Assembly (NCBI GenBank): GCA_963920765.1
Contig: OY987250.1
Span: 12,268,409 to 12,332,408 of the forward strand
Length of the DNA stretch: 64,000 bases
Direction of reading: 5' to 3'
Source: Ulota crispa
Taxonomy: Eukaryota; Streptophyta; Bryopsida; Orthotrichales; Orthotrichaceae
The position numbers and the translations under genes were made by a program. Of this stretch, positions 1 through 64,000 are shown piece by piece. The first letter of the stretch is position 1. Each line of letters opens with the position of its first letter. Under the pieces are notes generated by a model. That model saw nothing but the letters and a program-made list of their open reading frames with translations, was not told the origin of the DNA and ran no database searches.

Positions 1-689
1 CAAACAAAGGGACATATGGTAGGAGGTCCATAAACATATCATTTAAACCTGCCTAACTCATCAATGATTATAATAGATATTTGAAGGAACATGTTACACA
101 TTTCTAGATAGGGAATGTATTTAAAACATGGTTGTTTTTGGGGCCTCTTACCTTAGACCAAGCCTCATCTCAAATTCTTGAAGTATTTTTGGCATAATGC
201 AAGGTCAAAGAAGTTGGCCACATTTATGTGGTCAATAATAAACAACAAGGGTAGTCACACCTTCTTCATCCCATTTTCACTCTTTAGAAAATGGAGACAT
301 GCCACTCTCTTTTTAATTTGCAGAGGTCTCGTTTTTTGAAAATTGAGAAGTTTTTTTCTTCATTTTAAAAAAAAAAAAAATGAGCATGACAAAGATTTTG
401 TATGCGAAGTGAAATTTTTCCCAATGCATCTCTTTTTCTTATGGATCTTCTTGCTTTCATCCTCTTTGTAGTTGGAGACCTTAATTGAATATCATTCAAA
501 ACAATAAGTTGAATCAAGCCGTTTGATGTTTATTTTGGTTTTACTTCTACGTTTTTTAAATTTAATGAAAATTATTTTCTTTTACTTTGAACTATATACA
601 AATCAACGTCATTACTATATAATTTTTGTTTTCGTTTTTCATTTTTCTTAGAAAAATACTTTGTTTCACCAAGCTTTCTCTTGAAAAGG
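1..689. other. A+T-rich 5' flank of RING copy 1
   Basis: No gene is visible. From about 530 onward this flank is recognisably similar to the flank of RING copy 2 (minus strand, about 41.7-41.9 kb), including the stretch just before the start codon that reads 'tttgtttcaccaagc'. A pyrimidine-rich tract ending in TTTTCTTAG at about 643-651 could be a splice acceptor or simply chance. The first 500 bases show no feature I can name. Confidence 0.4.
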
Positions 690-1034
690 ATGGCTCATCT
701 AAAGAATCCAATTCAATCAAGTCTCAAGCAATCGATGGATATTTTAGGTGCCAAAAAAAATTGTAATATATGCTTTGACAATGCAAAATCTATGCATATC
801 ACGAAATGCAAGCAGTTGTTTTGCAAGCCATGCATTAAAGGATGGATAAAAACTCAACATAAACAACATAGAAGGGCAACTTGTCCAATATGTCGCCATT
901 TATTGAAAAATAGGACAAGAGGCATGGAAGTTCATCACAATAATCATGAAGATGAGAGATTGGAAAGAAATGATCATCCATGGATTATTCTCATGGGCGA
1001 ACTAGATAAACTATTTAGTATGCTTAACCCTTAA
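690..1034 (+). CDS. Small RING-finger protein, copy 1 (degenerate ligand set)
   Basis: A 114-residue frame from ATG at 690. It has a C3HC4-type RING at about residues 25-68: C25-x2-C28, C40, C45-x2-C48 and C65-x2-C68. RING proteins usually act as E3 ubiquitin ligases. The position expected to hold the zinc-binding His (residue 42, in C-K-[H]-L-F-C) is Gln here, although it is His in both sister copies (minus strand at 41.5 and 52.0 kb). This copy also has a three-residue insertion between the two halves of the RING. The last residues and the stop come from the end of a transposable element that begins at 1024, so the original C-terminus is cut off. A real gene family is clear. Whether this copy makes a working protein is doubtful; the frame is otherwise open. 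Confidence 0.55.
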   Translation: MAHLKNPIQSSLKQSMDILGAKKNCNICFDNAKSMHITKCKQLFCKPCIKGWIKTQHKQHRRATCPICRHLLKNRTRGMEVHHNNHEDERLERNDHPWIILMGELDKLFSMLNP

Positions 1035-1389
1035 AGACAGATGGATCACTGTGGCTTGTCCTGCCTGTAGCACTCTATAGTGTTTTGCACATGGGTACGA
1101 GTAGTATTGCTTCAAAAAGTTGGAAAAGTCAACAGTGCATGGTGCCCTCATGAAAATTGCAAGAAGGGCAGCTTGGGAGCTAACACCATGTTTTTGAATC
1201 TTATCACAATTTGGATTACAAAAAAAAATGAATGCATCTCACGAGGTAATTTTTTGTCTTCCATGATGGACCATGTGTTTATGGTCACTTCTGAAAAAAA
1301 TCAGATGTAAAACAACTTTTTTCTGAACCACATAATCTTTTTTCAGAGCCGGAGGACGTTTTTCGTCCTCCTTGACATTTAGGGGTTAA
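1024..1389. mobile_element. TTAA-flanked MITE, family B, copy 1
   Basis: Starts TTAACCCTTAAAGACAG and ends GACATTTAGGGGTTAA. About 360 bp, with no coding capacity. The interior matches inverted copies at 27516-27874 and 19268-19630, for example the shared run 'aattttcatgagggcacca' in the opposite sense. It is inserted at the 3' end of RING copy 1 and supplies its stop codon. Confidence 0.85.
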
Positions 1390-3560
1390 ATTATTAGGCA
1401 ACAAAATAATGATGTACATATTTGCATAGGTAATTTATTAAATTACTGTTGTACCTTCTATTATTGCTGTGTATAGTATGTCAACTTTAAAAAGGAAATA
1501 AACTTTACATGTTTGGTTGAAATTGGCTAGAAGTGCAAAAAGAGAAAGTCCTAAATTTATATCAGTTTGTTTTTTTTATTGGATAACTTTTCAAAAAGAG
1601 TTGTATAAAAAGAAATTGATATGTGCACACCTGGGTTGATATGTGCACACTAGTTTTTTTTTTTGGGCCTCATGAGGCCACCCTGTCAGAAATTGGACCA
1701 ATGTTCCTCTCTTCCTCTCAGAATTCTCCAGTCCTGGGAGGACATGTGGCTTCCGGTAGGTGAAAAAAAACACTGATGTACACCCAAGGGATAATTTTTT
1801 TAGATTTCTACCATGAAAAAGCTGAAATTGAGAAATTTGAATTCAAGTTTGGACTCAAAGACCATGATTTAGTTTAGAAGCTTAAAAGAAAGTTGCAATT
1901 GAACAACACCCAATGAAAAAGCTTAGCTAGGGGGAAAAGTGTTACTTTTACTTTGTTTATAAAAATAGATAAGCTTTTTCATTGGGTACTATTCAATTGC
2001 AACCTTTTTTATGGTTCTAGACTAAATCATGGTTTCTAAGTTCAAACTGGTGTTTGATGGTAGAAATCTATAAATTACCCCCAAGGGTTTGTGCATATAT
2101 TAACCCCGGTGTGCACGTATCAATTCCCAAAATGGAATGTGTTAATTACATAGTATGTATACTGAAATGCAATATAAGTTATTACAAAATATGATGTTAT
2201 TGTAATTTTTTTTAATTGATTTGGTCAATAATGACAAATCTAGTGATACATACAAGTTTGATGTGCCAAAATTTACTTTTGTTTTGTTGTTTGGTTGGTT
2301 TGTTCACTAGTATGGGTACATGAAAAACATGAAACAATAGATCTTTCATTGTTTTTAAGTTCAAGAAAAAAACTCAACACTTGTATTTTACTTGTATTTA
2401 TTGTGTGTGGTATTTCACATGAAAATAACATTTGCTTTAATGTTCACAAGAATCCAAGCTAACATCTTTTTTGGCAAAAACTAGTTTCACTTAAGTTTGG
2501 CATCAGGTGTAAAGCAATTGAATGTAAGGGCATCATCCATCTAGCTCTCTAAATGACTCACCAAATATATTGCTCTCTTTTGTAAAAAGTGTGATTACTA
2601 TCATTGGAAGCATATGCAAAATTTTTTTAAATAAATAAAATAACGTATGGAATTGAGAATTGAATGATAAAAATGAAGCACATTGAAAAGAAGTTAAAAG
2701 ATAAAAGAGACAACAAATCAAGCTTTAAAAGGGAATTTATGGTAATGGCATACCAAATTTTCAAAATTTGATGTGCCATTACCTTGGATAGTGTATTGTT
2801 TGATATGCTACTTTTTAAGATTGCATCAAAGAATCTTGAAGAAATTCAGTGAATGAAAATACCTTGTCTCTATACTCAAGAGACGTGCTTTGAACTTCTC
2901 ATCCTCCAAAATAGGTGTCGGAAATTAATGAATCTTGATTTTGAATTAAAAAGACAATATCTTCATAAAAATAGAGAATGTAAATGTGTATCATAAAAGA
3001 TAAACAAATATACAAAAATCGTTGATTGATCCATATTTGTCTTAAAAATATACAGTTATTAGTTTGCTAAGAAAAAAAATCATAATTTGCCTCTTGTAGA
3101 ACAAATGAGATATCTCAAAAAAGAATAAAAATATTACACAAATCAACTTCCCTACTTTTTTAACTTTGGATGCGGATTTCAATATAACAGTAGTTTTGCT
3201 CTACCAAACGTTTATGTAATTTAATTACGCACCTCAAATAAAGCACCAATTTTTATGGAAATACAGGGATATCCATCATCAAATTCCTCATTAAAAGCAC
3301 GTTAAAATTGTGTCAAGAGATAAATTTCAAACACAAAAGAGATGTGCGTTACTTATATAATCACAATATTTTGGATCAAAACATATTTTCGAATTTCTTT
3401 TGAGATAAAATGTGTGTTTGGGTTTATTTAAAAAATTCATTTATTTGCAAATATATAACATTAAACAATTAGTAATTCAGTACAAATGCTCACTAACGAA
3501 TGTACTAATGCTTAAATGATGATACTAAAAAAATGTACTTTACCAATTGTAAAAAATGTC
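1390..3560. repeat. Segmental duplication arm, inverted relative to 49.5-51.8 kb
   Basis: Downstream flank of RING copy 1. Stretches at about 1400-1610, 2160-2330, 2380-2530 and 2880-3560 match, in reverse complement and in reversed order, stretches at about 51545-51760, 51340-51540, 51184-51340 and 49500-50790. Examples are the runs around 'attaatgaatcttgattttg' and 'ttcacaagaatccaagctaa'. No gene is visible. The MITE at 1613-2128 interrupts it. Confidence 0.7.
1613..2128. mobile_element. Fold-back MITE, family I, copy 1
   Basis: Long imperfect inverted repeat. The left end reads 'aaattgatatgtgcacacc' and the right end 'gtgcacgtatcaattccc'. The arms meet at a central palindrome where 'caatgaaaaagcttagct' is answered by 'agataagctttttcattg'. 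A sister copy lies at 40715-41129. Both sit in the downstream flanks of RING copies but at slightly different points, so they are separate insertions. Confidence 0.75.
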
Positions 3561-4772
3561 TTCAATGTTTACAAACTTTGCATAGACATGGAAGTTTGCC
3601 CTTTGTGGTTGAAGTCTTAAAATTCTTGAGGACGCATCTAGATTCTTCATTTGACCATTAGTAACATGCCAACTTCTATATATGAAAATGGACTATTTCA
3701 TGAAGAAATGGGAACTAAAATTTTGAATTCTGAGAAATTTAAAGCCCATATTTTGTAATTTTAGCCATACACCTTCCTTGTAGATAATCCAAAGAATTAA
3801 GAAAACATACCATTTGCAAAAAAAATAGTTCATGGAGATATACAAACATTATGGTGTGAACAATTTTTTTGAGATCAAGGTTGTTACTTAGGGCGAGATT
3901 TTGCTATCAGACAGCTTTGGCGGTGTTACATACCTCCCTAGGTCTGTAACTTCAATCATCCAAATACTAACATAAAATAACAATCTATCCATAAAAAATA
4001 TAACAACCACAAGGAGCTCAACCACCCGACCATAGAGAGAGATGAATTCCCAACAAGAATTAATCTCCTCACCCTCCAAGCTCCATCTTATCAATCTTTT
4101 CATGAAAATTAGAATTACTATAACTAGTTTTATCTTTCTATCTTTAACATTCATCTCCAACCCTTTGCTAAGGTAAAAGTCTTAGTTATATTCTAAATAT
4201 AACTCATATCAAATCTCATCTTTTACTTGGAGTTGTCTAGCTCCAAGTTCCACTCTTTATCTTGTCATCAATTGTACATCTTAACACTTATCATCTAGTA
4301 TTCATCCTAACACTTATCATCTAGTGTTCATTTTGACACTTATCATTCAGTGTTCATCTTGATACTTGTCATCAAGTCATTTTGATAGTTGTTATCAAAG
4401 GTACATCATGTACCCTTGTCCTCAAGTGTACATCCCATACACTTGTCATCCAAATGGAGTTGTCTAACTCCAATGCATAAATCCATCATCCAAAGATGTC
4501 ATTCTTCTAGCCTTTGCAACTTATCTACTAATTCACAATTTCTAGTAAATTAGTTCCTCACCAATTGTTTAACTATTAATTCACAAACCGTTGTGAATTA
4601 ATTCATTCATCAAATTTTCATCCATCCTCGATGGTTTAATTACTAATTCACAATTTATTATGAATTAGTTCATCCCTCAATCAATCATCCATCAAGGGTC
4701 ATGACAGGCGGACACACAAAAATGACATCACAGACAAACAGACATGTCCTCTCTTGTTTTTTAGGACTTTTT
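3561..4772. other. Gene-free A+T-rich stretch with a short tandem repeat
   Basis: No supported gene. A degenerate tandem repeat of about 26 bp (unit like 'acttatcatctagtgttcat') runs from about 4280 to 4400. It is followed at 4530-4690 by three spaced repeats of 'actaattcacaa...gaattagttcatc'. Confidence 0.5.
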
Positions 4773-5035
4773 TAGGGTTTTGACCTTAAAAAAGAAAGAA
4801 TCAAAGCACTATTTTTTTCATTTTTATTATGTGATATGACATTAAATCCACATTGTGACTTCATGTTGGCAACAATGAATGTCACTAGCATGCATAAAGT
4901 AAGTTTTTTCCATCAATTTTAATTAATTTTTGAAGTCAACTATGAGTTGACTACATTGGGTGGACATGAGCTCAATTGGGCACTTTAGGTCGATGGGCAA
5001 GCGGACTGACTGGCAGTCTAGTGTGACAACCATGC
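4773..5035. repeat. Dispersed repeat U, copy 1
   Basis: Matches 25128-25383 in the same orientation. Shared runs include 'ttgtgacttcatgttggcaa' against 'tttgacttcatgttggtaac', and the end 'gtgacaaccatg' against 'gcgacaaccatg'. Type unknown. Confidence 0.65.
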
Positions 5036-5450
5036 TTGAAATGACACTTCAAATAAGATGTCCAAAAAAATCCCCACTTTTCTAAATACTAGGTACATCC
5101 TAATGAAGGGTTAAGTTATAGGCCAAAAATGTGAAACCCTCCTGATTTCAGCCTTTCTAAAGGCATCCTTAGTCTACCCAGGCATAAAAGCCGCTACATC
5201 AATCTTGATCTATTAATAGGAGATAGTTCGTCACAGAAAAATTATATGGTTTGAAGGTCATGAAAATTTCATTCTAAAAACATAATAAATTTTTGGTTTG
5301 GACATTGCATGAATTAGATATATTAGATATCACATCAAATATTAGCTAACTTCCAAAAAACTTACAGGCCTCTCCAAATCAAGCCTAAATAAGGAAGTTT
5401 TAGTAAAGTGGACGGCAAATATACCAACTCCTCTACTAAAATTTCCTTAT

Positions 5451-7364
5451 TTAACCCCTAAAGGCCCAAGCCCTTTTTTTGTGACAGTCACCAAAAACTG
5501 CCACTTTTGGGGAAATGAGTAGAATGGTAGGAAAAAACTATTTTTTGGAAATCTAACCACAAGTTCTTGCCCTACACTATGGGAGGTATTTCTAGGGAAA
5601 AAAAATCAGCTCATTCTAGATGTAGAAGAGTGAGATATTGACATTTGAAATGAAAAAAAAAAAATTCCTTGTTGCCCAGAAATTTCAGAAGCCTTTGACA
5701 TCTCCTATGTTAACCCCTAAAGGACCAGGCCCTTTTCTTTGTGAAAAACACTAAAAATTGCCACTTTTGGTGGGATGAAAGGAATGGTAATTTTTATTTT
5801 TTATTTTTTTGAAATCTAACCGTAAGATCTTGCTCTAGACAATATGAGGTACTTGGGAAAAAATGAGCTTATTCCAAATGAAAAGGAGTGAGATATTTAC
5901 ATGTGAAGTGAAGAAAAAAGTTTATTTTTGTACTGCCTAAAAATTTCAGAAGCCATTGACCAATCCTATATCAAAAAATTTGCTCTACGGAAAGTTGAGG
6001 TTTTTTTTTCCATGTAAAAGACCAAGTTAGGAATGTGTGGGATAATATTCAAATCAATTGGAACTATACAACACATAGAAAAAAATTAGTAAGTAAAAAG
6101 AAGTAGAGAATGAGTCAAAACACTAAATTGTTAAGAATTTAATTATTAAAATGAAAAATGCAAATCCCAAAGGTTATAATGTTGTGATAAACAATCTACA
6201 TCCTAACTTTGGTTTTGTTTTTTTTCCAAAATAATGAAAATTGAGTAAAATAAAGGACTTCAAAGTTTATTTTAGAGTAGAAAACCTAGAACTGCCCGCA
6301 AACAAAAACTCCTCATAACTTTCATCTCATCTATCAAAATTGAATGATTCAAAGCTCCCCACATCTATGTAAGTCTAAAAAACCTATTTTAGATTTTTAT
6401 TTGAAAAAATTGAAAATTTTAAAGAAGTTTTTGGCTGCCCGGGGAGCACCATTTTCCAGATTTTCATGCATGACTTTTTCAATAAATGTCGGAATGAAGA
6501 AAAAATTACATTCCCATGTAGATCTTTGAATTCCTCACCTTCAATAAAAGTTTCAGAAAATCACACAAAGTGGTTTAGCCATAGGTACTAAGGTACATGC
6601 CCAAAATCCCATTTGTCCTCCAAAGGGACAATGGTCCTTTAGGGGTTAAAAATATTGCTCTATGCAAAGCTGAGGTTTTTTTTTTTCCCCCATGTAGAAG
6701 ACCAAGTTAGGTAAGTGCGGTAGAATTTTCAAATGAATTGGAGGTGTGAATCATACTTTGTAAAATCTTGCAATTCTTTAAGGGCATGAATTTGCAAATA
6801 CACTAGGCAAAATTGGAGGATATATGTAAAATTCAGAAATTTGAATTATTGTGGACCAAATGGTGAAAACCAAGGAATCTTAGTCCACTACAACTTGGAA
6901 AAAAATAGAGTCAAAAAACAAATACATAAACCACTCAATAAAGTAAAGCACCAAATTTTACAAAGGGCAAAAGGAATTGGGAGGTTTGAGAATTGGGAGT
7001 CCCATACTCCATACCTACCCGCAAACTAAAACTTCTCATAACTTTCATCTCATCAATTTGAATAGAATGGTTCAAATCTTCTCAAATATACACAAATCTT
7101 AAGAACCAATTTCAAATTTTTATCTTAAAAAATGCAATTTTTTATATTTTTTGGGCTGCCTAGTTCTCCCTTGTTTTTTAATTATTCATGCATAAATTCT
7201 TCAATAAATGTCGGAAGGAAGAAAAAATTAAATGCCCGCTTAGGTCTTTGAATTCCCTACCTTCAATAAATGTTTTAGTAAATCTCACAAAGTAGTTTAG
7301 CTGTAAGTACATGCCCAAAACCCCACTTGGCCCCCGACGGACCACTTGGGTCTTTAGGGGTTAA
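5451..7364. mobile_element. TTAA-flanked element, family A, copy 1 (outer)
   Basis: Begins TTAACCCCTAAAGGCCC and ends GGGTCTTTAGGGGTTAA. It contains a complete second family A element at 5710-6649. Without that insert it is about 975 bp, the usual family length. No transposase frame is present; the 61- and 62-residue frames inside are noncoding repeat. Confidence 0.85.
5710..6649. mobile_element. TTAA-flanked element, family A, copy 2 (nested)
   Basis: Begins TTAACCCCTAAAGGACC and ends GGTCCTTTAGGGGTTAA. It sits inside the outer family A copy at 'ctcctatg|TTAA|aaatattgctc'. The uninterrupted paralogue at about 44897 reads 'ctcctatattaaaaaaattgctc', which gives the empty site and shows that TTAA was duplicated. 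Its interior is close to the element at 58683-59618 in the opposite sense. Confidence 0.9.
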
Positions 7365-7707
7365 GCTTGATTTGGAGAGGCCTCTAAATTTTTTGGAAGT
7401 TAGCTAATATTTGATGTGATATATCTAGATCATGCAATGTCCAAACCAAAAATTTATTGCACTTTTAGAATGGAAATTTTCATGCTCTTCAAATCATATA
7501 ATTTTTGCATGATTAACTACTTGCTATTAATAGATCAAGATTGATGTAGCGGCCTTTATGCCGAGGTGGACTAAGGATGCTTTAAGGGGTAGTGCCACTA
7601 GTGAGTAGTCCCAACTCCCAAATATTAAACAACTTCTAGTACGGGGCAATCGGCAGATTAGCTAGCTAGCACAGCTAACGGATGTGACAAACACAACTCA
7701 CTTGCTT

Positions 7708-8038
7708 TAAGAGCAGCTCCACAGGTGACTCCAACATGCTCAAAGTAGATGAAACGTGCTCTGGGCCCTCTCAAAATCCTTTCTTGGCACTATGTCCTGT
7801 CGATTGTTGTGTCTAGCAAGGGCCCTTCAAGCCACTATTCATGCATTCATTGTTCACCTTAAGTTTAGTGAGCTTTATCTTCTATTTTCCTTGATAAGTG
7901 ATCAACTGCTTATTTATGGGATGTGTTGGAGTGAGAGGCCACCTTTTTGAAGAACATGGGTGGAGATACAGGGACTTGAGGGCCGGCCAAAATAGATGGA
8001 AAACTTTGAAAGAGTCCGGACAGGTGGAGATGCTCTAA
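7708..8038. mobile_element. MITE, family H, copy 1
   Basis: Inverted ends TTAAGAGCAGCTCCACAGG and CAGGTGGAGATGCTCTAA bound about 330 bp. A looser relative lies at 14617-14889. No coding content. Confidence 0.6.
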
Positions 8039-8604
8039 GCTCTGCAAGGTTGCAAAGCGCCATTGCAAAGCGCCAGTTACGGAGAGCAATTCAAAGATCA
8101 AAGCTGACCGAGTGGTAATGAAACAGCACAGTCACGCTTTAATGAGCCCCTGTAAACCACAACGCCAAGTCCAAAACTTAATGGCAACTTATACTGGTCA
8201 TTTTTTCCTCTGTGAATTATATTTCATATGAACTTTTATCCAATTTTAACCCCTTTGAACCACCATATACAGTTCAAATGTAGACATTCAGGATGTAGTA
8301 AACCATCTTGCCTTCATCAAAGTCCCGGCTCTAAAAGATGAGCTCTTCCATGTACAATTGTGGCATGTAAAAACTTGGTGATAACATATCAGACTACTCT
8401 GTTCATGTACAATTTTTGCATTTGTTACCATCTCCATACCCGTCCTGATTATCAGAACTTCGTACAGATAATACAAAGTTCGATTTTGGCGTCTCACCGA
8501 TTTGGCGCTTCGAAGCATGCCGGTGACATTTTGGAGGTTGTGAAAATCAGCGGCAATGGATAATAAATAAAGCACAACAAGTACCAGGTCAAGCAGCACC
8601 AACC
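8039..8604. other. Stretch downstream of the FRO pseudogene, no feature
   Basis: Unique-looking sequence. I looked here on the minus strand for the last FRO exon, which normally carries a conserved Cys-Gly-Pro near the C-terminus, and did not find it. Confidence 0.4.
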
Positions 8605-9941
8605 TTGGAATTGCGGCCTGGTGCCTTCGACAACAACGCAGTTGTCCAATAAATCACTCTCCACGTTTCCCTCGAGGTCCGTCACCCGCGCCATTTTTAC
8701 CGCCTGTCCGTCTCCAGCGGCATCGCTGTGTCCGTTCCAGGCAGCACAAGTGCGAGCAATCCAGAGTAAGATGACGGAGCCTCCGCAGATGACGATCCCC
8801 ACGAACAAGCTCACGAAATGCAACACCGATTCCTCGGCGATGGAGAACTTCTTCCCCTTTTTGAGCAGCTTGGGGGACGACACGTAGTTGTACAGCAGGG
8901 CGTGCATGAGCACGAACCCGATCGACGAATCCATGATGAGGGCCAGCATTCACAGATTCTGGTACTAGTTCACCGTGACATTCCGTTGCGGCGTCTCTCG
9001 CCCTTCTCGGGACTCAGCGGGAACGGCTTCGCTCCATAGTCCACCATGGCTGTTTCCGTGGGCGGCATCTCTCCTCCCAACGCTTCTCCGGTCACGTACG
9101 CTCGGATGCTGAGGTTCAAGCCGCCCGCTTTCGAGGTTCCATTGTACGAGTAGCCGGGGTAGATCTGTGCGGGTTTGATTGTCTTCAGCGTCTCCAGCTC
9201 CGACCTTCTCCTGACGCACCACACGAAGTGCACATTCGTGAGGAGCCCGTCTTGGAGTAGTTCGTAACGAGTCAGCAGGTCTTTGATTATGGCCAGGAAT
9301 GGTGTCACTCCCGCTCCACCCGCCACCAGCAGCAGATTCTTGTACCTGAACAAGAGGCTCATCATCACATGATCACTTGCTCGTATGCCCGAATTCGTCA
9401 AAATGGCGTATTACAGAGCTTCAAGACATTCTATCAAGCTTTAGAATCTAAGGCCGATTTTCAGTTTCAGTCGAGCAAGTTTCGGATTGAACTCTGCTCA
9501 TGCACAAATCCAAACAGTTCTGAATTTCGACATGTATTCTGAGATGGAAAAGGGCCGAAGGGATGGAAGCTAGGCGTATTTGCGGCTGTGGTGCGGACCT
9601 AAGGAAGTAGTTTGATTCGTGGCCAGAAGTACCTTCCGCATGGACATTGGTGACGGCGAGCGGGCAGCCGCTTGCCTTGGCAGACTGAGCGTTGATATTG
9701 TCGTGAAGGCGATGAGTCCAGTCGCCGAGGGGCTTCACGTAGACAGTCACCTCATTGGAATCGTGAAGCGTGCTAGACGCTGTGCTGAACGGATGCCACT
9801 GTATGTAGCCGTGAGATCCCAGGAATTAATGTTGAGGTGTATGAAACTGAGAGCGTTGTACTTCAATCCCGGTACGAGTGCCATCGGTGCCAGCAGCCAC
9901 CGCTTGAGAGTACATGACCGCCGCTTCAGACGATCGACCAA
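8605..9941 (-). pseudogene. FRO: Ferric-chelate reductase (FRO family) pseudogene, 3' part
   Basis: FRO proteins are plasma- or organelle-membrane flavocytochromes that move electrons from NADPH through FAD and haem to Fe(III) chelates. On the minus strand the FAD-binding motif Q-W-H-P-F-S is at about 9785-9803, followed by V-Y-V-K-P-L-G-D-W. An exon ends at 9599 (AG|GT, after G-H-E-S-N-Y-F-L). A 253-bp intron (9346-9598) follows, and the next exon begins Y-K-N-L-L-L-V-A-G-G-A-G-V-T-P-F, the NADPH-binding segment. Later come two hydrophobic spans typical of the FRO C-terminus (about 8715-8945). Lesions: a frameshift just before QWHPF (about 9797-9806), another near 8970-9010, and stops TAG at 8965-8967 and TGA at 8950-8952. 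The latter falls where the family often has Trp. The N-terminal haem-binding membrane domain and the last exon are missing. Codons are G+C-rich, unlike the surroundings. The alternative, a gene with tiny unusual introns, is less likely. Confidence 0.85.
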
Positions 9942-11075
9942 TGCTCCGGCACCTTCAGCTCATCACGATCCCTGGCTGGTGCTGGCTATGGTTGCAGTTG
10001 CAGTTGTAACATAGAGTATCTCCTGCAGCTCATTAAAACAGCCTTTGTGTTCAATCTCTAATGGTTTATTGTATTACTTGTTGATGTGCAGGAGCGGGAC
10101 CTTTTAGGCTTGGTCATTTTCATTTCAAATTTGAGATTTCTCTAGACCCCCTTCACGATCCCTTCCAAGCATTGTCCACACATTGTTTAGGCTGCAACGC
10201 TAGACGTATCCTTACAATTTGTTAAACCCTCAAACCTTCCAAACTACGGAAAACATCATGCCTTGTTGCACTACTTGCTGCTCCCTTCCTTCCAAACTTA
10301 GTTTACAGGCGCTTCTCTAAACGTGCTGCAGGAGACTCATGTCCATCTCCGTTACGTCGACATCCAAAAACGTACAGTTGTCGGATTGGACCTGTGCTCA
10401 ATCATCGTGCCGAAATCTGTTGCAGGCCAATATCGAATAATATTCGGATTAGCAAGCAGCTGGCTGAATTGACACGGAATAGGTCACCATCGATCGCTGA
10501 CATGATCGGATGATCCAATAATTTAGTTGCACCGCACCGCATTTCATACGCATCGATGGTATTTGGGAGATGCCTGGTCTGGCGCAGCTTTCCACCTGGA
10601 GCATTGCAGGCAAAAGCCCCTCCTCGGCCCCTCCCAGCTGCGTTTACAGAAGCTCTTTGTCTGTCTCTGTTTCAACTGTTTGTCCGATCATTTCAAGCGT
10701 TTTTGTCCCGCTGATGTCATCGTTTTTGTCCGTCTGACGTCCAACATCTAATCAGTTGCAAATGAAAGCGACAAACATAACAAAACTTAAGTAAAAATAT
10801 ATTTAACTGGTAATTCTATACCATGATCAAACCGTAACAGCGTAAAGAGCCCGTATATTATATGGCATGTAAATTTTTACGTCACAGCGTAAGTTCACTA
10901 ACTTGACGTTTGAGTTCTCAGACGCTGGTAAGTTCTGGTATGGTAGAACTGAAGGTGGTCTAAGCTTAAGTCTTAGTTTGCAGAGCTTTGCGTGAGCCAT
11001 TGACTGTAACAATTGTGCCGCTCTGAACGGCCTCTGGAGTCTGGATTCGACCATTCAGGATTTAGGAAAGGGCAT
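9942..11075. other. G+C-richer former genic DNA, no recognisable gene
   Basis: Upstream of the FRO remnant. I found no earlier FRO exons on the minus strand. A stretch at about 10146-10183 ('cccccttcacgatccctt...') matches 46486-46523, so part of it belongs to a dispersed repeat. The short frames here have no recognisable motif. Confidence 0.5.
10146..10183. repeat. Dispersed G+C-rich repeat V, copy 1
   Basis: About 38 bp nearly the same as 46486-46523: 'cccccttcacg', then 'tccc', then 'caagca', then 'tg(t)tc(c)acaca'. Both copies lie in G+C-richer islands without a recognisable gene. Its nature is unknown. Confidence 0.5.
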
Positions 11076-11776
11076 ACGCGATATTCATTAATTTGGGAAA
11101 AAATCGCAATTTTGGGACTTTTGGACTTTAGGTCTTTTAGAATTGAAGGAATTATCAAAAAGTTCAATGGAAATCACCAAAATATTCTCTCAAATACAAA
11201 ATTCAATATCCTCAAAATCCATTTTGGGAAAGAACACTATATTTGTTAATTTGGGAAAAATACTTTCCCAAAACAAAACATATTTTGGGTACTAAAGTTT
11301 GCATTTGTGAAAATCCTAATGATTTAAATTGAGAACGCCATATTCGTTAATTTGGGACTAAAAGCCCATTTTGGGACTAAGCTAGGTTTAAGGTAATCAC
11401 CTTAAACCGGGTTTTAGGTTTAAGCAGCGTTTTTTTTTGTACACATGCCCTCACCTAAGAGGAGGAATTTGTGAGGGACAAAATCTTAGTGGCTCAAACT
11501 GAATTTGATACCTTCAAATCTGGCATTTAAACGGTTTAAGGTAATTTTTTGGGTTGAAGATGAACTGCGATTTGGGAATTGCGTTTTCCCAATTTATTAA
11601 ATATGGAGTTTGAGATTTCTGATAATTCATCAAAAGATTTCATCATTGATGTAAGATCTTGAAGAAATCATCATAAAATTCAGTCTAAAAATCACCTAAA
11701 AAGAAAAAACCCTTTAAAATGAAAAACTCAGAAGTCCCACAAATGATTTTTTTTGCAAATTAACAAATATTGAATT
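11076..11776. mobile_element. Nested cluster of family E MITEs
   Basis: The outer element runs from 'gatattcattaatttggg' (about 11081) to 'aaattaacaaatattgaat' (about 11756). Its two halves match the left and right halves of the intact element at 52955-53209. Further family E ends lie inside, at about 11236 ('ctatatttgttaatttggg') and 11334. Confidence 0.7.
11334..11610. mobile_element. Family E MITE (inner copy)
   Basis: Inverted ends AACGCCATATTCGTTAATT and AATTTATTAAATATGGAGTT. The interior holds the family motif 'gaggaggaatttgtgaggg'. Confidence 0.75.
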
Positions 11777-12198
11777 GAAAACTTTTAACGAATCTAGTGT
11801 TGGCAAGTTTTGGTCCCATGTAAGGTAGGAATACGATAAACCATTACACACCCTCTATGAGGAGAGTAGACTGTTCTAAAACTAACCAAATAGTTGGCTC
11901 TGAAAAGGACTATGAAAGATTTTGAAAAGATGCTATTTTCTTGCATTTGATTGGTTTACACTTGTTTTAAAACAAGGTTTTAGAGATAACCATTTAAGGT
12001 ACACCTATGAAACAAGAATAGGGTTCCAATGAAGAATCCACATTTTATATTGCATAAAATATTCATTCTTGAGTAATTTTTTTTTTTTGCATTCTTCCTT
12101 ATCCTTGCTTTTGCATAGATTGAGCTTGATTTCTCAAGTAATTCCCCATATCTTATGAGGCTAAGTGGCTTATTTCAACAGTTTATGGTATTTCTACC
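11777..12198. other. A+T-rich spacer, no gene
   Basis: Nothing supported beyond a short family G-like piece at 11821 ('taaggtaggaatacg'). Confidence 0.4.
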
Positions 12199-12505
12199 TT
12201 AAGGTAGGAACACCCATAAGCGTTACTGTCCCCATAACTGTCACCTCTGAAATCTTGGAAAATCAGATGTAATGACAAGGATGTACAACATGTGAACATG
12301 AAATCTTGAAAATGGTTATGGGTGCAATGGCAATTTGCTCTTTAAAAAGTCATAACTTATTCTCACAATATCCAAATAATACATTCGAATATGCAAATTC
12401 AATATTTTTCTGTTCCTAATAGAATCCTATAATATACTAGTTATTTGTTGATACTCATCATGTTCAAAACCGTTAGTTTGACGCTTATGAGTGTACATAC
12501 CTTAA
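12199..12505. mobile_element. MITE, family G, copy 1
   Basis: Ends TTAAGGTAGGAACACCC and GTGTACATACCTTAA. About 305 bp, with the interior shared with 17937-18256 and 45707-46026 ('caaggatgtacaacatgtga'). Confidence 0.8.
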
Positions 12506-12542
12506 ACCAGTTCGCAATGGGGTACATGAGAGCTAGAATTCA

Positions 12543-12744
12543 GTGGTGAAGACAAGCGCGAGGCTGGAGCGAGGCGTGCCGGTCGCAGGCACCAGGACCG
12601 CCTTGCAAGGTGGCCGGCACGCTCAGGCTGTCAGAGGGGAGCGTGCCCGCTTGCGTGCGCCGCATGGCCGTCACGAGCTCTGTATTTCCGGACCGCGGTC
12701 AACGTCGATCTGGAGGGAGGGTCTCCTGTTTGCATGGGCAGATG
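12543..12744. other. Isolated G+C-rich island of unknown origin
   Basis: About 200 bp, strongly G+C-rich with many CpG, flanked by A+T-rich MITEs. A 70-codon plus-strand frame crosses it but shows no recognisable domain. It could be a captured exon or promoter fragment. Not identified. Confidence 0.4.
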
Positions 12745-13827
12745 TTAACCCCTGAGCGCCCACACTGAAATTGAGAAAATGAGGCGAAGGGATCATGCTA
12801 GAAAATATTGTGCGTTTCAAGTTAGGAACTTAGATCGGGGAGGATTCACCGTTAGAATAGAAAAAAGGGTGCTTGATGCACCCAATCAAAAATTTACAGT
12901 ACTTTTTACAGCACCATTTTAAAGATTATATTAGTTAAAGTATAGTTGACTATGTGGCAACCGGTCAACTTTGGGGGAGTCCATGGCTATGGATGCAAAA
13001 ATTCATGTCTTAGAGGCTTCTTTTGATGAAATTTAGGCAAGGGGTGCATTTTACAAGTATCTTGCTTGCTACCAAATTTGGTGATGTTTTGACATCCGCA
13101 AGGTGGTTTTTTAGAGGCCCAAAGTTGCAAGGCTCACACAGCATAGTGGACAATAGATAAAGTACAGGTAAGGCTTTGACCTCCACAAGGGACGGCTCCC
13201 AGTGGTACAGCTGCAAAACCCTTTTCCAGTCTAAGCCATGCATGCCAAAACACCTCTAAACCTCATGTTCAATAAAATGGGAGTTTTCCATTGAAATGAG
13301 AGGAAATGTAAAGGAAAGTCGACAAAAGGTTTTATGTCAATTTAACTTGATTTGAGCTGAATTGACATAGAACCTTTCAAGTTTTATCTAAAATTAGAAG
13401 GTTTTATTGCAATTTAGGTCGACTTGACCTAAATTGCAATAAAACCTTTCAAAACTAACCTAAAATTGAAACGTTTTATGTCTCCCTTGGTTATCTTGGG
13501 AGGTGCTCAATCTCCCATTTTATTAAATATGAGGTTTCTAACGGTATGGAACTGGCCATAGCTACTGGTCCCTATCCTTGCACCTAAACCCTAAACCGCA
13601 TGAAATGAAGTTCTAGCATACTATTGTCATACTTGACTTGCACAATCCATGCTTGTACAAGTGGTGAAATCTCCATCGCCTACAATGTGGTATAAGATTA
13701 GTAGCATACCCTAAACCCAAGTACAATTCTGGGACAGTACACCCATGATTTGGACTCCATTTCTTGCAAAGTCTAATCTTGGGAGGCCATAATCTAGCCT
13801 AAAGGGTGTGGGGCCCTCATGGGTTAA
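12745..13827. mobile_element. TTAA-flanked element, family J
   Basis: Begins TTAACCCCTGAGCGCCCACA and ends GTGTGGGGCCCTCATGGGTTAA (in two pieces: GTGTGGGGCC then CTCATGGGTTAA). Its ends resemble the short P elements at 60402-61135. It carries a nested inverted-repeat element at 13258-13537. Its right TTAA (13824-13827) is also the left TTAA of the next element. Confidence 0.75.
13258..13537. mobile_element. Family E-like fold-back inside element J
   Basis: Ends 'aaacctcatgttcaataaaa' and 'ttttattaaatatgaggttt'. The interior holds another palindrome around 13330-13450: 'ttgacatagaacctttcaa', and 'attgcaataaaacctttcaa' with its complement. Confidence 0.65.
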
Positions 13828-14467
13828 CCTCTAAATGCTTGAGGCACCAAATTTTGGTGTTGGCAATACTATGAAGTGCAATATTCCTAAATAAATTGTT
13901 ATTTTTAGTTTTTTATATTTTTGGACTTTTCTTTTTAAAGTCTAGGTTTAGGCTCAAAAAACTAATTTTGAAAATGACAAATTATGATTTTTCTATTCAA
14001 GATTTTGTGCAAGGGTCTTGACTTTCTGTGGTGTTGAGAGCTCTTGGAAATGAGCCTCAAATACACTAGATCTTGGAGAAAAATTTACACTATATAGATT
14101 TATTTTAAAAAATTGTAGAAGAGGTTTTGAAAAGTTGTAAAATGATTGGAGTTATGTATGTTATGTCCTTAAACTTGCATTTTTTTGGTGACCAAAATTT
14201 TAAATTCATCATATGAAAAGAGGATTGAAAGACTTCAAGTCAGTTTTTGTAGTTTTAACACCCTTGTGATCAAACATTATAATCTTTCAATCCATAATTG
14301 ATATTGTTGTGTTTTCTTCTCTTATGTGATCTTTAATATATCTAGTTTGAATTTGTATAGTTACAATTTAAAAAAATTTGATACAAATTGTTAAAATGTT
14401 GACTTATTGTTCAATTTAGAGCAAATTCCTAGAAGCTCAAAAAAGACCTCAGGCATTTAGGGGTTAA
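13824..14467. mobile_element. TTAA-flanked element, family C, copy 1
   Basis: Begins TTAACCTCTAAATGCTTGAGG (shown to 'TTGA' only in function) and ends CAGGCATTTAGGGGTTAA. 644 bp, an inverted copy of 18631-19271 and similar to 36770-37422. Confidence 0.85.
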
Positions 14468-14616
14468 TGAAAGGTAATGTTTGTTTTTGCATGAATAGCA
14501 AAACACCAAAGGTAGCGTAAGTTACTACATAAGATTGCTCATCCCGAGCTATGTCAACAATTCATTATTTTCATCTAGGAATAACAAATGGGAAGGTGCC
14601 ATAGCGATGGAGTATA

Positions 14617-14889
14617 TTAGAGCATCTCCAACCTTTTACTTCAAACTTGATAGTTCAAGAGATTACATATATTTTTGAGAGGCCCTCAAAATTCTTGCTA
14701 TCTAGTCATGCTCTTCAAACATGGCCCTTACATTTCCAGCGTGTCCCATAAATAGTTATTTGACCATTCACCAAAGAGAATTTAGGATAAAGCGCACTAA
14801 AGTTAGGATGAACACTGTTTGGAAGGGTCCCTTACTTTGACACTCTAGAATGAAGTGCCATGAGAGAATTTTAAGGAGCTAGCCCTGAA
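14617..14889. mobile_element. MITE, family H-like, copy 2
   Basis: The left end TTAGAGCATCTCCAACC is typical. The right end, 'ttaaggagctagccctgaa', is degenerate. The interior resembles 7708-8038, with 'ggccctcaaaattcttgcta' against 'ggccctctcaaaatcctttc'. Confidence 0.5.
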
Positions 14890-15367
14890 TAAATGTTCTC
14901 TTCTGTACTTGGAGTGAGTCAAACCTTGCCAGTGCAAAGTTGGAGAAACCCTCAGGGTCTCTTTGTATTTTGGAGACAATGTCGTTTTGCATCCAAAATG
15001 AAGGTTCTAATTCTTGTATTGTATTGGTTCAATTCTATGAAATCAGTCTTATTTGGAATCATTGCTACCTACATTCACGATTTCAGTCACAAATTTGAAT
15101 AAATCTTTTGATGATATAAAGATTAAAGACTAAAGAGTATAATTATATGAATTATCAAAATTTGGGTCCACCAAGAATAGAAGACCATTTCTTTGTATTG
15201 GATTTTTTGTTGTGTTTTTTAAAGTACATTTGGTGTATTATTTTAGATAATCAACCATATAGGAATGCAAGATGAAGTTATTGATGGCTTTATTTGGCTT
15301 TCTTCTTTGTAACTTCTTGAGTTTTCAAGACCTAGAAGAACGGTCTCAAATTGTGTCATTAAGAATT
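14890..15367. other. Gene-free spacer
   Basis: No supported gene or repeat. The two frames of about 70 codons lack recognisable motifs. Confidence 0.4.
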
Positions 15368-15601
15368 TTAACCCCTAAATGTCCTAGCGTGCCGCTGCAA
15401 CCAGTACAATATGGGATATTTTTCTTGTATTTGGAATGGATCCACACCTCTACTACATTTAAGACCAACAAAGAAGTTGGAGAATAGATCAATGCGGTTC
15501 TAGTGAGCTACTTGAGATCCCAAATTAAAATTTCTTATTGGTAGTAAATGATAATTATACGTCAGCGTACATATGGTTCCCTATGGACATTTAAGGGTTA
15601 A
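15368..15601. mobile_element. Short TTAA-flanked element, family K
   Basis: Begins TTAACCCCTAAATGTCC and ends GGACATTTAAGGGTTAA. 234 bp. Its right TTAA is shared with the next element. Confidence 0.8.
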
Positions 15602-16545
15602 CCCATAAAGTTCTTTGACTATGTTTCACTAAAAAAACACATTGAATGAGTTTATTTGGATTTTTGATAGCAAAGGAATAAAAAAATGTGAAGGGAAATC
15701 TTGACAAAATTTATCATAGGATCTGGTAGTAGATTATTTCATTAAACTATGTTAAAAAGATGAAAGTGATATATTTGCCGCATAGATTGTGAGATTATGA
15801 GGTTTGAAATGAGAAATAGTTTACTTTTGGGGCATTCAAATTCTGGGCAGCTCTAATTTGGGGAGGCTTTTGCACCATCTAATTTCACTATTTTTCTTTT
15901 AGTTTTTTATGCTAATGCTTGCAATAGAGCTGGCCATATGTCCAAAGAAATTCATACCATTTTGAATTGAAGAACACATACTAAAAATTTAGAATAGGAA
16001 ACTAGCTCCAAGAAAATTCTTATACAAAGTTGTTGTTTTCAACAATTTTTGGCTTTCATATACAATAATGTATTCAAAATGTGAACTCTGGAGCTATAAA
16101 TCTTGGTTAGCTTCATGGAAGGAAAAAGAAAAGGAAATCAGTCAAAAATTGTGACTTTGTTAAGCTTAATCAACATAGGGCCACATGATCCACATCCACC
16201 TAAGGTGAAGTAAAGGGCATTAAGTGAAAAGATTTGCTTTCATAAAATGAGATTGGGTTAAGGTCTACAAGGAAATAGCTTTGCACCTTAGCCTTTGGGC
16301 AAGGTCCCAAAATTTCAACTCTAGAGTAAATAAAAGTCCCTGTCTTGCCCTACAAGCATAAATACAATTTCCATCATAGCTATTCTAACAAATTGAAATG
16401 GTTTGAAAATAATTGCATTGGAAAGATGCTTCTTAAGCACAAATACTCTAAATTTTTGTGTGAAAATACATTCATTTTTTATAAGTACTAGCTTGCCCAA
16501 AATCACTATGTTCCCAAATATGTTGTACAATCCTTTAGGGGTTAA
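15598..16545. mobile_element. TTAA-flanked element, family L
   Basis: Begins TTAACCCATAAAGTTC and ends ATCCTTTAGGGGTTAA. 948 bp, the size of family A, but with an interior I could not align to the other families by eye. No transposase frame. Confidence 0.75.
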
Positions 16546-16793
16546 ACATGAAATAAACATGCTTTCTGTAAATTTAGCTTTAAAGATGTTGTCACATTTA
16601 AGTGTGAAGACTTTACTAATACTACATTTAGAGACAACCAAATCTAACCATTTAAAATTGATTGATTTGATTGCATGTGAACAAAGGATCATTCTTGTTT
16701 TTTGTGGCAACGGAAAATTTCAATATGAACACTTTTTTTATAAATAGTTTTGTAACGCAGTTCACAACAATTTTGTTGAAATAACGATATTTC

Positions 16794-17682
16794 TTAATCC
16801 CTAAATGCGTAGCTGTCCCCTTGAGGGACAAATGGATTTTGAGCATGTACCTATAGCAAAACCAGTTTGTGTAATTTTTTGAAACTTTTATTGAAGGTGG
16901 GGATATCCAAAACCTATGCAGGCATTTAATTTTTTCTTCATTTTGACATTTGATGAATAAGTTATCAAGAAGTTTCTAAAATGAGGCAATAAGGGGTAGT
17001 TTGGGCAGGGCCTCTCCTTTGTAAGTGGGTGTTGACTTCAAAGAGGATCAGCCCTTGTGGACACTTGGACAAATGGGAGTGGAGTGGAAGGTGCACATCT
17101 TGGGGGACTCCCAAACCTCCATTCCTTTTGCCCCTTGTAAAATTTGGTGCTTTACTTTCTTGAGCCGTTTATGTATGTATTTGTTTTTTGATTGATTTTT
17201 TTTCCAAGTTGTAGTAGGCTAAGAACTTTTTGTTTTCACCATTTTGATCAATGTGATTTGAATTTTTGAATTATACATAAGTTCTCCAATTTTTCCTAGT
17301 GTATACTTGCAAATTTTATGACCTTTTGGCATTGTAGGATTTTATAAAATATGCTTCACACCTCCAATTCATTTGAAAATTCTCTATCACATACCTAACT
17401 TGGTCTTCTACATGGAAAAAACAAATCTCAACTTTGCATTGAGCAATTACTTTGATATAGGAGCGGTCAAATTTGTTTTTTTTCACTTTAGATATCAGAA
17501 TCTCACTCATATACATCTAGAATGAGCTGAATTTTTTTCCACAAATATCTTCCATAGTCTAGGGCAAGATCATACACTTGGATTTCAAAAAAAAAAGCAC
17601 TTACTTTTCTACTCATTCCCCCAAAAAGAGGCGGTATTTAGTGACTTTCACATAAAAAAGGGTTTGGACGTTTAGGAGTTAA
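16794..17682. mobile_element. TTAA-flanked element, family A, copy 3
   Basis: Begins TTAATCCCTAAATGCG and ends GGACGTTTAGGAGTTAA. The interior is typical of family A, in the reverse sense to 5451-7364 ('gagcatgtacctatagcaaa', 'gcactttagtctt'-type blocks, 'cttctacatggaaaa'). Confidence 0.85.
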
Positions 17683-17936
17683 AATGATGCAAGGGACCAA
17701 ACAGTGGTTGAATTAAAAAAAGAATTATGTATTCAGAAGGTGGAAAGGAGTGTGGAAGTAGAAATTGTAACAACATTGCATGTTTACAAAAACCACTCAC
17801 ATGTCTTGTGCTTTAATCCACTGCTAAGCCCTCTTCACTCTTCTAGTCTTCTCACACTTGACCCTTAGTCTACTAAGTCTAGTACTCTTCTCACTTCTCT
17901 TGGCCATACTGTCTGTTTTGTTAAATTGATAGTATC

Positions 17937-18256
17937 CTAAGGTAGGAACATCCATAAGCGTTAGTGTCCCCATAACCGTCACCTTTGAAATCTTGAAAAA
18001 TATGTGGAAGTGAATAGATGTAACTACAAGGATGTACAACATGTGAACATGAAACCTTAGTGTTGGTTATAGGTGCAATGGCAGTTTGCTCTTTGAAAAT
18101 TCACAACTTATTCTCACAGTATCCAAATAATACATTTGAAAGTGCAAACTTATTATTTTTCTATTCCTAATAGGATCTTATAATTTGCTAGCTGTTTATT
18201 GATACTCATCATGTTCAAAACCCTTAGTTTGATGCTTATGGGTGCTCCTACCTTAA
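17937..18256. mobile_element. MITE, family G, copy 2
   Basis: Ends CTAAGGTAGGAACATCC and GGTGCTCCTACCTTAA. Same interior as 12199-12505. Confidence 0.8.
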
Positions 18257-18630
18257 CACAACTTTCACATGGAGCTAAAGCTATAGAAATTGTGGAGAGA
18301 GGAGAGAGGCTATGAAGTGCAAAATATGTAAGCGGTTTTAGCAAACATGCATTGTTGTTACAATCGTCATTCCAACACTCCTTCCTACCTCCCAAAATTT
18401 TAGCATTTTTTTGCTCTCTAATCTAGGGTGCCACATAAATAAAAACAATTCCATTTTAACAAAAGTTTATGTGCCAAGTGAAAATGTAGGCAAAGTACTG
18501 TCATTTGACATACTAAAATGTTTTCATACTTATCAAAAATTGTGACCAATTTTTATTGAATTTGCAAAAACACCACTACATTTTCACATGATGGACAGTG
18601 GTGTTATTATTACAGTGAGTGTCTTGACCC

Positions 18631-19271
18631 TTAACCCTAAATACCTGAGGCCTTTTCTGGGCTTTTAGGATTTTGTTTCAAATTGAACAAAAAGGTAACA
18701 TTTTTATAAATTGTATCAAGTTCTTTTGAATTATAACTGTACAAATTCAAACTAGATATGTTAGAGGTCACACAAGAAAAGAAAACACAACAATATCACT
18801 AATAGACTGAAAGATTATAATGTTTGATCATGAGGGTGTTAAAACTACAATAATAACTTGAAGCCTTTGAAACCTCTTTTCACATGTTGGATCTAGAAAA
18901 TTGACCATCAAAAAAATATAAGGTTAAAGGAAATAACATACATAACCCCAATCACTTTATAGCTTTTCAAAATTTTTTCTACAATTTTTTCAAATGAATT
19001 TTTTATGTAAATTTTTCTCCAAGATCTAATGTATTTGAGGCTCATTTCCAAGAGCTCTCAACACTAGAGAAAGTCAAGACCCTTGCACAAAAGCTTGAAT
19101 AGAAATCTTGTAATTGATCATTTTCAAAATCAAAATTTTGATCCTAAAATTAGACTTCACAAAGAATAAATCCAAAATGTAAACTACTAAAAATAGTAAC
19201 TTAGTTAGGTTTATTGAACTTCAGAGTATTGCAAACACCAAAATTTGGTGCCGTAGGCATTTAGGGGTTAA
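18631..19271. mobile_element. TTAA-flanked element, family C, copy 2
   Basis: Begins TTAACCCTAAATACCTGAGG and ends GTAGGCATTTAGGGGTTAA. 641 bp. Shares 'gattataatgtttgatcatg' with 36770-37422. Confidence 0.85.
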
Positions 19272-19630
19272 ATGCCAAGAAGAACATGTTTTTGTCCTCC
19301 AACTCTAAAAAAAGATTCAGTAGTACAAGAAAAGTTGTTTTTTATTTGTTTTTTTTCAAAAGTGATTGTAAACACATGATCCATCGTGGAAGGCAAAAAT
19401 TTATTTCATTAGATGCACTCATATTTTTAGGTAACCGAAATTGTGAGAAGATTCAAAAACACAATGTTAGGTCCCAAGTTGCCCTTCTTGCAATTTTCAT
19501 GAGGGCACCATGCACTATAGACTTTTGCAGCATCAGGAAATAATATTATAATTGATGGGCACTTGCTACTACTATAGAGAGTACTATAGTTGGGCTGGTT
19601 ACCATGACCAGCCCGGCATTCAAGGATTAA
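19268..19630. mobile_element. TTAA-flanked MITE, family B, copy 2
   Basis: Interior as in 27516-27874, and inverted relative to 1024-1389. The left end reads TTAAATGCCAAGAAGAAC, so it has lost the terminal CCCCTA and abuts family C copy 2 at one shared TTAA. The right end is GCATTCAAGGATTAA. Confidence 0.75.
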
Positions 19631-19734
19631 GGAAGTAGACTTTGCTTACAAATCAAATTTGTAACATACAAAAATTAGTGCATTTAGTGCATTTTGGTTG
19701 CCCACTCTAATTACTTAACATTCTACACTAAGAA

Positions 19735-19983
19735 TGTGATATATTTGTTAATTTGGGAAAAACATGGGTCCCACTTTGTTTTCCCCTCAAACCTAAAAAG
19801 TTACTTTAAACGAGATTCAAAGGTATTAGATTCAATCTGAGCCACTAAGATTTTTTCCCTCGCAAATCCCTCCTCTCAAGTGAGGGCACGTGTCGGTTTG
19901 AGGTGATCACCTCAAATTTCCTAACTCACTTCCTGAAAGTCCCAAAATGTACCATTTTTCCCAAATTAACAAATATCGAGTTT
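19735..19983. mobile_element. Family E MITE
   Basis: Ends 'gatatatttgttaatttggg' and 'cccaaattaacaaatatcga'. About 250 bp. Confidence 0.75.
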
Positions 19984-20124
19984 AAGTAAATATTTATTAT
20001 AACCATAAAAAGTTTTATTATTAATTAATACAATAAATTATTTCAAAAGGGCTCGGCAACACAACAAAATTGTGGAAAAACATACCAACAACATCTTGAT
20101 CATAAATCATGTGAAATTCTAATA

Positions 20125-20395
20125 AACGCCATATTTGTTAAATTGGGAAAAACAGAGGTACCATTTTGTGTTCCACCTCAATCCAAAATACTCACCTCAA
20201 ACCAAATTCAAAAGTATCAGATTCAGTCTGAGCCACTAAAAAAATTTCCCTCACAAATTCCTCCTCTCAAGTGAGGACATGTGTACCCAAAAAAAATGTT
20301 GGAGCTTGATTTTTGGGCCTGCTTTGGGATGATCACCCCAAACCTTCAAAAATCCCAAAATGACCGTTTTGGCCCAATTCAACAAATATGGCAAT
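20125..20395. mobile_element. Family E MITE
   Basis: Ends AACGCCATATTTGTTAAATT and CCCAATTCAACAAATATGGC. Contains 'cacaaattcctcctctcaag'. Confidence 0.8.
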
Positions 20396-20411
20396 AATAT
20401 CTAAAAAGTTA

Positions 20412-20585
20412 CATGCACCTCCAAGTGGCATATCAATGAGTCATGAGGTAAATTTCCAAGGTAAGGCAACTTAATTGTTAAGGCAACCTATATGAAATGT
20501 TTAGTATACATTGAATATTGCATTTAGGTTGCCTTACCATGGAAGGCATATCATGACTCATGGCTTGGTCACTTGGAGGTGCATG
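20412..20585. mobile_element. Short fold-back element
   Basis: Ends 'catgcacctccaagtg' and 'cacttggaggtgcatg'. Inner arms 'ggtaaggcaac' and 'gttgccttacc'. About 174 bp, single copy here. Confidence 0.7.
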
Positions 20586-20933
20586 AAATTGTTTAGATAC
20601 TATGAATTCACAAGATTTACCATGTGAATTTAGCTAATTTGTCATCCTACAATTATGTTTTTGTTGCCACGGCCTTTAAAAGTTAATAATTGCAGTAATT
20701 ATTGCTGATAACTCCTGTAGTAGAAGTAGGTAGTTAAATAATGTGAAACGTCAAAAAATTAGTACGGAACAACCGAAATGCACTATTTGGTGTAATGAAA
20801 TTGTTTCACCGGGTTGGCCAGTGTGGGGAGCATGTGGTGAGGGTTGTGCTGGGTGTGTCCGCTGCTAGTCAAACTAGTTCCAAAGTTTAAGGTAGCAGCA
20901 CCCATAAGCCTGAGTTTAAGGGTTATATGGTAT
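20586..20933. other. Spacer with a family G fragment
   Basis: Only a family G end fragment at about 20889-20912 ('aaggtagcagcacccataag') is recognisable. Confidence 0.4.
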
Positions 20934-21517
20934 ATGGGATCTTCAAATCTCCATTCCTTTTGTCCTTTGTAAAATTTGGTTTGTATTTTATTTCACTTTT
21001 TTTTTTCATGTTGTAGTAGATTGAGATTTCTTGGTCTTTCCATTTGAATTAAAGTAATTTGGACTTCTAAATTATACATAAATCCTCTAATTTTGCCTAA
21101 TGTATACATGTGCACATTTCATGGCCTTAAGGCATTGCAAGATTCTACAAAGTTTGATTCACACCTCCAATTCATTTGAAAAATCTCCCATACTTACCTA
21201 GCTTGGACTTCTACATGGAAAATTAAACCTTAACTTTGCGTAGAGCAATTTTTTTGATATAAGAGAGGTCAAAGGCTTTTGAAATTTTTGGACAAGGAAA
21301 TAAACTTTGTTTTGCACTTCCAATGTCAATATCTTACTCCTCTACATCTAAAATGAGCTTATTTTTTTCCCCACAAGTACCTCCCATAGTCTAAGGCAGG
21401 ATCCTACGGTTGGATTTTCCAAAAAATACAAATTTTCTACCTTTCTATTCATTGCTTTAGAAGTAGCAGTTTTCAATGACTTATGCAAAAAAAAGGGCTT
21501 AATCCTTTAGGGGTTAA
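20934..21517. mobile_element. Family A element, copy 4 (left-truncated)
   Basis: The right end ATCCTTTAGGGGTTAA is intact. The sequence matches family A only from about the 'ctccattccttttg' block onward, so about 300 bp including the left terminus are missing. Confidence 0.7.
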
Positions 21518-21860
21518 TACGTGTTAGTTCCTTCAAGCAAGCTATTCAACTCTTCTTCTTCCAGGGTCAGAAACACACACATATTTTCAGCTTCTTTATT
21601 CTGAACAAGTATTATTGGTGTCTCTCTAGTTACAAAGTAGTAAAAGTAAATGGACTGCGGTAGAAAAATTGCCATTGAGCTGAAATGTATTCTTTTATAT
21701 AGATACAAGTTTGTCCCCCCATTTAGCAAAGCCAAATGAATAATGGGTGGGATTGTTGGAAAAAAAGGGTTAAAACAGAGTGGATTTAGTAAAAGAGCAA
21801 AGATAAATGATAAATGAAGAATGAAAGAATTTAACAAAAGGATAAAGGAGAATGAGGTGG

Positions 21861-21980
21861 TGCCCCCATATAGAATAGGTGAATGGGGGTTGAGGCTTGG
21901 GGCCCCATATAGCATAGGTGAATGGGGGTTGAGGCTTGGGGACCCATTTAGCATAGGTGGGTTGGGGGCTATGAGGCTTG
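21861..21980. repeat. 39-41 bp tandem repeat, three units
   Basis: Units like 'ccatatagcataggtgaatg' plus 'ggggttgaggcttgg'. A fourth partial unit ('cccatttagcataggt') lies at 22899-22914, on the other side of the adjacent family A element, so that element appears to have inserted into this array. Confidence 0.7.
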
Positions 21981-22887
21981 AAGGACCATTGTCAGTTTGG
22001 GTGACATTTGTGATTTTGGGCATGTACCTATGGCTAAACGACTTTGTGTAATTTTTTGAAACTTTTATTGACGGTGAGGATTTCATAGATCTACGCGGGA
22101 ATGTAATTTTTTCTTCATTCCAACATTTATTGAAAAAGTCATGCATGAAAATCTGGAAAATGCTGCTCCTTGGGTAGCCAAAAACTTCTTTAAAATTCTA
22201 TTTTTTTCAAATAAAAACTTGAAATAGGTTCTTTAGAAGGGAGCTTTGAATCATTCAATTCTAATAGATAAGATGAAAGTTATGAGGAGTTTTTGTTTAC
22301 GGGCAATTCTAGATTCTCTACTCTGAAATAAACTTTGAAGTCCTTTATTTTACTTAATTTTTATTATTTTGGAAAAAAAAAAACAAAATCAAAGGATGTA
22401 GATTGTTTATCACAACATTATAACCTTTGGGATTTGCATTTTTCATTTTAATAATTAAACTCTCAACAATTTAGTGTTTTGACTCATTCTCTACTTCTTT
22501 TTACTTACTATATTTTCCCATGTGTTGTATAGTTCCAATTGATTTGAAAATTCTCCCACACATACCTAACTTGGTGAACTACATGGGAAAAATAAAGCAC
22601 AACTTTGTGTAGAGTAACTTTTTTGCTCTAAGAGTGGCCAAAGCCTTCTGAAATTTCTAGGCAGCAGCAAAAAAACTTTTTTTTGCAATTTAGATGTAAA
22701 TACCTCATTCATTTTTGTGTAGATTGAGCTGATTTTTTTACCATGTGTACCTCTTGTAGTCTACTATAAGATCTTACGATTGAATTCTTGTTAATTTTTT
22801 TTTTTCTTACCATTGTATTTGCTTCTCCAAAAGTGGCAGTTTTCTGTGTTTTTCGCAGAAAAAATGGCTTGGTCCTTTAGGGGTTAA
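21978..22887. mobile_element. Family A element, copy 5
   Basis: The left end is eroded (TTGAAGGACCATTG instead of TTAACCCCTAAAGGACC). The right end, GGTCCTTTAGGGGTTAA, is intact. A 210-codon minus-strand frame crosses into it from the neighbouring tandem repeat and is not a gene. Confidence 0.75.
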
Positions 22888-23662
22888 ATGGGTTGGGGCC
22901 CATTTAGCATAGGTAAACAAAACATATTTAAATGTAAACAAATAGTTTGTATTTGAATCTCAAATCCAAATAAAAAAACACCCAATGGGGGTCATTTAAA
23001 TTTAAACTAAATATGTAAATGTCTGCTTGTTTGAATCTGAAATTCAAATTGAAATTAAAAATCCACACCCCTGGAATGTAAGTTTCAAATTCAAGTCAAA
23101 AAAGCATCAATTAATTCAAAAGTATCTTTTCAACTTCTACTCCACCCTTTTTAATGTAAACTTTAAAGTCAAAGATTCAAATGAATACCTTTTGAGCTTG
23201 CCCCTTGGACCCTTGGTCAATCACAAATTATCAAATGCACACAAAAGACACTATAAAAAGTAGGCATTCTTTTATATATATTAGACAAGTCTTTTTCTTG
23301 TCCTACCAACAAGGTCGTACCCCCCATGCATCCCTACCATGCTTGTGCATCCCCACCATACCCATGTATCCCTCACCATGCCCATGCATCCCCCACCATG
23401 CCCGTGCATCCCCACCATCCATGTTATAAAAAATTCCATAAAACTTGTACTCTACTCCATTTTTAAGTGGACATCCAAATTCTACTTTAGTCAAGCTTCT
23501 GCTCTACCCTATTTTTACTCAAAACTTGTCTTCACCCAATCGGGTGGAGGACCAAGTTTCAAAAGTTGATCAATTAAAAAACACAACATTCAATTATATA
23601 AGTAGATATAGATCTATATAGATTATTAGATTGTGTTATACAAGGCATGGTTGTTGCTTTAG
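22888..23662. repeat. Helitron-like repeat with a C+A-rich minisatellite
   Basis: No gene. A minisatellite of about 20 bp ('catgcccatgcatccc...') runs from about 23320 to 23420. It is followed by 'cttgtactctactccatttt', a block also found beside the minisatellites at about 43.76, 50.49 and 52.41 kb. This marks one repeat family with a variable core. The ends were not found. Confidence 0.5.
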
Positions 23663-23818
23663 AACGCCATATTCATTGAATTGGGAAAACTAGATTCCCA
23701 AGTTGTACTTCACCTTAATCCTAGAGTTTGGTTTAACTCAATTTAAGGTGCTTAATTACCTTAAACCTAGTTCATTCCCAATTCAAGGTTTCTTCCCAAA
23801 TTAACAAATATGGCATTT
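23663..23818. mobile_element. Family E MITE (short)
   Basis: Ends AACGCCATATTCATTGAATT and CCAAATTAACAAATATGGC. About 156 bp, an internally deleted form. Confidence 0.75.
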
Positions 23819-23901
23819 TAGGCAATACTTTGCCAAGGGATAAGATAAATATGTGGGTAGTCCAAACCATAAGGGTAGGTGTCTCTATACAATGTTGTGT
23901 T

Positions 23902-25122
23902 TTAACCCCTAAAAGACCAAGGGTGTTTTTTGAGAAAAAATCTCAGAAACTATCAACTTTTAGTGTTTTGCTGAAAATTGAAATTAAAAACATTTTTTCT
24001 CAATTCCAACCGTACAAAAGTGTGTCAAATAGATAAGTTAATGTGTGCAAAAAATTTCAGCTTATTTGACCGCACGGATTATAAGTTTATAATTTTTGAA
24101 GTGAGAAAGAAACGCGTTATTTGTTAAATTGGGAAAAACGTTACATTTTGGGACTTCTGAAAGTTTTAGGTGACCACCTGAAAATCAAGCTCACAGTGCT
24201 TTTTTTGGTACACGTGCCCTCACTTGAGAGGAGGAATTTGAGAGGGAAAAAATCTTAGTGGCTCAAACTAAATTTGATACCTTTGAATTTGGTTTAAGGT
24301 GACTTTTTGGGTTAAGGTGGAGTACAAAATGGTATCTCTATTTTTCCCAGTTTAACAAATAACGCATTAAAATAGCTTTTTTTTATTCCTGCAAAATAAG
24401 GTCAGCAGACTTTGAGCCTTCCCAAAGTAAAATTTTTGCTCTACACAAATTTGAGCTTTTTGACCATTCACAAGTATATGATGTTAGGTTCACTCATGTA
24501 AAATAACAAATGCAAAGATAGAATCTAGCTTATTCTAAATCATTGTGCAGTGCAAGGAGGTTTAGTGAATTGGCAATACATTAGACATTCTTTCATGATT
24601 TCTTGTGCAATGAGAAAGTCTTTTATTTGAAATTTGAATAGTGAATAGTTAGAGACAATCATTTGGAATATGTGAAAAAAAGTTTCAAGAGTTTGGATAT
24701 ATAGATTGAAAGATAATAGAGCTTGAAGTTAGAGGAATTCTTTTCTTCTTGAAACTGCCCAAACATAGTTAACAAAATTTGACTCCCTTTAGAATGTGAT
24801 GTGAGACTTGAATTTTTTTTTTTTGACAATTGTACACCATGTCTTTTTAATTACATACTTGCCAAATTTCAAAAGTTGATGAGAGTTTTAGCATAAGATT
24901 CTCCAAAGATGCCCATGCTACCCAAATTGCCCAAATTATTTTGGGTAACATAATTTTTGAACCGGGCATCTGATTGGGGAAAAAATTACATCTCCACTTA
25001 TGGGATATATATTTACACCTTGTGTAACAATTTTGAGAACATCCAATAAAAATTAACTTCGTATGACCCAACCTGAGTTCCCAAGTGACTGTTGAACAGC
25101 CACATGATCCTTTAAGGGTTAA
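23902..25122. mobile_element. TTAA-flanked element, family D
   Basis: Begins TTAACCCCTAAAAGACC and ends GATCCTTTAAGGGTTAA. 1221 bp including a nested family E MITE (24111-24368). The host is therefore about 960 bp, like family A. No transposase frame. Confidence 0.8.
24111..24368. mobile_element. Family E MITE nested in element D
   Basis: Ends AACGCGTTATTTGTTAAATT and AGTTTAACAAATAACGCATT. Typical interior ('gagaggaggaatttgagagg'). Confidence 0.8.
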
Positions 25123-25127
25123 AGTTT

Positions 25128-25383
25128 TTAACCTAAAGAGGGAATAATCAAATTATTCATTTTTTATTTTGATTATGTGAGTAATGTGACAAGGTTTAAA
25201 ATCCGCATTTTGACTTCATGTTGGTAACCATTAGTGAGTAACACGCATGTACGAGATAAGCTCCTTTTTATCATTTTCTGGAGTCAACTAGGAGTTGCCT
25301 ACATTGTACAGACAGGAGTTCAAATGGACATTTGGGGCAAACTGCCAAGTGGACGGGCAATTTGTACAATGCGACAACCATGA
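25128..25383. repeat. Dispersed repeat U, copy 2
   Basis: Same orientation as 4773-5035 and similar throughout. Confidence 0.65.
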
Positions 25384-25454
25384 CACAGTGTGTTATGAAA
25401 TCAGCATCCTTATCCGCCGAGGCAGGCAGCAGGTACTGTGATAGACATATACAC

Positions 25455-25505
25455 GTCTCCATACCCGTCTCCATACCCGTCTCCATACCCATATCTATAC
25501 CCATA
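25455..25505. repeat. 12-bp tandem repeat
   Basis: About four units of 'ccatacccgtct', the last degenerating to 'ccatatctatac'. Confidence 0.75.
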
Positions 25506-26700
25506 TTTGAACTGTCTATATCTGGACGCTATTGGTACTGCCTAGAAGTGGAAAATGCCCAATGCAGACTCAGAACAGAAGTCCAGGAACTGTAGGCACC
25601 GTCCGGCCTGCCCAGCCCAGCCCAGGCCATGCCAGGCAGGGCCAGACTACTCGTCCCCCTCGTCTCCTCCACAGCGACGCTTCACTGCCGTGGTGCGCGT
25701 TCTGCGTGCTGTGCGTGCGTAAGTGCGCACACGGCGTCCAGGCAACGCTCTACCTCTCCCACAGCAGCTACCACAGGGCCCTCTCTCTCTCTCCCCCTTT
25801 GCTGCTGCTTGATACATAAAAACCCGCTGCAATCATACGTTCCACTCTTCTGCTTCTCAACATACGTTCTAGATACTAGCTTCGACTCTTCTCTCACAGT
25901 AACTTACTATATATGTTCATGTTTGCATCTCTCTCTCTAGCTTCAGCCGCACAGTCATACAATCATATGCTCCAATTGGGCACTGCTCGTTTGCATAAAT
26001 AGTACTACGGAGGTACTGAGGTAGAGCGCGTGAGTGCGTGTTTACGAAGCTAGCCAGGGGCTCACTACTGACATATATATACAGGAACTGGCGTGGATGG
26101 TGTGCAGGGTCAGATGTTGGCTTGTTCGACTGATGGTGTGTTTTCCACTCACTCCCTACGGTCACGGTGTCTGTCAGCCAGGCTACCCAGGCCAGGCTGA
26201 TCGAGGCTGACAGTAGACTGAGGCGGTGGTTGGGAAAACATATCCAGGCAATCATCATGAGTTAGTATTTGGCCCATGCACAGTATCTACGCAAGTTCCT
26301 CTATCTGTGTACTACTACTATTAACGGCATACTCGTCGTCGCTGGAGATCGAAACAAGCGGCGTCTTTAGCTTTCTTTAGTTTCTGAAGTGATAGGACGG
26401 AAGGTATGCATGCTAACTAAGGCCTGTTATTACAGACCTCCTTTGCTTTGTGTTGCGCTTCTGATCATGGAGGCCCCATTAGGGATGCGAGGAAGGACCA
26501 GAAAAAAACAACATTGAGTGTTTCTGAGTCGTTTGTATTTTGTGGTGGTTGAGTATCATTTCGAGGCGGTCAGTTTGAATCTGTTGCCAGTGACACGTGA
26601 TCTAACGTTGGCATTGCTCAAGACCTGGTGCACCGACGTGTAATCACACGTTCATTGTGAGGTTCCCGGTGAGGTTTTTGCAGAGAGATTGTTTGATATG
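25506..26700. other. G+C-richer island, possible promoter or 5' gene region
   Basis: Clearly richer in G+C and CpG than its surroundings. It has CT-rich tracts (25780-25800 and 25930-25942) of the kind common near plant transcription starts, and a TATA-like 'gatacataaaaa' at about 25810. Several overlapping frames of 60-113 codons on both strands show no recognisable domain. I would not call a gene from sequence alone. Confidence 0.35.
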
Positions 26701-27502
26701 CTTGGTAAGCTGCTTTAATTGAGGGTCTAGTGCTCTACGAAATACTAAAGGAATTTGGCTTCCCATGCCGGCACTAAATCCGTCTCACATACTTGAAGCC
26801 TCGCTTGAAGCGGCATGTTTCCGGCGTTTGGGTCCTTTCCGATATGTCTGAAAGAACATTTTACTTTGAATCACTACTGTAGCTCCTTGCGGTTGCTTAA
26901 TTGGAGCACAGATTATGTTTACCTCGAGCACAATGATCACATCTTACTCACTGATTTCACTTTGCATCGATTCAAGCGGAGTAGGATTTACTGGCTAGTC
27001 TACAAACATGTTTCACGAAGCATTGTGTGGGTCTTTGTTTTCACCGTTGCATCGGTGTGAGCACTGTCGACATTGAATTATTAGGACTGGTGCTCTTTTT
27101 TAGTAACAGTGGTTTGTAAACAGTATATAGTATTATGTGTTGATAACCCTAACAATGTTCCCATCAGCGAAACAGCCACACCTACTTGCTAACCTTTTAT
27201 TGAATAAGCAATATTTGTATCACAAAAACCTCCACAACTGGTTTACTATTCTAGAGAAGTACCTCTCAGTAAAAAGATTAAGATTGGTATTATTGGTTGA
27301 TAGTTATGAACTATTCTTTTCTATACAGGAGATGGATTGATTTTCTGTGATTGTGTACAAAGGAGGTGAAAAAAGAATCTTCATGGGGAACGTCTGGCAA
27401 GTTGCACACTAAAAGAAGTAGCATGGTTGCTGGACTTGGTATTGAAACTTCCAGTGTTTCAATCAAAGAGTTTCAATAATCGTTTTCCCCATTTGTGTGT
27501 TC
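26701..27502. other. Stretch without a recognisable gene
   Basis: An 81-codon plus-strand frame from ATG at 26815 ends at 27060. It is unidentified, with no motif I recognise. Confidence 0.35.
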
Positions 27503-27976
27503 AACACCATATTCATTAACCCCTAAATTTCGGCACAGACGAAAAACATCCTTTACCTCAGAAAAATGAATGACTCTGTATCCCAGAAAAAGATTGATTT
27601 TGATTTGATTTTTTTCAGAAGTGATCATAAATGTGTAATGCATCATGGAAGGCAAAAATTACCTCTTGAGATACATTCATTTTGTTTTGTAACCCAAATT
27701 GTGATACATGGTGTTAGCTCCCGAGCTGTCCTTCTTGCAATTTTCATGAGGGCACCATGCACTGTTGACTTTTCCAACTTTTTGAAGCAATACTACTAGT
27801 GCCCATGTGCAAAACACTGTAGAATGCTACAAGCAGGACAAGCCACCGTGATCCATCCATCCTTTAAGGATTAAATTGGGAAAACTAAATTCTCAAGTTG
27901 TACCCTAATGGTTGGTTTAAGTTGGTCAACTTAAACCCAAAATGTTACAAATTCCCAGTTTAATGAATATGGTGTT
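27503..27976. mobile_element. Family E MITE interrupted by a family B element
   Basis: Ends AACACCATATTCATTAA and AGTTTAATGAATATGGTGTT. The left terminal repeat is split exactly at its own TTAA by the element at 27516-27874. Rejoining across the insert gives the normal family E end. Confidence 0.85.
27516..27874. mobile_element. TTAA-flanked MITE, family B, copy 3
   Basis: Begins TTAACCCCTAAATTTCGG and ends CATCCTTTAAGGATTAA. 359 bp. Inserted in the TTAA of a family E terminal repeat, with TTAA on both sides. Confidence 0.9.
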
Positions 27977-28269
27977 GTTCATTTCCCAAGAGACAAGAGA
28001 ACCCACCATATGTTTTCTGTACATTCACTTATTGAGAAATACATCTCTTTGCAACTCCCTAACCTCCATAACAGTATTAAGCAAGTCAAAATGTCTCTAA
28101 TTCTACAATTATACTCTGATCAACAACAGATGGAGATCAGTTAACAACAGTTAACATTTAACAACGAAGTATACTGTTATTTTTGTCAACTGACATGGGT
28201 TAATAATGTTCTATCTATTCACAGAAATATACTGGTCTCGTGGCCTTGTTGGTATGAACAATTGAACAC

Positions 28270-28527
28270 AACACCATATTTGATAAATTGGGAAAAACAG
28301 AGATACCATTTTGTACTCCATCTTAAACCCAAAAAGTTACCTTAAATCAGATTTGAAGGTAACAGATTTAGTCTGAGTCACTAAGATTTTTTCCCTCGCA
28401 AATTCTTCCTCTTAGGTGAGGGCAAGTGTACCAAAAAAAATGCTGCAAGCTTGGTTTTAGGTGATCACTTAAAACCTTCAAAAGTCCCGAAATATATTGT
28501 TTTTCCCAATTTAACGAATATGGTGTT
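28270..28527. mobile_element. Family E MITE
   Basis: Ends AACACCATATTTGATAAATT and CAATTTAACGAATATGGTGTT (shared core 'gaatatggtgtt'). About 258 bp. Confidence 0.8.
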
Positions 28528-28632
28528 ACACCCTCAACCTGGCATGAAAGCAATACAATCAAAAGATGAACACTAAACAACATCTGATTGTGAAAGAAGA
28601 AACCCTTGCTAGGATTGATAAGGATAAGGTGG

Positions 28633-28922
28633 AACGCCATGTTTTTTAATTTGGGAAGAAACCTTGATTTTGAGAATAAATTAGGTTTAACTGTTTAAGG
28701 TGATCACTTGAAACCAAGCTCTAGGTTTAAGTAGCGTTTTTTTGGTACATGTATCCTCAACCCCTCACTTGAGAGGAGGAATTTGTGAGGGACAAAATAT
28801 CAATGGCCCAAACCAAATCTAATACCTTCAAATCTGGCATTTAAAACCAATAAGAGAAACGTTGGGTTTAAGGTGAAGTACAACTTGTGAATATGGTTTT
28901 CCCAATTTAATGTATATGGTGT
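28633..28922. mobile_element. Family E MITE
   Basis: Ends AACGCCATGTTTTTTAATTT and AATTTAATGTATATGGTGT. Contains 'gagaggaggaatttgtgagg'. Confidence 0.75.
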
Positions 28923-30313
28923 CTAAAATAGACCAGTCTCGAATGGATAGCAACAAAAATTGGATAGAATCTGACCATGGATATAAAATTGGATATGTTC
29001 TACACTGAGTGAGTGTGTGTGAAAATGTGGTAAATCTCCAGATTTCAACCTCAAAAATTTCATCACTGGGAAATAAGATTATGTTTCTTGTTTCCAGAAT
29101 CGCTTGTTCACTTTCAGTCTTTCACCCACCCCTCCAAATAGGTAAAAAGAAGTCAACGAGTAACAAACCTTCTTGTTTGCAACAGCAAAGAGATTTTCCA
29201 TTATTGGTTCTTCAACCTATTAATGGTTAAAAAAAGTAGACAGTGTTTGGAGGAGCTATTATACTTAGGAAAATTGCAATTTTTTCCATGCTAAGAAGGA
29301 TAATTTGACACCCTAACAGCATCTCCACCTCATTTGTAGTTTCTAATCTCGGGGAAATGCCATGACTCTTGTTGAACTACAATATCTCCCACTTGTGCAA
29401 TTGGATAATCTAATGTTCAAGTGTTCAAAGTTCAAACAATAAGAAACCTTCTTGTTTGAAAAAATAGGTAGATTCTCTATCATTGCTTACTCAACTTACT
29501 GATTAAAAGAAAAGTTAGTAGTATTTGCAGAGGGAATACTTTGACTGGTCCCAGCATTAAGGACCTCCTTTTCATTCAAAAGGGAACTCTTAACACGGAG
29601 TTTCAACATATAAGGTAGAAGCATCCTTAAGCGTTGCGTCCCCATGCCTGTCACTTGATAGTGGCAAGCCTAATCAATAAAAAACCAAATGGTTGTGGGA
29701 GACTGAGTGACGGTTATGGGTGATGAAGTGATGGTTGTGGGTGATTGAGTGACGGTTATGGGTGATGAAGTGGTGGTTGTGGGTGACTAGCATGAGGTTT
29801 TGAGTACCCATCTCACTACTTAAGAACCAACAACCCTTGTGATTAGCATCTCTTACACATGGTTCCTACAATTTTAGTGATTTTGGACTTTGAAAAATCT
29901 TTGTGAACAAATGCTTACAGTTGGAACCATGAAATTGATGCCAATATTTTTGGTTTCCATTTCCTAACTTACAATATTTTTTTCAAAGTTAGTCAATTGT
30001 TTTACCTACTCCAAAACCTTTATTTCCACGCTTCTGGGTGCGCCTACTGGAGTGAGCTGTTGAGCTCGTCAGCACGAAATGCATGTCAACAATTGCCCAT
30101 GAAAAATTCGATATTAGAGTCACATCATAAAACTCTACAACTACATCAATACTTCAGAAAAAGAGTGTTACTGCTGTGCCCACTGTCCAGATGTTTGCAA
30201 ACTCGCTAATCACAAAACAGAGCGTGAAAGGTTAACAATAAGGATTGCGATTCACGTGGTTATCAAATGATCAATGATAATGGGACTCACGTGGCTGTCA
30301 AATGATCAAAGAG
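28923..30313. other. Gene-free stretch with a 42-bp tandem repeat
   Basis: A family G end fragment at about 29611-29655 ('taaggtagaagcatccttaa') is followed at 29700-29795 by two units of 42 bp. Each unit is built of two diverged 21-mers ('tgagtgacggttatgggtga' and a relative). No supported gene. Confidence 0.5.
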
Positions 30314-30469
30314 AAAACATGATATTTATTAATTTGGCAAATATTTGATTTTGGATTTTTGGATTTTATGTTGTTAAAAAACATTCACTTATTCAGTAAA
30401 TATATTTTGGTGATATTAAAATTCAAAAGTCCCGAAATTGAGATTTTCTCAAATTAATGAATATGGTAT
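30314..30469. mobile_element. Family E MITE (short)
   Basis: Ends 'catgatatttattaatttgg' and 'caaattaatgaatatggta'. About 156 bp. Confidence 0.65.
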
Positions 30470-30650
30470 ACGATATATGGTTTCAAAACCAACAACAAAG
30501 TAAGAAACTCCGCTATATATATTGTCGAGTGTCAACTCTACATACAACTGTTAACATTTCAGGCCCTTGAGTACCCATTATGTTGATTCCAAGTCTCGTT
30601 CTAAGTTTATTGTTGGTTTTGAGTATACCTGTTTCATCACTTGTGAGTGT

Positions 30651-30837
30651 AATACACTATATTAAGTAAATTGGAAAAAATTGCAATTGTGGGACTTTTG
30701 GTTTTGTATTTTTTTATTTTTTTTTATTTTTTTATTTTTTATTTTTTATTTTTTATTTTTTGAAGAAAATTCACTAAATGCACCTTAAAAAATACAACAT
30801 CAAAAAATCTCAAAATTGTATTTTTTCCCAATATGAT
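30651..30837. mobile_element. Family E-like MITE cut by the copia element
   Basis: The left end is 'cactatattaagtaaattgg'. The right end, 'ttttttcccaatatgat', continues as 'atgatgttg' at 35070 beyond the retrotransposon. The copia element therefore landed near this MITE's right terminus. It contains a T/A-rich homopolymer-like tract at 30708-30762. Confidence 0.65.
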
Positions 30838-31108
30838 TGTTGTGATAGAGTTACAGACTCTAAGGAAAGTGTTGCGAATAGAAAACACAATGAGGACACA
30901 AAAGAGATATAACAAAGTGTGAAAGGAGAAGAAGTAACAAGTGTTATTATCCAAGTAGGGTTTGCCTACTATATACAAGGGAAGACCAAAGATAGAAAGT
31001 AAAAATCCTTCTCTACTATTGGTACATGGGATCCCTGTACTAAAATAAACTTTAGTGAACTCTAGTTAACTATGTGGAGAGCATATTAATAGAGTACTTA
31101 TCTCAACA
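30838..31108 (-). repeat. Copia 3' LTR
   Basis: 271 bp, TGTTG...CAACA, paired with 34799-35069. It is the 3' LTR because the coding strand is minus. Confidence 0.95.
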
Positions 31109-31403
31109 CTCCTCCTCGCTTGACACATAGTTGTATGTAGACCTAAACAACAATGTTCTATATGATAATTCCCGTAATCTTGTAAGATATACAATTGTTG
31201 CCTCATTAAAACCTTATCCGAGAAAACCTTGTTAATGATCAAGGATAAAACCATGGATGAAGGAAAAAGAGTGCAACACCTTCAACAATCCATTCACATG
31301 GTAAAACCCAATGGGAAAAATCCATGGAAGGATGGCAAAGGTTCTTATAATATAATCCTGTTGAATCTCTTGCTCCAAAGTATTGAGTCGCTACATTCCA
31401 ATG

Positions 31404-34400
31404 TCATGAATAAGTTGATGATGAGTATATGATAATAGGATTAAAACCAGTATCAGCGTACTCAATGATTTCTGGGATTCCACCTTTGGTGTAGTGCAGG
31501 CCCAAGTCTTCTATGTCTCTGAGGTATCGAAGTAGATGCTTAACTCCATTCCAGTGACGCACTCCGGGCTTTTGGATGTGCCTAGCAAGCACCCTTGTGG
31601 CAAAGGAAATATCCAGGCGTGTGTATGTAAACAAGTACAAAAGAGCTCCTACGGCTGCGAGGTACTTGTTCAAGTCATAGAACTCCTCCTCCTCCTTGCA
31701 AGGACGGTAGGGATCATCAAATGTTCTACTTTGCCCCATCATGGGGGCAAAAAGTGGACTAGCTTGGTCTAGATTTGATGGAGAAAAATACTCTCATCAG
31801 ATAAATAAGCCACCTGAAGTCCTAGGCAGAAAGTAGTCTTGCCTAGCAACTTCAATTGAGTGGTAAGCAAGCTCATGGCATGCTTGCAAGTGCCCAGGGT
31901 GCCTACAAAGTTAAGGCTATCCATATGTACTGAAATAACAACAAAACCAGTAGTCTCCTTCAAAGTAAAGAGACATGGTAGAGTTTGATCATGTTGGAAT
32001 TTGTGGTGAAGCAAGAAGTCACGTAACTGCTTATACTACATTCTACTAGCTTGTTTTAGACCATAGATGGCTTTTTGGAGTTTGAGTCTAGAATATGATC
32101 CCTGAGTGTCCTCTGGAGGGATCTCCAAGAGGAAGTCAGGTGGGGGCCTAATATATATGTCAACATCTAAGGGACATAAAAGTGGACAGGCACAACATCA
32201 AAGAGTTGTGTGTCTAAAGAGTATTGTACAGCCATACCTAACAAGTAGCGGAAGGTGCCCAAATCCATAACAGTAGAATATGGTTATAATCCACTCCAGG
32301 TCTTTGAATGAATCCTTGGGCAACCAAATGGATTTTGTACCAAATAACATGCCCTTGGACATTTTTTTTCTTGGTAAAATAAGTTTGAAATCGATAGGCT
32401 TACTAGGGAGGTTAGTGATTAAGGGACTAAAGGCATCATGCTCCTAAGGGAAGAATACTCAGCATTCAAGGCTTCTAACCATTGAAGCCAATCGGAACTT
32501 GCTTTGGCGTCATTTAGTGTAATAGGATCAAAACCAGAGCTAGTAATCCGGGTGACAAAGGTGAGCGCAGAGTTAGTTTCAGCTGGGATACAGATGAAAG
32601 ATTGATCATAGTCAGAAGGGAACAAGAGATCATTATGAAGACTGAGAGGGTCGGTCCAGGGTACTTTGGAAGAGAGTAGGACTGAGTCTGGATCAAGGCT
32701 ATGCTTCTGAGGCAAAATAGTGACTAATAAAGGACCAATACTTGGGAGTGGGTTACTAGTGACTCTAGTGGCATTACTGAAACCATCAAGCAATTTATCA
32801 GCAAGAGACTTGAGTTACAGAAGTTTAAAAACTTCTGAATTAGCAAGGGTGATTTGAGGATTAGGATTTTGAGTGAAGGTCTCTAGAGCCCAAAATTTCT
32901 AACCTAGACTAGGTTTAGGGGTTGCTATGGATAGAAACTAGGTTTCCTCAAATTGACAAATTTGGAATCGGGTTATTTGAAGAGTCCCAATTGAAGGAAT
33001 GACATAGCAAATAATGCTAGGGTATATATACTCTTGTCAATAAGTACCAACTGTTTTTCTATGAAGTTCTGCTACAGGGACTCAAACACGGCATCCAAAG
33101 GTTTTCAAATGAGCAACATTAGGAACTTGTCATGATGCTAGCTCCAAGGGAGACTAATCATTGAGCAGAGTAGGACGGAACTTAAGTAACATAACTAATA
33201 GTTTGGAAAGACCATGTTCCTAGTACTCAACAGTGATACCTCAAAATGCGTTCCAGAAGCATCAACTAGAACAAAAGAGTACCTGAAGGATTTTGATGGA
33301 GGATTGATGGGTCCACAAACATCACCTTGTAGTCTTTCAAGTCTTAGTGGCAACTTTGTTGGTAGTTTCCATCGCAATGGCCTTTGGACCAGCTTTCATA
33401 AATAACAGGCAACACAGTCATCCACATTGTTGGCATCACTAGGGCAAACTTCATGTCATATGAGTATTGGTAGCATGCGCCAAAACATCATGGTTTTGGG
33501 ATGCCCCAGCCATGCCACATCCCAATCTTGGTTGGGGAAATCACAAAGAAAACAAATCCGTTGGGATGTTTACTTGTGAGTGGACTGTCATCAGTAGAGT
33601 TTGTAGCACTACTTGAAATCTTTAGTCCATACAAATCATTGGCTCCTGCAATCATGTGCGGTGGCAAGGAATTGCAGCCCTTGTCTGAGCTCTAAGACTT
33701 CTTCATCATTCCTCACCTTGGTGTGGACGTGGATCCCATTAGCTCTGAAATCCCAGTAGTTGATTAGACTCCAAGGAGCTTTGGGAGATTACATTGCGTG
33801 TGTACATTTGAGGGGGGTCCCCCCAGACAATACTATAGTCGCCTGGCCCTCACAGAATTGGAAATTCTATCTTTTAGCAATTGTGATAGCATCACAGTTT
33901 TGCCAAGCTTCAACTATGTGGCTAGTAAATATGAAGTACTTCGGATCTCGCAAGATCATATGAGTGGCGGCGTTGTCCAACAAGGTAACATCACATTGTA
34001 CCTCAGACTTATCCATGCTCACCATATAATTTTTGGGATCTACACTATCTAGTGATGGAGTATCTAGTGTATGACTTTCCCTATTCCTGGACTTAAGCTG
34101 CTGCAACTCCTCATACATTTTTACAAAGTACTCTGGAATTCTACAGTCCTTAGCTAAGTGTCCAAAGCTACCACAAGTATGACAAACACAAGTGTCACAC
34201 TGTGACTTAGAATTATCACTCTTAGTATTTCCAAAGTTAGGTTTTTCAGATAACTTATCTTTGGATTTTGAGAAGGACCGTCGAGGTTGATTCTACTTTT
34301 ATTGTTGTTTCCTTGTGTGGTTTTTGTCCTGCCATCTCCACAGTATACACTTCCTTTACAGGTTTGGACTCAGCGTTCTTCAATAGAAGTAGTTGTTGCT

Positions 34401-34452
34401 TCTTTGCAAATAAGAGATGAGACATTAACTTGGAATTAGTTTTGAAATTCAT
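31404..34452 (-). pseudogene. Copia gag-pol polyprotein, disrupted
   Basis: Minus strand, in order. A gag zinc knuckle C-x2-C-x4-H-x4-C lies at about 34140-34190, after the gag piece 34255-34452. A protease-like D-N-A-A-T-H lies at about 33960-33980. Integrase core fragment D-V-C-G-P-I is near 33320, and reverse transcriptase pieces span 32793 down to 31500 (A-S-S-D-W-L-Q-W at about 32480, R-L-D-I-S-F-A near 31590). The frame is broken by several stops and shifts. The catalytic Y-V-D-D box of the polymerase is replaced (H-M-D-S at about 31920). RNase H is cut short after its first acidic segment near 31450. It cannot move on its own. Confidence 0.9.
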
Positions 34453-34798
34453 ATTGCGATACAGTTAGGCTAAAATAGCAGAAGCATGAGGAAAGGTAGA
34501 TAGAGTCTTATCTATGAGTTCCTTCTCCTCAATCTCCTCTCCACCAAGTCGCAGTTGGGATGCAATGCAATGAAGCTCCGAGTTGAAAGCCAAGACACAG
34601 CCATGTTGAGAGATAAAGTAAATCAAAGCCAGAGGGAGAGCAACAAGAACATTGAACTAATCTCTAGAAGCAGTAGTCACAGCAACAGAACTCTAATGTT
34701 GTATGTTACTATAGAAAGCACAAGTAAAATTGCTATAACCATGCTATAACAATAGCAAGATGATATATAGAGAAATATAGAGCTTCGTGCGGATAACG

Positions 34799-35069
34799 TG
34801 TTGTGATAGAGCTACACACTCTAAGGAAAGTGTTGCAAATAAAAAACACAATAAGGACACAAAAGAGATATAACAAAGTGTGCAAGGAGAAGAAGTAACA
34901 AGTGTTATTATCCAAGTAGGGTTTGCCTACTATATACAAGGGAAGACCAAAGATAGAAAGTAAAAATCCTTCTCTACTATTGATCCATGGGATTCCTATA
35001 CTAAAATAAACTCCAATGAACTCTAGTTAACTATGTGAAAAACATATTAATAAAATACTTATCTCAACA
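34799..35069 (-). repeat. Copia 5' LTR
   Basis: 271 bp, followed outside by the target duplication ATGAT. Differences from the other LTR are mostly G/A and C/T. Confidence 0.95.
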
Positions 35070-35074
35070 ATGAT

Positions 35075-36769
35075 GTTGTATGTCCTAAGGGGGGAGGAGC
35101 ATTGTGATGTATGCTCCAAGCAAAAAGAATTAACAAGGTCTTGCAGTGATTGTGAATGAAAGGTGCAACTCTTTACATTGCCACATAACTTTCAGACAAT
35201 CTAAAAAGAGAAATTAGAACTTTTGCTGAGCTGTAGTCCCTGTAAATTTAGCACGGAGAAATTTCTCAATAAAAAGGCCAATCTCCCACTCTCCCAGTCC
35301 ATGCCAAAAACAGTTTTGTTAACACCAACATAATCACACAGGTAACAGTAGTCATTAGGTTCAAGTCGGAGCAATGAAGTACAAATCCCAAGCAGGGAAA
35401 CAAATACAAGAGAGGCCGAAATAAGGTCGGATGAATGAGAAAGTAATTGGAGTGCTAACCAAAAAAGAACCACTAACAACACAAAAAATCTATTAATAGA
35501 AAAAGTATGAGTCACAAGGTGACGTAACAGTGAACAGGCAGCATGTTACAACAAGTTTAGCTTGAGAGGATGGTCCATTAGATGAAAAATGAGCTCTAGA
35601 GAAGGTCTCGCAATCTTCACACATTACCATATTTATTAAGGTAGGAGAAGCATAGGTAAGGTACCTACACAAGGATCTTTATTTTGTGTGAAGCAGTGTG
35701 TAGGAACATTTTGAGCTTTTTAGGATAAAAGCCTACACTTCTCATTTTCATCCAGTGAAAAAGTGGATGCACCGGCTATTCTTCCTACACCTACACTATA
35801 ATTGGAAACTTTCCAAAAACTTAGTTGGTTTTTAGCCAATTTATTTAAATTTCAATCGGTCTTTTGCACATTTCATTTGGCTAACTTTCTATTATTTTCA
35901 GCTCTTCCCGTTCATTGGTGTGAAGTACTCAAATGTACCATGCTACTCACAAAAGGATTTGATGATGCAAAGCAATATTATAACATGACAATCACTAATG
36001 CAAGGACCTCTAGAGTGACAATAATAAAAGCTAAAATTAGAATTCCAAATCAAACAAGGACACTCATCAAACAAATAAAATATAATATTATAAAAAGAAA
36101 GTATCCTCATGAAGTATTACGCCATAAATTGCAAACTTATATGTGATATTAGTCTCTAATGATTTGAAAAAGAACTTTACATTTAAATACTTTTGACCCC
36201 TCTAGCAACCTTCATTGAGGGCCTTCTCTTGAGCCCATTTTTCCACTTACGATGAGTCATGCCATTGGAAAATCTCCCAATTACCATGGCCATGTATAGT
36301 TAATATTGCATACTTGTTTGCGTTGTTTCTAATGACAAGCTCAAACATCCTATAAACAACCTAGACGGCTTTGCATTCTTGCATCTTATAAACAAACTTT
36401 TTTTTTCTTCTCATGCCAAAGATTTTGAGAACCTTTTTAAGAAAAAATTGTCTTATCTAAGAACTTTTGTTTTGTTGAATCGTAGCTTGAGGAAGCATCT
36501 CTTTGACAGAAATGACATTTATTTTCAACAATACATTGTATAGGTTCCTTTGTCTACCTTGAAAAGCAAAAAATATCCAATACTCAAATTTCAGAATCCC
36601 CATAAGTTATGTGTTGAATCAATATTAGATGGTGTTTACTGAGGGGGACTAGTGGACAACTAGGACTCTCGTAGGGTGCAAAAATCAAAGAGTTGTATAA
36701 TGTTGGGAACGCCTTCTGCCATCGGCCGATCAACGGTTGATGACTCCTCATCTGTACAAGAATCAAGAG
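35075..36769. other. Gene-free stretch with two unidentified frames
   Basis: A 104-codon minus-strand frame (35201-35515) starts with a hydrophobic stretch like a signal or membrane segment. A 114-codon plus-strand frame lies at 35802-36146. I recognise neither, and neither has clear splice signals. Both may be chance. Confidence 0.3.
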
Positions 36770-37422
36770 TTAACCCCTCACCACCCATGGTATGTTTGAG
36801 TATCTCAGAATTTGCTTGAAAGTGAACAAGATACTGGTATTTTGATCAATCCTATCAATTTTCTCTGAAGCGCAACCGTAAAAATTCAAAGTAGACATGT
36901 TATAAATTATATAGGAAAAGAAATCACAACAATATCATTTGTGGATTGAAAGATTATAATGTTTGATCATGAGGGTGTTAAAACTGTAAAAGTGATTTGA
37001 AGTTTTTCAATCCTCTTTTTGCATCTCAAACGTAAAATTGAGGGTACCAAATAAATATAAGTATGTAAAGTATAACATGCATAACCCCAATCAATTTATG
37101 GCTTCTCAAAATCTATTCTACAATTTTTTAAATTGAATTTTTAATGTGATTTTTTCTCCAAGTTCTAGTGTACTTGAGGCTCATTTCCAAGAGCCTTCAA
37201 CATTAGAAAGTGAAGATTTATAGTGGACACCCTTGCACAAAATCTTGAATAGAAAAATCACTTTAATTCATTTTCAAAATTAGACTCCTAATGTTGAAAC
37301 TAGACTTCAATATGAATTTAAAAATAATAATAATCACACAAAAAAATCTTGGAAAAAGTTGTGCAACTCTAAATAAAATTCAAAGAGGCCCAATTTGGGC
37401 CCCTTGGGCGGTGAGGGGTTAA
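36770..37422. mobile_element. TTAA-flanked element, family C, copy 3
   Basis: Begins TTAACCCCTCACCACCC and ends GGGCGGTGAGGGGTTAA. 653 bp. The interior is shared with 18631-19271, but the terminal repeat has drifted to CTCACC in place of CTAAAT. Confidence 0.85.
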
Positions 37423-38780
37423 TGCAGAGGGTCATTTATTGGAATTCGGCTCCAAATCAAGCTTTAGTCTCTAGACCAGGCTCCAAAGCAGGTTTCAAAG
37501 TTGGGATCCAAACAAAGCTCTAAACGAGGCACCTCCAAATAGTCCAACGGTACAACGGTGCAAGACAGCATAAAGTAACAAAAGTCCTAACCACCATATG
37601 AGCTGTTCATAGCATCCTTCAATGAGTTGAATTTTTTTGTAATTATAAGTAGAAAGGTCTTAGGATAAAAGTTACAAAAACTTAATAGAGTTATCATTTG
37701 TCAAAATAAAGTTATCTACATTCAAATTTGACAACTATTTGACATTTTTGACCAAAATTCTGCTAGTAAATGGTATCTTGCACTATAGAATGCCACCGAT
37801 ACTTGCAGACCACCAAGCCTGCAACCGTGTCTTTTGGCTCCACGGTAAACACCCAGGTAAACAAAAGAAGTAGGCAGGACCAGTGTTTGAGGAGGTTATA
37901 AAAAAAACTTGGTACATTTCCTACTCTTCTCATGTCTACTTGGTTTTTTTTTTTAATAAATCGGCCATGGCCTAGACATGTATTTTTTGGTCGGCCAATA
38001 ACCTTAGTTTTTTTTTCACTTGGTTGATTTCCTAAGTTCAAGAAATTAGTTCGGTTGAAAATTGACTTTCAATGTATTGTATCGGATTTCTTTTTTCTAC
38101 AAATGCTGCAAACAAATCCATCTTTTGCTTACCATGTGCATGGCATAGAAAAGCAAGGCAATGATAAAGACAACTACAACTTGTCAAGTTACCCCCAATC
38201 AATGCAAATTCCTTTATACTTTAAATGGATTTATTGTTGGCTTCTGTTACTTAAATATCTTTGGTTGGATTTTAACCAGGTCAAGTCCCACTCTCCCTCG
38301 GTCACCTACTCATCCACTCACCCATTCACCCACTCATTCACCCACCCACTCACCCACATGGCCACCCCACCCATAATTATTGTTTTTTTAAGTTATGAAC
38401 TTTTAGCACTGTGTAACTGCTCATGAAATAAAAAAACATTTGATTTTTATTTAGAAGGTTGGAAAATTTCCTTATCACAAAAAAGTTCATAGGTTGATTT
38501 CTCATAATTTCAATTTTCATTTGGCCCATGTCCTCATCTACAAGTGCATTTTTGGCTAAATTTCCTAAGGCTGAAATTATAATTTGGTTGATTTCTTGGA
38601 ACCATACTTTTATGGTTGGAAGTAAATCCAGCAACTTTCATTTTATTTTGGCAATTCCCAAAAAAGTTGGCTACCTTGTAACTAAAAGTTGGTTCTCTCC
38701 GGACACTGGGCAGGACACCCGCTTCCTTGCCCGGAATGTTCTCACTTAATGTTTGGTGCTCTAGAAGGATCTTACTAAGG
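37423..38780. other. Gene-free stretch with a short tandem repeat
   Basis: A (CACCCACT)n-like tract at about 38297-38366 makes Pro/Thr/His-rich frames that are not genes. Nothing else is supported. Confidence 0.45.
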
Positions 38781-39103
38781 TCTTAGGCTCGGTTTAGACT
38801 AGCGGCCGGCCAAAAATTTCTTGAACGTGATTGGTTGAAATTTAATTTTCCTCCGCGGTTGGGTTCAGACTGCAAGTTTGTCCGGTACCTTTACATCCAA
38901 CTTCACCAACCTCGGACCACCTTTATAGCCGCGGCGGCGGTGAAGATTTGGGGCTTGCTCCAAGGGTGATATCAAACTTGTTCGGGAGAGCCACACTCTT
39001 GGATGACGCAGGATTACACGGAAAAGTTTCTGTCGGACGAACCACCGGCAAAGGTGCCAGTTTTGCTACTTCGTCCTTCCAGTAGTCTGAACCAAGCCTT
39101 AGA
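38781..39103. mobile_element. MITE, family Q, copy 1
   Basis: Ends CTTAGGCTCGGTTTAGACTA and TAGTCTGAACCAAGCCTTAG, with a G+C-rich interior (about 323 bp). A relative is at 59983-60326. The end type and length would fit a hAT-like MITE, but that assignment is inference. Confidence 0.75.
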
Positions 39104-39984
39104 GATTAATATTGATACACATGTGATGTAGAATCATTGTTGCTAGTACCACTTAAAAATTATCAATATGACCATACCTTCGATAACCATCTCTCTCTCA
39201 TTAATGCAGCTTGGGCTTTTGGGCAAACGTCCATGCTGCATAGAAATGGGTCACTGTGATTAGCATTTTCCAACTTCGAAAAACTCAGTTTTCCACAAAA
39301 CAAAATTAAAAAATCTGTGATTTTTTGCAAGAAACTTGGAGGAACACCAATTCCAATTTCCTCAATAATTCCATTGTTGTTCTTCCGATTCTCCAATTCC
39401 GATGCAGCATGGAAGGTTGTCTTGGCCCTTAAACCTAATTTTCAAACACCCACACCATTTCTTATAAAGGATAGTTTAAGGCCTTTGATCGTGCAACACT
39501 AATAAGTTGTTCTTTTTTTGGCACCAAAGTGCCAATTTTCATCACTAAACTTTTGTCCCTCCAATTTTGCTCCAATATGGAGGGGACAAATGGCACTTTG
39601 ATGCCGAACAAAAAAGGGCTGCAGTGTCAACAAGCCTCATTACAACCTATGTGGAGAATACAAGTGCTTGTAAACTTAAGCTTAGATATAAAACAGAATA
39701 TCCTTCTTCCTTGATTGCTTGCTTCCTGCTGCGTGCTGCCCCTTCACTTGAAGCTTCTTTTTGTCCATGACTCCAAAATCGCTTAGTGCTTTGCTCTGCA
39801 CCTTAGCAATAATCTCTGGATTGAAATACAACGAATCTCTCTAATAAACCAAGCCCATGTGATATTTTCATGGACTGTCTGCGGTATCAAACCCTGTTCC
39901 AACTTCCAAGCATGTATGCTTGTATATGTTGAAACAATGAGTTTTAACGCTCTAAAAACCAAGACTTGCATAGAACCAAGAAAA
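39104..39984. other. Gene-free spacer
   Basis: Frames of 60-77 codons on both strands without recognisable motifs. A short inverted pair 'ggcaccaaagtgcc' lies at about 39520. Confidence 0.35.
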
Positions 39985-40315
39985 AATTTCATGGATACCC
40001 CTGAAGTTTGTAATATTTTCATAGAGACCCCTGCTTTTTCAAAAAACACCACAAAAACCCTTGGGTCAAAAAATTTAGGCATTTGTTTTGTTGTGCATGT
40101 CACTTCCTTTCCTCTTTTATACGCACGCATAACAAGAAAGAAGTGTGTGCACAAAGGGAGAAGGAAATGACATGCATAACAAAACAAATGTCTAATTTTT
40201 TTGGTCCAAGGGAATTTGTGATATTTCTAAAAAAGCAAGGGTGTCTATGAAAATACTGCAAATTTCAAACTTCAAGGGTAGCAAACTTCAAGGGTATCCA
40301 TGAAATTCTGTGTAG
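39985..40315. mobile_element. Fold-back element, about 330 bp
   Basis: Ends 'aatttcatggatacccctga' and 'agggtatccatgaaatt'. Inner arms 'tttgttttgttgtgcatgtc' and 'gacatgcataacaaaacaaa'. A partial relative lies at about 40420-40500. The 103- and 134-codon frames across it are mirror images of the palindrome, not genes. Confidence 0.8.
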
Positions 40316-40714
40316 AACTAAAGGTTGAAGATGGGCTTTTGAAAAAGCACCACTCTAAACAACATGATGAGTTATGTTAAACACTCTAGTACCCTAAGTT
40401 CTTCCAAGTAATACATTTGAAGTTTGCCATATTTGTATAGATACCCTTGGTTTTTCAAAATAACACAAATACCCATGGACCAATATTTTTAGGCGTTTGT
40501 TCTGTTTCTGCTGAATTTGTCACTTGAATCAGAGAACAAAATAAAAGACCTAATGTTACATGGTTTTCCTATACCTGTATTGGTGAAAAAACCAAAAATA
40601 GGGAAAAAAGCAAACTTTGCACATCAAATTTAAATGAATCACTAGATTTTTCATAATTGAAAAAAAAACGCAACAATACAATAGTGCTTTTTATTTGATA
40701 TCATATTTTAGTAT

Positions 40715-41129
40715 AGGGAATTGATATGCGTACCACACCTTCTTGACTATCCCACCACACCCCGGGGTAAATTTTAGATTTCTCCTATCAAAAACCTAAA
40801 TCTGAGTATTTGGAATTCAGATTTGGACTTAGAGACCTGGATTTTGTCTATAACCATTAAAAAATATTGTAATTGAACATCACCCAATGAAAAAGCTTAG
40901 CTTGGGGGAAAAGTATTACTTTTACTTTTGTTTACAAAAAAAGATAAGCTTTTTCATTGGGTGTTGTTCAATTAGATTTTTTTTTTGTGATTCTAGACAA
41001 AATTGCGGTCTTTGAGTCCAAATCTAAATTCCAAATTCTCAAATTCAAGTTTTTGATGGTGGAAATCTAAAATTTACCCTGGGGTGTGATGGGATAGTCA
41101 AGAAGGTGTGGTACGCATATTTATTCCCT
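40715..41129. mobile_element. Fold-back MITE, family I, copy 2
   Basis: Ends AGGGAATTGATATGCGTACC and GGTACGCATATTTATTCCCT. The inner arms include 'ttcttgactatcccaccaca' and its complement. Same central palindrome as 1613-2128. Confidence 0.85.
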
Positions 41130-41347
41130 TTAGTATACATAACGTGTATATAACATGTTCCATTGTTTTATACAACTCTTTTTGAAAAATGATCTAATAA
41201 ATAATCTCATTGATATAAATCAAGGAATTTTCTTCTTTTGCACTTCTAGCCTATTTCAACTAAACATGAAAAGTTTGCTTCCTTTTTAAAGTCGACACAC
41301 TATGCATTGTCATAATAATAAGGCACAATAAGTACTTACTAAATTGC

Positions 41348-41704
41348 CTATGCAGTCACATATATCAATATCGTGAAGCCTAAAAATTCAAATACTATTT
41401 CCGTAAGAACAACCAATGGAAGATCATTTCTTTCCAATCTGTCGTCTTCATCTTCGTTATAATTGTGATGAACTTCCATACCTCTTCTTGTGTTTTCCAG
41501 TGAATGGCGACATACTGGACAAGTTGCCCTTCTATGTTGAGTTTGTATCCATCTTGTAATACATGGCTCGCAAAACAAGTGCTTGCATTCAGTGATATGC
41601 ATAGGTGTTGCATTGTCCAAGCATATGTTACACTTCTTTTTGTCACCTAAAATATCCATTGATTGCTTGAGACTTGATTGAATTGGATTCTTCAGATGAG
41701 CCAA
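41348..41704 (-). pseudogene. Small RING-finger gene, copy 2 (start codon lost)
   Basis: The RING ligands are all present: C-x2-C, then C-K-H-L-F-C-x2-C, then C-x2-C, the full C3HC4 set with the His that copy 1 lacks. The codon aligned with the start of copy 1 (41702-41704) is TTG, not ATG. The frame stays open upstream to an ATG at 41974, but that part aligns with noncoding flank of the sister copies, so I do not believe it is coding. Translation from the internal ATG at 41657-41659 (M-D-I-L) would still include the whole RING in about 103 residues. Whether it is a gene or pseudogene is therefore open. The acidic, charged C-terminal half (E-D-E-D-D-R) resembles the other copies. Confidence 0.6.
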
Positions 41705-42637
41705 TCTTTTAAAGAGAGAGCTTGGTGAAACAAAGTATTGTTCTAAAATAAATGATAAATGAACACAATATATATAGTAATGACTTTGTTTTATAGTCCA
41801 AAGTAAAAGACAAAATTTTACATTAAATTTAGAAAAAATTAAAAGTAAAATAAAAGAAAACACCAAAAAGCATGATCCATTTAGAAGATATTTGGGGCCA
41901 AAAAAGGCTCCGAGTTCCAAGGCTGCAAGGAACTTGAGAACTTTGACACACAAGCAGTCTGACGTGGGCAACATTGTTTAACATCAAATAACATTAAATA
42001 ATTAAATTTGTATTTTTTTAAATTCTTTGATATTTTGTTTTTTGAATAAATGTTTTATAACATTTTAATATCTTTCAAATAACTTTTTAATAACTTCTTT
42101 TTTTTAATGATTTTAATTTTAAAATATTTTTTTTATTTCATTTACTGATTTTACTAGCAATGGATGGTTCACAACCTGGGTAACAGTCCCACTTGCAGCT
42201 CCTTTTTTTTCTTTAAATCTCTACTAATGCAACTTATTATTTTGAATAAAAGATGGAATATCCACAATTAATGTTCAATGCACTTAGCCACTTACTCATA
42301 TTTCGATCTCAGTGTTTACCTAGAATGCAAGTTATGCAAGTTATGGTAATATGTGGTGATTATTTAGAATGACATTATTATCGAATTGTTGAGATTGTTT
42401 TAAACTCCTTTTTATTTAAGCAAATATACTTTTTATGTTTGGAGTAGAAGAGTTTGATCATTGTATATGTCACACATTGTTAAACAACATTGTGAATATA
42501 AAAAATGGAAACTACGGGAACAATCATTTTTTTACCAACAATCCTTAGTCCTAACATCTTACTCTTTCATTTATTGGCTTATGTTATTGAATAAAAAACC
42601 TTACTTTACTACACAAAACCAATCAAATTCCAATAAG

Positions 42638-42639
<2 letters not shown>

Positions 42640-42699
<60 letters not shown>
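42640..42699. repeat. (TA)n microsatellite
   Basis: Uninterrupted TA run of about 50 bp, preceded by 'tatatatacata'. Confidence 0.95.
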
Positions 42700-42707
<8 letters not shown>

Positions 42708-43002
42708 TCTATACTACTAAGTGGGAGGATTTCCCTAAATGCTCCCTTTTCCAAAACCTTTCAGAATTTTTTATTGTAAGTTGAAGCAACAAATGACGCT
42801 CAAGATATAGAACACCAAGTGCCCTCCAACCATGTCATTTTTCAAAAAAAATTAGAACTTCTTGGTGGAAATTGAAACACTAAAAGATGTCCTAAATATG
42901 AAACACCAAATGCCCTCCAACTATGTGCTATAAATTTAAAAAATGCCAAGTTGCATTACTCGTATATGTCCAACTCACGCAAAGGGTGTGCCTATATACT
43001 AG
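42708..43002 (+). mobile_element. Short non-autonomous Helitron (295 bp)
   Basis: The 5' end is A|TCTATACTACTAAGTGGG and the 3' end is GGGTGTGCCTATATACTAG|T. This is the TC...CTRR structure between A and T that is typical of Helitrons. It sits in TA-repeat DNA, with (TA)n on both sides. The interior has two diverged copies of about 115 bp ('aacaccaagtgccctccaac' and 'aacaccaaatgccctccaac'). Confidence 0.75.
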
Positions 43003-43018
43003 TATATATATAAATATA

Positions 43019-43115
<97 letters not shown>

Positions 43116-43135
43116 TATATGTATATGCATATATG
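43003..43135. repeat. (TA)n microsatellite with interruptions
   Basis: TA-rich run broken by TGTA and TAAATA. It makes Ile/Tyr frames that are not genes. Confidence 0.95.
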
Positions 43136-43164
43136 TATTATATATTTATATATACATACAAATA

Positions 43165-43990
43165 CAAGTTTTGGTACCCGTTGTACCTACAAAGGCAATA
43201 GGAATGTCTTTGCAATAAGTCACTTTTGTGTTAGCAATCTTATTACAAAATGTGGCCAATCTAAACATTTAAACCATAAGTGATTGGTGAACTCAAAATG
43301 CCACTAACTTGATTGAAAGTAAAGCCTCAATTTAAACCACTTTATGCATGTACCCCTCTCTCTACTCTATGCAGGTACCCCTCTCTCTACTCTATGCATG
43401 TACCCCTCTCTTCCTTGTAAAAGGACAAACATGTTACCAAAAGTTGCACCATAACACTCTCTCATCAAAATGAACATTTTAAAAAGATGTATTCTTTTAT
43501 ATATGTAGAAAAGGCTGTATTCTTTTACATATAGACAAATGTTGAAATCTTAGTTGTATTTCTTTCTATGTATAGAAAATTTATATATCCTTAATTTGGT
43601 TGTATTCTTCTAAGTATAGAAAAGATTGTATTCTATTATTTATGACAATATATACAAATATCTATCTATTTATATAATTAAATGCAATCAAATTCTCTCC
43701 AAGGTGGTAGTCTTCCACCTAATTAGCCAAAAATAAATTTTGTGTAAAATATAGTAGAGTACAAGTTTAACTAAAGTAAAATTTGAATGTCCACTTGTTT
43801 AATGAATTTTTTTAATAACATGGATGATAGGGAATGCATGGGTGGTGGGGATGCATGGGTGGTGGGGATGCATGGGGGGGGCACAACTAAGGTGCACCAA
43901 TGGTGGATCGAAGGAAGGATATTTTGCTGGTTTGATGATTATAGTGTGAACAATGTGCGTGTTGAGCTCTGTCTTTATATGTACACACTT
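43165..43990 (-). mobile_element. Helitron-like repeat with two minisatellites
   Basis: On the minus strand the sequence near 43165-43185 reads 'acaacgggtaccaaaacttg', like the 3' end of the Helitron at 52191-52881 ('tacaacgggtgcgtatactag') but with CTTG at the tip. It contains a 25-bp repeat (43343-43413, 'tatgcatgtacccctctctc', about 2.9 units) and a 16-bp repeat (43835-43880, 'gggatgcatgggtggt', three units). The other end was not found; its position is approximate. Confidence 0.5.
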
Positions 43991-44045
43991 GCGAATCCTG
44001 TATTGGGTTGTGTTTTGCAAAACTGAAGGACAAATCAATGTGCCT

Positions 44046-44432
44046 TGAGTTATTTTGTTTCTCTTGCTATTGAGTTTTTTTGTTTCTCTTGCTATTGAGT
44101 TTTTTTGTTTCTCTTGCTATTGAGTTCTTTTGTTTCTCTTGCTATTGAGTTTTTTTGTTTCTCTTGCTATTGAGTTTTTTTGTTTCTCTTGCTATTGAGT
44201 TTTTTTGTTTCTCTTGCTATTGAGTTTTTTGTTTCTCTTGCTATTGAGTTCTTTTGTTTCTCTTGCTATTGAGTTCTTTTGTTTCTCTTGCTATTGAGTT
44301 TTTTTGTTTCTCTTGCTATTGAGTTTTTTTGTTTCTCTTGCTATTGAGTTTTTTTGTTTCTCTTGCTATTGAGTTTTTTTGTTTCTCTTGCTATTGAGTT
44401 TTTTTGTTTCTCTTGCTATTGAACTATTTTGT
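44046..44432. repeat. 25-bp minisatellite, about 15 units
   Basis: Unit 'tttgtttctcttgctattga' plus 'gtttt', almost perfectly repeated, with one unit shortened by a T. Units are contiguous without spacers, so this is not a CRISPR array. Confidence 0.95.
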
Positions 44433-44637
44433 ATCGCTGTCACTTACTTTTGTAGTAACTCAGGGTAGGCTACCTTACGTGGAAACTTGCAAGAGGAGAG
44501 TGCGAGAAATCAATAGGAACATGACTTGGCAAAGTCATAAACATGAAACTAGTGCTGGCAACATGTGACTAGCTGAAGATATATACTGTAAAATTGGTAA
44601 ATTAGAATATAACGTATTGTCCTGTAAGTGTGAGTCT

Positions 44638-45584
44638 TTAACCCCTAAAGGCTCAAGCCTTTTTTTTCTGTGAAAGTTACTGAAAATTGCCACTTTTTGG
44701 AGAATGAATAGAAAGGTAGGAAAAAAAAATTATTTTGGAAATCTAACCATAGGATCTTGCCCTAAATTATGGGAAGTACTTGTGTAATAAAAATCAGCTC
44801 ATTCAAGATGTACATGAGTGAGATTTTGACACCTAAAGTGAAAAACAAAGCTTTTTTCATGTTGCCCAAAAATTTCAAAAGCCTTTGACAGCTCCTATAT
44901 TAAAAAAATTGCTCTACCCAATGTTGAGGTTTTTTTTCCCCATGTAGAAAACCAAGTTAGGTAAGTATGGGAAAATTTTCAAATGAATTGGAGTAGTGAA
45001 TCATACTTTGTAAAATCTTGCAATGCTATATGGTTATGAAATTTGCATATACACTAGGCAAAATTGGAGGATTTATGTAAATTTTAGAAATTTGAATTAG
45101 TATGATCCAAATGGTAAAAACCAAGGAATCTTACTCTACTACAATTTGGAATAAAATAAAATAAAATAAAATACCCAAATCACTCAAAAAAATAAAGCAC
45201 CAAATTTTACAAGGGGCAAAAAGAATGGAGGTTTGGGAGTCCCATACCTACCCGCAAACTAAAACTTCTCATAACTTTCATCTTAGCAATCAAAATTGAA
45301 TAATTCAAAGCTTCCCACATATATAAATCTAAAGAACTAATTTCAGATTATTATTATTTTTTAATTATTTTTTTGGTTGCCCAGTTCTCCCTCATTTTTC
45401 AGAAATTCATGCATAATTTCTTCAATAAATGTCAAAATGAAGAAAAAATAGATGCCCACGCCAATTTTTGAATTCTCCATCTTCCATAAAAGTTTCAGAA
45501 AATCACATAAAGTACTTTAGCTATAAGTACATGCCCAAAACCCCACTTGGCCTTGGAGGGACCACTTGGGCCTTTAGGAATTAA
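44638..45584. mobile_element. TTAA-flanked element, family A, copy 6
   Basis: Begins TTAACCCCTAAAGGCTC and ends GGGCCTTTAGGAATTAA. 947 bp. It supplies the empty-site version of the TTAA that is occupied in the outer element at 5451-7364. Confidence 0.9.
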
Positions 45585-45706
45585 AGCCATAAACCCTATC
45601 CTTAAACCACAAAACTATAACTACAACAATCACATTCAAAAGAACTTGTTCAAGTATTGTGACTTTGTCAAATCATATGAGTTTCAATTTGACTTTGTCA
45701 AGTCAT

Positions 45707-46026
45707 GTAAGGTAGGAACACCCATAAGTGTTAGTGTCCCCATAATTATCACTGCTCTAAAATCTAGAAAATTTTGAAGAAGTAAATAGATATACTTACA
45801 AGGATGTACTAGATGTGAACATGAAACCTTAATGTTAGTTATGGGTACAATGGCAATTTTATTTTTAAAAATTAACAATTTATTCTCACAGTACCCAAAT
45901 AATACATTCAAAAGTGCAAACTCATTATTTTTATGTTGCTAACAGGATCCTATAATTTACTAGATGTTTATTAATAGTCATCATATTCAAAGCCCTTAGA
46001 CTAATGCTTATGGGTGTTCCTACCTT
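45707..46026. mobile_element. MITE, family G, copy 3
   Basis: Ends TGTAAGGTAGGAACACCC and GGGTGTTCCTACCTTACA. The terminal repeats match over 18 bases here, the best-preserved ends of the family. Confidence 0.85.
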
Positions 46027-46259
46027 ACAATGTGACTGCACAAAGTCACATTGCAGATGAACAAAGCAAAAACCAAATCCACGTCAGCGTGTGTCAGAGC
46101 TCATATCAGAGATGTCAAAATCCAACTCAGTTATTGTCAGAATCCACGGAAGCATGTGTCAGAATGCATGTCAGTTTTCTCTGACATTCCACGTCATCAA
46201 TTGTCAAACCCAAAGTCAGTCATCATCAGAGATCATGACAAAAAAATTGACACACTATG

Positions 46260-46710
46260 ACAACTTTAGACCTGCTGCCCGGGCAGATCAAACCAAAAAA
46301 GTGTAACTTTTGTTTGGGAACACTACAAATACTCATAGCATCTCTTGCAGCACGTCAAAACAGCTCCGCGCTCCCTAACCATAACGGCTTTCGCGTTTCA
46401 AGTCTCCAACCGCACTCGATGAGTCCCTGTGCAAGTCGCGAGGCCTCCAAATTGAACCTCGTTCCCGTCAAATTCAAGCTTTCTCCAGGCCCCCTTCACG
46501 GTCCCTCCCAAGCACTGTTCACACACTGTCCATGCATGACCCCACTCCATACCAGGTGTACCTGTGTGATTCGTTGTAACACAGGTGTAGGTTCGGAAGG
46601 TCTCTCGGCTATAGGAAAACTGCAAGCCTCGTCGTGAAGGTTTGCGTCATTCTCCCCGTGAAACCTCATTTTTCCAGGGCTTGGAAAGCGTGCTACAGGA
46701 GATGCCCTCA
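46260..46710. other. G+C-richer island, unidentified
   Basis: Frames of 126 (plus) and 101 (minus) codons overlap here. Neither has a domain I recognise. The stretch at 46486-46523 recurs at 10146-10183, which suggests a shared mobile or duplicated fragment rather than a resident gene. Confidence 0.4.
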
Positions 46711-48411
46711 TAAGGAATGTTGAGCGAGTATGACTAGTCATGTGACACACAAAAAATGTGACTAACAATGGATGACTTTTTTGAATGATCGGCATCGCCA
46801 TATGACTCTAGTGAGGCAAATTCATCTTTGGAATCACATGACTACAAAAATGACTCTAGACAATCATATTTTTGAATCATGTAATGGTTGTTTTCTAGTA
46901 GTGCAAGCAATTGATTTCATTCAAAGTGATTGATCTAATTCTTGAGCAATAGGTGCAAGGTAGGTTTGAACTGACTAGTTTTTTTTTTAAAGAAAATTGG
47001 TTAATTGACTTTGGGAATGAAAAATTTGTTCCCTTTAGGTAGAAAACATATGCACACATTGCCAAAATAAAGGGGCCACTTTTTAGTTGATTGGATGAAC
47101 AACACTTGACTTGATTGTGACAAAAGATTTATTTTTATGAATTTAAGATGGACAAAGTAATTTTCATTATCAAAAGGCGCTTTTTATTTTCATCTTGCTT
47201 ATTGTTTTATTTTTGAAAGTCTCTAATGCAACAAGTTATAGTTTGCTTGAAATCATTTGGACAAATTATAAATTTTTGGAGTTAGTATTGAAAAGATCTC
47301 AATCATATGTTGTCAATATTTTCACGTTTGATTATTGCATCAATGGCCTTTATAAAAGTTATGTCAAGAGACTTTTTGAGATTCTATTGCAAACTAATAT
47401 CATTCCATGAAAAGGGACCAATTTCTTAGCATTAGTTGTACTTGTGTCATTTAATTAAGTTTGGACTATTCATGTAAGATTGGACTTTGTATGCAAAATG
47501 TCAAAAGATCTTTGGAAGTTGAGGGACACAGGTCTTTGCATGTCTTGCATATATATTTGAATGTTTTCATAATCCTCTAAATACTTTGTACATGGTGTAT
47601 TCAAAACATCTCAAAATCTTGTGATGTTTGGCAAGTGGAAAATTATAACTAATCATTATAGAGTTTTAAATTAGTTAAAAATGTCTTACATGTTTCATTT
47701 TCAAATTTTCAAAATCTTGTTATTTTTGTCTTTGAACTTTATATTCTTTACTATGTTGTTTCTTATACACTAAAACTTTTAGTGGCTATCCTTCAAAAAT
47801 AAAAAATTCCTACTTTAGAACCTAAAAATTTGATTTTCAATGCATCTTTGGCAAGAAGTAACCAAAACTAGTCCTTTCATCACTTGAAAACCAAAATTCA
47901 TATGCCACTTTTATAAGACAAATGAAGATTATAATTTAAAAGTCCACACTAATGCAATAAAAATTAGAACCCAGATTTTACTAGAAATCTTTAAGTAAAA
48001 AAACACTAAAAACTAAGAATGATTACAATGCCACTTCAAAATCAGTTTTCATTGTCATTGTGCTCCATTTCCACTTTCATCCTATACCCTACACATTTTC
48101 ATTTAATCCACCTGAGTTTTAATTATGTATAAAACAGTAATCTTAAAAAAGATTGAAGAAACAAAAATAATACAGATTTGAAATTGGAATAGTCTAAACT
48201 TTAGGAAATACCAATTTATTCAAATCCAAAGATGTACTTTAGTAAAATTTTATTAGTAGTTGTTGGTTTCTTAAACATGAGATTTTCTATCAATTTTGCT
48301 TTGGTGCAACTAAAATCAGTTTGAGTTTTTCAGTTTATTTATTTGATTACAACAAGTTTTGGTTTCTTCTTTTCATTACATAGAAGAAGTTTGATTACGG
48401 TAGTAGAGCAC
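46711..48411. other. A+T-rich spacer, no gene seen
   Basis: Nothing I can support in either strand. Confidence 0.4.
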
Positions 48412-49322
48412 TTAACCCTTTAGACCAAACCATATTTTGGTTGAGCAGAGTGGTTTTTGGCCTATAGAGTAAAATTGTACAACAATTTGGAAATTGTTCT
48501 TAAAGAACAATTGTGATCACAAGAATTTTTGCATCCAATCAAAAAAACAACAATGAAATTGGGTATATGAGTTGATATATAATGGTATTTATATGGCATG
48601 GCCTCCAGATATGTATCCATATTTGGTCAAAGATGAATCAAAGCAACAACACAATACATTAAACATCCAAAAAGAATGCCACATTTCAATTGCGCAATCT
48701 TAAAATGTTTCAAATTGCTTAAAAAATATGCTTGTATTGTTTCTCTATACAATGGTAGTATGATTATAGTATTTGAAGATCTATTGAAATTGTGCTATCA
48801 TTTCATCCTAAAAATTTGGCATCCTACATTTAAGGCCAATCCTTGATTTTTTTCACCAATCAAATTTTTCATAGTATTTATCAAATTTCTCGTAGAACCA
48901 TTTGAGGGTAGCAATTAAAGTGGGGTTTTTGACCCTTTTTGTCCACTTAGCTACACCTTGTGATTGCTATTTTTATCCATTTTGTGTGAAACTAGTCTTA
49001 TTGGAAAGGTGGGAAACCTTGCTTTCTAGAAGTATAAGGTTCTTCTCAAGCAAAGCTTGCATGAAGCAGTAAGATCCAAAACCACACAAGCATGAAAAAC
49101 TAGAGATTTTCTACCTACATCTCACTTAATTGTTATAATATTTCACCTCAAACGGTAAATCTAGTTGAGATTTTGATAGTTTACAGTGAATAAGGTGTTC
49201 TTCCCACTTATACGGTTGGATTACGCAAATTGGGTCCACATTTGATTCAACTACACATTTAAGCTTACTGCCCCAATTTCTAGTGGATTTTGTGAAAATG
49301 TGGGTGGTCTTTAAAGGGTTAA
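48412..49322. mobile_element. TTAA-flanked element, family N
   Basis: Begins TTAACCCTTTAGACCAAACC and ends GGTGGTCTTTAAAGGGTTAA. 911 bp. The interior differs from family A by eye. Confidence 0.75.
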
Positions 49323-50284
49323 AAACAAGTCTTACTCTTTATAAGTCAAAATTTGAATGATACATGCATTACAATTAAATAGTTCTTTAAAACTAAAAAA
49401 AAATCTTAGTCTTTGTAATTCAAATTTGAATGATACATGCATTACAAGTGAATAATTTTTCAAAAAACTAGGAGAAAACACTCCTCACAAATGGATTTCT
49501 TACTTACATGACCACAATATTAGAAATATATGTCATTATCTATAAATAAGGTGCACTAATATTTAATATTCACCAAGCTTGAATGTATACAAGACTAACA
49601 GTACAATGGACAATAATAGCCACGAAGTGAAAGTTCATAAATAACCTTAGTAAAAGTCTTTGTAGCTCAAATAATACAATTTGAGAACAGACACATTTAG
49701 GGTCATCATTATATTAAAACATTAGTACATTCATAATAAGGGATTAATTATTTCATCGTGATACCTTTGCAAAAAAAAAAGGAAACTTACACAATAAATT
49801 CTAATACACTTCTTTGTCTCAGAAAAATTCAAAAATATTTTTAAAACCAAACTATGTGATTACATAAGCCATGAACATCTCTTTTGTGTTTGAAATATAT
49901 TTCTTGAAACAATTTGTATGTTGATAACGTGCTTTTAATAAGAGATTTGATGATGATTATCAATGTGTTTCCAAAAACATTTGGTGCTATTTTTGAGGTG
50001 AGTAAGTTGCTTAAACGTTTGGTAGAGTAAAACTATTATTATACTGAAATCTGCATCAGAGTAAAAAGGGTAGTTGATCTATGTGATTTTTATTTTTATT
50101 TTTGAGATATCTCATTTGTTCTGCAAGAGGTAAAATATTATTTATTTCAAAATAAATTGATACTATATATTTCTAAGAAAAATATGGGATCAATCAACCA
50201 TTTTTGTATCATTCATTTGTTATGGTTTACATACCTATTGGTGGAGTCAACAAAAATATCCTTACAATAAACAAATTGTTGCAA

Positions 50285-50530
50285 TAGCAATCTCATCCCC
50301 ATGTGCCTCTATCCCCGTACCCCCCATCTCCGTGCCTCTCTATCCCCGTGCCCCTTATTCATATGCCCCTTGAGCCTCATGCCCCCCCTATCCCGTGCCC
50401 CCTATCCATATGCCTCTCTATCTCCGTAGCCCCCTATTCCCGTGCCCTTCAAATTTTAGTTTATTCCATTTGTAAATTTAGTTAAAATTGTACTCTACTA
50501 TGATTTTAAGTGGAACTAAAGATGGATTTT
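50285..50530 (-). repeat. Helitron-like minisatellite repeat (fragment)
   Basis: C-rich repeat, about 18-bp units ('ccccctatccccgtgcc'), followed by 'aaaattgtactctactatga'. It is the reverse complement of the core of the Helitron at 52191-52881. Absent from the matching place in the copy 1 flank, so it is an insertion. Low-complexity frames here are not genes. Confidence 0.6.
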
Positions 50531-51768
50531 GCAAAATTTTCCTTCTCACCTATGGAACTGTCAAGTGCGATCACTGGGGCCAATTCAATAATTAATATAG
50601 ATGATAATAAATAAACATTCTCTAAACTTTTATGAAGACACGTACTGTTTTTTTAATCAAAAATCAAGATTCATTAATTTCCAACACCTATTTGGAGGAT
50701 AAAAAAAAATTCAAAGCATGTATCTTGAGAGTAGAGACAAGCTATTTTCATCCATTGCATTCCTTCAAAATTCTTTGATGGAATCTTAAAAAGGAGAATA
50801 TCGCACAACAAAAATTTTCAATATTGTAATATCTTTTAAGTGATTTAGATATAAATATATGAATGGAAGTTAAAATGATTGCACCATGTTTAAAAACACT
50901 AAACACACTGTGATTCTTAAATGCATTTTGCTCATATTCTTCTGAAATCTCTAATTTTGTTTGGAGGTTTTGTCATTAAAAGCATTGATTTGCACGAAGT
51001 TGATTCTCTCATGTATAGTCTCCTTTCTTCATGCCACACCAACTCATTCCTAAAATCATTCAATGAGAATTCATCTATTTAGTTGTTTCATGTCCTTTCA
51101 TGCAATTCTTGAAGGAAAACAAACAACCACTCCTATTTTTTATTTAGTTTCTTATATGAACTGCATCATACAAAAAACTCTTACATTTATTTTCTTTGAT
51201 CCTAATGCCTGACTCAAGTGAAACCAATTTTTTCTAAAGAGATGTTAGCTTGGCTTCTTGTGAACACTAAACTAAATGTTGTTTTCATGTGAAAGACTAG
51301 GCACAATAAGTACAAGTAGAATATAAGTGTTGGATTGTTTTCTTGAATTGGGAAACAACAAAAGATCCAATGTTACATGTTTTGCATATACCTTTATTAT
51401 TGAACATACCAAAAAACAAAAAAAAACAAAAAAACTTTGAAACATCAAATCTAAATGTATCACTAAATTTGTCATTATTGACCAAATAAAAAAACTACAA
51501 CAAAAAAATAGTTTTTATTGTTTGATATCATAATTCAATTTACATAATGTGTGTATGACATACATCATTTTTTTATACAATAATTTTTGAAAAATGATCC
51601 AATAAAAAATGTAATTGATGTAAATCGAGGATCTCTCAATTTTTGCACTTCTAACCTATTTCAACCAAACAGGTAAAATTTATTTCCTGTATGAACTTGA
51701 CACACTAAACATAGCCAAAATGAAAGGCACAATAATTATTTACTAAATTGCCTTTGCAACTATGTATA

Positions 51769-52125
51769 TCAATACTGTGTAGAATAAGAATACCATAATC
51801 TAATTAGTTCATCCAACTCACGCGCGAAAACAGCCCATGGAGGATCATTTCTTTCCAATCTCTCATCTTCATTATCGTGATGAATTTCCACGCCTCCTCT
51901 CCTTTCTTCCAATGAATGGCGACATATTGGACAAGTTGCCCTTTTTACTTATCTCTGTTGAGTTTCTACCCGTGTTGCAATGCACGGCTTGCAAAACAAG
52001 TGCTTGCATTTAGTGATATGCATAGGTGTTGCAATGTTCAAGCATACGTTACATTTCTTTTTGTTACCTAAAATACTCATTGTTGGCTTGAGACGTGATC
52101 GAGTTGGATTCTTAAAACGAACCAT
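51769..52125 (-). pseudogene. Small RING-finger gene, copy 3 (internal stop)
   Basis: From ATG at 52123-52125 the frame runs with all the first-half RING ligands (C-x2-C, C-K-H-L-F-C-x2-C). It meets an in-frame TAA (about 51946-51948) before the last C-P-I-C pair. After the stop the frame continues with the family's second half, including E-R-L-E-R-N-D, to a TGA at 51769-51771. The length without the stop (118 codons) matches copy 1, so this is a lightly damaged pseudogene. Confidence 0.85.
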
Positions 52126-52190
52126 GTTTTACAAAAGAAAGCTCGGTGAAACAAAGTATTGTTGTAAGATAAATGGAAAATGAAAACAAA

Positions 52191-52881
52191 TCGTTATAAA
52201 TAATAGAATACAACTTTTTCTATATATAGGAGAATACAACTAAGAATAGATGCCAATTGTTGTTATCATTATAAATAATAGAATACAATTTTTTCCATAT
52301 ATAGGAAACACAACCAAAAATAGAATACAACTTTTTTCTATATCTCATCATCATATTTTTAAAAGAATTCCATATTGGGTGTAAAGTGAAATAGAAGAGA
52401 GTACTAGTTTAACTAAATTTATAAATGGACTAAAGTAAAATTTGGAGGCATAGGAATAAAGGGCATGGGGATAAGGAGGGCACGGGGATAGGGGGCATGG
52501 AGATAGGAGGCATGGAGATAGGAGGCACATGGATAAGGGGGCACGGGGATAGGGGGCACAGGGATAGGGGGCATTGAGATAAGAGGGCATGGAAATAGGA
52601 GGCACATGGATAAGGGCGGCACGGGGATAGGAGGCATGGGCCATAGGAGGAGATTTGGCATAAAGTGTGATGTGGCATAGAGTTGATGCATCACCTTATC
52701 AGCCCGTTGGTACAATGTGTACTATAAGTTTAACCAAAGTATAAAATTTGGAGAAAAGTAAAAGTACAAAAGTTATAAATGAATCAAGTTGCTAGCATTT
52801 GTGAGTTAACTAGATTGCATTTTTTTTAATTAGCCACATTTTGTGATAAAATTGCTATGGTACAACGGGTGCGTATACTAG
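52191..52881 (+). mobile_element. Non-autonomous Helitron carrying a minisatellite (691 bp)
   Basis: The 5' end is A|TCGTTATAAATAATAG and the 3' end is ACAACGGGTGCGTATACTAG|T. RING copy 2 keeps the empty site: 'gaacacaa|tatatatagtaatg' on the plus strand at about 41762-41783, against 'aaaacaaa|[element]|tatatatagaaatg' here. The core is a G-rich repeat of about 18 bp at 52444-52640 ('ggcacggggatagggggc'). No Rep/helicase gene is present. Confidence 0.8.
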
Positions 52882-52954
52882 TATATATAGAAATGACATT
52901 GATTTATAATCCAAGGTTGATTTATAGTCCAAAGTTTTTTTATAGACCAAAGTA

Positions 52955-53209
52955 AAAACATGATATTTGTTGATTTTGGGAAAAACCCCAATTTGGGACT
53001 CTTATAATTTTCATTTTTGAGAGTTTTAAGGTGATTTAGAGTGAATTTTATGATGACTTCTTCAAAACCTTACATCAATGATGAAATATATCTTGAAGGA
53101 ATTATCAAAAAATGCACTTTAAATCACCAAAATATCTTCACAAATGCAAAATTCAATATCCCTAAAATCCATTTTTGAAAAGAATTTTTTCCAAATCAAC
53201 GAATATCTT
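52955..53209. mobile_element. Family E MITE
   Basis: Ends 'acatgatatttgttgatttt' and 'ccaaatcaacgaatatct'. An intact model for the broken copy at 11076-11776. Confidence 0.7.
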
Positions 53210-53212
53210 CTT

Positions 53213-53596
53213 TTAACCCCTAAATCCTTGAGTGTCCCCTTGGAGGACAAATGGAATAACAGGCAGGTATCTACAATCTCAATTTTTGTCTTGATCTTTT
53301 GAAACTTTTTTTGAAGATAGGAAAATACATTAGCTTTTGGGGAATATAAATTTTATTCCAATCAAATGCAAGGTGCAAAAAAATATGTTTTTTACACTTT
53401 GAATGCAAATATCTTGCAATCTGTGTGATCAAAGTTTTTGAATTTTGGTTTCCGCATTCTTATACAAGTCTAATACAAGATCTTATGGTTAGATATGCAA
53501 AAAGACCAATTTTCAAATGTTTTTACTCTTTGAAATAGAAATGGCAATTCTAAGTGTCTTTTGACAAAATAAAGGCCACAGGGATTTAGGGGTTAA
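53213..53596. mobile_element. Short TTAA-flanked element, family O (deleted family A)
   Basis: Begins TTAACCCCTAAATCCTTG and ends GGGATTTAGGGGTTAA. 384 bp. The subterminal sequence recalls family A ('ggacaaatgg', 'ttttgaaacttt'). Confidence 0.8.
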
Positions 53597-53883
53597 AGAA
53601 AATATGGTCCAAAGTAAAGGAAGACATAATGTTAAAAAAAGAAGAAAATTTCCATTAAATTTCAAAAAATAAAAATAAAAATAAAAGTAAAAATCGAAGA
53701 GCTTGACTCAACTTGTTATTTTTAATGAATGATGAAATCCACAGTTACTATTCAATGCACTTACTCCTAACTCAATCTCAGTGTTTACAAAGAATGTGAG
53801 TTATGCAAGTTATAGAAATATGTGGTGACAATTTAGAATGACTTTATTATTGAATTGTCGGGATTGTTATGAGCTACTTTTAT

Positions 53884-54814
53884 TTAACTGAACCCCTAAG
53901 GCCCAAGCCCCTTTTTTTTCCAGTGAAAGTCACTGCTAAATGTCACTTTGGGGGAATGAGTAGAAAAGTAGGAAATAAGGTTTGTTTTGCAAATCCAACC
54001 ATAGGATTTTGAATTAGACTAGAAGAGGTATTTTTGGGAAAAAATTAGGTCATTCAAGATAGAGAGAAGGGAGATATTTACATATGAGGTGAAGGAAAAT
54101 GGTTTTTTTCCTCACTGCTAGTAAATTTCAGAAGCCTTTAACCACTCTTACATGAAAAAATTACTCTACACAAAGTTGAGGTTTATTTTTTCCATGTAGA
54201 AGACCAAGTTAGGTATGTGTGGGAGAATTTTCAAATCAATTGGAACTATACAACACATGGGGAAAAATAGTAAGTATAAAGAAGTAGAGAATGAGTCAAA
54301 TCACTAAATTGTTAAGAATTTAATTATTGAAGAGAAAAATGCAAATCCCAACGGCTATAATGTTGCGATAAACAATCTACTTCCTTAGGTTTAGTTTTCT
54401 TTCCAAAATAATGAAAATTGTGGAAAATAAAGGACTTCAAAGTTTATTTTAGAGTAGAGAATCCATAATTGCTCACAAACTAAAACATCTCATAACTTTC
54501 ATCTCATCGATTGAAGTTGAATGATTCAAAGCTTCCCACACATGAAAAAATCTAAAGAACCAATTTTAAATTTCTATTTTTAGAAAATATATCTTTTTTA
54601 AGAAAATTTTGGGTTGCCCGGATTCTCCTCCCTCCCTCACGCAGCAGAAATTCTTGCATAACTTCTTCGTCAAATGTCAAAATGACAAAAAAATTAAATA
54701 CTTGCGTAGGTTTTGGAATTCCCCACCTTCAGAATAAGTTAAAAAAAATATTGATTATAGGTACATGCCCGAAATCCATTTGTCCCCAGGGACAGCTAGG
54801 CCTTTAGGGGTTAA
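53884..54814. mobile_element. TTAA-flanked element, family A, copy 7
   Basis: Begins TTAACTGAACCCCTAAGGCC (slightly rearranged) and ends GGCCTTTAGGGGTTAA. The duplicate block at 42411-42430 has the uninterrupted site 'tttatttaagcaaatatac', so the insertion at TTAA can be read directly. Confidence 0.9.
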
Positions 54815-54951
54815 GCAAATATACTTTTTGTATTTGGAATAGAAATTAAAGTTTGATCGTTGTACATGTCAACATTGTTAAACAACATTGTCAGTTTATA
54901 CAGAGTTTTTTTTTGTTCTTTTGGTCGGAGTAGAGCTAACATAACACTCAG

Positions 54952-54988
54952 TACCTGAAGAGAGGTTGCCTTTCCCTCTCTTCAGGTA
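54952..54988. other. Perfect 14-bp hairpin
   Basis: TACCTGAAGAGAGG, a nine-base loop, then CCTCTCTTCAGGTA. Isolated, not followed by a transcript feature that I can see. Confidence 0.7.
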
Positions 54989-55025
54989 TCATCCACAAAC
55001 TTCATCTTCACAAAAAAAAATTCAT

Positions 55026-55027
<2 letters not shown>

Positions 55028-55068
<41 letters not shown>
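55028..55068. repeat. Poly(T) run, 41 bases
   Basis: Uninterrupted T tract. It could be the reverse of a retroposon tail, but no SINE or processed gene is recognisable beside it. Confidence 0.95.
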
Positions 55069-55077
<9 letters not shown>

Positions 55078-55328
55078 GACACGTTTGGCCCCCTCGACGT
55101 GTATGCACTGAACTAAGCCTCCTTTTCATAAACTCTGACAAATTCAACCAAGTGTCCTCGTAGCTAAAGAAGGGTGTGGAATATTCCACACCATTCTCTT
55201 AGAGGGAGGGCAGCCTTTACTAGTGCTACTGATGTTATGAACAACATCCCAAAATGCACGCAAGCGAGGAAAAATTGGCTAAAAATAGAAAGAATGAACA
55301 ATGTGGGCACGCTCATCCAATTAGCTTA

Positions 55329-56229
55329 TTAACCCTTTAGTGCCGCTTGCTTTCCAAGCTGGTAGTTTTTTTGGAAAAACAAATTTTTTTAGCCTTTTTA
55401 GTAGTTAAGTCGGATGGACAAAGCACAATCCAACTGTACGAACGTAAACTACTATCTTGGAAGATAAGCATGTAAAGTTTTTGGACCCATATGCTTATGA
55501 TATGTACTGCATCAATGAAGTGAAAGGTGGTGCATTATATTAAGTTTGGATTGTACATGTTGTATGAATGGCTCCTACGAGCAACTATTGTAAAATTAGA
55601 TTTTGAAATTGTACATTTTTCTTACATATGATATGTTGAAGGGCTTGAACTTGGGATTTTGGGAAAAAGTTGTACAATTTGCTATATTTGATGAAGGAAA
55701 ATTAGGGTGCAAAATTGTGGAAACGATCATGAAATTTTGATCATTTTTAGAAATGAGATTTGCATGGTTAGTAAATCCAACTGGAGAAGTTATTTGAATA
55801 GTATTGATCTACAGTTGTGTACTTTTTCAAAAGAAGTGACAATATATAAGTGACTTTGATTGTGCAATGCTAAAAGGATTGAAGAGCTTGGGTAAGGGGT
55901 ACAAAGCCAAAGAATAATTGGGTTGGCTGCTATCACGGCACTATTTTACCTAGTTCCTAAAGACGGCAAGTGACGTCATCCTCTTGATGGTGTTTTGGTG
56001 AGTGATTTGTACTAAACACTCAAGTTTCCCAATACCCCTTTTGATAAATCACTCTCTCTACAACATGCTGTAATTCCAAACTTTGATCAAACAAGTACGC
56101 TTGAAAATATACTTCATTCCCTACATGTGTGTAATTGGTCACTCCATGATCTGAAATTGGTAACACACCCTAAAATTCACTTCAAAAGTGTGAAAACAGT
56201 TTTTGCCTCTTGCAGCCCTAAGGGGTTAA
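55329..56229. mobile_element. TTAA-flanked element, family F
   Basis: Begins TTAACCCTTTAGTGCCGC and ends GCAGCCCTAAGGGGTTAA. 901 bp. The interior was not matched to other families. Confidence 0.75.
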
Positions 56230-56394
56230 TAGAATCTTGTTTCAACCAAAATCTAACAAATCAAGTTTTTGCATAAGAAGGGATTTGGCAGTTTCATTTA
56301 TTTTTTCACCTCAATTTCTGAATGTAATGGTAGTTAGTGTTAGTTTGAGGTAAGATTTAGGCAAAAAATTGTCAAGAAAAAAAAACTATGCTTG

Positions 56395-57335
56395 TACAGT
56401 GGCCTTCAACAAAGATTATCAGCTCCTCTTTTACCATTTAAAGGTTATAGCAAGTTGTGATATGAAATTGAGGTCAATTGACCTTTTTTTATCTTGCATT
56501 TTTTGCATATCATTCTTACCCTAGTCATCCAAGAATATTAAGATTCAACCCTAAAAAACTAAAATCCAAATTTTGATAAGTTGTTTTGTGTTACAAATCA
56601 TAATTTTACATGGTTTTACAAGAAAATTGATTGAAAAACACTGACAATGAATTTTGTAGATTTGATTGAATGAGTATGTAGGTAACATCCATACGCACAT
56701 CCATACACACATCATCCATGCTAAAAAATCCCCATTAAGTAATAAAAGAGTGATCTTGAAAGGATTTAGTGTGACTTGTGATATTTTGAATTTTGTAATA
56801 TAAATATTTTTGATTTTATTTAGCTTTTCACCAAATAAACATAACAACTTGTTCAAAAGTACAAACTTAGTCACAATGTATGAGTCAAATAGAAAAATTT
56901 GATTATCATAAAAAAATATCTACTTATCAAGATTTGGACATATCACATGTCACACTAAATTCTTTGAAGATCATTCTTTTGTTACTTAATGGGGATTTGC
57001 TTAGCATGGAAGATGTGTGTATGGATGTGCATATGGATGTTACCTATGTACTCATGCAATCAAATCTACTAAATTTATCATCAATGTTTTTCAATCAATG
57101 TTCTTGTAAAACCATGTAAAATCGTGATTTGTGAAGCAAACAAATCTATCAAAATTTGGATTTTAGTTTTTTAAAGTTAAATTCAAATGGGTTTGGTTAG
57201 GATTGGGGTGAGAATGAAATATAAAAAATGCAAGGTAAAAAAAGAGTCAATTGACCTCTATTTCATATCATAACATGCTATGACCTCCCAATGGTAAAAG
57301 AGGGGCTATAATCTTTATTGAAGGCCATTATACAT
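56395..57335. mobile_element. Large fold-back element, arms about 450 bp
   Basis: The left arm runs from 'cagtggccttcaacaaagat' and the right arm ends 'atctttattgaaggccatt'. Both arms carry 'tcaattgacct' and 'catggatg...gtatgga' blocks. The spacer is short, around 56875. The 107-codon minus and 79-codon plus frames are the same palindrome read twice, so they are not genes. Confidence 0.8.
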
Positions 57336-57465
57336 TTCAAAAATGAAAATTGTGAGAATGACCAATTTTAGCAACAATTATTGGTTCTAACATCTTGCTC
57401 TTTCAGTTATTGGCTTACAATATTGAATAAAAAACCTTAGTTTACTACATAAAAACTTTTTAAAT

Positions 57466-57471
<6 letters not shown>

Positions 57472-57519
<48 letters not shown>

Positions 57520-57520
57520 A
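57472..57520. repeat. (TA)n/(TGTA)n microsatellite
   Basis: TA run, then 'tgtatgtatgtatata'. Matches the position of the (TA)n at 42640 in the duplicate block. Confidence 0.9.
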
Positions 57521-58682
57521 TATTAGTATGGCCTTATGCCATAGGTTCAATTTTGCACCCCTCTTCAACAAGAGCCTTCCAACAATACCAAGAATGCTAC
57601 CAAAATAAAAGTAAAAGTAATTTTCTCAATTTTAATCCATATAAAAATTCAAAATTCAATAACTTTCCCACCGTATGCCCAAATGGCACAAAACCAATCT
57701 TGTGCACCCCTCTTTGCCGAGAGCTTTTTGATGGTACCAAGCACACAACAAGAGTACACACAATCTAGGAGATCTCAATGTGACAAACCAATAATCAAAA
57801 AAACAAAAAACCTAATTTAAGGTATTGATATATGTATTTATATATATATATCAATTGGCAACCTAAATTTTAGCAACTCGTTTATATATTGGAAGAGGTG
57901 GTAGAGGATGATAAATTGAACATTTTTTTCCATGTAATGAAGAAGGCTTGAAGAATTTTAAATACATCATTAGAACTTTCAAAAAGGAACTTTGGTAACT
58001 TGAGCCTTGATTAGAGTGATAGTTGATCCATGTTGAAACATAGTTGAATTGCACAAAATCTTCACAAAATTTTCTATTAACATCAAAAATTTGTACCTTC
58101 ACTAATAATATTTGTTGATGTAGTTGATTCCATTCTTGTATGGTAATGTGATATTCAACGATATCAATACATTTTTCTTGTAGTTTTCTTGTTGGTTTTA
58201 CAGTTAACTTGCTTTGATTAAATGAACTTGTGTTGGGTTTGATGAATTACCATGCCTTAAAAAGTTTTGTTTGGTATGGTTGTTTATAGATAGTACACTA
58301 AAATTCAAATTCTAAAATATTCACATCCTTCAAAAAATACTACTATGAATTAAAATTTGAAATCTTGCATGAGTGCTTCCTTGTATATATGGGTACATGC
58401 TTTTTTTTTGATAACAATGTACTTGGATTTGTAGAGGTCTTTAGATGTTTTGGATAAATCCTCCATTGTTCTGCGTAAATATCTCCATATTTAGCATACA
58501 AGATATGCAAAATATTGGAAAATCTTTTGATACTTCACATATGGGTAACTATATTTAGACTTCATATAGTCCAAAACTAGTTAAACATGTCATTTTTCAA
58601 ATAATTGTTAAAACAAAAACATGATAAGGAGTTCACTATTGATCCTTATTCCCTACAATGGGCCAGCTCTAGATTACATAGG
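57521..58682. other. A+T-rich spacer, no gene seen
   Basis: Only a short (TA)n at 57838-57851. Frames of 79-84 codons lack motifs. Confidence 0.4.
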
Positions 58683-59618
58683 TTAACCCCTAAAGGACCA
58701 TTGTCCCTTTGGGAGACAATTGGGATTTTGAGCATGTACCTATGGCTAAACTACTTTGCATGACTTTTTGAAACTTTCACTAAAGGTGAGGAATTCAAAG
58801 ATCTATGTGGGCATGTAATTTTTTCTTCATTCTGACATTTATTGAAGAAATTATGCATGAAAATCGAGAAAATGTTGCTCCTTGGGCAACCAAAAAATTC
58901 TTTAAAAATTCCATTTTTTTCAAATAAAAATTTGAAATAGGTTCTTTAGACTTATATAGATGTGGGGAGCTTTGAATCATTCAATTATGATAGATGAGAT
59001 GAAAGTTATGAGGAATTTTTGTTTGCGGGCAGTTCTAGATTTTCTACTCTAAAAATAAACTTTGAAGTCCTTTATTTTACTCAATTTTCATTATTTTGGA
59101 AAAAAAACAAAACCAAAGTTAGGATGTAGATTGTTTATCACAACATTATAACCTTTGGGATTTGCATTTTTCATTTTAATAATTAAATTCTTAACAATTT
59201 AGTGTTTTGACTCATTCTCTACTTCTTTTTACTTACTAATTTTTTTCTATGTGTTGTATAGTTCCAATTGATTTGAATATTATCCCACACATTCCTAACT
59301 TGGTCTTTTACATGGAAAAAAAAAACCTCAACTTTCCGTAGAGCAAATTTTTTGATATAGGATTGGTCAATGGCTTCTGAAATTTTTGGGCAGTACAAAA
59401 ATAAACTTTTTTCTTCACTTCACATGTAAATATCTCACTCCTTTTCATTTGGAATAAGCTCATTTTTTTTCCCAAGTACCTCATATTGTTTAGAGCAAGT
59501 TCTTACGGTTAAATTTAAAAAAAAAACAAAAATAAATTACCATTCCTTTCATTCCCTTGAAAGTGCCAGTTTTTAGTGTTTTTCACAGAGAGAAAAGGCC
59601 TCATCCTTTAGGGGTTAA
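58683..59618. mobile_element. TTAA-flanked element, family A, copy 8
   Basis: Begins TTAACCCCTAAAGGACC and ends CATCCTTTAGGGGTTAA, with terminal repeats matching over 15 bases. 936 bp. Closely similar to 5710-6649 in the opposite sense, so these two are among the younger copies. Confidence 0.9.
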
Positions 59619-59982
59619 TACAAGAGTGATAAGATAACAAGATAACAAACCACCACTTAAAGGTGGATTGAACACTTACCAACTCAACTAGTAACATTAT
59701 GCCATAAATATAATGAAAACCAAGATTTTTATTTTTACTTAACTCCTACTTGTATAAAGTGGTTACTTGATTCTCAAACTTATTGCTTTGCAACATTCTA
59801 GACCATTGCTACCAAACTAGTTCCTATGATTTTGAAATAATTCTAAATCCAACATTCTACATACTAAAATTTCATGAAAGCGCTACCATGTAAACATTTC
59901 AAAGTTTCTAAGCAGATCAGGACATCAAACATAGAGTGATTCTAAAAGTCTCAAAGTTCTAGATGTCCCAAACTTCTTTAGG

Positions 59983-60326
59983 TCTTTGGCTCGGTTCAAA
60001 CTAGCAACTGGACAAAATAATCTCAATCCTCATTGGTTGAAATATTAGTTTTGTCTAATGAAGTGTTAACACTTAGGGTTTATCAGGTTCTTTAACGTAC
60101 CATGTCACCAACCAATATAGCCATGTGAGCGGACAAGATAGTGAAGTTTTGGGGCTTGCTACAAAGGTGGCTTGGCCAAACTTGTTTGATAGATGAACAC
60201 TCCTACTTTGTATCAACTTTTTGTCCAACATTCTTGGATGACATGGAAGTGCTTTGGAAGATGAAAGATTGTAGGGAATGCCGCTTTTTGTGTTTGGTCC
60301 ATTTGCTAGTTTGAACCAAACCTCAA
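59983..60326. mobile_element. MITE, family Q, copy 2
   Basis: Ends CTTTGGCTCGGTTCAAACTA and TAGTTTGAACCAAACCTC. A diverged relative of 38781-39103. Confidence 0.65.
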
Positions 60327-60401
60327 ATTCCCTTTTAATCCTTTTACAACCACGCAACTAGCAGATGGTTGATAGCAGTGTATTTCACATACATCTAGTT
60401 G

Positions 60402-60648
60402 TTAACCTTGAGCGCCCAAGGGGCCAAAATATGGCCTCTTGATTTTGAAAAATTTCCTTATTTGACCATTATAATCTTTTCAATGCTACGGTGAAAGGAC
60501 ATGTCCTTTTCCTTGGAGCTCTGGGCCTATGTTCACTACCAATCAGTACGGTCAATATTTATGAATTTCTTTTAGGTGATAGTTTGATTGGAATGAGTTC
60601 CAAAGGGTTTGGATTTGAGTGAACTTGTGCTGGGCACTCAGGAATTAA
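60402..60648. mobile_element. Short TTAA-flanked element P1
   Basis: Begins TTAACCTTGAGCGCCC and ends GGGCACTCAGGAATTAA. 247 bp. Confidence 0.8.
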
Positions 60649-60887
60649 TCCTTGAGCACCCTAGAGACTGTCTCTAGAGATTAGAAAACATGATCCTAGG
60701 TCTTGCTAGTACGATGTCCTCAAATTGAGATAGGGTGGTACAAGGGTGGTAGGGAGTGTAGGTATTGGGGTTCCTAATGATCATGATTGGTCTCACACAA
60801 GTTACCTCAATTTTGTAAAAACCACCAGCTTGTGAGTGTGAGTAGGTTTGCCTAAACTGGATTTTGAATTGGGCGCTCAAGGATTAA
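60645..60887. mobile_element. Short TTAA-flanked element P2
   Basis: Begins TTAATCCTTGAGCACCC and ends GGGCGCTCAAGGATTAA. 243 bp. Shares its left TTAA with P1. Confidence 0.8.
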
Positions 60888-60891
60888 AGAG

Positions 60892-61135
60892 TTAACCCCT
60901 GAGTGCCCAATTCATATTCATCAAAATGCAAACCTAGTCACACTCAATCCAACTAATCTATCATGACAAACGAGATTCATAAAATCCAACCATATTGATT
61001 GATAGGGGACATAGGTCCATAAGTACTTGAAAAAAGGACACATGATTTGATTTTATTAATGAAAAGACTATAACAGTCGATACTTCTTCAATTGTGAGAA
61101 GCAATATTTGGGGATGTGGGGCGCTCAGGGGTTAA
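60892..61135. mobile_element. Short TTAA-flanked element P3
   Basis: Begins TTAACCCCTGAGTGCCC and ends GGGGCGCTCAGGGGTTAA. 244 bp. Four bases from P2. Its ends match element J at 12745-13827. Confidence 0.85.
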
Positions 61136-62218
61136 GTCCCAAATTTCAACCCAACCAATCAGATTTTGAGAAATCAGTAGGACTTGCGAGTGAACCGCCT
61201 CTCATGGACCCCAGCCTCCCCAAGTCGCCCTTGTCACGGACCGTGGACCCCAAGCGCCTCGAATAAGTTACCGCCTTGCAAGCACTCTGGCAATCGTTCC
61301 TTGACTTTCTTTCACTCCTCGTCTCGGTCTCACGCGCTGCAACCTTGACAACCTTCGATCAGGTCACAAAAACGCCCTTCTGGAGTTCTAGCACCTTCTA
61401 GAAGGAAGCTAACTTAGAATCGCCAACCCCCGGTCAAACCTGGCGCAACAGATTCTCTCTATCTCCCTCTCTCTCCGCGCATTTGTACATAGCCAGGCTA
61501 CAGCAAAAACCGAGGGTTTTAGGTTTCCAATTATACACAGACACAGATTTCAACACCCACTCTTCCCTTGCAGTTGCATTGGTGGGGTACGTCAGCCATC
61601 GGCCCTGCACACAAATGCCGAAGGAGGAGCAATCCACTCAATCTCAGCCAAACTTACATCGCTTTCTTCTTCCGATCCTCGCAATGATACCCACACACTC
61701 TCCCGATCGCGCGACCCAAGCGTGACCAATGACCACAGGGTTGCACACATTGGCACGACGTACTATCTAGGTCGGCAAAAGCACAGCTTTTTGATGATCA
61801 AGTCGTCGTCGTCGCTTGATTGATTACCGTTGCTGTGTTTTGGCTGGGTTTTGTTCGGGGGAGATGGTTTGAGTTTCAAAGCCCAGGTTTTTGATCAACT
61901 CTTCGTCGTCGTCATTTCATTGATTACCGTTGCTGTGCTTTGGCTGGGTTTTGTTCTGGGGTGATGGTTTGAGTTTCAAGGAGTGTGTGGGGGTAGTCCA
62001 GGACCTGGTCCGGGAAATATTTGAGATTTTTCGGTCGATTTCCTTCATTTGCTGTATTGAACCGGTTCGGCTATTTTCTCTATTTCATACTATAGTAGGT
62101 TCAGTTTTTTACGATTTTAAACCGGTTTTTAGCCGATGTTTGTATATTGCAAACGGACCGGCCAGCTTTGAACTAGCGGTTGGTTCTTTTCCCGGACCTT
62201 GAGTCCAGGTGGTGTGAG
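61136..62218 (+). promoter_or_regulatory. Probable promoter and 5' leader of MED33
   Basis: G+C-richer DNA immediately upstream of MED33. It includes a CT-rich tract (61450-61475) and a 100-bp direct duplication (61788-61987). No TATA box is obvious, and the transcription start is not determined. Frames of 67-90 codons in it are not recognised. Confidence 0.45.
61788..61987. repeat. 100-bp tandem duplication in the MED33 leader
   Basis: The two units start at 61788 and 61888 ('tttttgatgatcaag' and 'tttttgatcaactc'). They share 'ttgattaccgttgctgtg' and 'ttttggctgggttttgttc' with a few substitutions. Each carries a (GTC)n run, 'gtcgtcgtcgtc' in unit 1 and 'tcgtcgtcgtc' in unit 2. Confidence 0.85.
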
Positions 62219-63847
62219 ATGCAAGTGTCGGCGTCATGGAAGGCAGTGCTGGAGGTGACGAAGACGGCGTGGACGCAGAACGATTTCCCGTTGGCGTGGG
62301 GGACGGAGGTGGCGACGTGCATTCACGAGGAAGCGCTGGGATTGCCCAGCGTCGAGCTGGCGCAGGTGCTGCTGCACTGCTTGTCTATCAATGCCTCCTC
62401 GCATGCTACCTCTCCCCCAGTGGCTACTCTCTGGAGCTACATCCAACACGCCATGTCCAGCCACATGGTTTCCGCCCTTCACATGCTCGCCCTCCTCACC
62501 AGCAGGTCTCCTATTCACTCTTCCTCTCTCACATTCCCTTTGGAATATATTACATTTTGAACTAAGCTTGTTCTTAGGTGGCTTAAGGTATGTTCACACT
62601 TGGTGTTAAGAGTGGTACTAGCAATATGAATGCAGTCTAAAGTTTTGTCCAAATGCATCTAAGTTTCTTTCGCTACTACCACTTTTAACATCAAGCGTGA
62701 ACATATCCTTAAGTATCTTCATACTTGGTGTTAAGAGTGGTCCACTTGCTGTTAGAGCATCACCACGTGTCCTACAAAATGCAAGCTGATTTGCAAGCCT
62801 GTCAATCCAATTTGCAAGTCAGGGAAGAAGGGTTGCCCCACCCACAGCCTCTTCATCTCCACCCAATGGCTACGTCACCCAATGGCTACGTCCACATTCA
62901 CCGATCAAGTTCTTGTTTATTGGAAAAGTGCAAAAGGTGCTTGTCTCGTGCGATATGCAATCCGCCGTTTGGCTTGCAAAAGTGCCCGGTTTGTAAGCCA
63001 CTGAAGGCCTTTTTGGCTTCTTACTAAGTTCATCCATTATGCAAGACGGGTGGGGCAATTTTGCAAGCCTATGGCAACAAGCCATCCGTTTTAGATGACC
63101 GGTGGTGATGCTCTTGAGAGTGGTAGAGCAAGCCTATGGCAACAAGCCATCCGTTTTAGATGACCGGTGGTGATGCTCTTGAGAGTGGTAGTAGGGAAGG
63201 AAAATTGTATGCATTTGGACACACCTTTAGACTGCATTCATTTTGCTAATACCCTCCAAACACCAAGTGTGAACATACCCTTTTTCGTGTTTTAGTGTGT
63301 ACCCTTATTCGTGTTTTGATGTGTAGGATTCTACCAACTCGGCAACAGCAACCTGAACTGTACAGAATGTACTTGGATCTAACGAGCACGTACGCATTTT
63401 CATTGGCATCCACGAAGTTTATGCCGTGTCGCGACAGGTGATTAGTTCTAATCCCTTATTTTGTAATTGTTTTGGTAAGTAAAGTATAGTTCTCCACCTT
63501 GGGTTTCCATAGCTGCTGGTTTGGTGCAGGATCGTGCAGGCTGTGGACGAGGCTCTACAGTTATCATCCAAGACTCCGGACGCGCCCATCACGGAGGTCG
63601 GGGTGGTGATTGTGCATTTTATGTTTGCTCTCGTGGCGCGCCTGGCGGAGGCCGTGTACGATGACTGGATTTCCAACAAAGGCGTCATGCATAGTCAGAT
63701 GATGGGAGTGGCTGGTCATGAAGAAAAGCTGGAAATGGAGTTGGAGCAGCTGCGAAAGAACAACAGCTTGGCAGCAGTGCTCCTCATGGCCAAAATCATG
63801 GAGAACAAGCGCACCGCAGGCCTGCTCCGCATTGCACGCCGGAACTT
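62219..63847 (+). CDS. MED33: Mediator complex subunit 33 (MED33/REF4 family), N-terminal exons
   Basis: MED33 is a large plant-specific tail subunit of Mediator. It works in the nucleus to link transcription factors to RNA polymerase II, and in Arabidopsis it represses phenylpropanoid (lignin) genes. Three coding exons are read: 62219-62505, 63327-63437 and 63530-63847, with introns 62506-63326 and 63438-63529, all GT-AG and all joining in the same phase. They give about 238 residues of a protein normally near 1,300, so the rest lies beyond the window. Family signatures are S-W-K-A-V-L-E-V-T-K at the start, L-P-S-V-E-L-A in exon 1, A-L-L-T-S-R | I-L-P-T-R across intron 1, P-E-L-Y-R-M-Y-L-D-L in exon 2, and a C-terminal helix ending L-L-R-I-A-R-R-N-L before the donor GTGAGT at 63848. 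The start at 62219 fits the family. An in-frame ATG at 62180 would add 13 residues and cannot be excluded. No lesion is seen. Strong G+C and codon contrast with the repeat DNA. Confidence 0.9.
62583..62713. mobile_element. MITE S1 in MED33 intron 1
   Basis: Ends TTAAGGTATGTTCACACTTG and AAGCGTGAACATATCCTTAA. About 131 bp. Confidence 0.8.
62752..63115. mobile_element. MITE T nested inside S2
   Basis: Ends AGAGCATCACCACGTGTCC and GACCGGTGGTGATGCTCT. The interior has several 'ttgcaagcc' blocks in both directions. Confidence 0.7.
63063..63191. repeat. Perfect 65-bp tandem duplication
   Basis: The unit starting 'gcaagcctatggcaacaagc' occurs at 63063 and again at 63128, essentially without differences. 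It spans the end of MITE T and the start of the S2 remainder. Very recent, or an assembly artefact. Confidence 0.9.
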
Positions 63848-64000
63848 GTGAGTAAACACATCTTTCTTAGCCATGTCGTTTAAGTTTTCGCCTTAGTACT
63901 TGATTGCTGCTACACACATGACGGCATTTGTAGGTTATGTCAATCACCCATATGGTTACAGCAATTGTCTTTCATAACCATGTCCATGATTGCCATTTCT

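Follow-up and report, generated by a model that had tools for sequence, protein, structure and literature searches.

Short TTAACCC-ended repeats of the piggyBac type, and transposase genes with like ends, in a probable moss genome

What are the many short repeats, beginning TTAACCC and ending GGGTTAA, that recur in this stretch of 64 kb (hereafter the window), and what moves them? The window holds 18 instances of TTAACCC and 23 of GGGTTAA, while about 5.6 of each would be expected from 50 first-order Markov simulations (means 5.6 each, maxima 12 and 10). A longer, degenerate consensus common to many of the ends, TTAACCCYTNANNGNCC, has 13 exact matches in the window and 31,318 in its own genome, compared with nine genome-wide for the reversed-pattern control; exact 17-mers of the end number 8,154 genome-wide and the reversed control none. 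The commonest end type found is AAAGGACC. CCCYT ends are typical of the elements, and some single ends differ, such as the right end TTAATACT of the transposase-bearing element L021 (see below).

Elements were accepted as complete under a strict rule: each end had to carry TTAA, a minimum of 10 of the 13 specified end positions had to be matched, the two ends had to agree at 12 or more of 17 positions, and the length had to be 150-1,400 bp. Fourteen elements in the window pass, six of them singletons when grouped, and they and the excess of ends bear out the repeats reported in the initial annotation. Its figure of about 24 elements is plausible, since further degenerate or truncated copies are detected by homology, but recovery one by one gives 14 under the strict rule. 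The whole element library (34 elements of 232-1,221 bp) has 12-17 of 17 end positions alike, 12 being the threshold used. Homology to this library spans 15,067 bp or 23.5% of the window with an unrelated nested repeat masked, and the reversed window gives no matches. A sum like the 16.5 kb of the initial annotation (16,504 bp, 25.8%) is obtained when the unrelated repeat of about 250 bp nested in 23902-25122 is counted in. The density of exact ends is 203 per Mb in the window and 114 per Mb in the genome, so that the window is richer in ends than the genome mean and its quarter is not transferable to the genome. The elements and fragments are as follows, in window positions and given without strand.

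5451..7364: older copy of the family of about 940 bp, ends TTAACCCCTAAAGGCCC / TTAACCCCTAAAGACCC, split by another member of that family; its outer flanks, once joined, have a 72% match in L046 at an unoccupied place, where the site reads TTAG
5710..6649: complete 940-bp MITE nested within 5451-7364, its ends alike at 17/17 positions; window 44860-44959 holds an unoccupied relative of the site with a single TTAA, and 31 of the best 40 places related to it in its own genome align over 1-940
12745..13827: element with ends TTAACCCCTGAGCGCCC / TTAACCCATGAGGGCCC, 15/17 end positions alike; 11 matches in the compared sequence, the six among those listed all interior
13824..14467: member of the family of about 650 bp with AAATGC-type ends, its left TTAA being the right TTAA of 12745..13827; its left end matches transposase element L012 at 84% over 37 nt
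15368..15601: 234-bp MITE with a full-length relative at L025:7780-8013 (81%)
15598..16545: possible 948-bp element, weak pairing (13/17), with a single 91-nt match elsewhere
16794..16986: fragment of the 940-bp family with one end, found by homology
17104..17682: fragment of the 940-bp family with the other end, TTAACTCCTAAACGTCC, found by homology
18631..19271: degenerate member of a family of about 640 bp, 84% to 13824-14467
20933..21517: truncated member of the 940-bp family, found by homology
21981..22887: copy of the 940-bp family (83% to 5710-6649) that keeps its right end but has no TTAA at the left
23902..25122: member of the family of about 955 bp, with the unrelated repeat nested at 24109-24368; uninterrupted relatives in L030, L032 and L044
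36770..37422: 653-bp MITE, ends of CACCRCCC type, one of them matching transposase element L009 at 87% over 30 nt
44638..45584: member of the 940-bp family, holding the TTAA equivalent to the place at which 5451-7364 is interrupted
48412..49322: 911-bp MITE with TTTA..GACC-type ends, 12/17 alike, 82% to L014:497-1409
53213..53596: 384-bp MITE, 16/17 end positions alike, parts of which match a 926-bp family (L040)
53891..54814: copy of the 940-bp family with a degraded TTAA on the left and an intact right end
55329..56229: 901-bp element (14/17); elsewhere a single stretch of 181 nt matches it (68%)
58683..59618: copy of the 940-bp family, 936 bp long and 93% to 5710-6649
60645..60887: 243-bp MITE with TTAATCCTTGAGCRCCC ends (16/17) and no second match in the sequence compared
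60892..61135: 244-bp MITE with GAGYGCCC-type ends (16/17), whose sole match in the sequence compared is its neighbour (68%); 38 nt of its right end match transposase element L010 at 84%

The limits of six weaker elements (12745-13827, 15598-16545, 53213-53596, 55329-56229, 60645-60887 and 60892-61135) depend mainly on their ends. No transposase was found in the window by tblastn with 19 sampled domains, in agreement with the initial annotation, but the picture changes beyond it. The 275-Mb genome contains at least 120 matches to DDE_Tnp_1_7 (PF13843) above the cut-off, the best with an E-value of 1.3e-73, present on each of eleven contigs, and hmmscan of two open frames against the same profile gives 4.1e-67 and 8e-60. 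Twenty of the loci were read, and in seven the gene lies inside an element of 5.0-6.0 kb (5,025-6,010 bp) with matched TTAACCC-type ends, 13-17 of whose 17 positions, TTAA included, are alike; the proposed search for full-length elements with the same ends therefore led to PF13843 transposases. The weakest pairs accepted are those of L016 (14/17) and L021 (13/17). The other 13 loci yield no convincing end pair, those seen in L011, L023, L025 and L026 not being accepted. The superfamily is described in excerpts of PMC2872659 as having short terminal inverted repeats (TIRs) that start CC[C/T]T, and such ends are found on both the transposase elements and the library elements.

The best solved relative of the L019 transposase is piggyBat (9c0f, E 2.6e-24), whose alignment pairs the aspartate motifs, and there is also a match to piggyBac itself (6x67, 7.6e-20). 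In 19 sampled copies the three aspartates of the catalytic DDD triad are present in 17, 13 and 17 cases, respectively; 12 copies retain all three and seven lack at least one. Only 10 of the 120 listed matches are free of internal stops which, with the aspartates missing in seven of 19, makes current activity doubtful. Pairwise identity among the 19 ranges from 29 to 81% (median 35%). A C-terminal cysteine-rich domain is a further mark of the superfamily, to which a tail of the L012 transposase, judged by eye to be rich in Cys and His, may correspond.

The TTAA target duplication is seen most clearly at the 5.6-kb transposase element L013, whose insertion site has 38 unoccupied relatives on ten contigs. 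When its flanks are joined and used as a query, L013 itself gives two matches, 1-95 and 92-177, which overlap by TTAA and nothing more; the remaining 38 of the 40 places run across the junction. Of 13 such sites read, 12 have a single TTAA and one CCAA. L021 has an unoccupied relative within the same locus. For the MITEs support is thinner. In all, 147 end pairs compared for unoccupied sites gave seven spanning matches, two of which represent one element (L030/L031), and two were discounted (1024-1389, for its 25 gaps, and 60645-60887, where the match is its neighbour). The unoccupied MITE sites are diverged, L039 reading ACCA and L046 TTAG. Six matches are listed for the site of 5710-6649, two of them to one place, and read TTAA once, TCAA twice and otherwise differently. 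In 20 copies of the 940-bp family all 39 correctly cut ends carry TTAA, a count favoured by the selection of copies aligned over 1-940.

The link between the two size classes lies in their ends. Nine of the 34 library elements match the ends of L009, L010 or L012, three of the seven end-paired transposase elements, over 23-42 nt, and no interior match to the transposase elements was obtained at E <= 1e-3. Derivation of the MITEs by deletion from the sampled transposase elements is not supported, the matches of these nine being confined to 23-42 nt of end. Among the 20 loci read, no clearly paired transposase element has the commonest end type, AAAGGACC; four elements of this type have a match of 29-30 nt to L012 at its right end, and L025 is a candidate for its transposase element. 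The repeats are, then, short, of high copy number and without a transposase gene, and have a target duplication and, for nine of the 34, stretches of end in common with a larger element, as expected of MITEs.

We are highly confident that these repeats belong to the piggyBac superfamily as non-autonomous, MITE-like elements of a moss nuclear genome, which would be moved in trans. Observed directly are the ends, the TTAA duplication with its unoccupied sites, the gene within elements having the same kind of ends, the homology of the catalytic core and the genome-wide abundance of ends. The assignment to piggyBac proposed at the outset is upheld by PF13843 inside same-end elements, the target duplication and the alignment to piggyBat and piggyBac. 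The plant host likewise holds, PsaF being encoded on a 37-Mb contig (C2) with a Physcomitrella patens structure (6l35) among its best solved relatives; judged from sequence, the host is very probably a moss. The 5-6 kb elements elsewhere in the genome encode, or formerly encoded, DDE_Tnp_1_7 transposases. These, to go by known piggyBac biochemistry, would recognise the MITE ends in trans, excise the elements precisely by cut and paste and insert them at TTAA. Amplification would have extended over a long time and involved a number of transposase lineages, with a preferred end sub-type for each.

End motifs alone may mislead, and the MITE interiors have no likeness to the sampled transposase elements, so that another superfamily targeting TA-rich sites, such as PIF/Harbinger, might have made the repeats with the piggyBac transposases as unrelated neighbours. 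For the sampled end sub-types this is largely contradicted by the presence of the transposase inside same-end elements with a TTAA duplication and by the three end sub-types common to both classes over 23-42 nt, and we consider it very improbable. Still less credible, to the point of being almost negligible, is contamination by misassembled piggyBac genes of moss-dwelling animals. The superfamily is commonest in animals, but PF13843 matches occur on each of contigs C1-C11, C2 also bearing PsaF, and the L013 element interrupts a repeat whose unoccupied relatives are spread over ten contigs.

The few plant reports of piggyBac in the literature searched would suit an invasion by recent horizontal transfer, out of an animal or fungus, in place of long residence. 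Against this stand the deep divergence of the 19 transposases, the decay of most transposase genes and the 83-93% likeness to window copy 5710-6649 of the remaining scored members of the 940-bp family; we regard such an invasion as unlikely, though less so than the two preceding alternatives. One old transfer, or several, may have taken place.

At least 10 of the 20 loci also contain a conserved region of about 70 residues, some 1.5-2.4 kb upstream of the transposase core, which in L014 includes '...VVNCLQEDFLLSLP...WGYLCRRQIAKLLGW'. The L014 and L019 frames holding it have no Pfam match there. The region may form a separate protein, or else an exon coding for the far N-terminus of the transposase, with a part in binding the ends.

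The share of the genome can be gauged from library coverage per exact end. The window gives 1.16 kb, the transposase loci 0.38 kb and a set of loci chosen for having an end 0.49 kb, with partial overlap between the latter two; all three sets are non-random, and the library is without the 5-6 kb elements. Multiplying 0.38-1.16 kb by the 31,318 ends gives, as a rough extrapolation, a piggyBac-type share of about 12-36 Mb or 4-13% of the assembly. We suggest tentatively, as a possibility somewhat short of even, that piggyBac elements enlarged to a 5-6 kb plan have long been resident in this plant and radiated there, amplifying several MITE lineages specific to end types, perhaps to 4-13% of the genome.

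piggyBac, a major genome-engineering tool, is usually viewed as an animal superfamily. A survey by Bouallegue et al. may list plants. The Trichoplusia ni element has CCC ends and a single gene within about 2.5 kb. It resembles the moss elements in its PF13843 core (PDB 6x67/6x68) and, as excerpted from PMC8086355, its TTAA target; theirs is a plan of 5-6 kb with the conserved upstream region. Myotis lucifugus piggyBat, with simple 15-bp TIRs in the same excerpts (PMC8086355), provides the closest solved structure (9c0f) for the L019 transposase, and is a single bat family in contrast to the many divergent moss lineages. Also close are the coral CMITEs and AmiPB elements, for which excerpts of PMC2872659 describe a TTAA duplication, CC[C/T]T ends (CCCTTTCCCGTCC in AmiPB1), an unoccupied allele and, in AmiPB1 and CMITE family I, a piggyBac-like element and MITEs with common ends. 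These have an animal host, and the element length given there is 3,668 bp, whereas here we see a plant, elements of 5-6 kb and more than 30,000 recognisable ends.

Tourist and Stowaway, the familiar plant MITEs, are also short, of high copy number, bounded by TIRs and moved in trans. They differ from the moss MITEs in their target duplications and transposases. Stowaway duplicates TA. Tourist is given TAA/TTA in an excerpt of PMC10004981. The initial description of the piggyBac signature as unusual in land plants is fair, but it is not unknown there, since reviews (PMC8086355, PMC10813416, PMC10004981, PMC10794571) already mention plant piggyBac elements or MITEs in the excerpts. For Ceratopteris the excerpt gives PiggyBac as 0.00%. 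The 'piggybac' matches in the excerpted Niphotrichum paper proved to be the word 'piggybacking', and among the papers listed by our literature search there is no report of piggyBac as a major class in a moss.

The superfamily, then, is known; the surprise is its scale and the diversity of transposase lineages in a plant, together with the conserved upstream region. With more than 30,000 recognisable piggyBac-type ends and many divergent transposase lineages in one plant, the superfamily would be able to form a large class of land-plant repeats. The findings suggest that moss repeat annotation may class such elements as unknown. They would also open to study piggyBac elements native to a plant, and offer a case in which to test how end sub-types and transposase lineages co-evolve.

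The ends of the elements are clearly in excess in the 64 kb window (36% G+C), where TTAACCC occurs 18 times and GGGTTAA 23 times against simulated means of 5.6 each; a longer consensus, TTAACCCYTNANNGNCC, is common to the listed ends in both orientations. In 307 kb, strict pairing of ends (TTAA at both, 150-1,400 bp) left 34 different complete elements, 232-1,221 bp long. The window holds 14 of these, and this count and the excess of ends there bear out the elements with TTAACCC/GGGTTAA ends described in the initial annotation. Homology divides this library into 16 groups, nine of them singletons; singletons account for six of the 14 window elements, which are supported mainly by their ends.

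Sequence homologous to this library amounts to 16,504 bp in the window, a figure that includes an unrelated repeat of about 250 bp carried within element 23902-25122, while masking of this repeat leaves 15,067 bp (23.5%). The earlier estimate of about 16.5 kb, or a quarter of the window, is thus reproduced before masking and slightly lowered after it. The reversed window, searched as a control, gave no matches to the library. The nested repeat belongs to a different family, whose ends resemble AACGCCATATTTGTTAAATTGGGAA rather than the TTAACCC type.

Window copies of the repeat of about 250 bp
24109-24368, nested in the TTAA MITE 23902-25122
11334-11562
19741-19982
20125-20391
28267-28530
28633-28844

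Genome-wide there are 8,154 exact copies of the 17-mer TTAACCCCTAAAGGACC (none of its reversed control) and 31,318 of a degenerate form of the end (9 of the control). Exact ends number 203 per Mb in the window and 114 per Mb in the genome, and rough extrapolation puts the elements at about 4-13% of the latter. One copy of the 940-bp family gave 9,821 first-look candidates, 40 of which were scored; 31 of these best 40 places aligned over positions 1-940 (the query included, the others at 83-93% identity).

Target site duplication was assessed in two ways. Twenty genomic copies of the 940-bp family, picked for full-length alignment and so favouring intact ends, have TTAA at 39 of 39 correctly cut ends, and their outer flanks appear unrelated. 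Unoccupied sites were also sought. For L013, a genomic locus with a transposase element, the flanks were joined with one TTAA to give a query of 177 nt. The occupied place matches positions 1-95 and 92-177, overlapping by exactly four bases, and a further 38 of the 40 listed places span the junction, at 72-79% identity; a single TTAA stands in 12 of 13 unoccupied places read, and CCAA in the remaining one. Against the sequence examined, seven of 147 end pairs tested gave spanning matches. Two of the seven represent the same element (L030 and L031; site in L039, ACCA), and others come from L021, 5451-7364 (site in L046, TTAG) and 5710-6649. The last is a MITE nested within another copy of its own family; the six rows listed for its site, two of them one place, read TTAA at window 44860-44959 and TCAA twice, the others differing. 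Spanning matches for 1024-1389 and 60645-60887 were not counted as unoccupied sites.

No transposase was found within the 64-kb window, in line with the initial annotation. In the 274.8 Mb assembly (157 contigs; the window is C9:12268409-12332408), however, a profile search with PF13843 (DDE_Tnp_1_7, the piggyBac transposase domain) gave at least 120 match rows, present on each of the contigs C1-C11, with a best E-value of 1.3e-73; 10 of the 120 listed are free of internal stops. Two open frames matched PF13843 in hmmscan (4.1e-67 and 8e-60), and one of them, from L019, matches the solved piggyBat (9c0f, 2.6e-24) and T. ni piggyBac (6x67, 7.6e-20), its VDE, TDN and GVDxxDQ motifs pairing with their counterparts in the piggyBat alignment. 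Of 19 sampled domains (pairwise identity 29-81%, median 35%), 17 have the first catalytic aspartate, 13 the second and 17 the third; 12 have all three. The second aspartate is replaced by N in five copies (L010, L015, L016, L020 and L021) and by E in L017; taken with the abundance of TGA and TAG stops, these changes would be consistent with cytosine deamination as a route of decay. A Cys/His-rich tail, a possible counterpart of the cysteine-rich domain of the superfamily, was noticed by eye in one copy, L012.

Twenty transposase loci, the 15 best matches and five picked by hand, were read together with some 4 kb of flank to either side. The proposed comparison of full-length elements having the same ends with DDE_Tnp_1_7 proved informative: a matched end pair surrounds a PF13843 gene in seven loci, a convincing pair being absent from the other 13 read.

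Transposase elements with matched ends
L009, 5,027 bp
L010, 6,010 bp
L012, 5,746 bp
L013, 5,586 bp
L014, 5,102 bp
L016, 5,288 bp
L021, 5,025 bp

Nine of the 34 library elements share 23-42 nt with the ends of L009, L010 or L012 (for example 36770-37422, 60892-61135 and 13824-14467, respectively), and TTTA..GACC ends tie L013 to 48412-49322 by eye. The commonest end type counted, AAAGGACC, has no clearly paired transposase element among the 20 loci; four elements of this type share 29-30 nt with the right end of L012. Downstream of the core, L012 and L016 have palindromic stretches of about 405 bp (83% self-complementary) and 509 bp (91%), perhaps nested elements.

Upstream of the catalytic domain, at a distance of about 1.5-2.4 kb and on the same strand, at least 10 of the 20 loci (L009, L010, L014, L015, L017, L018, L019, L021, L025 and L026; tblastn, E <= 1e-3) share a conserved stretch of about 70 residues. 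Some copies contain stops; six stop-free copies align, five being 28-37% identical to the first. The two frames scanned that hold the stretch (L014 and L019) match no Pfam family; it may represent a separate gene or, alternatively, a remote N-terminal exon.

The anatomy of the elements and the outcome of transposition are directly visible in the genome. By analogy with known piggyBac biochemistry, the transposase encoded by a 5-6 kb element would most likely bind ends of the sub-type it carries itself, whether these lie on long or on short elements, and the bound elements would then be excised and inserted at TTAA.

The window also holds several other features.

8970-9401 (-), part of a ferric-reductase-like gene (PF08030), adjoining an open frame at 8494-8949 (-) that alone has no Pfam match
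41348-41974 (-), open frame with a RING finger, resembling by eye the frame at 591-1031 (+)
about 31407-34292 (-), Copia retrotransposon-like pieces, by eye; the frame 32419-32793 within has no Pfam match
44045-44422, 15 tandem copies (98%) of a 25-bp unit

Two copies of the host gene PsaF were found, an open one on C2 (37 Mb) and one interrupted by a single stop on C1. Of solved structures, the open copy best matches 8htu (440 bits), 9lut (389), 6l35 (319) and 7ksq (317), then 2wsc (262); 5l8r and 4xk8 score 253 and 237 bits. The host is accordingly taken to be a moss. The structures 8htu and 7ksq are from Physcomitrella patens. That moss is also the source of 6l35, and pea that of 5l8r and 4xk8, according to PMC7884438.

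The piggyBac assignment made from the window is upheld by the PF13843 core, TTAA duplication, CC[C/T]T ends and DDD triad; TTAA targeting and precise excision are attributed to piggyBac in a passage of PMC8086355. Among systems already described, the CMITEs of corals come closest (PMC2872659). The presence of piggyBac in plants is not itself new, since passages in reviews already name plant elements or MITEs (PMC8086355, PMC10813416, PMC10004981, PMC10794571), and our literature search found no report of a comparable expansion in a moss. The superfamily is a known one, and the surprise lies in its host and its scale.
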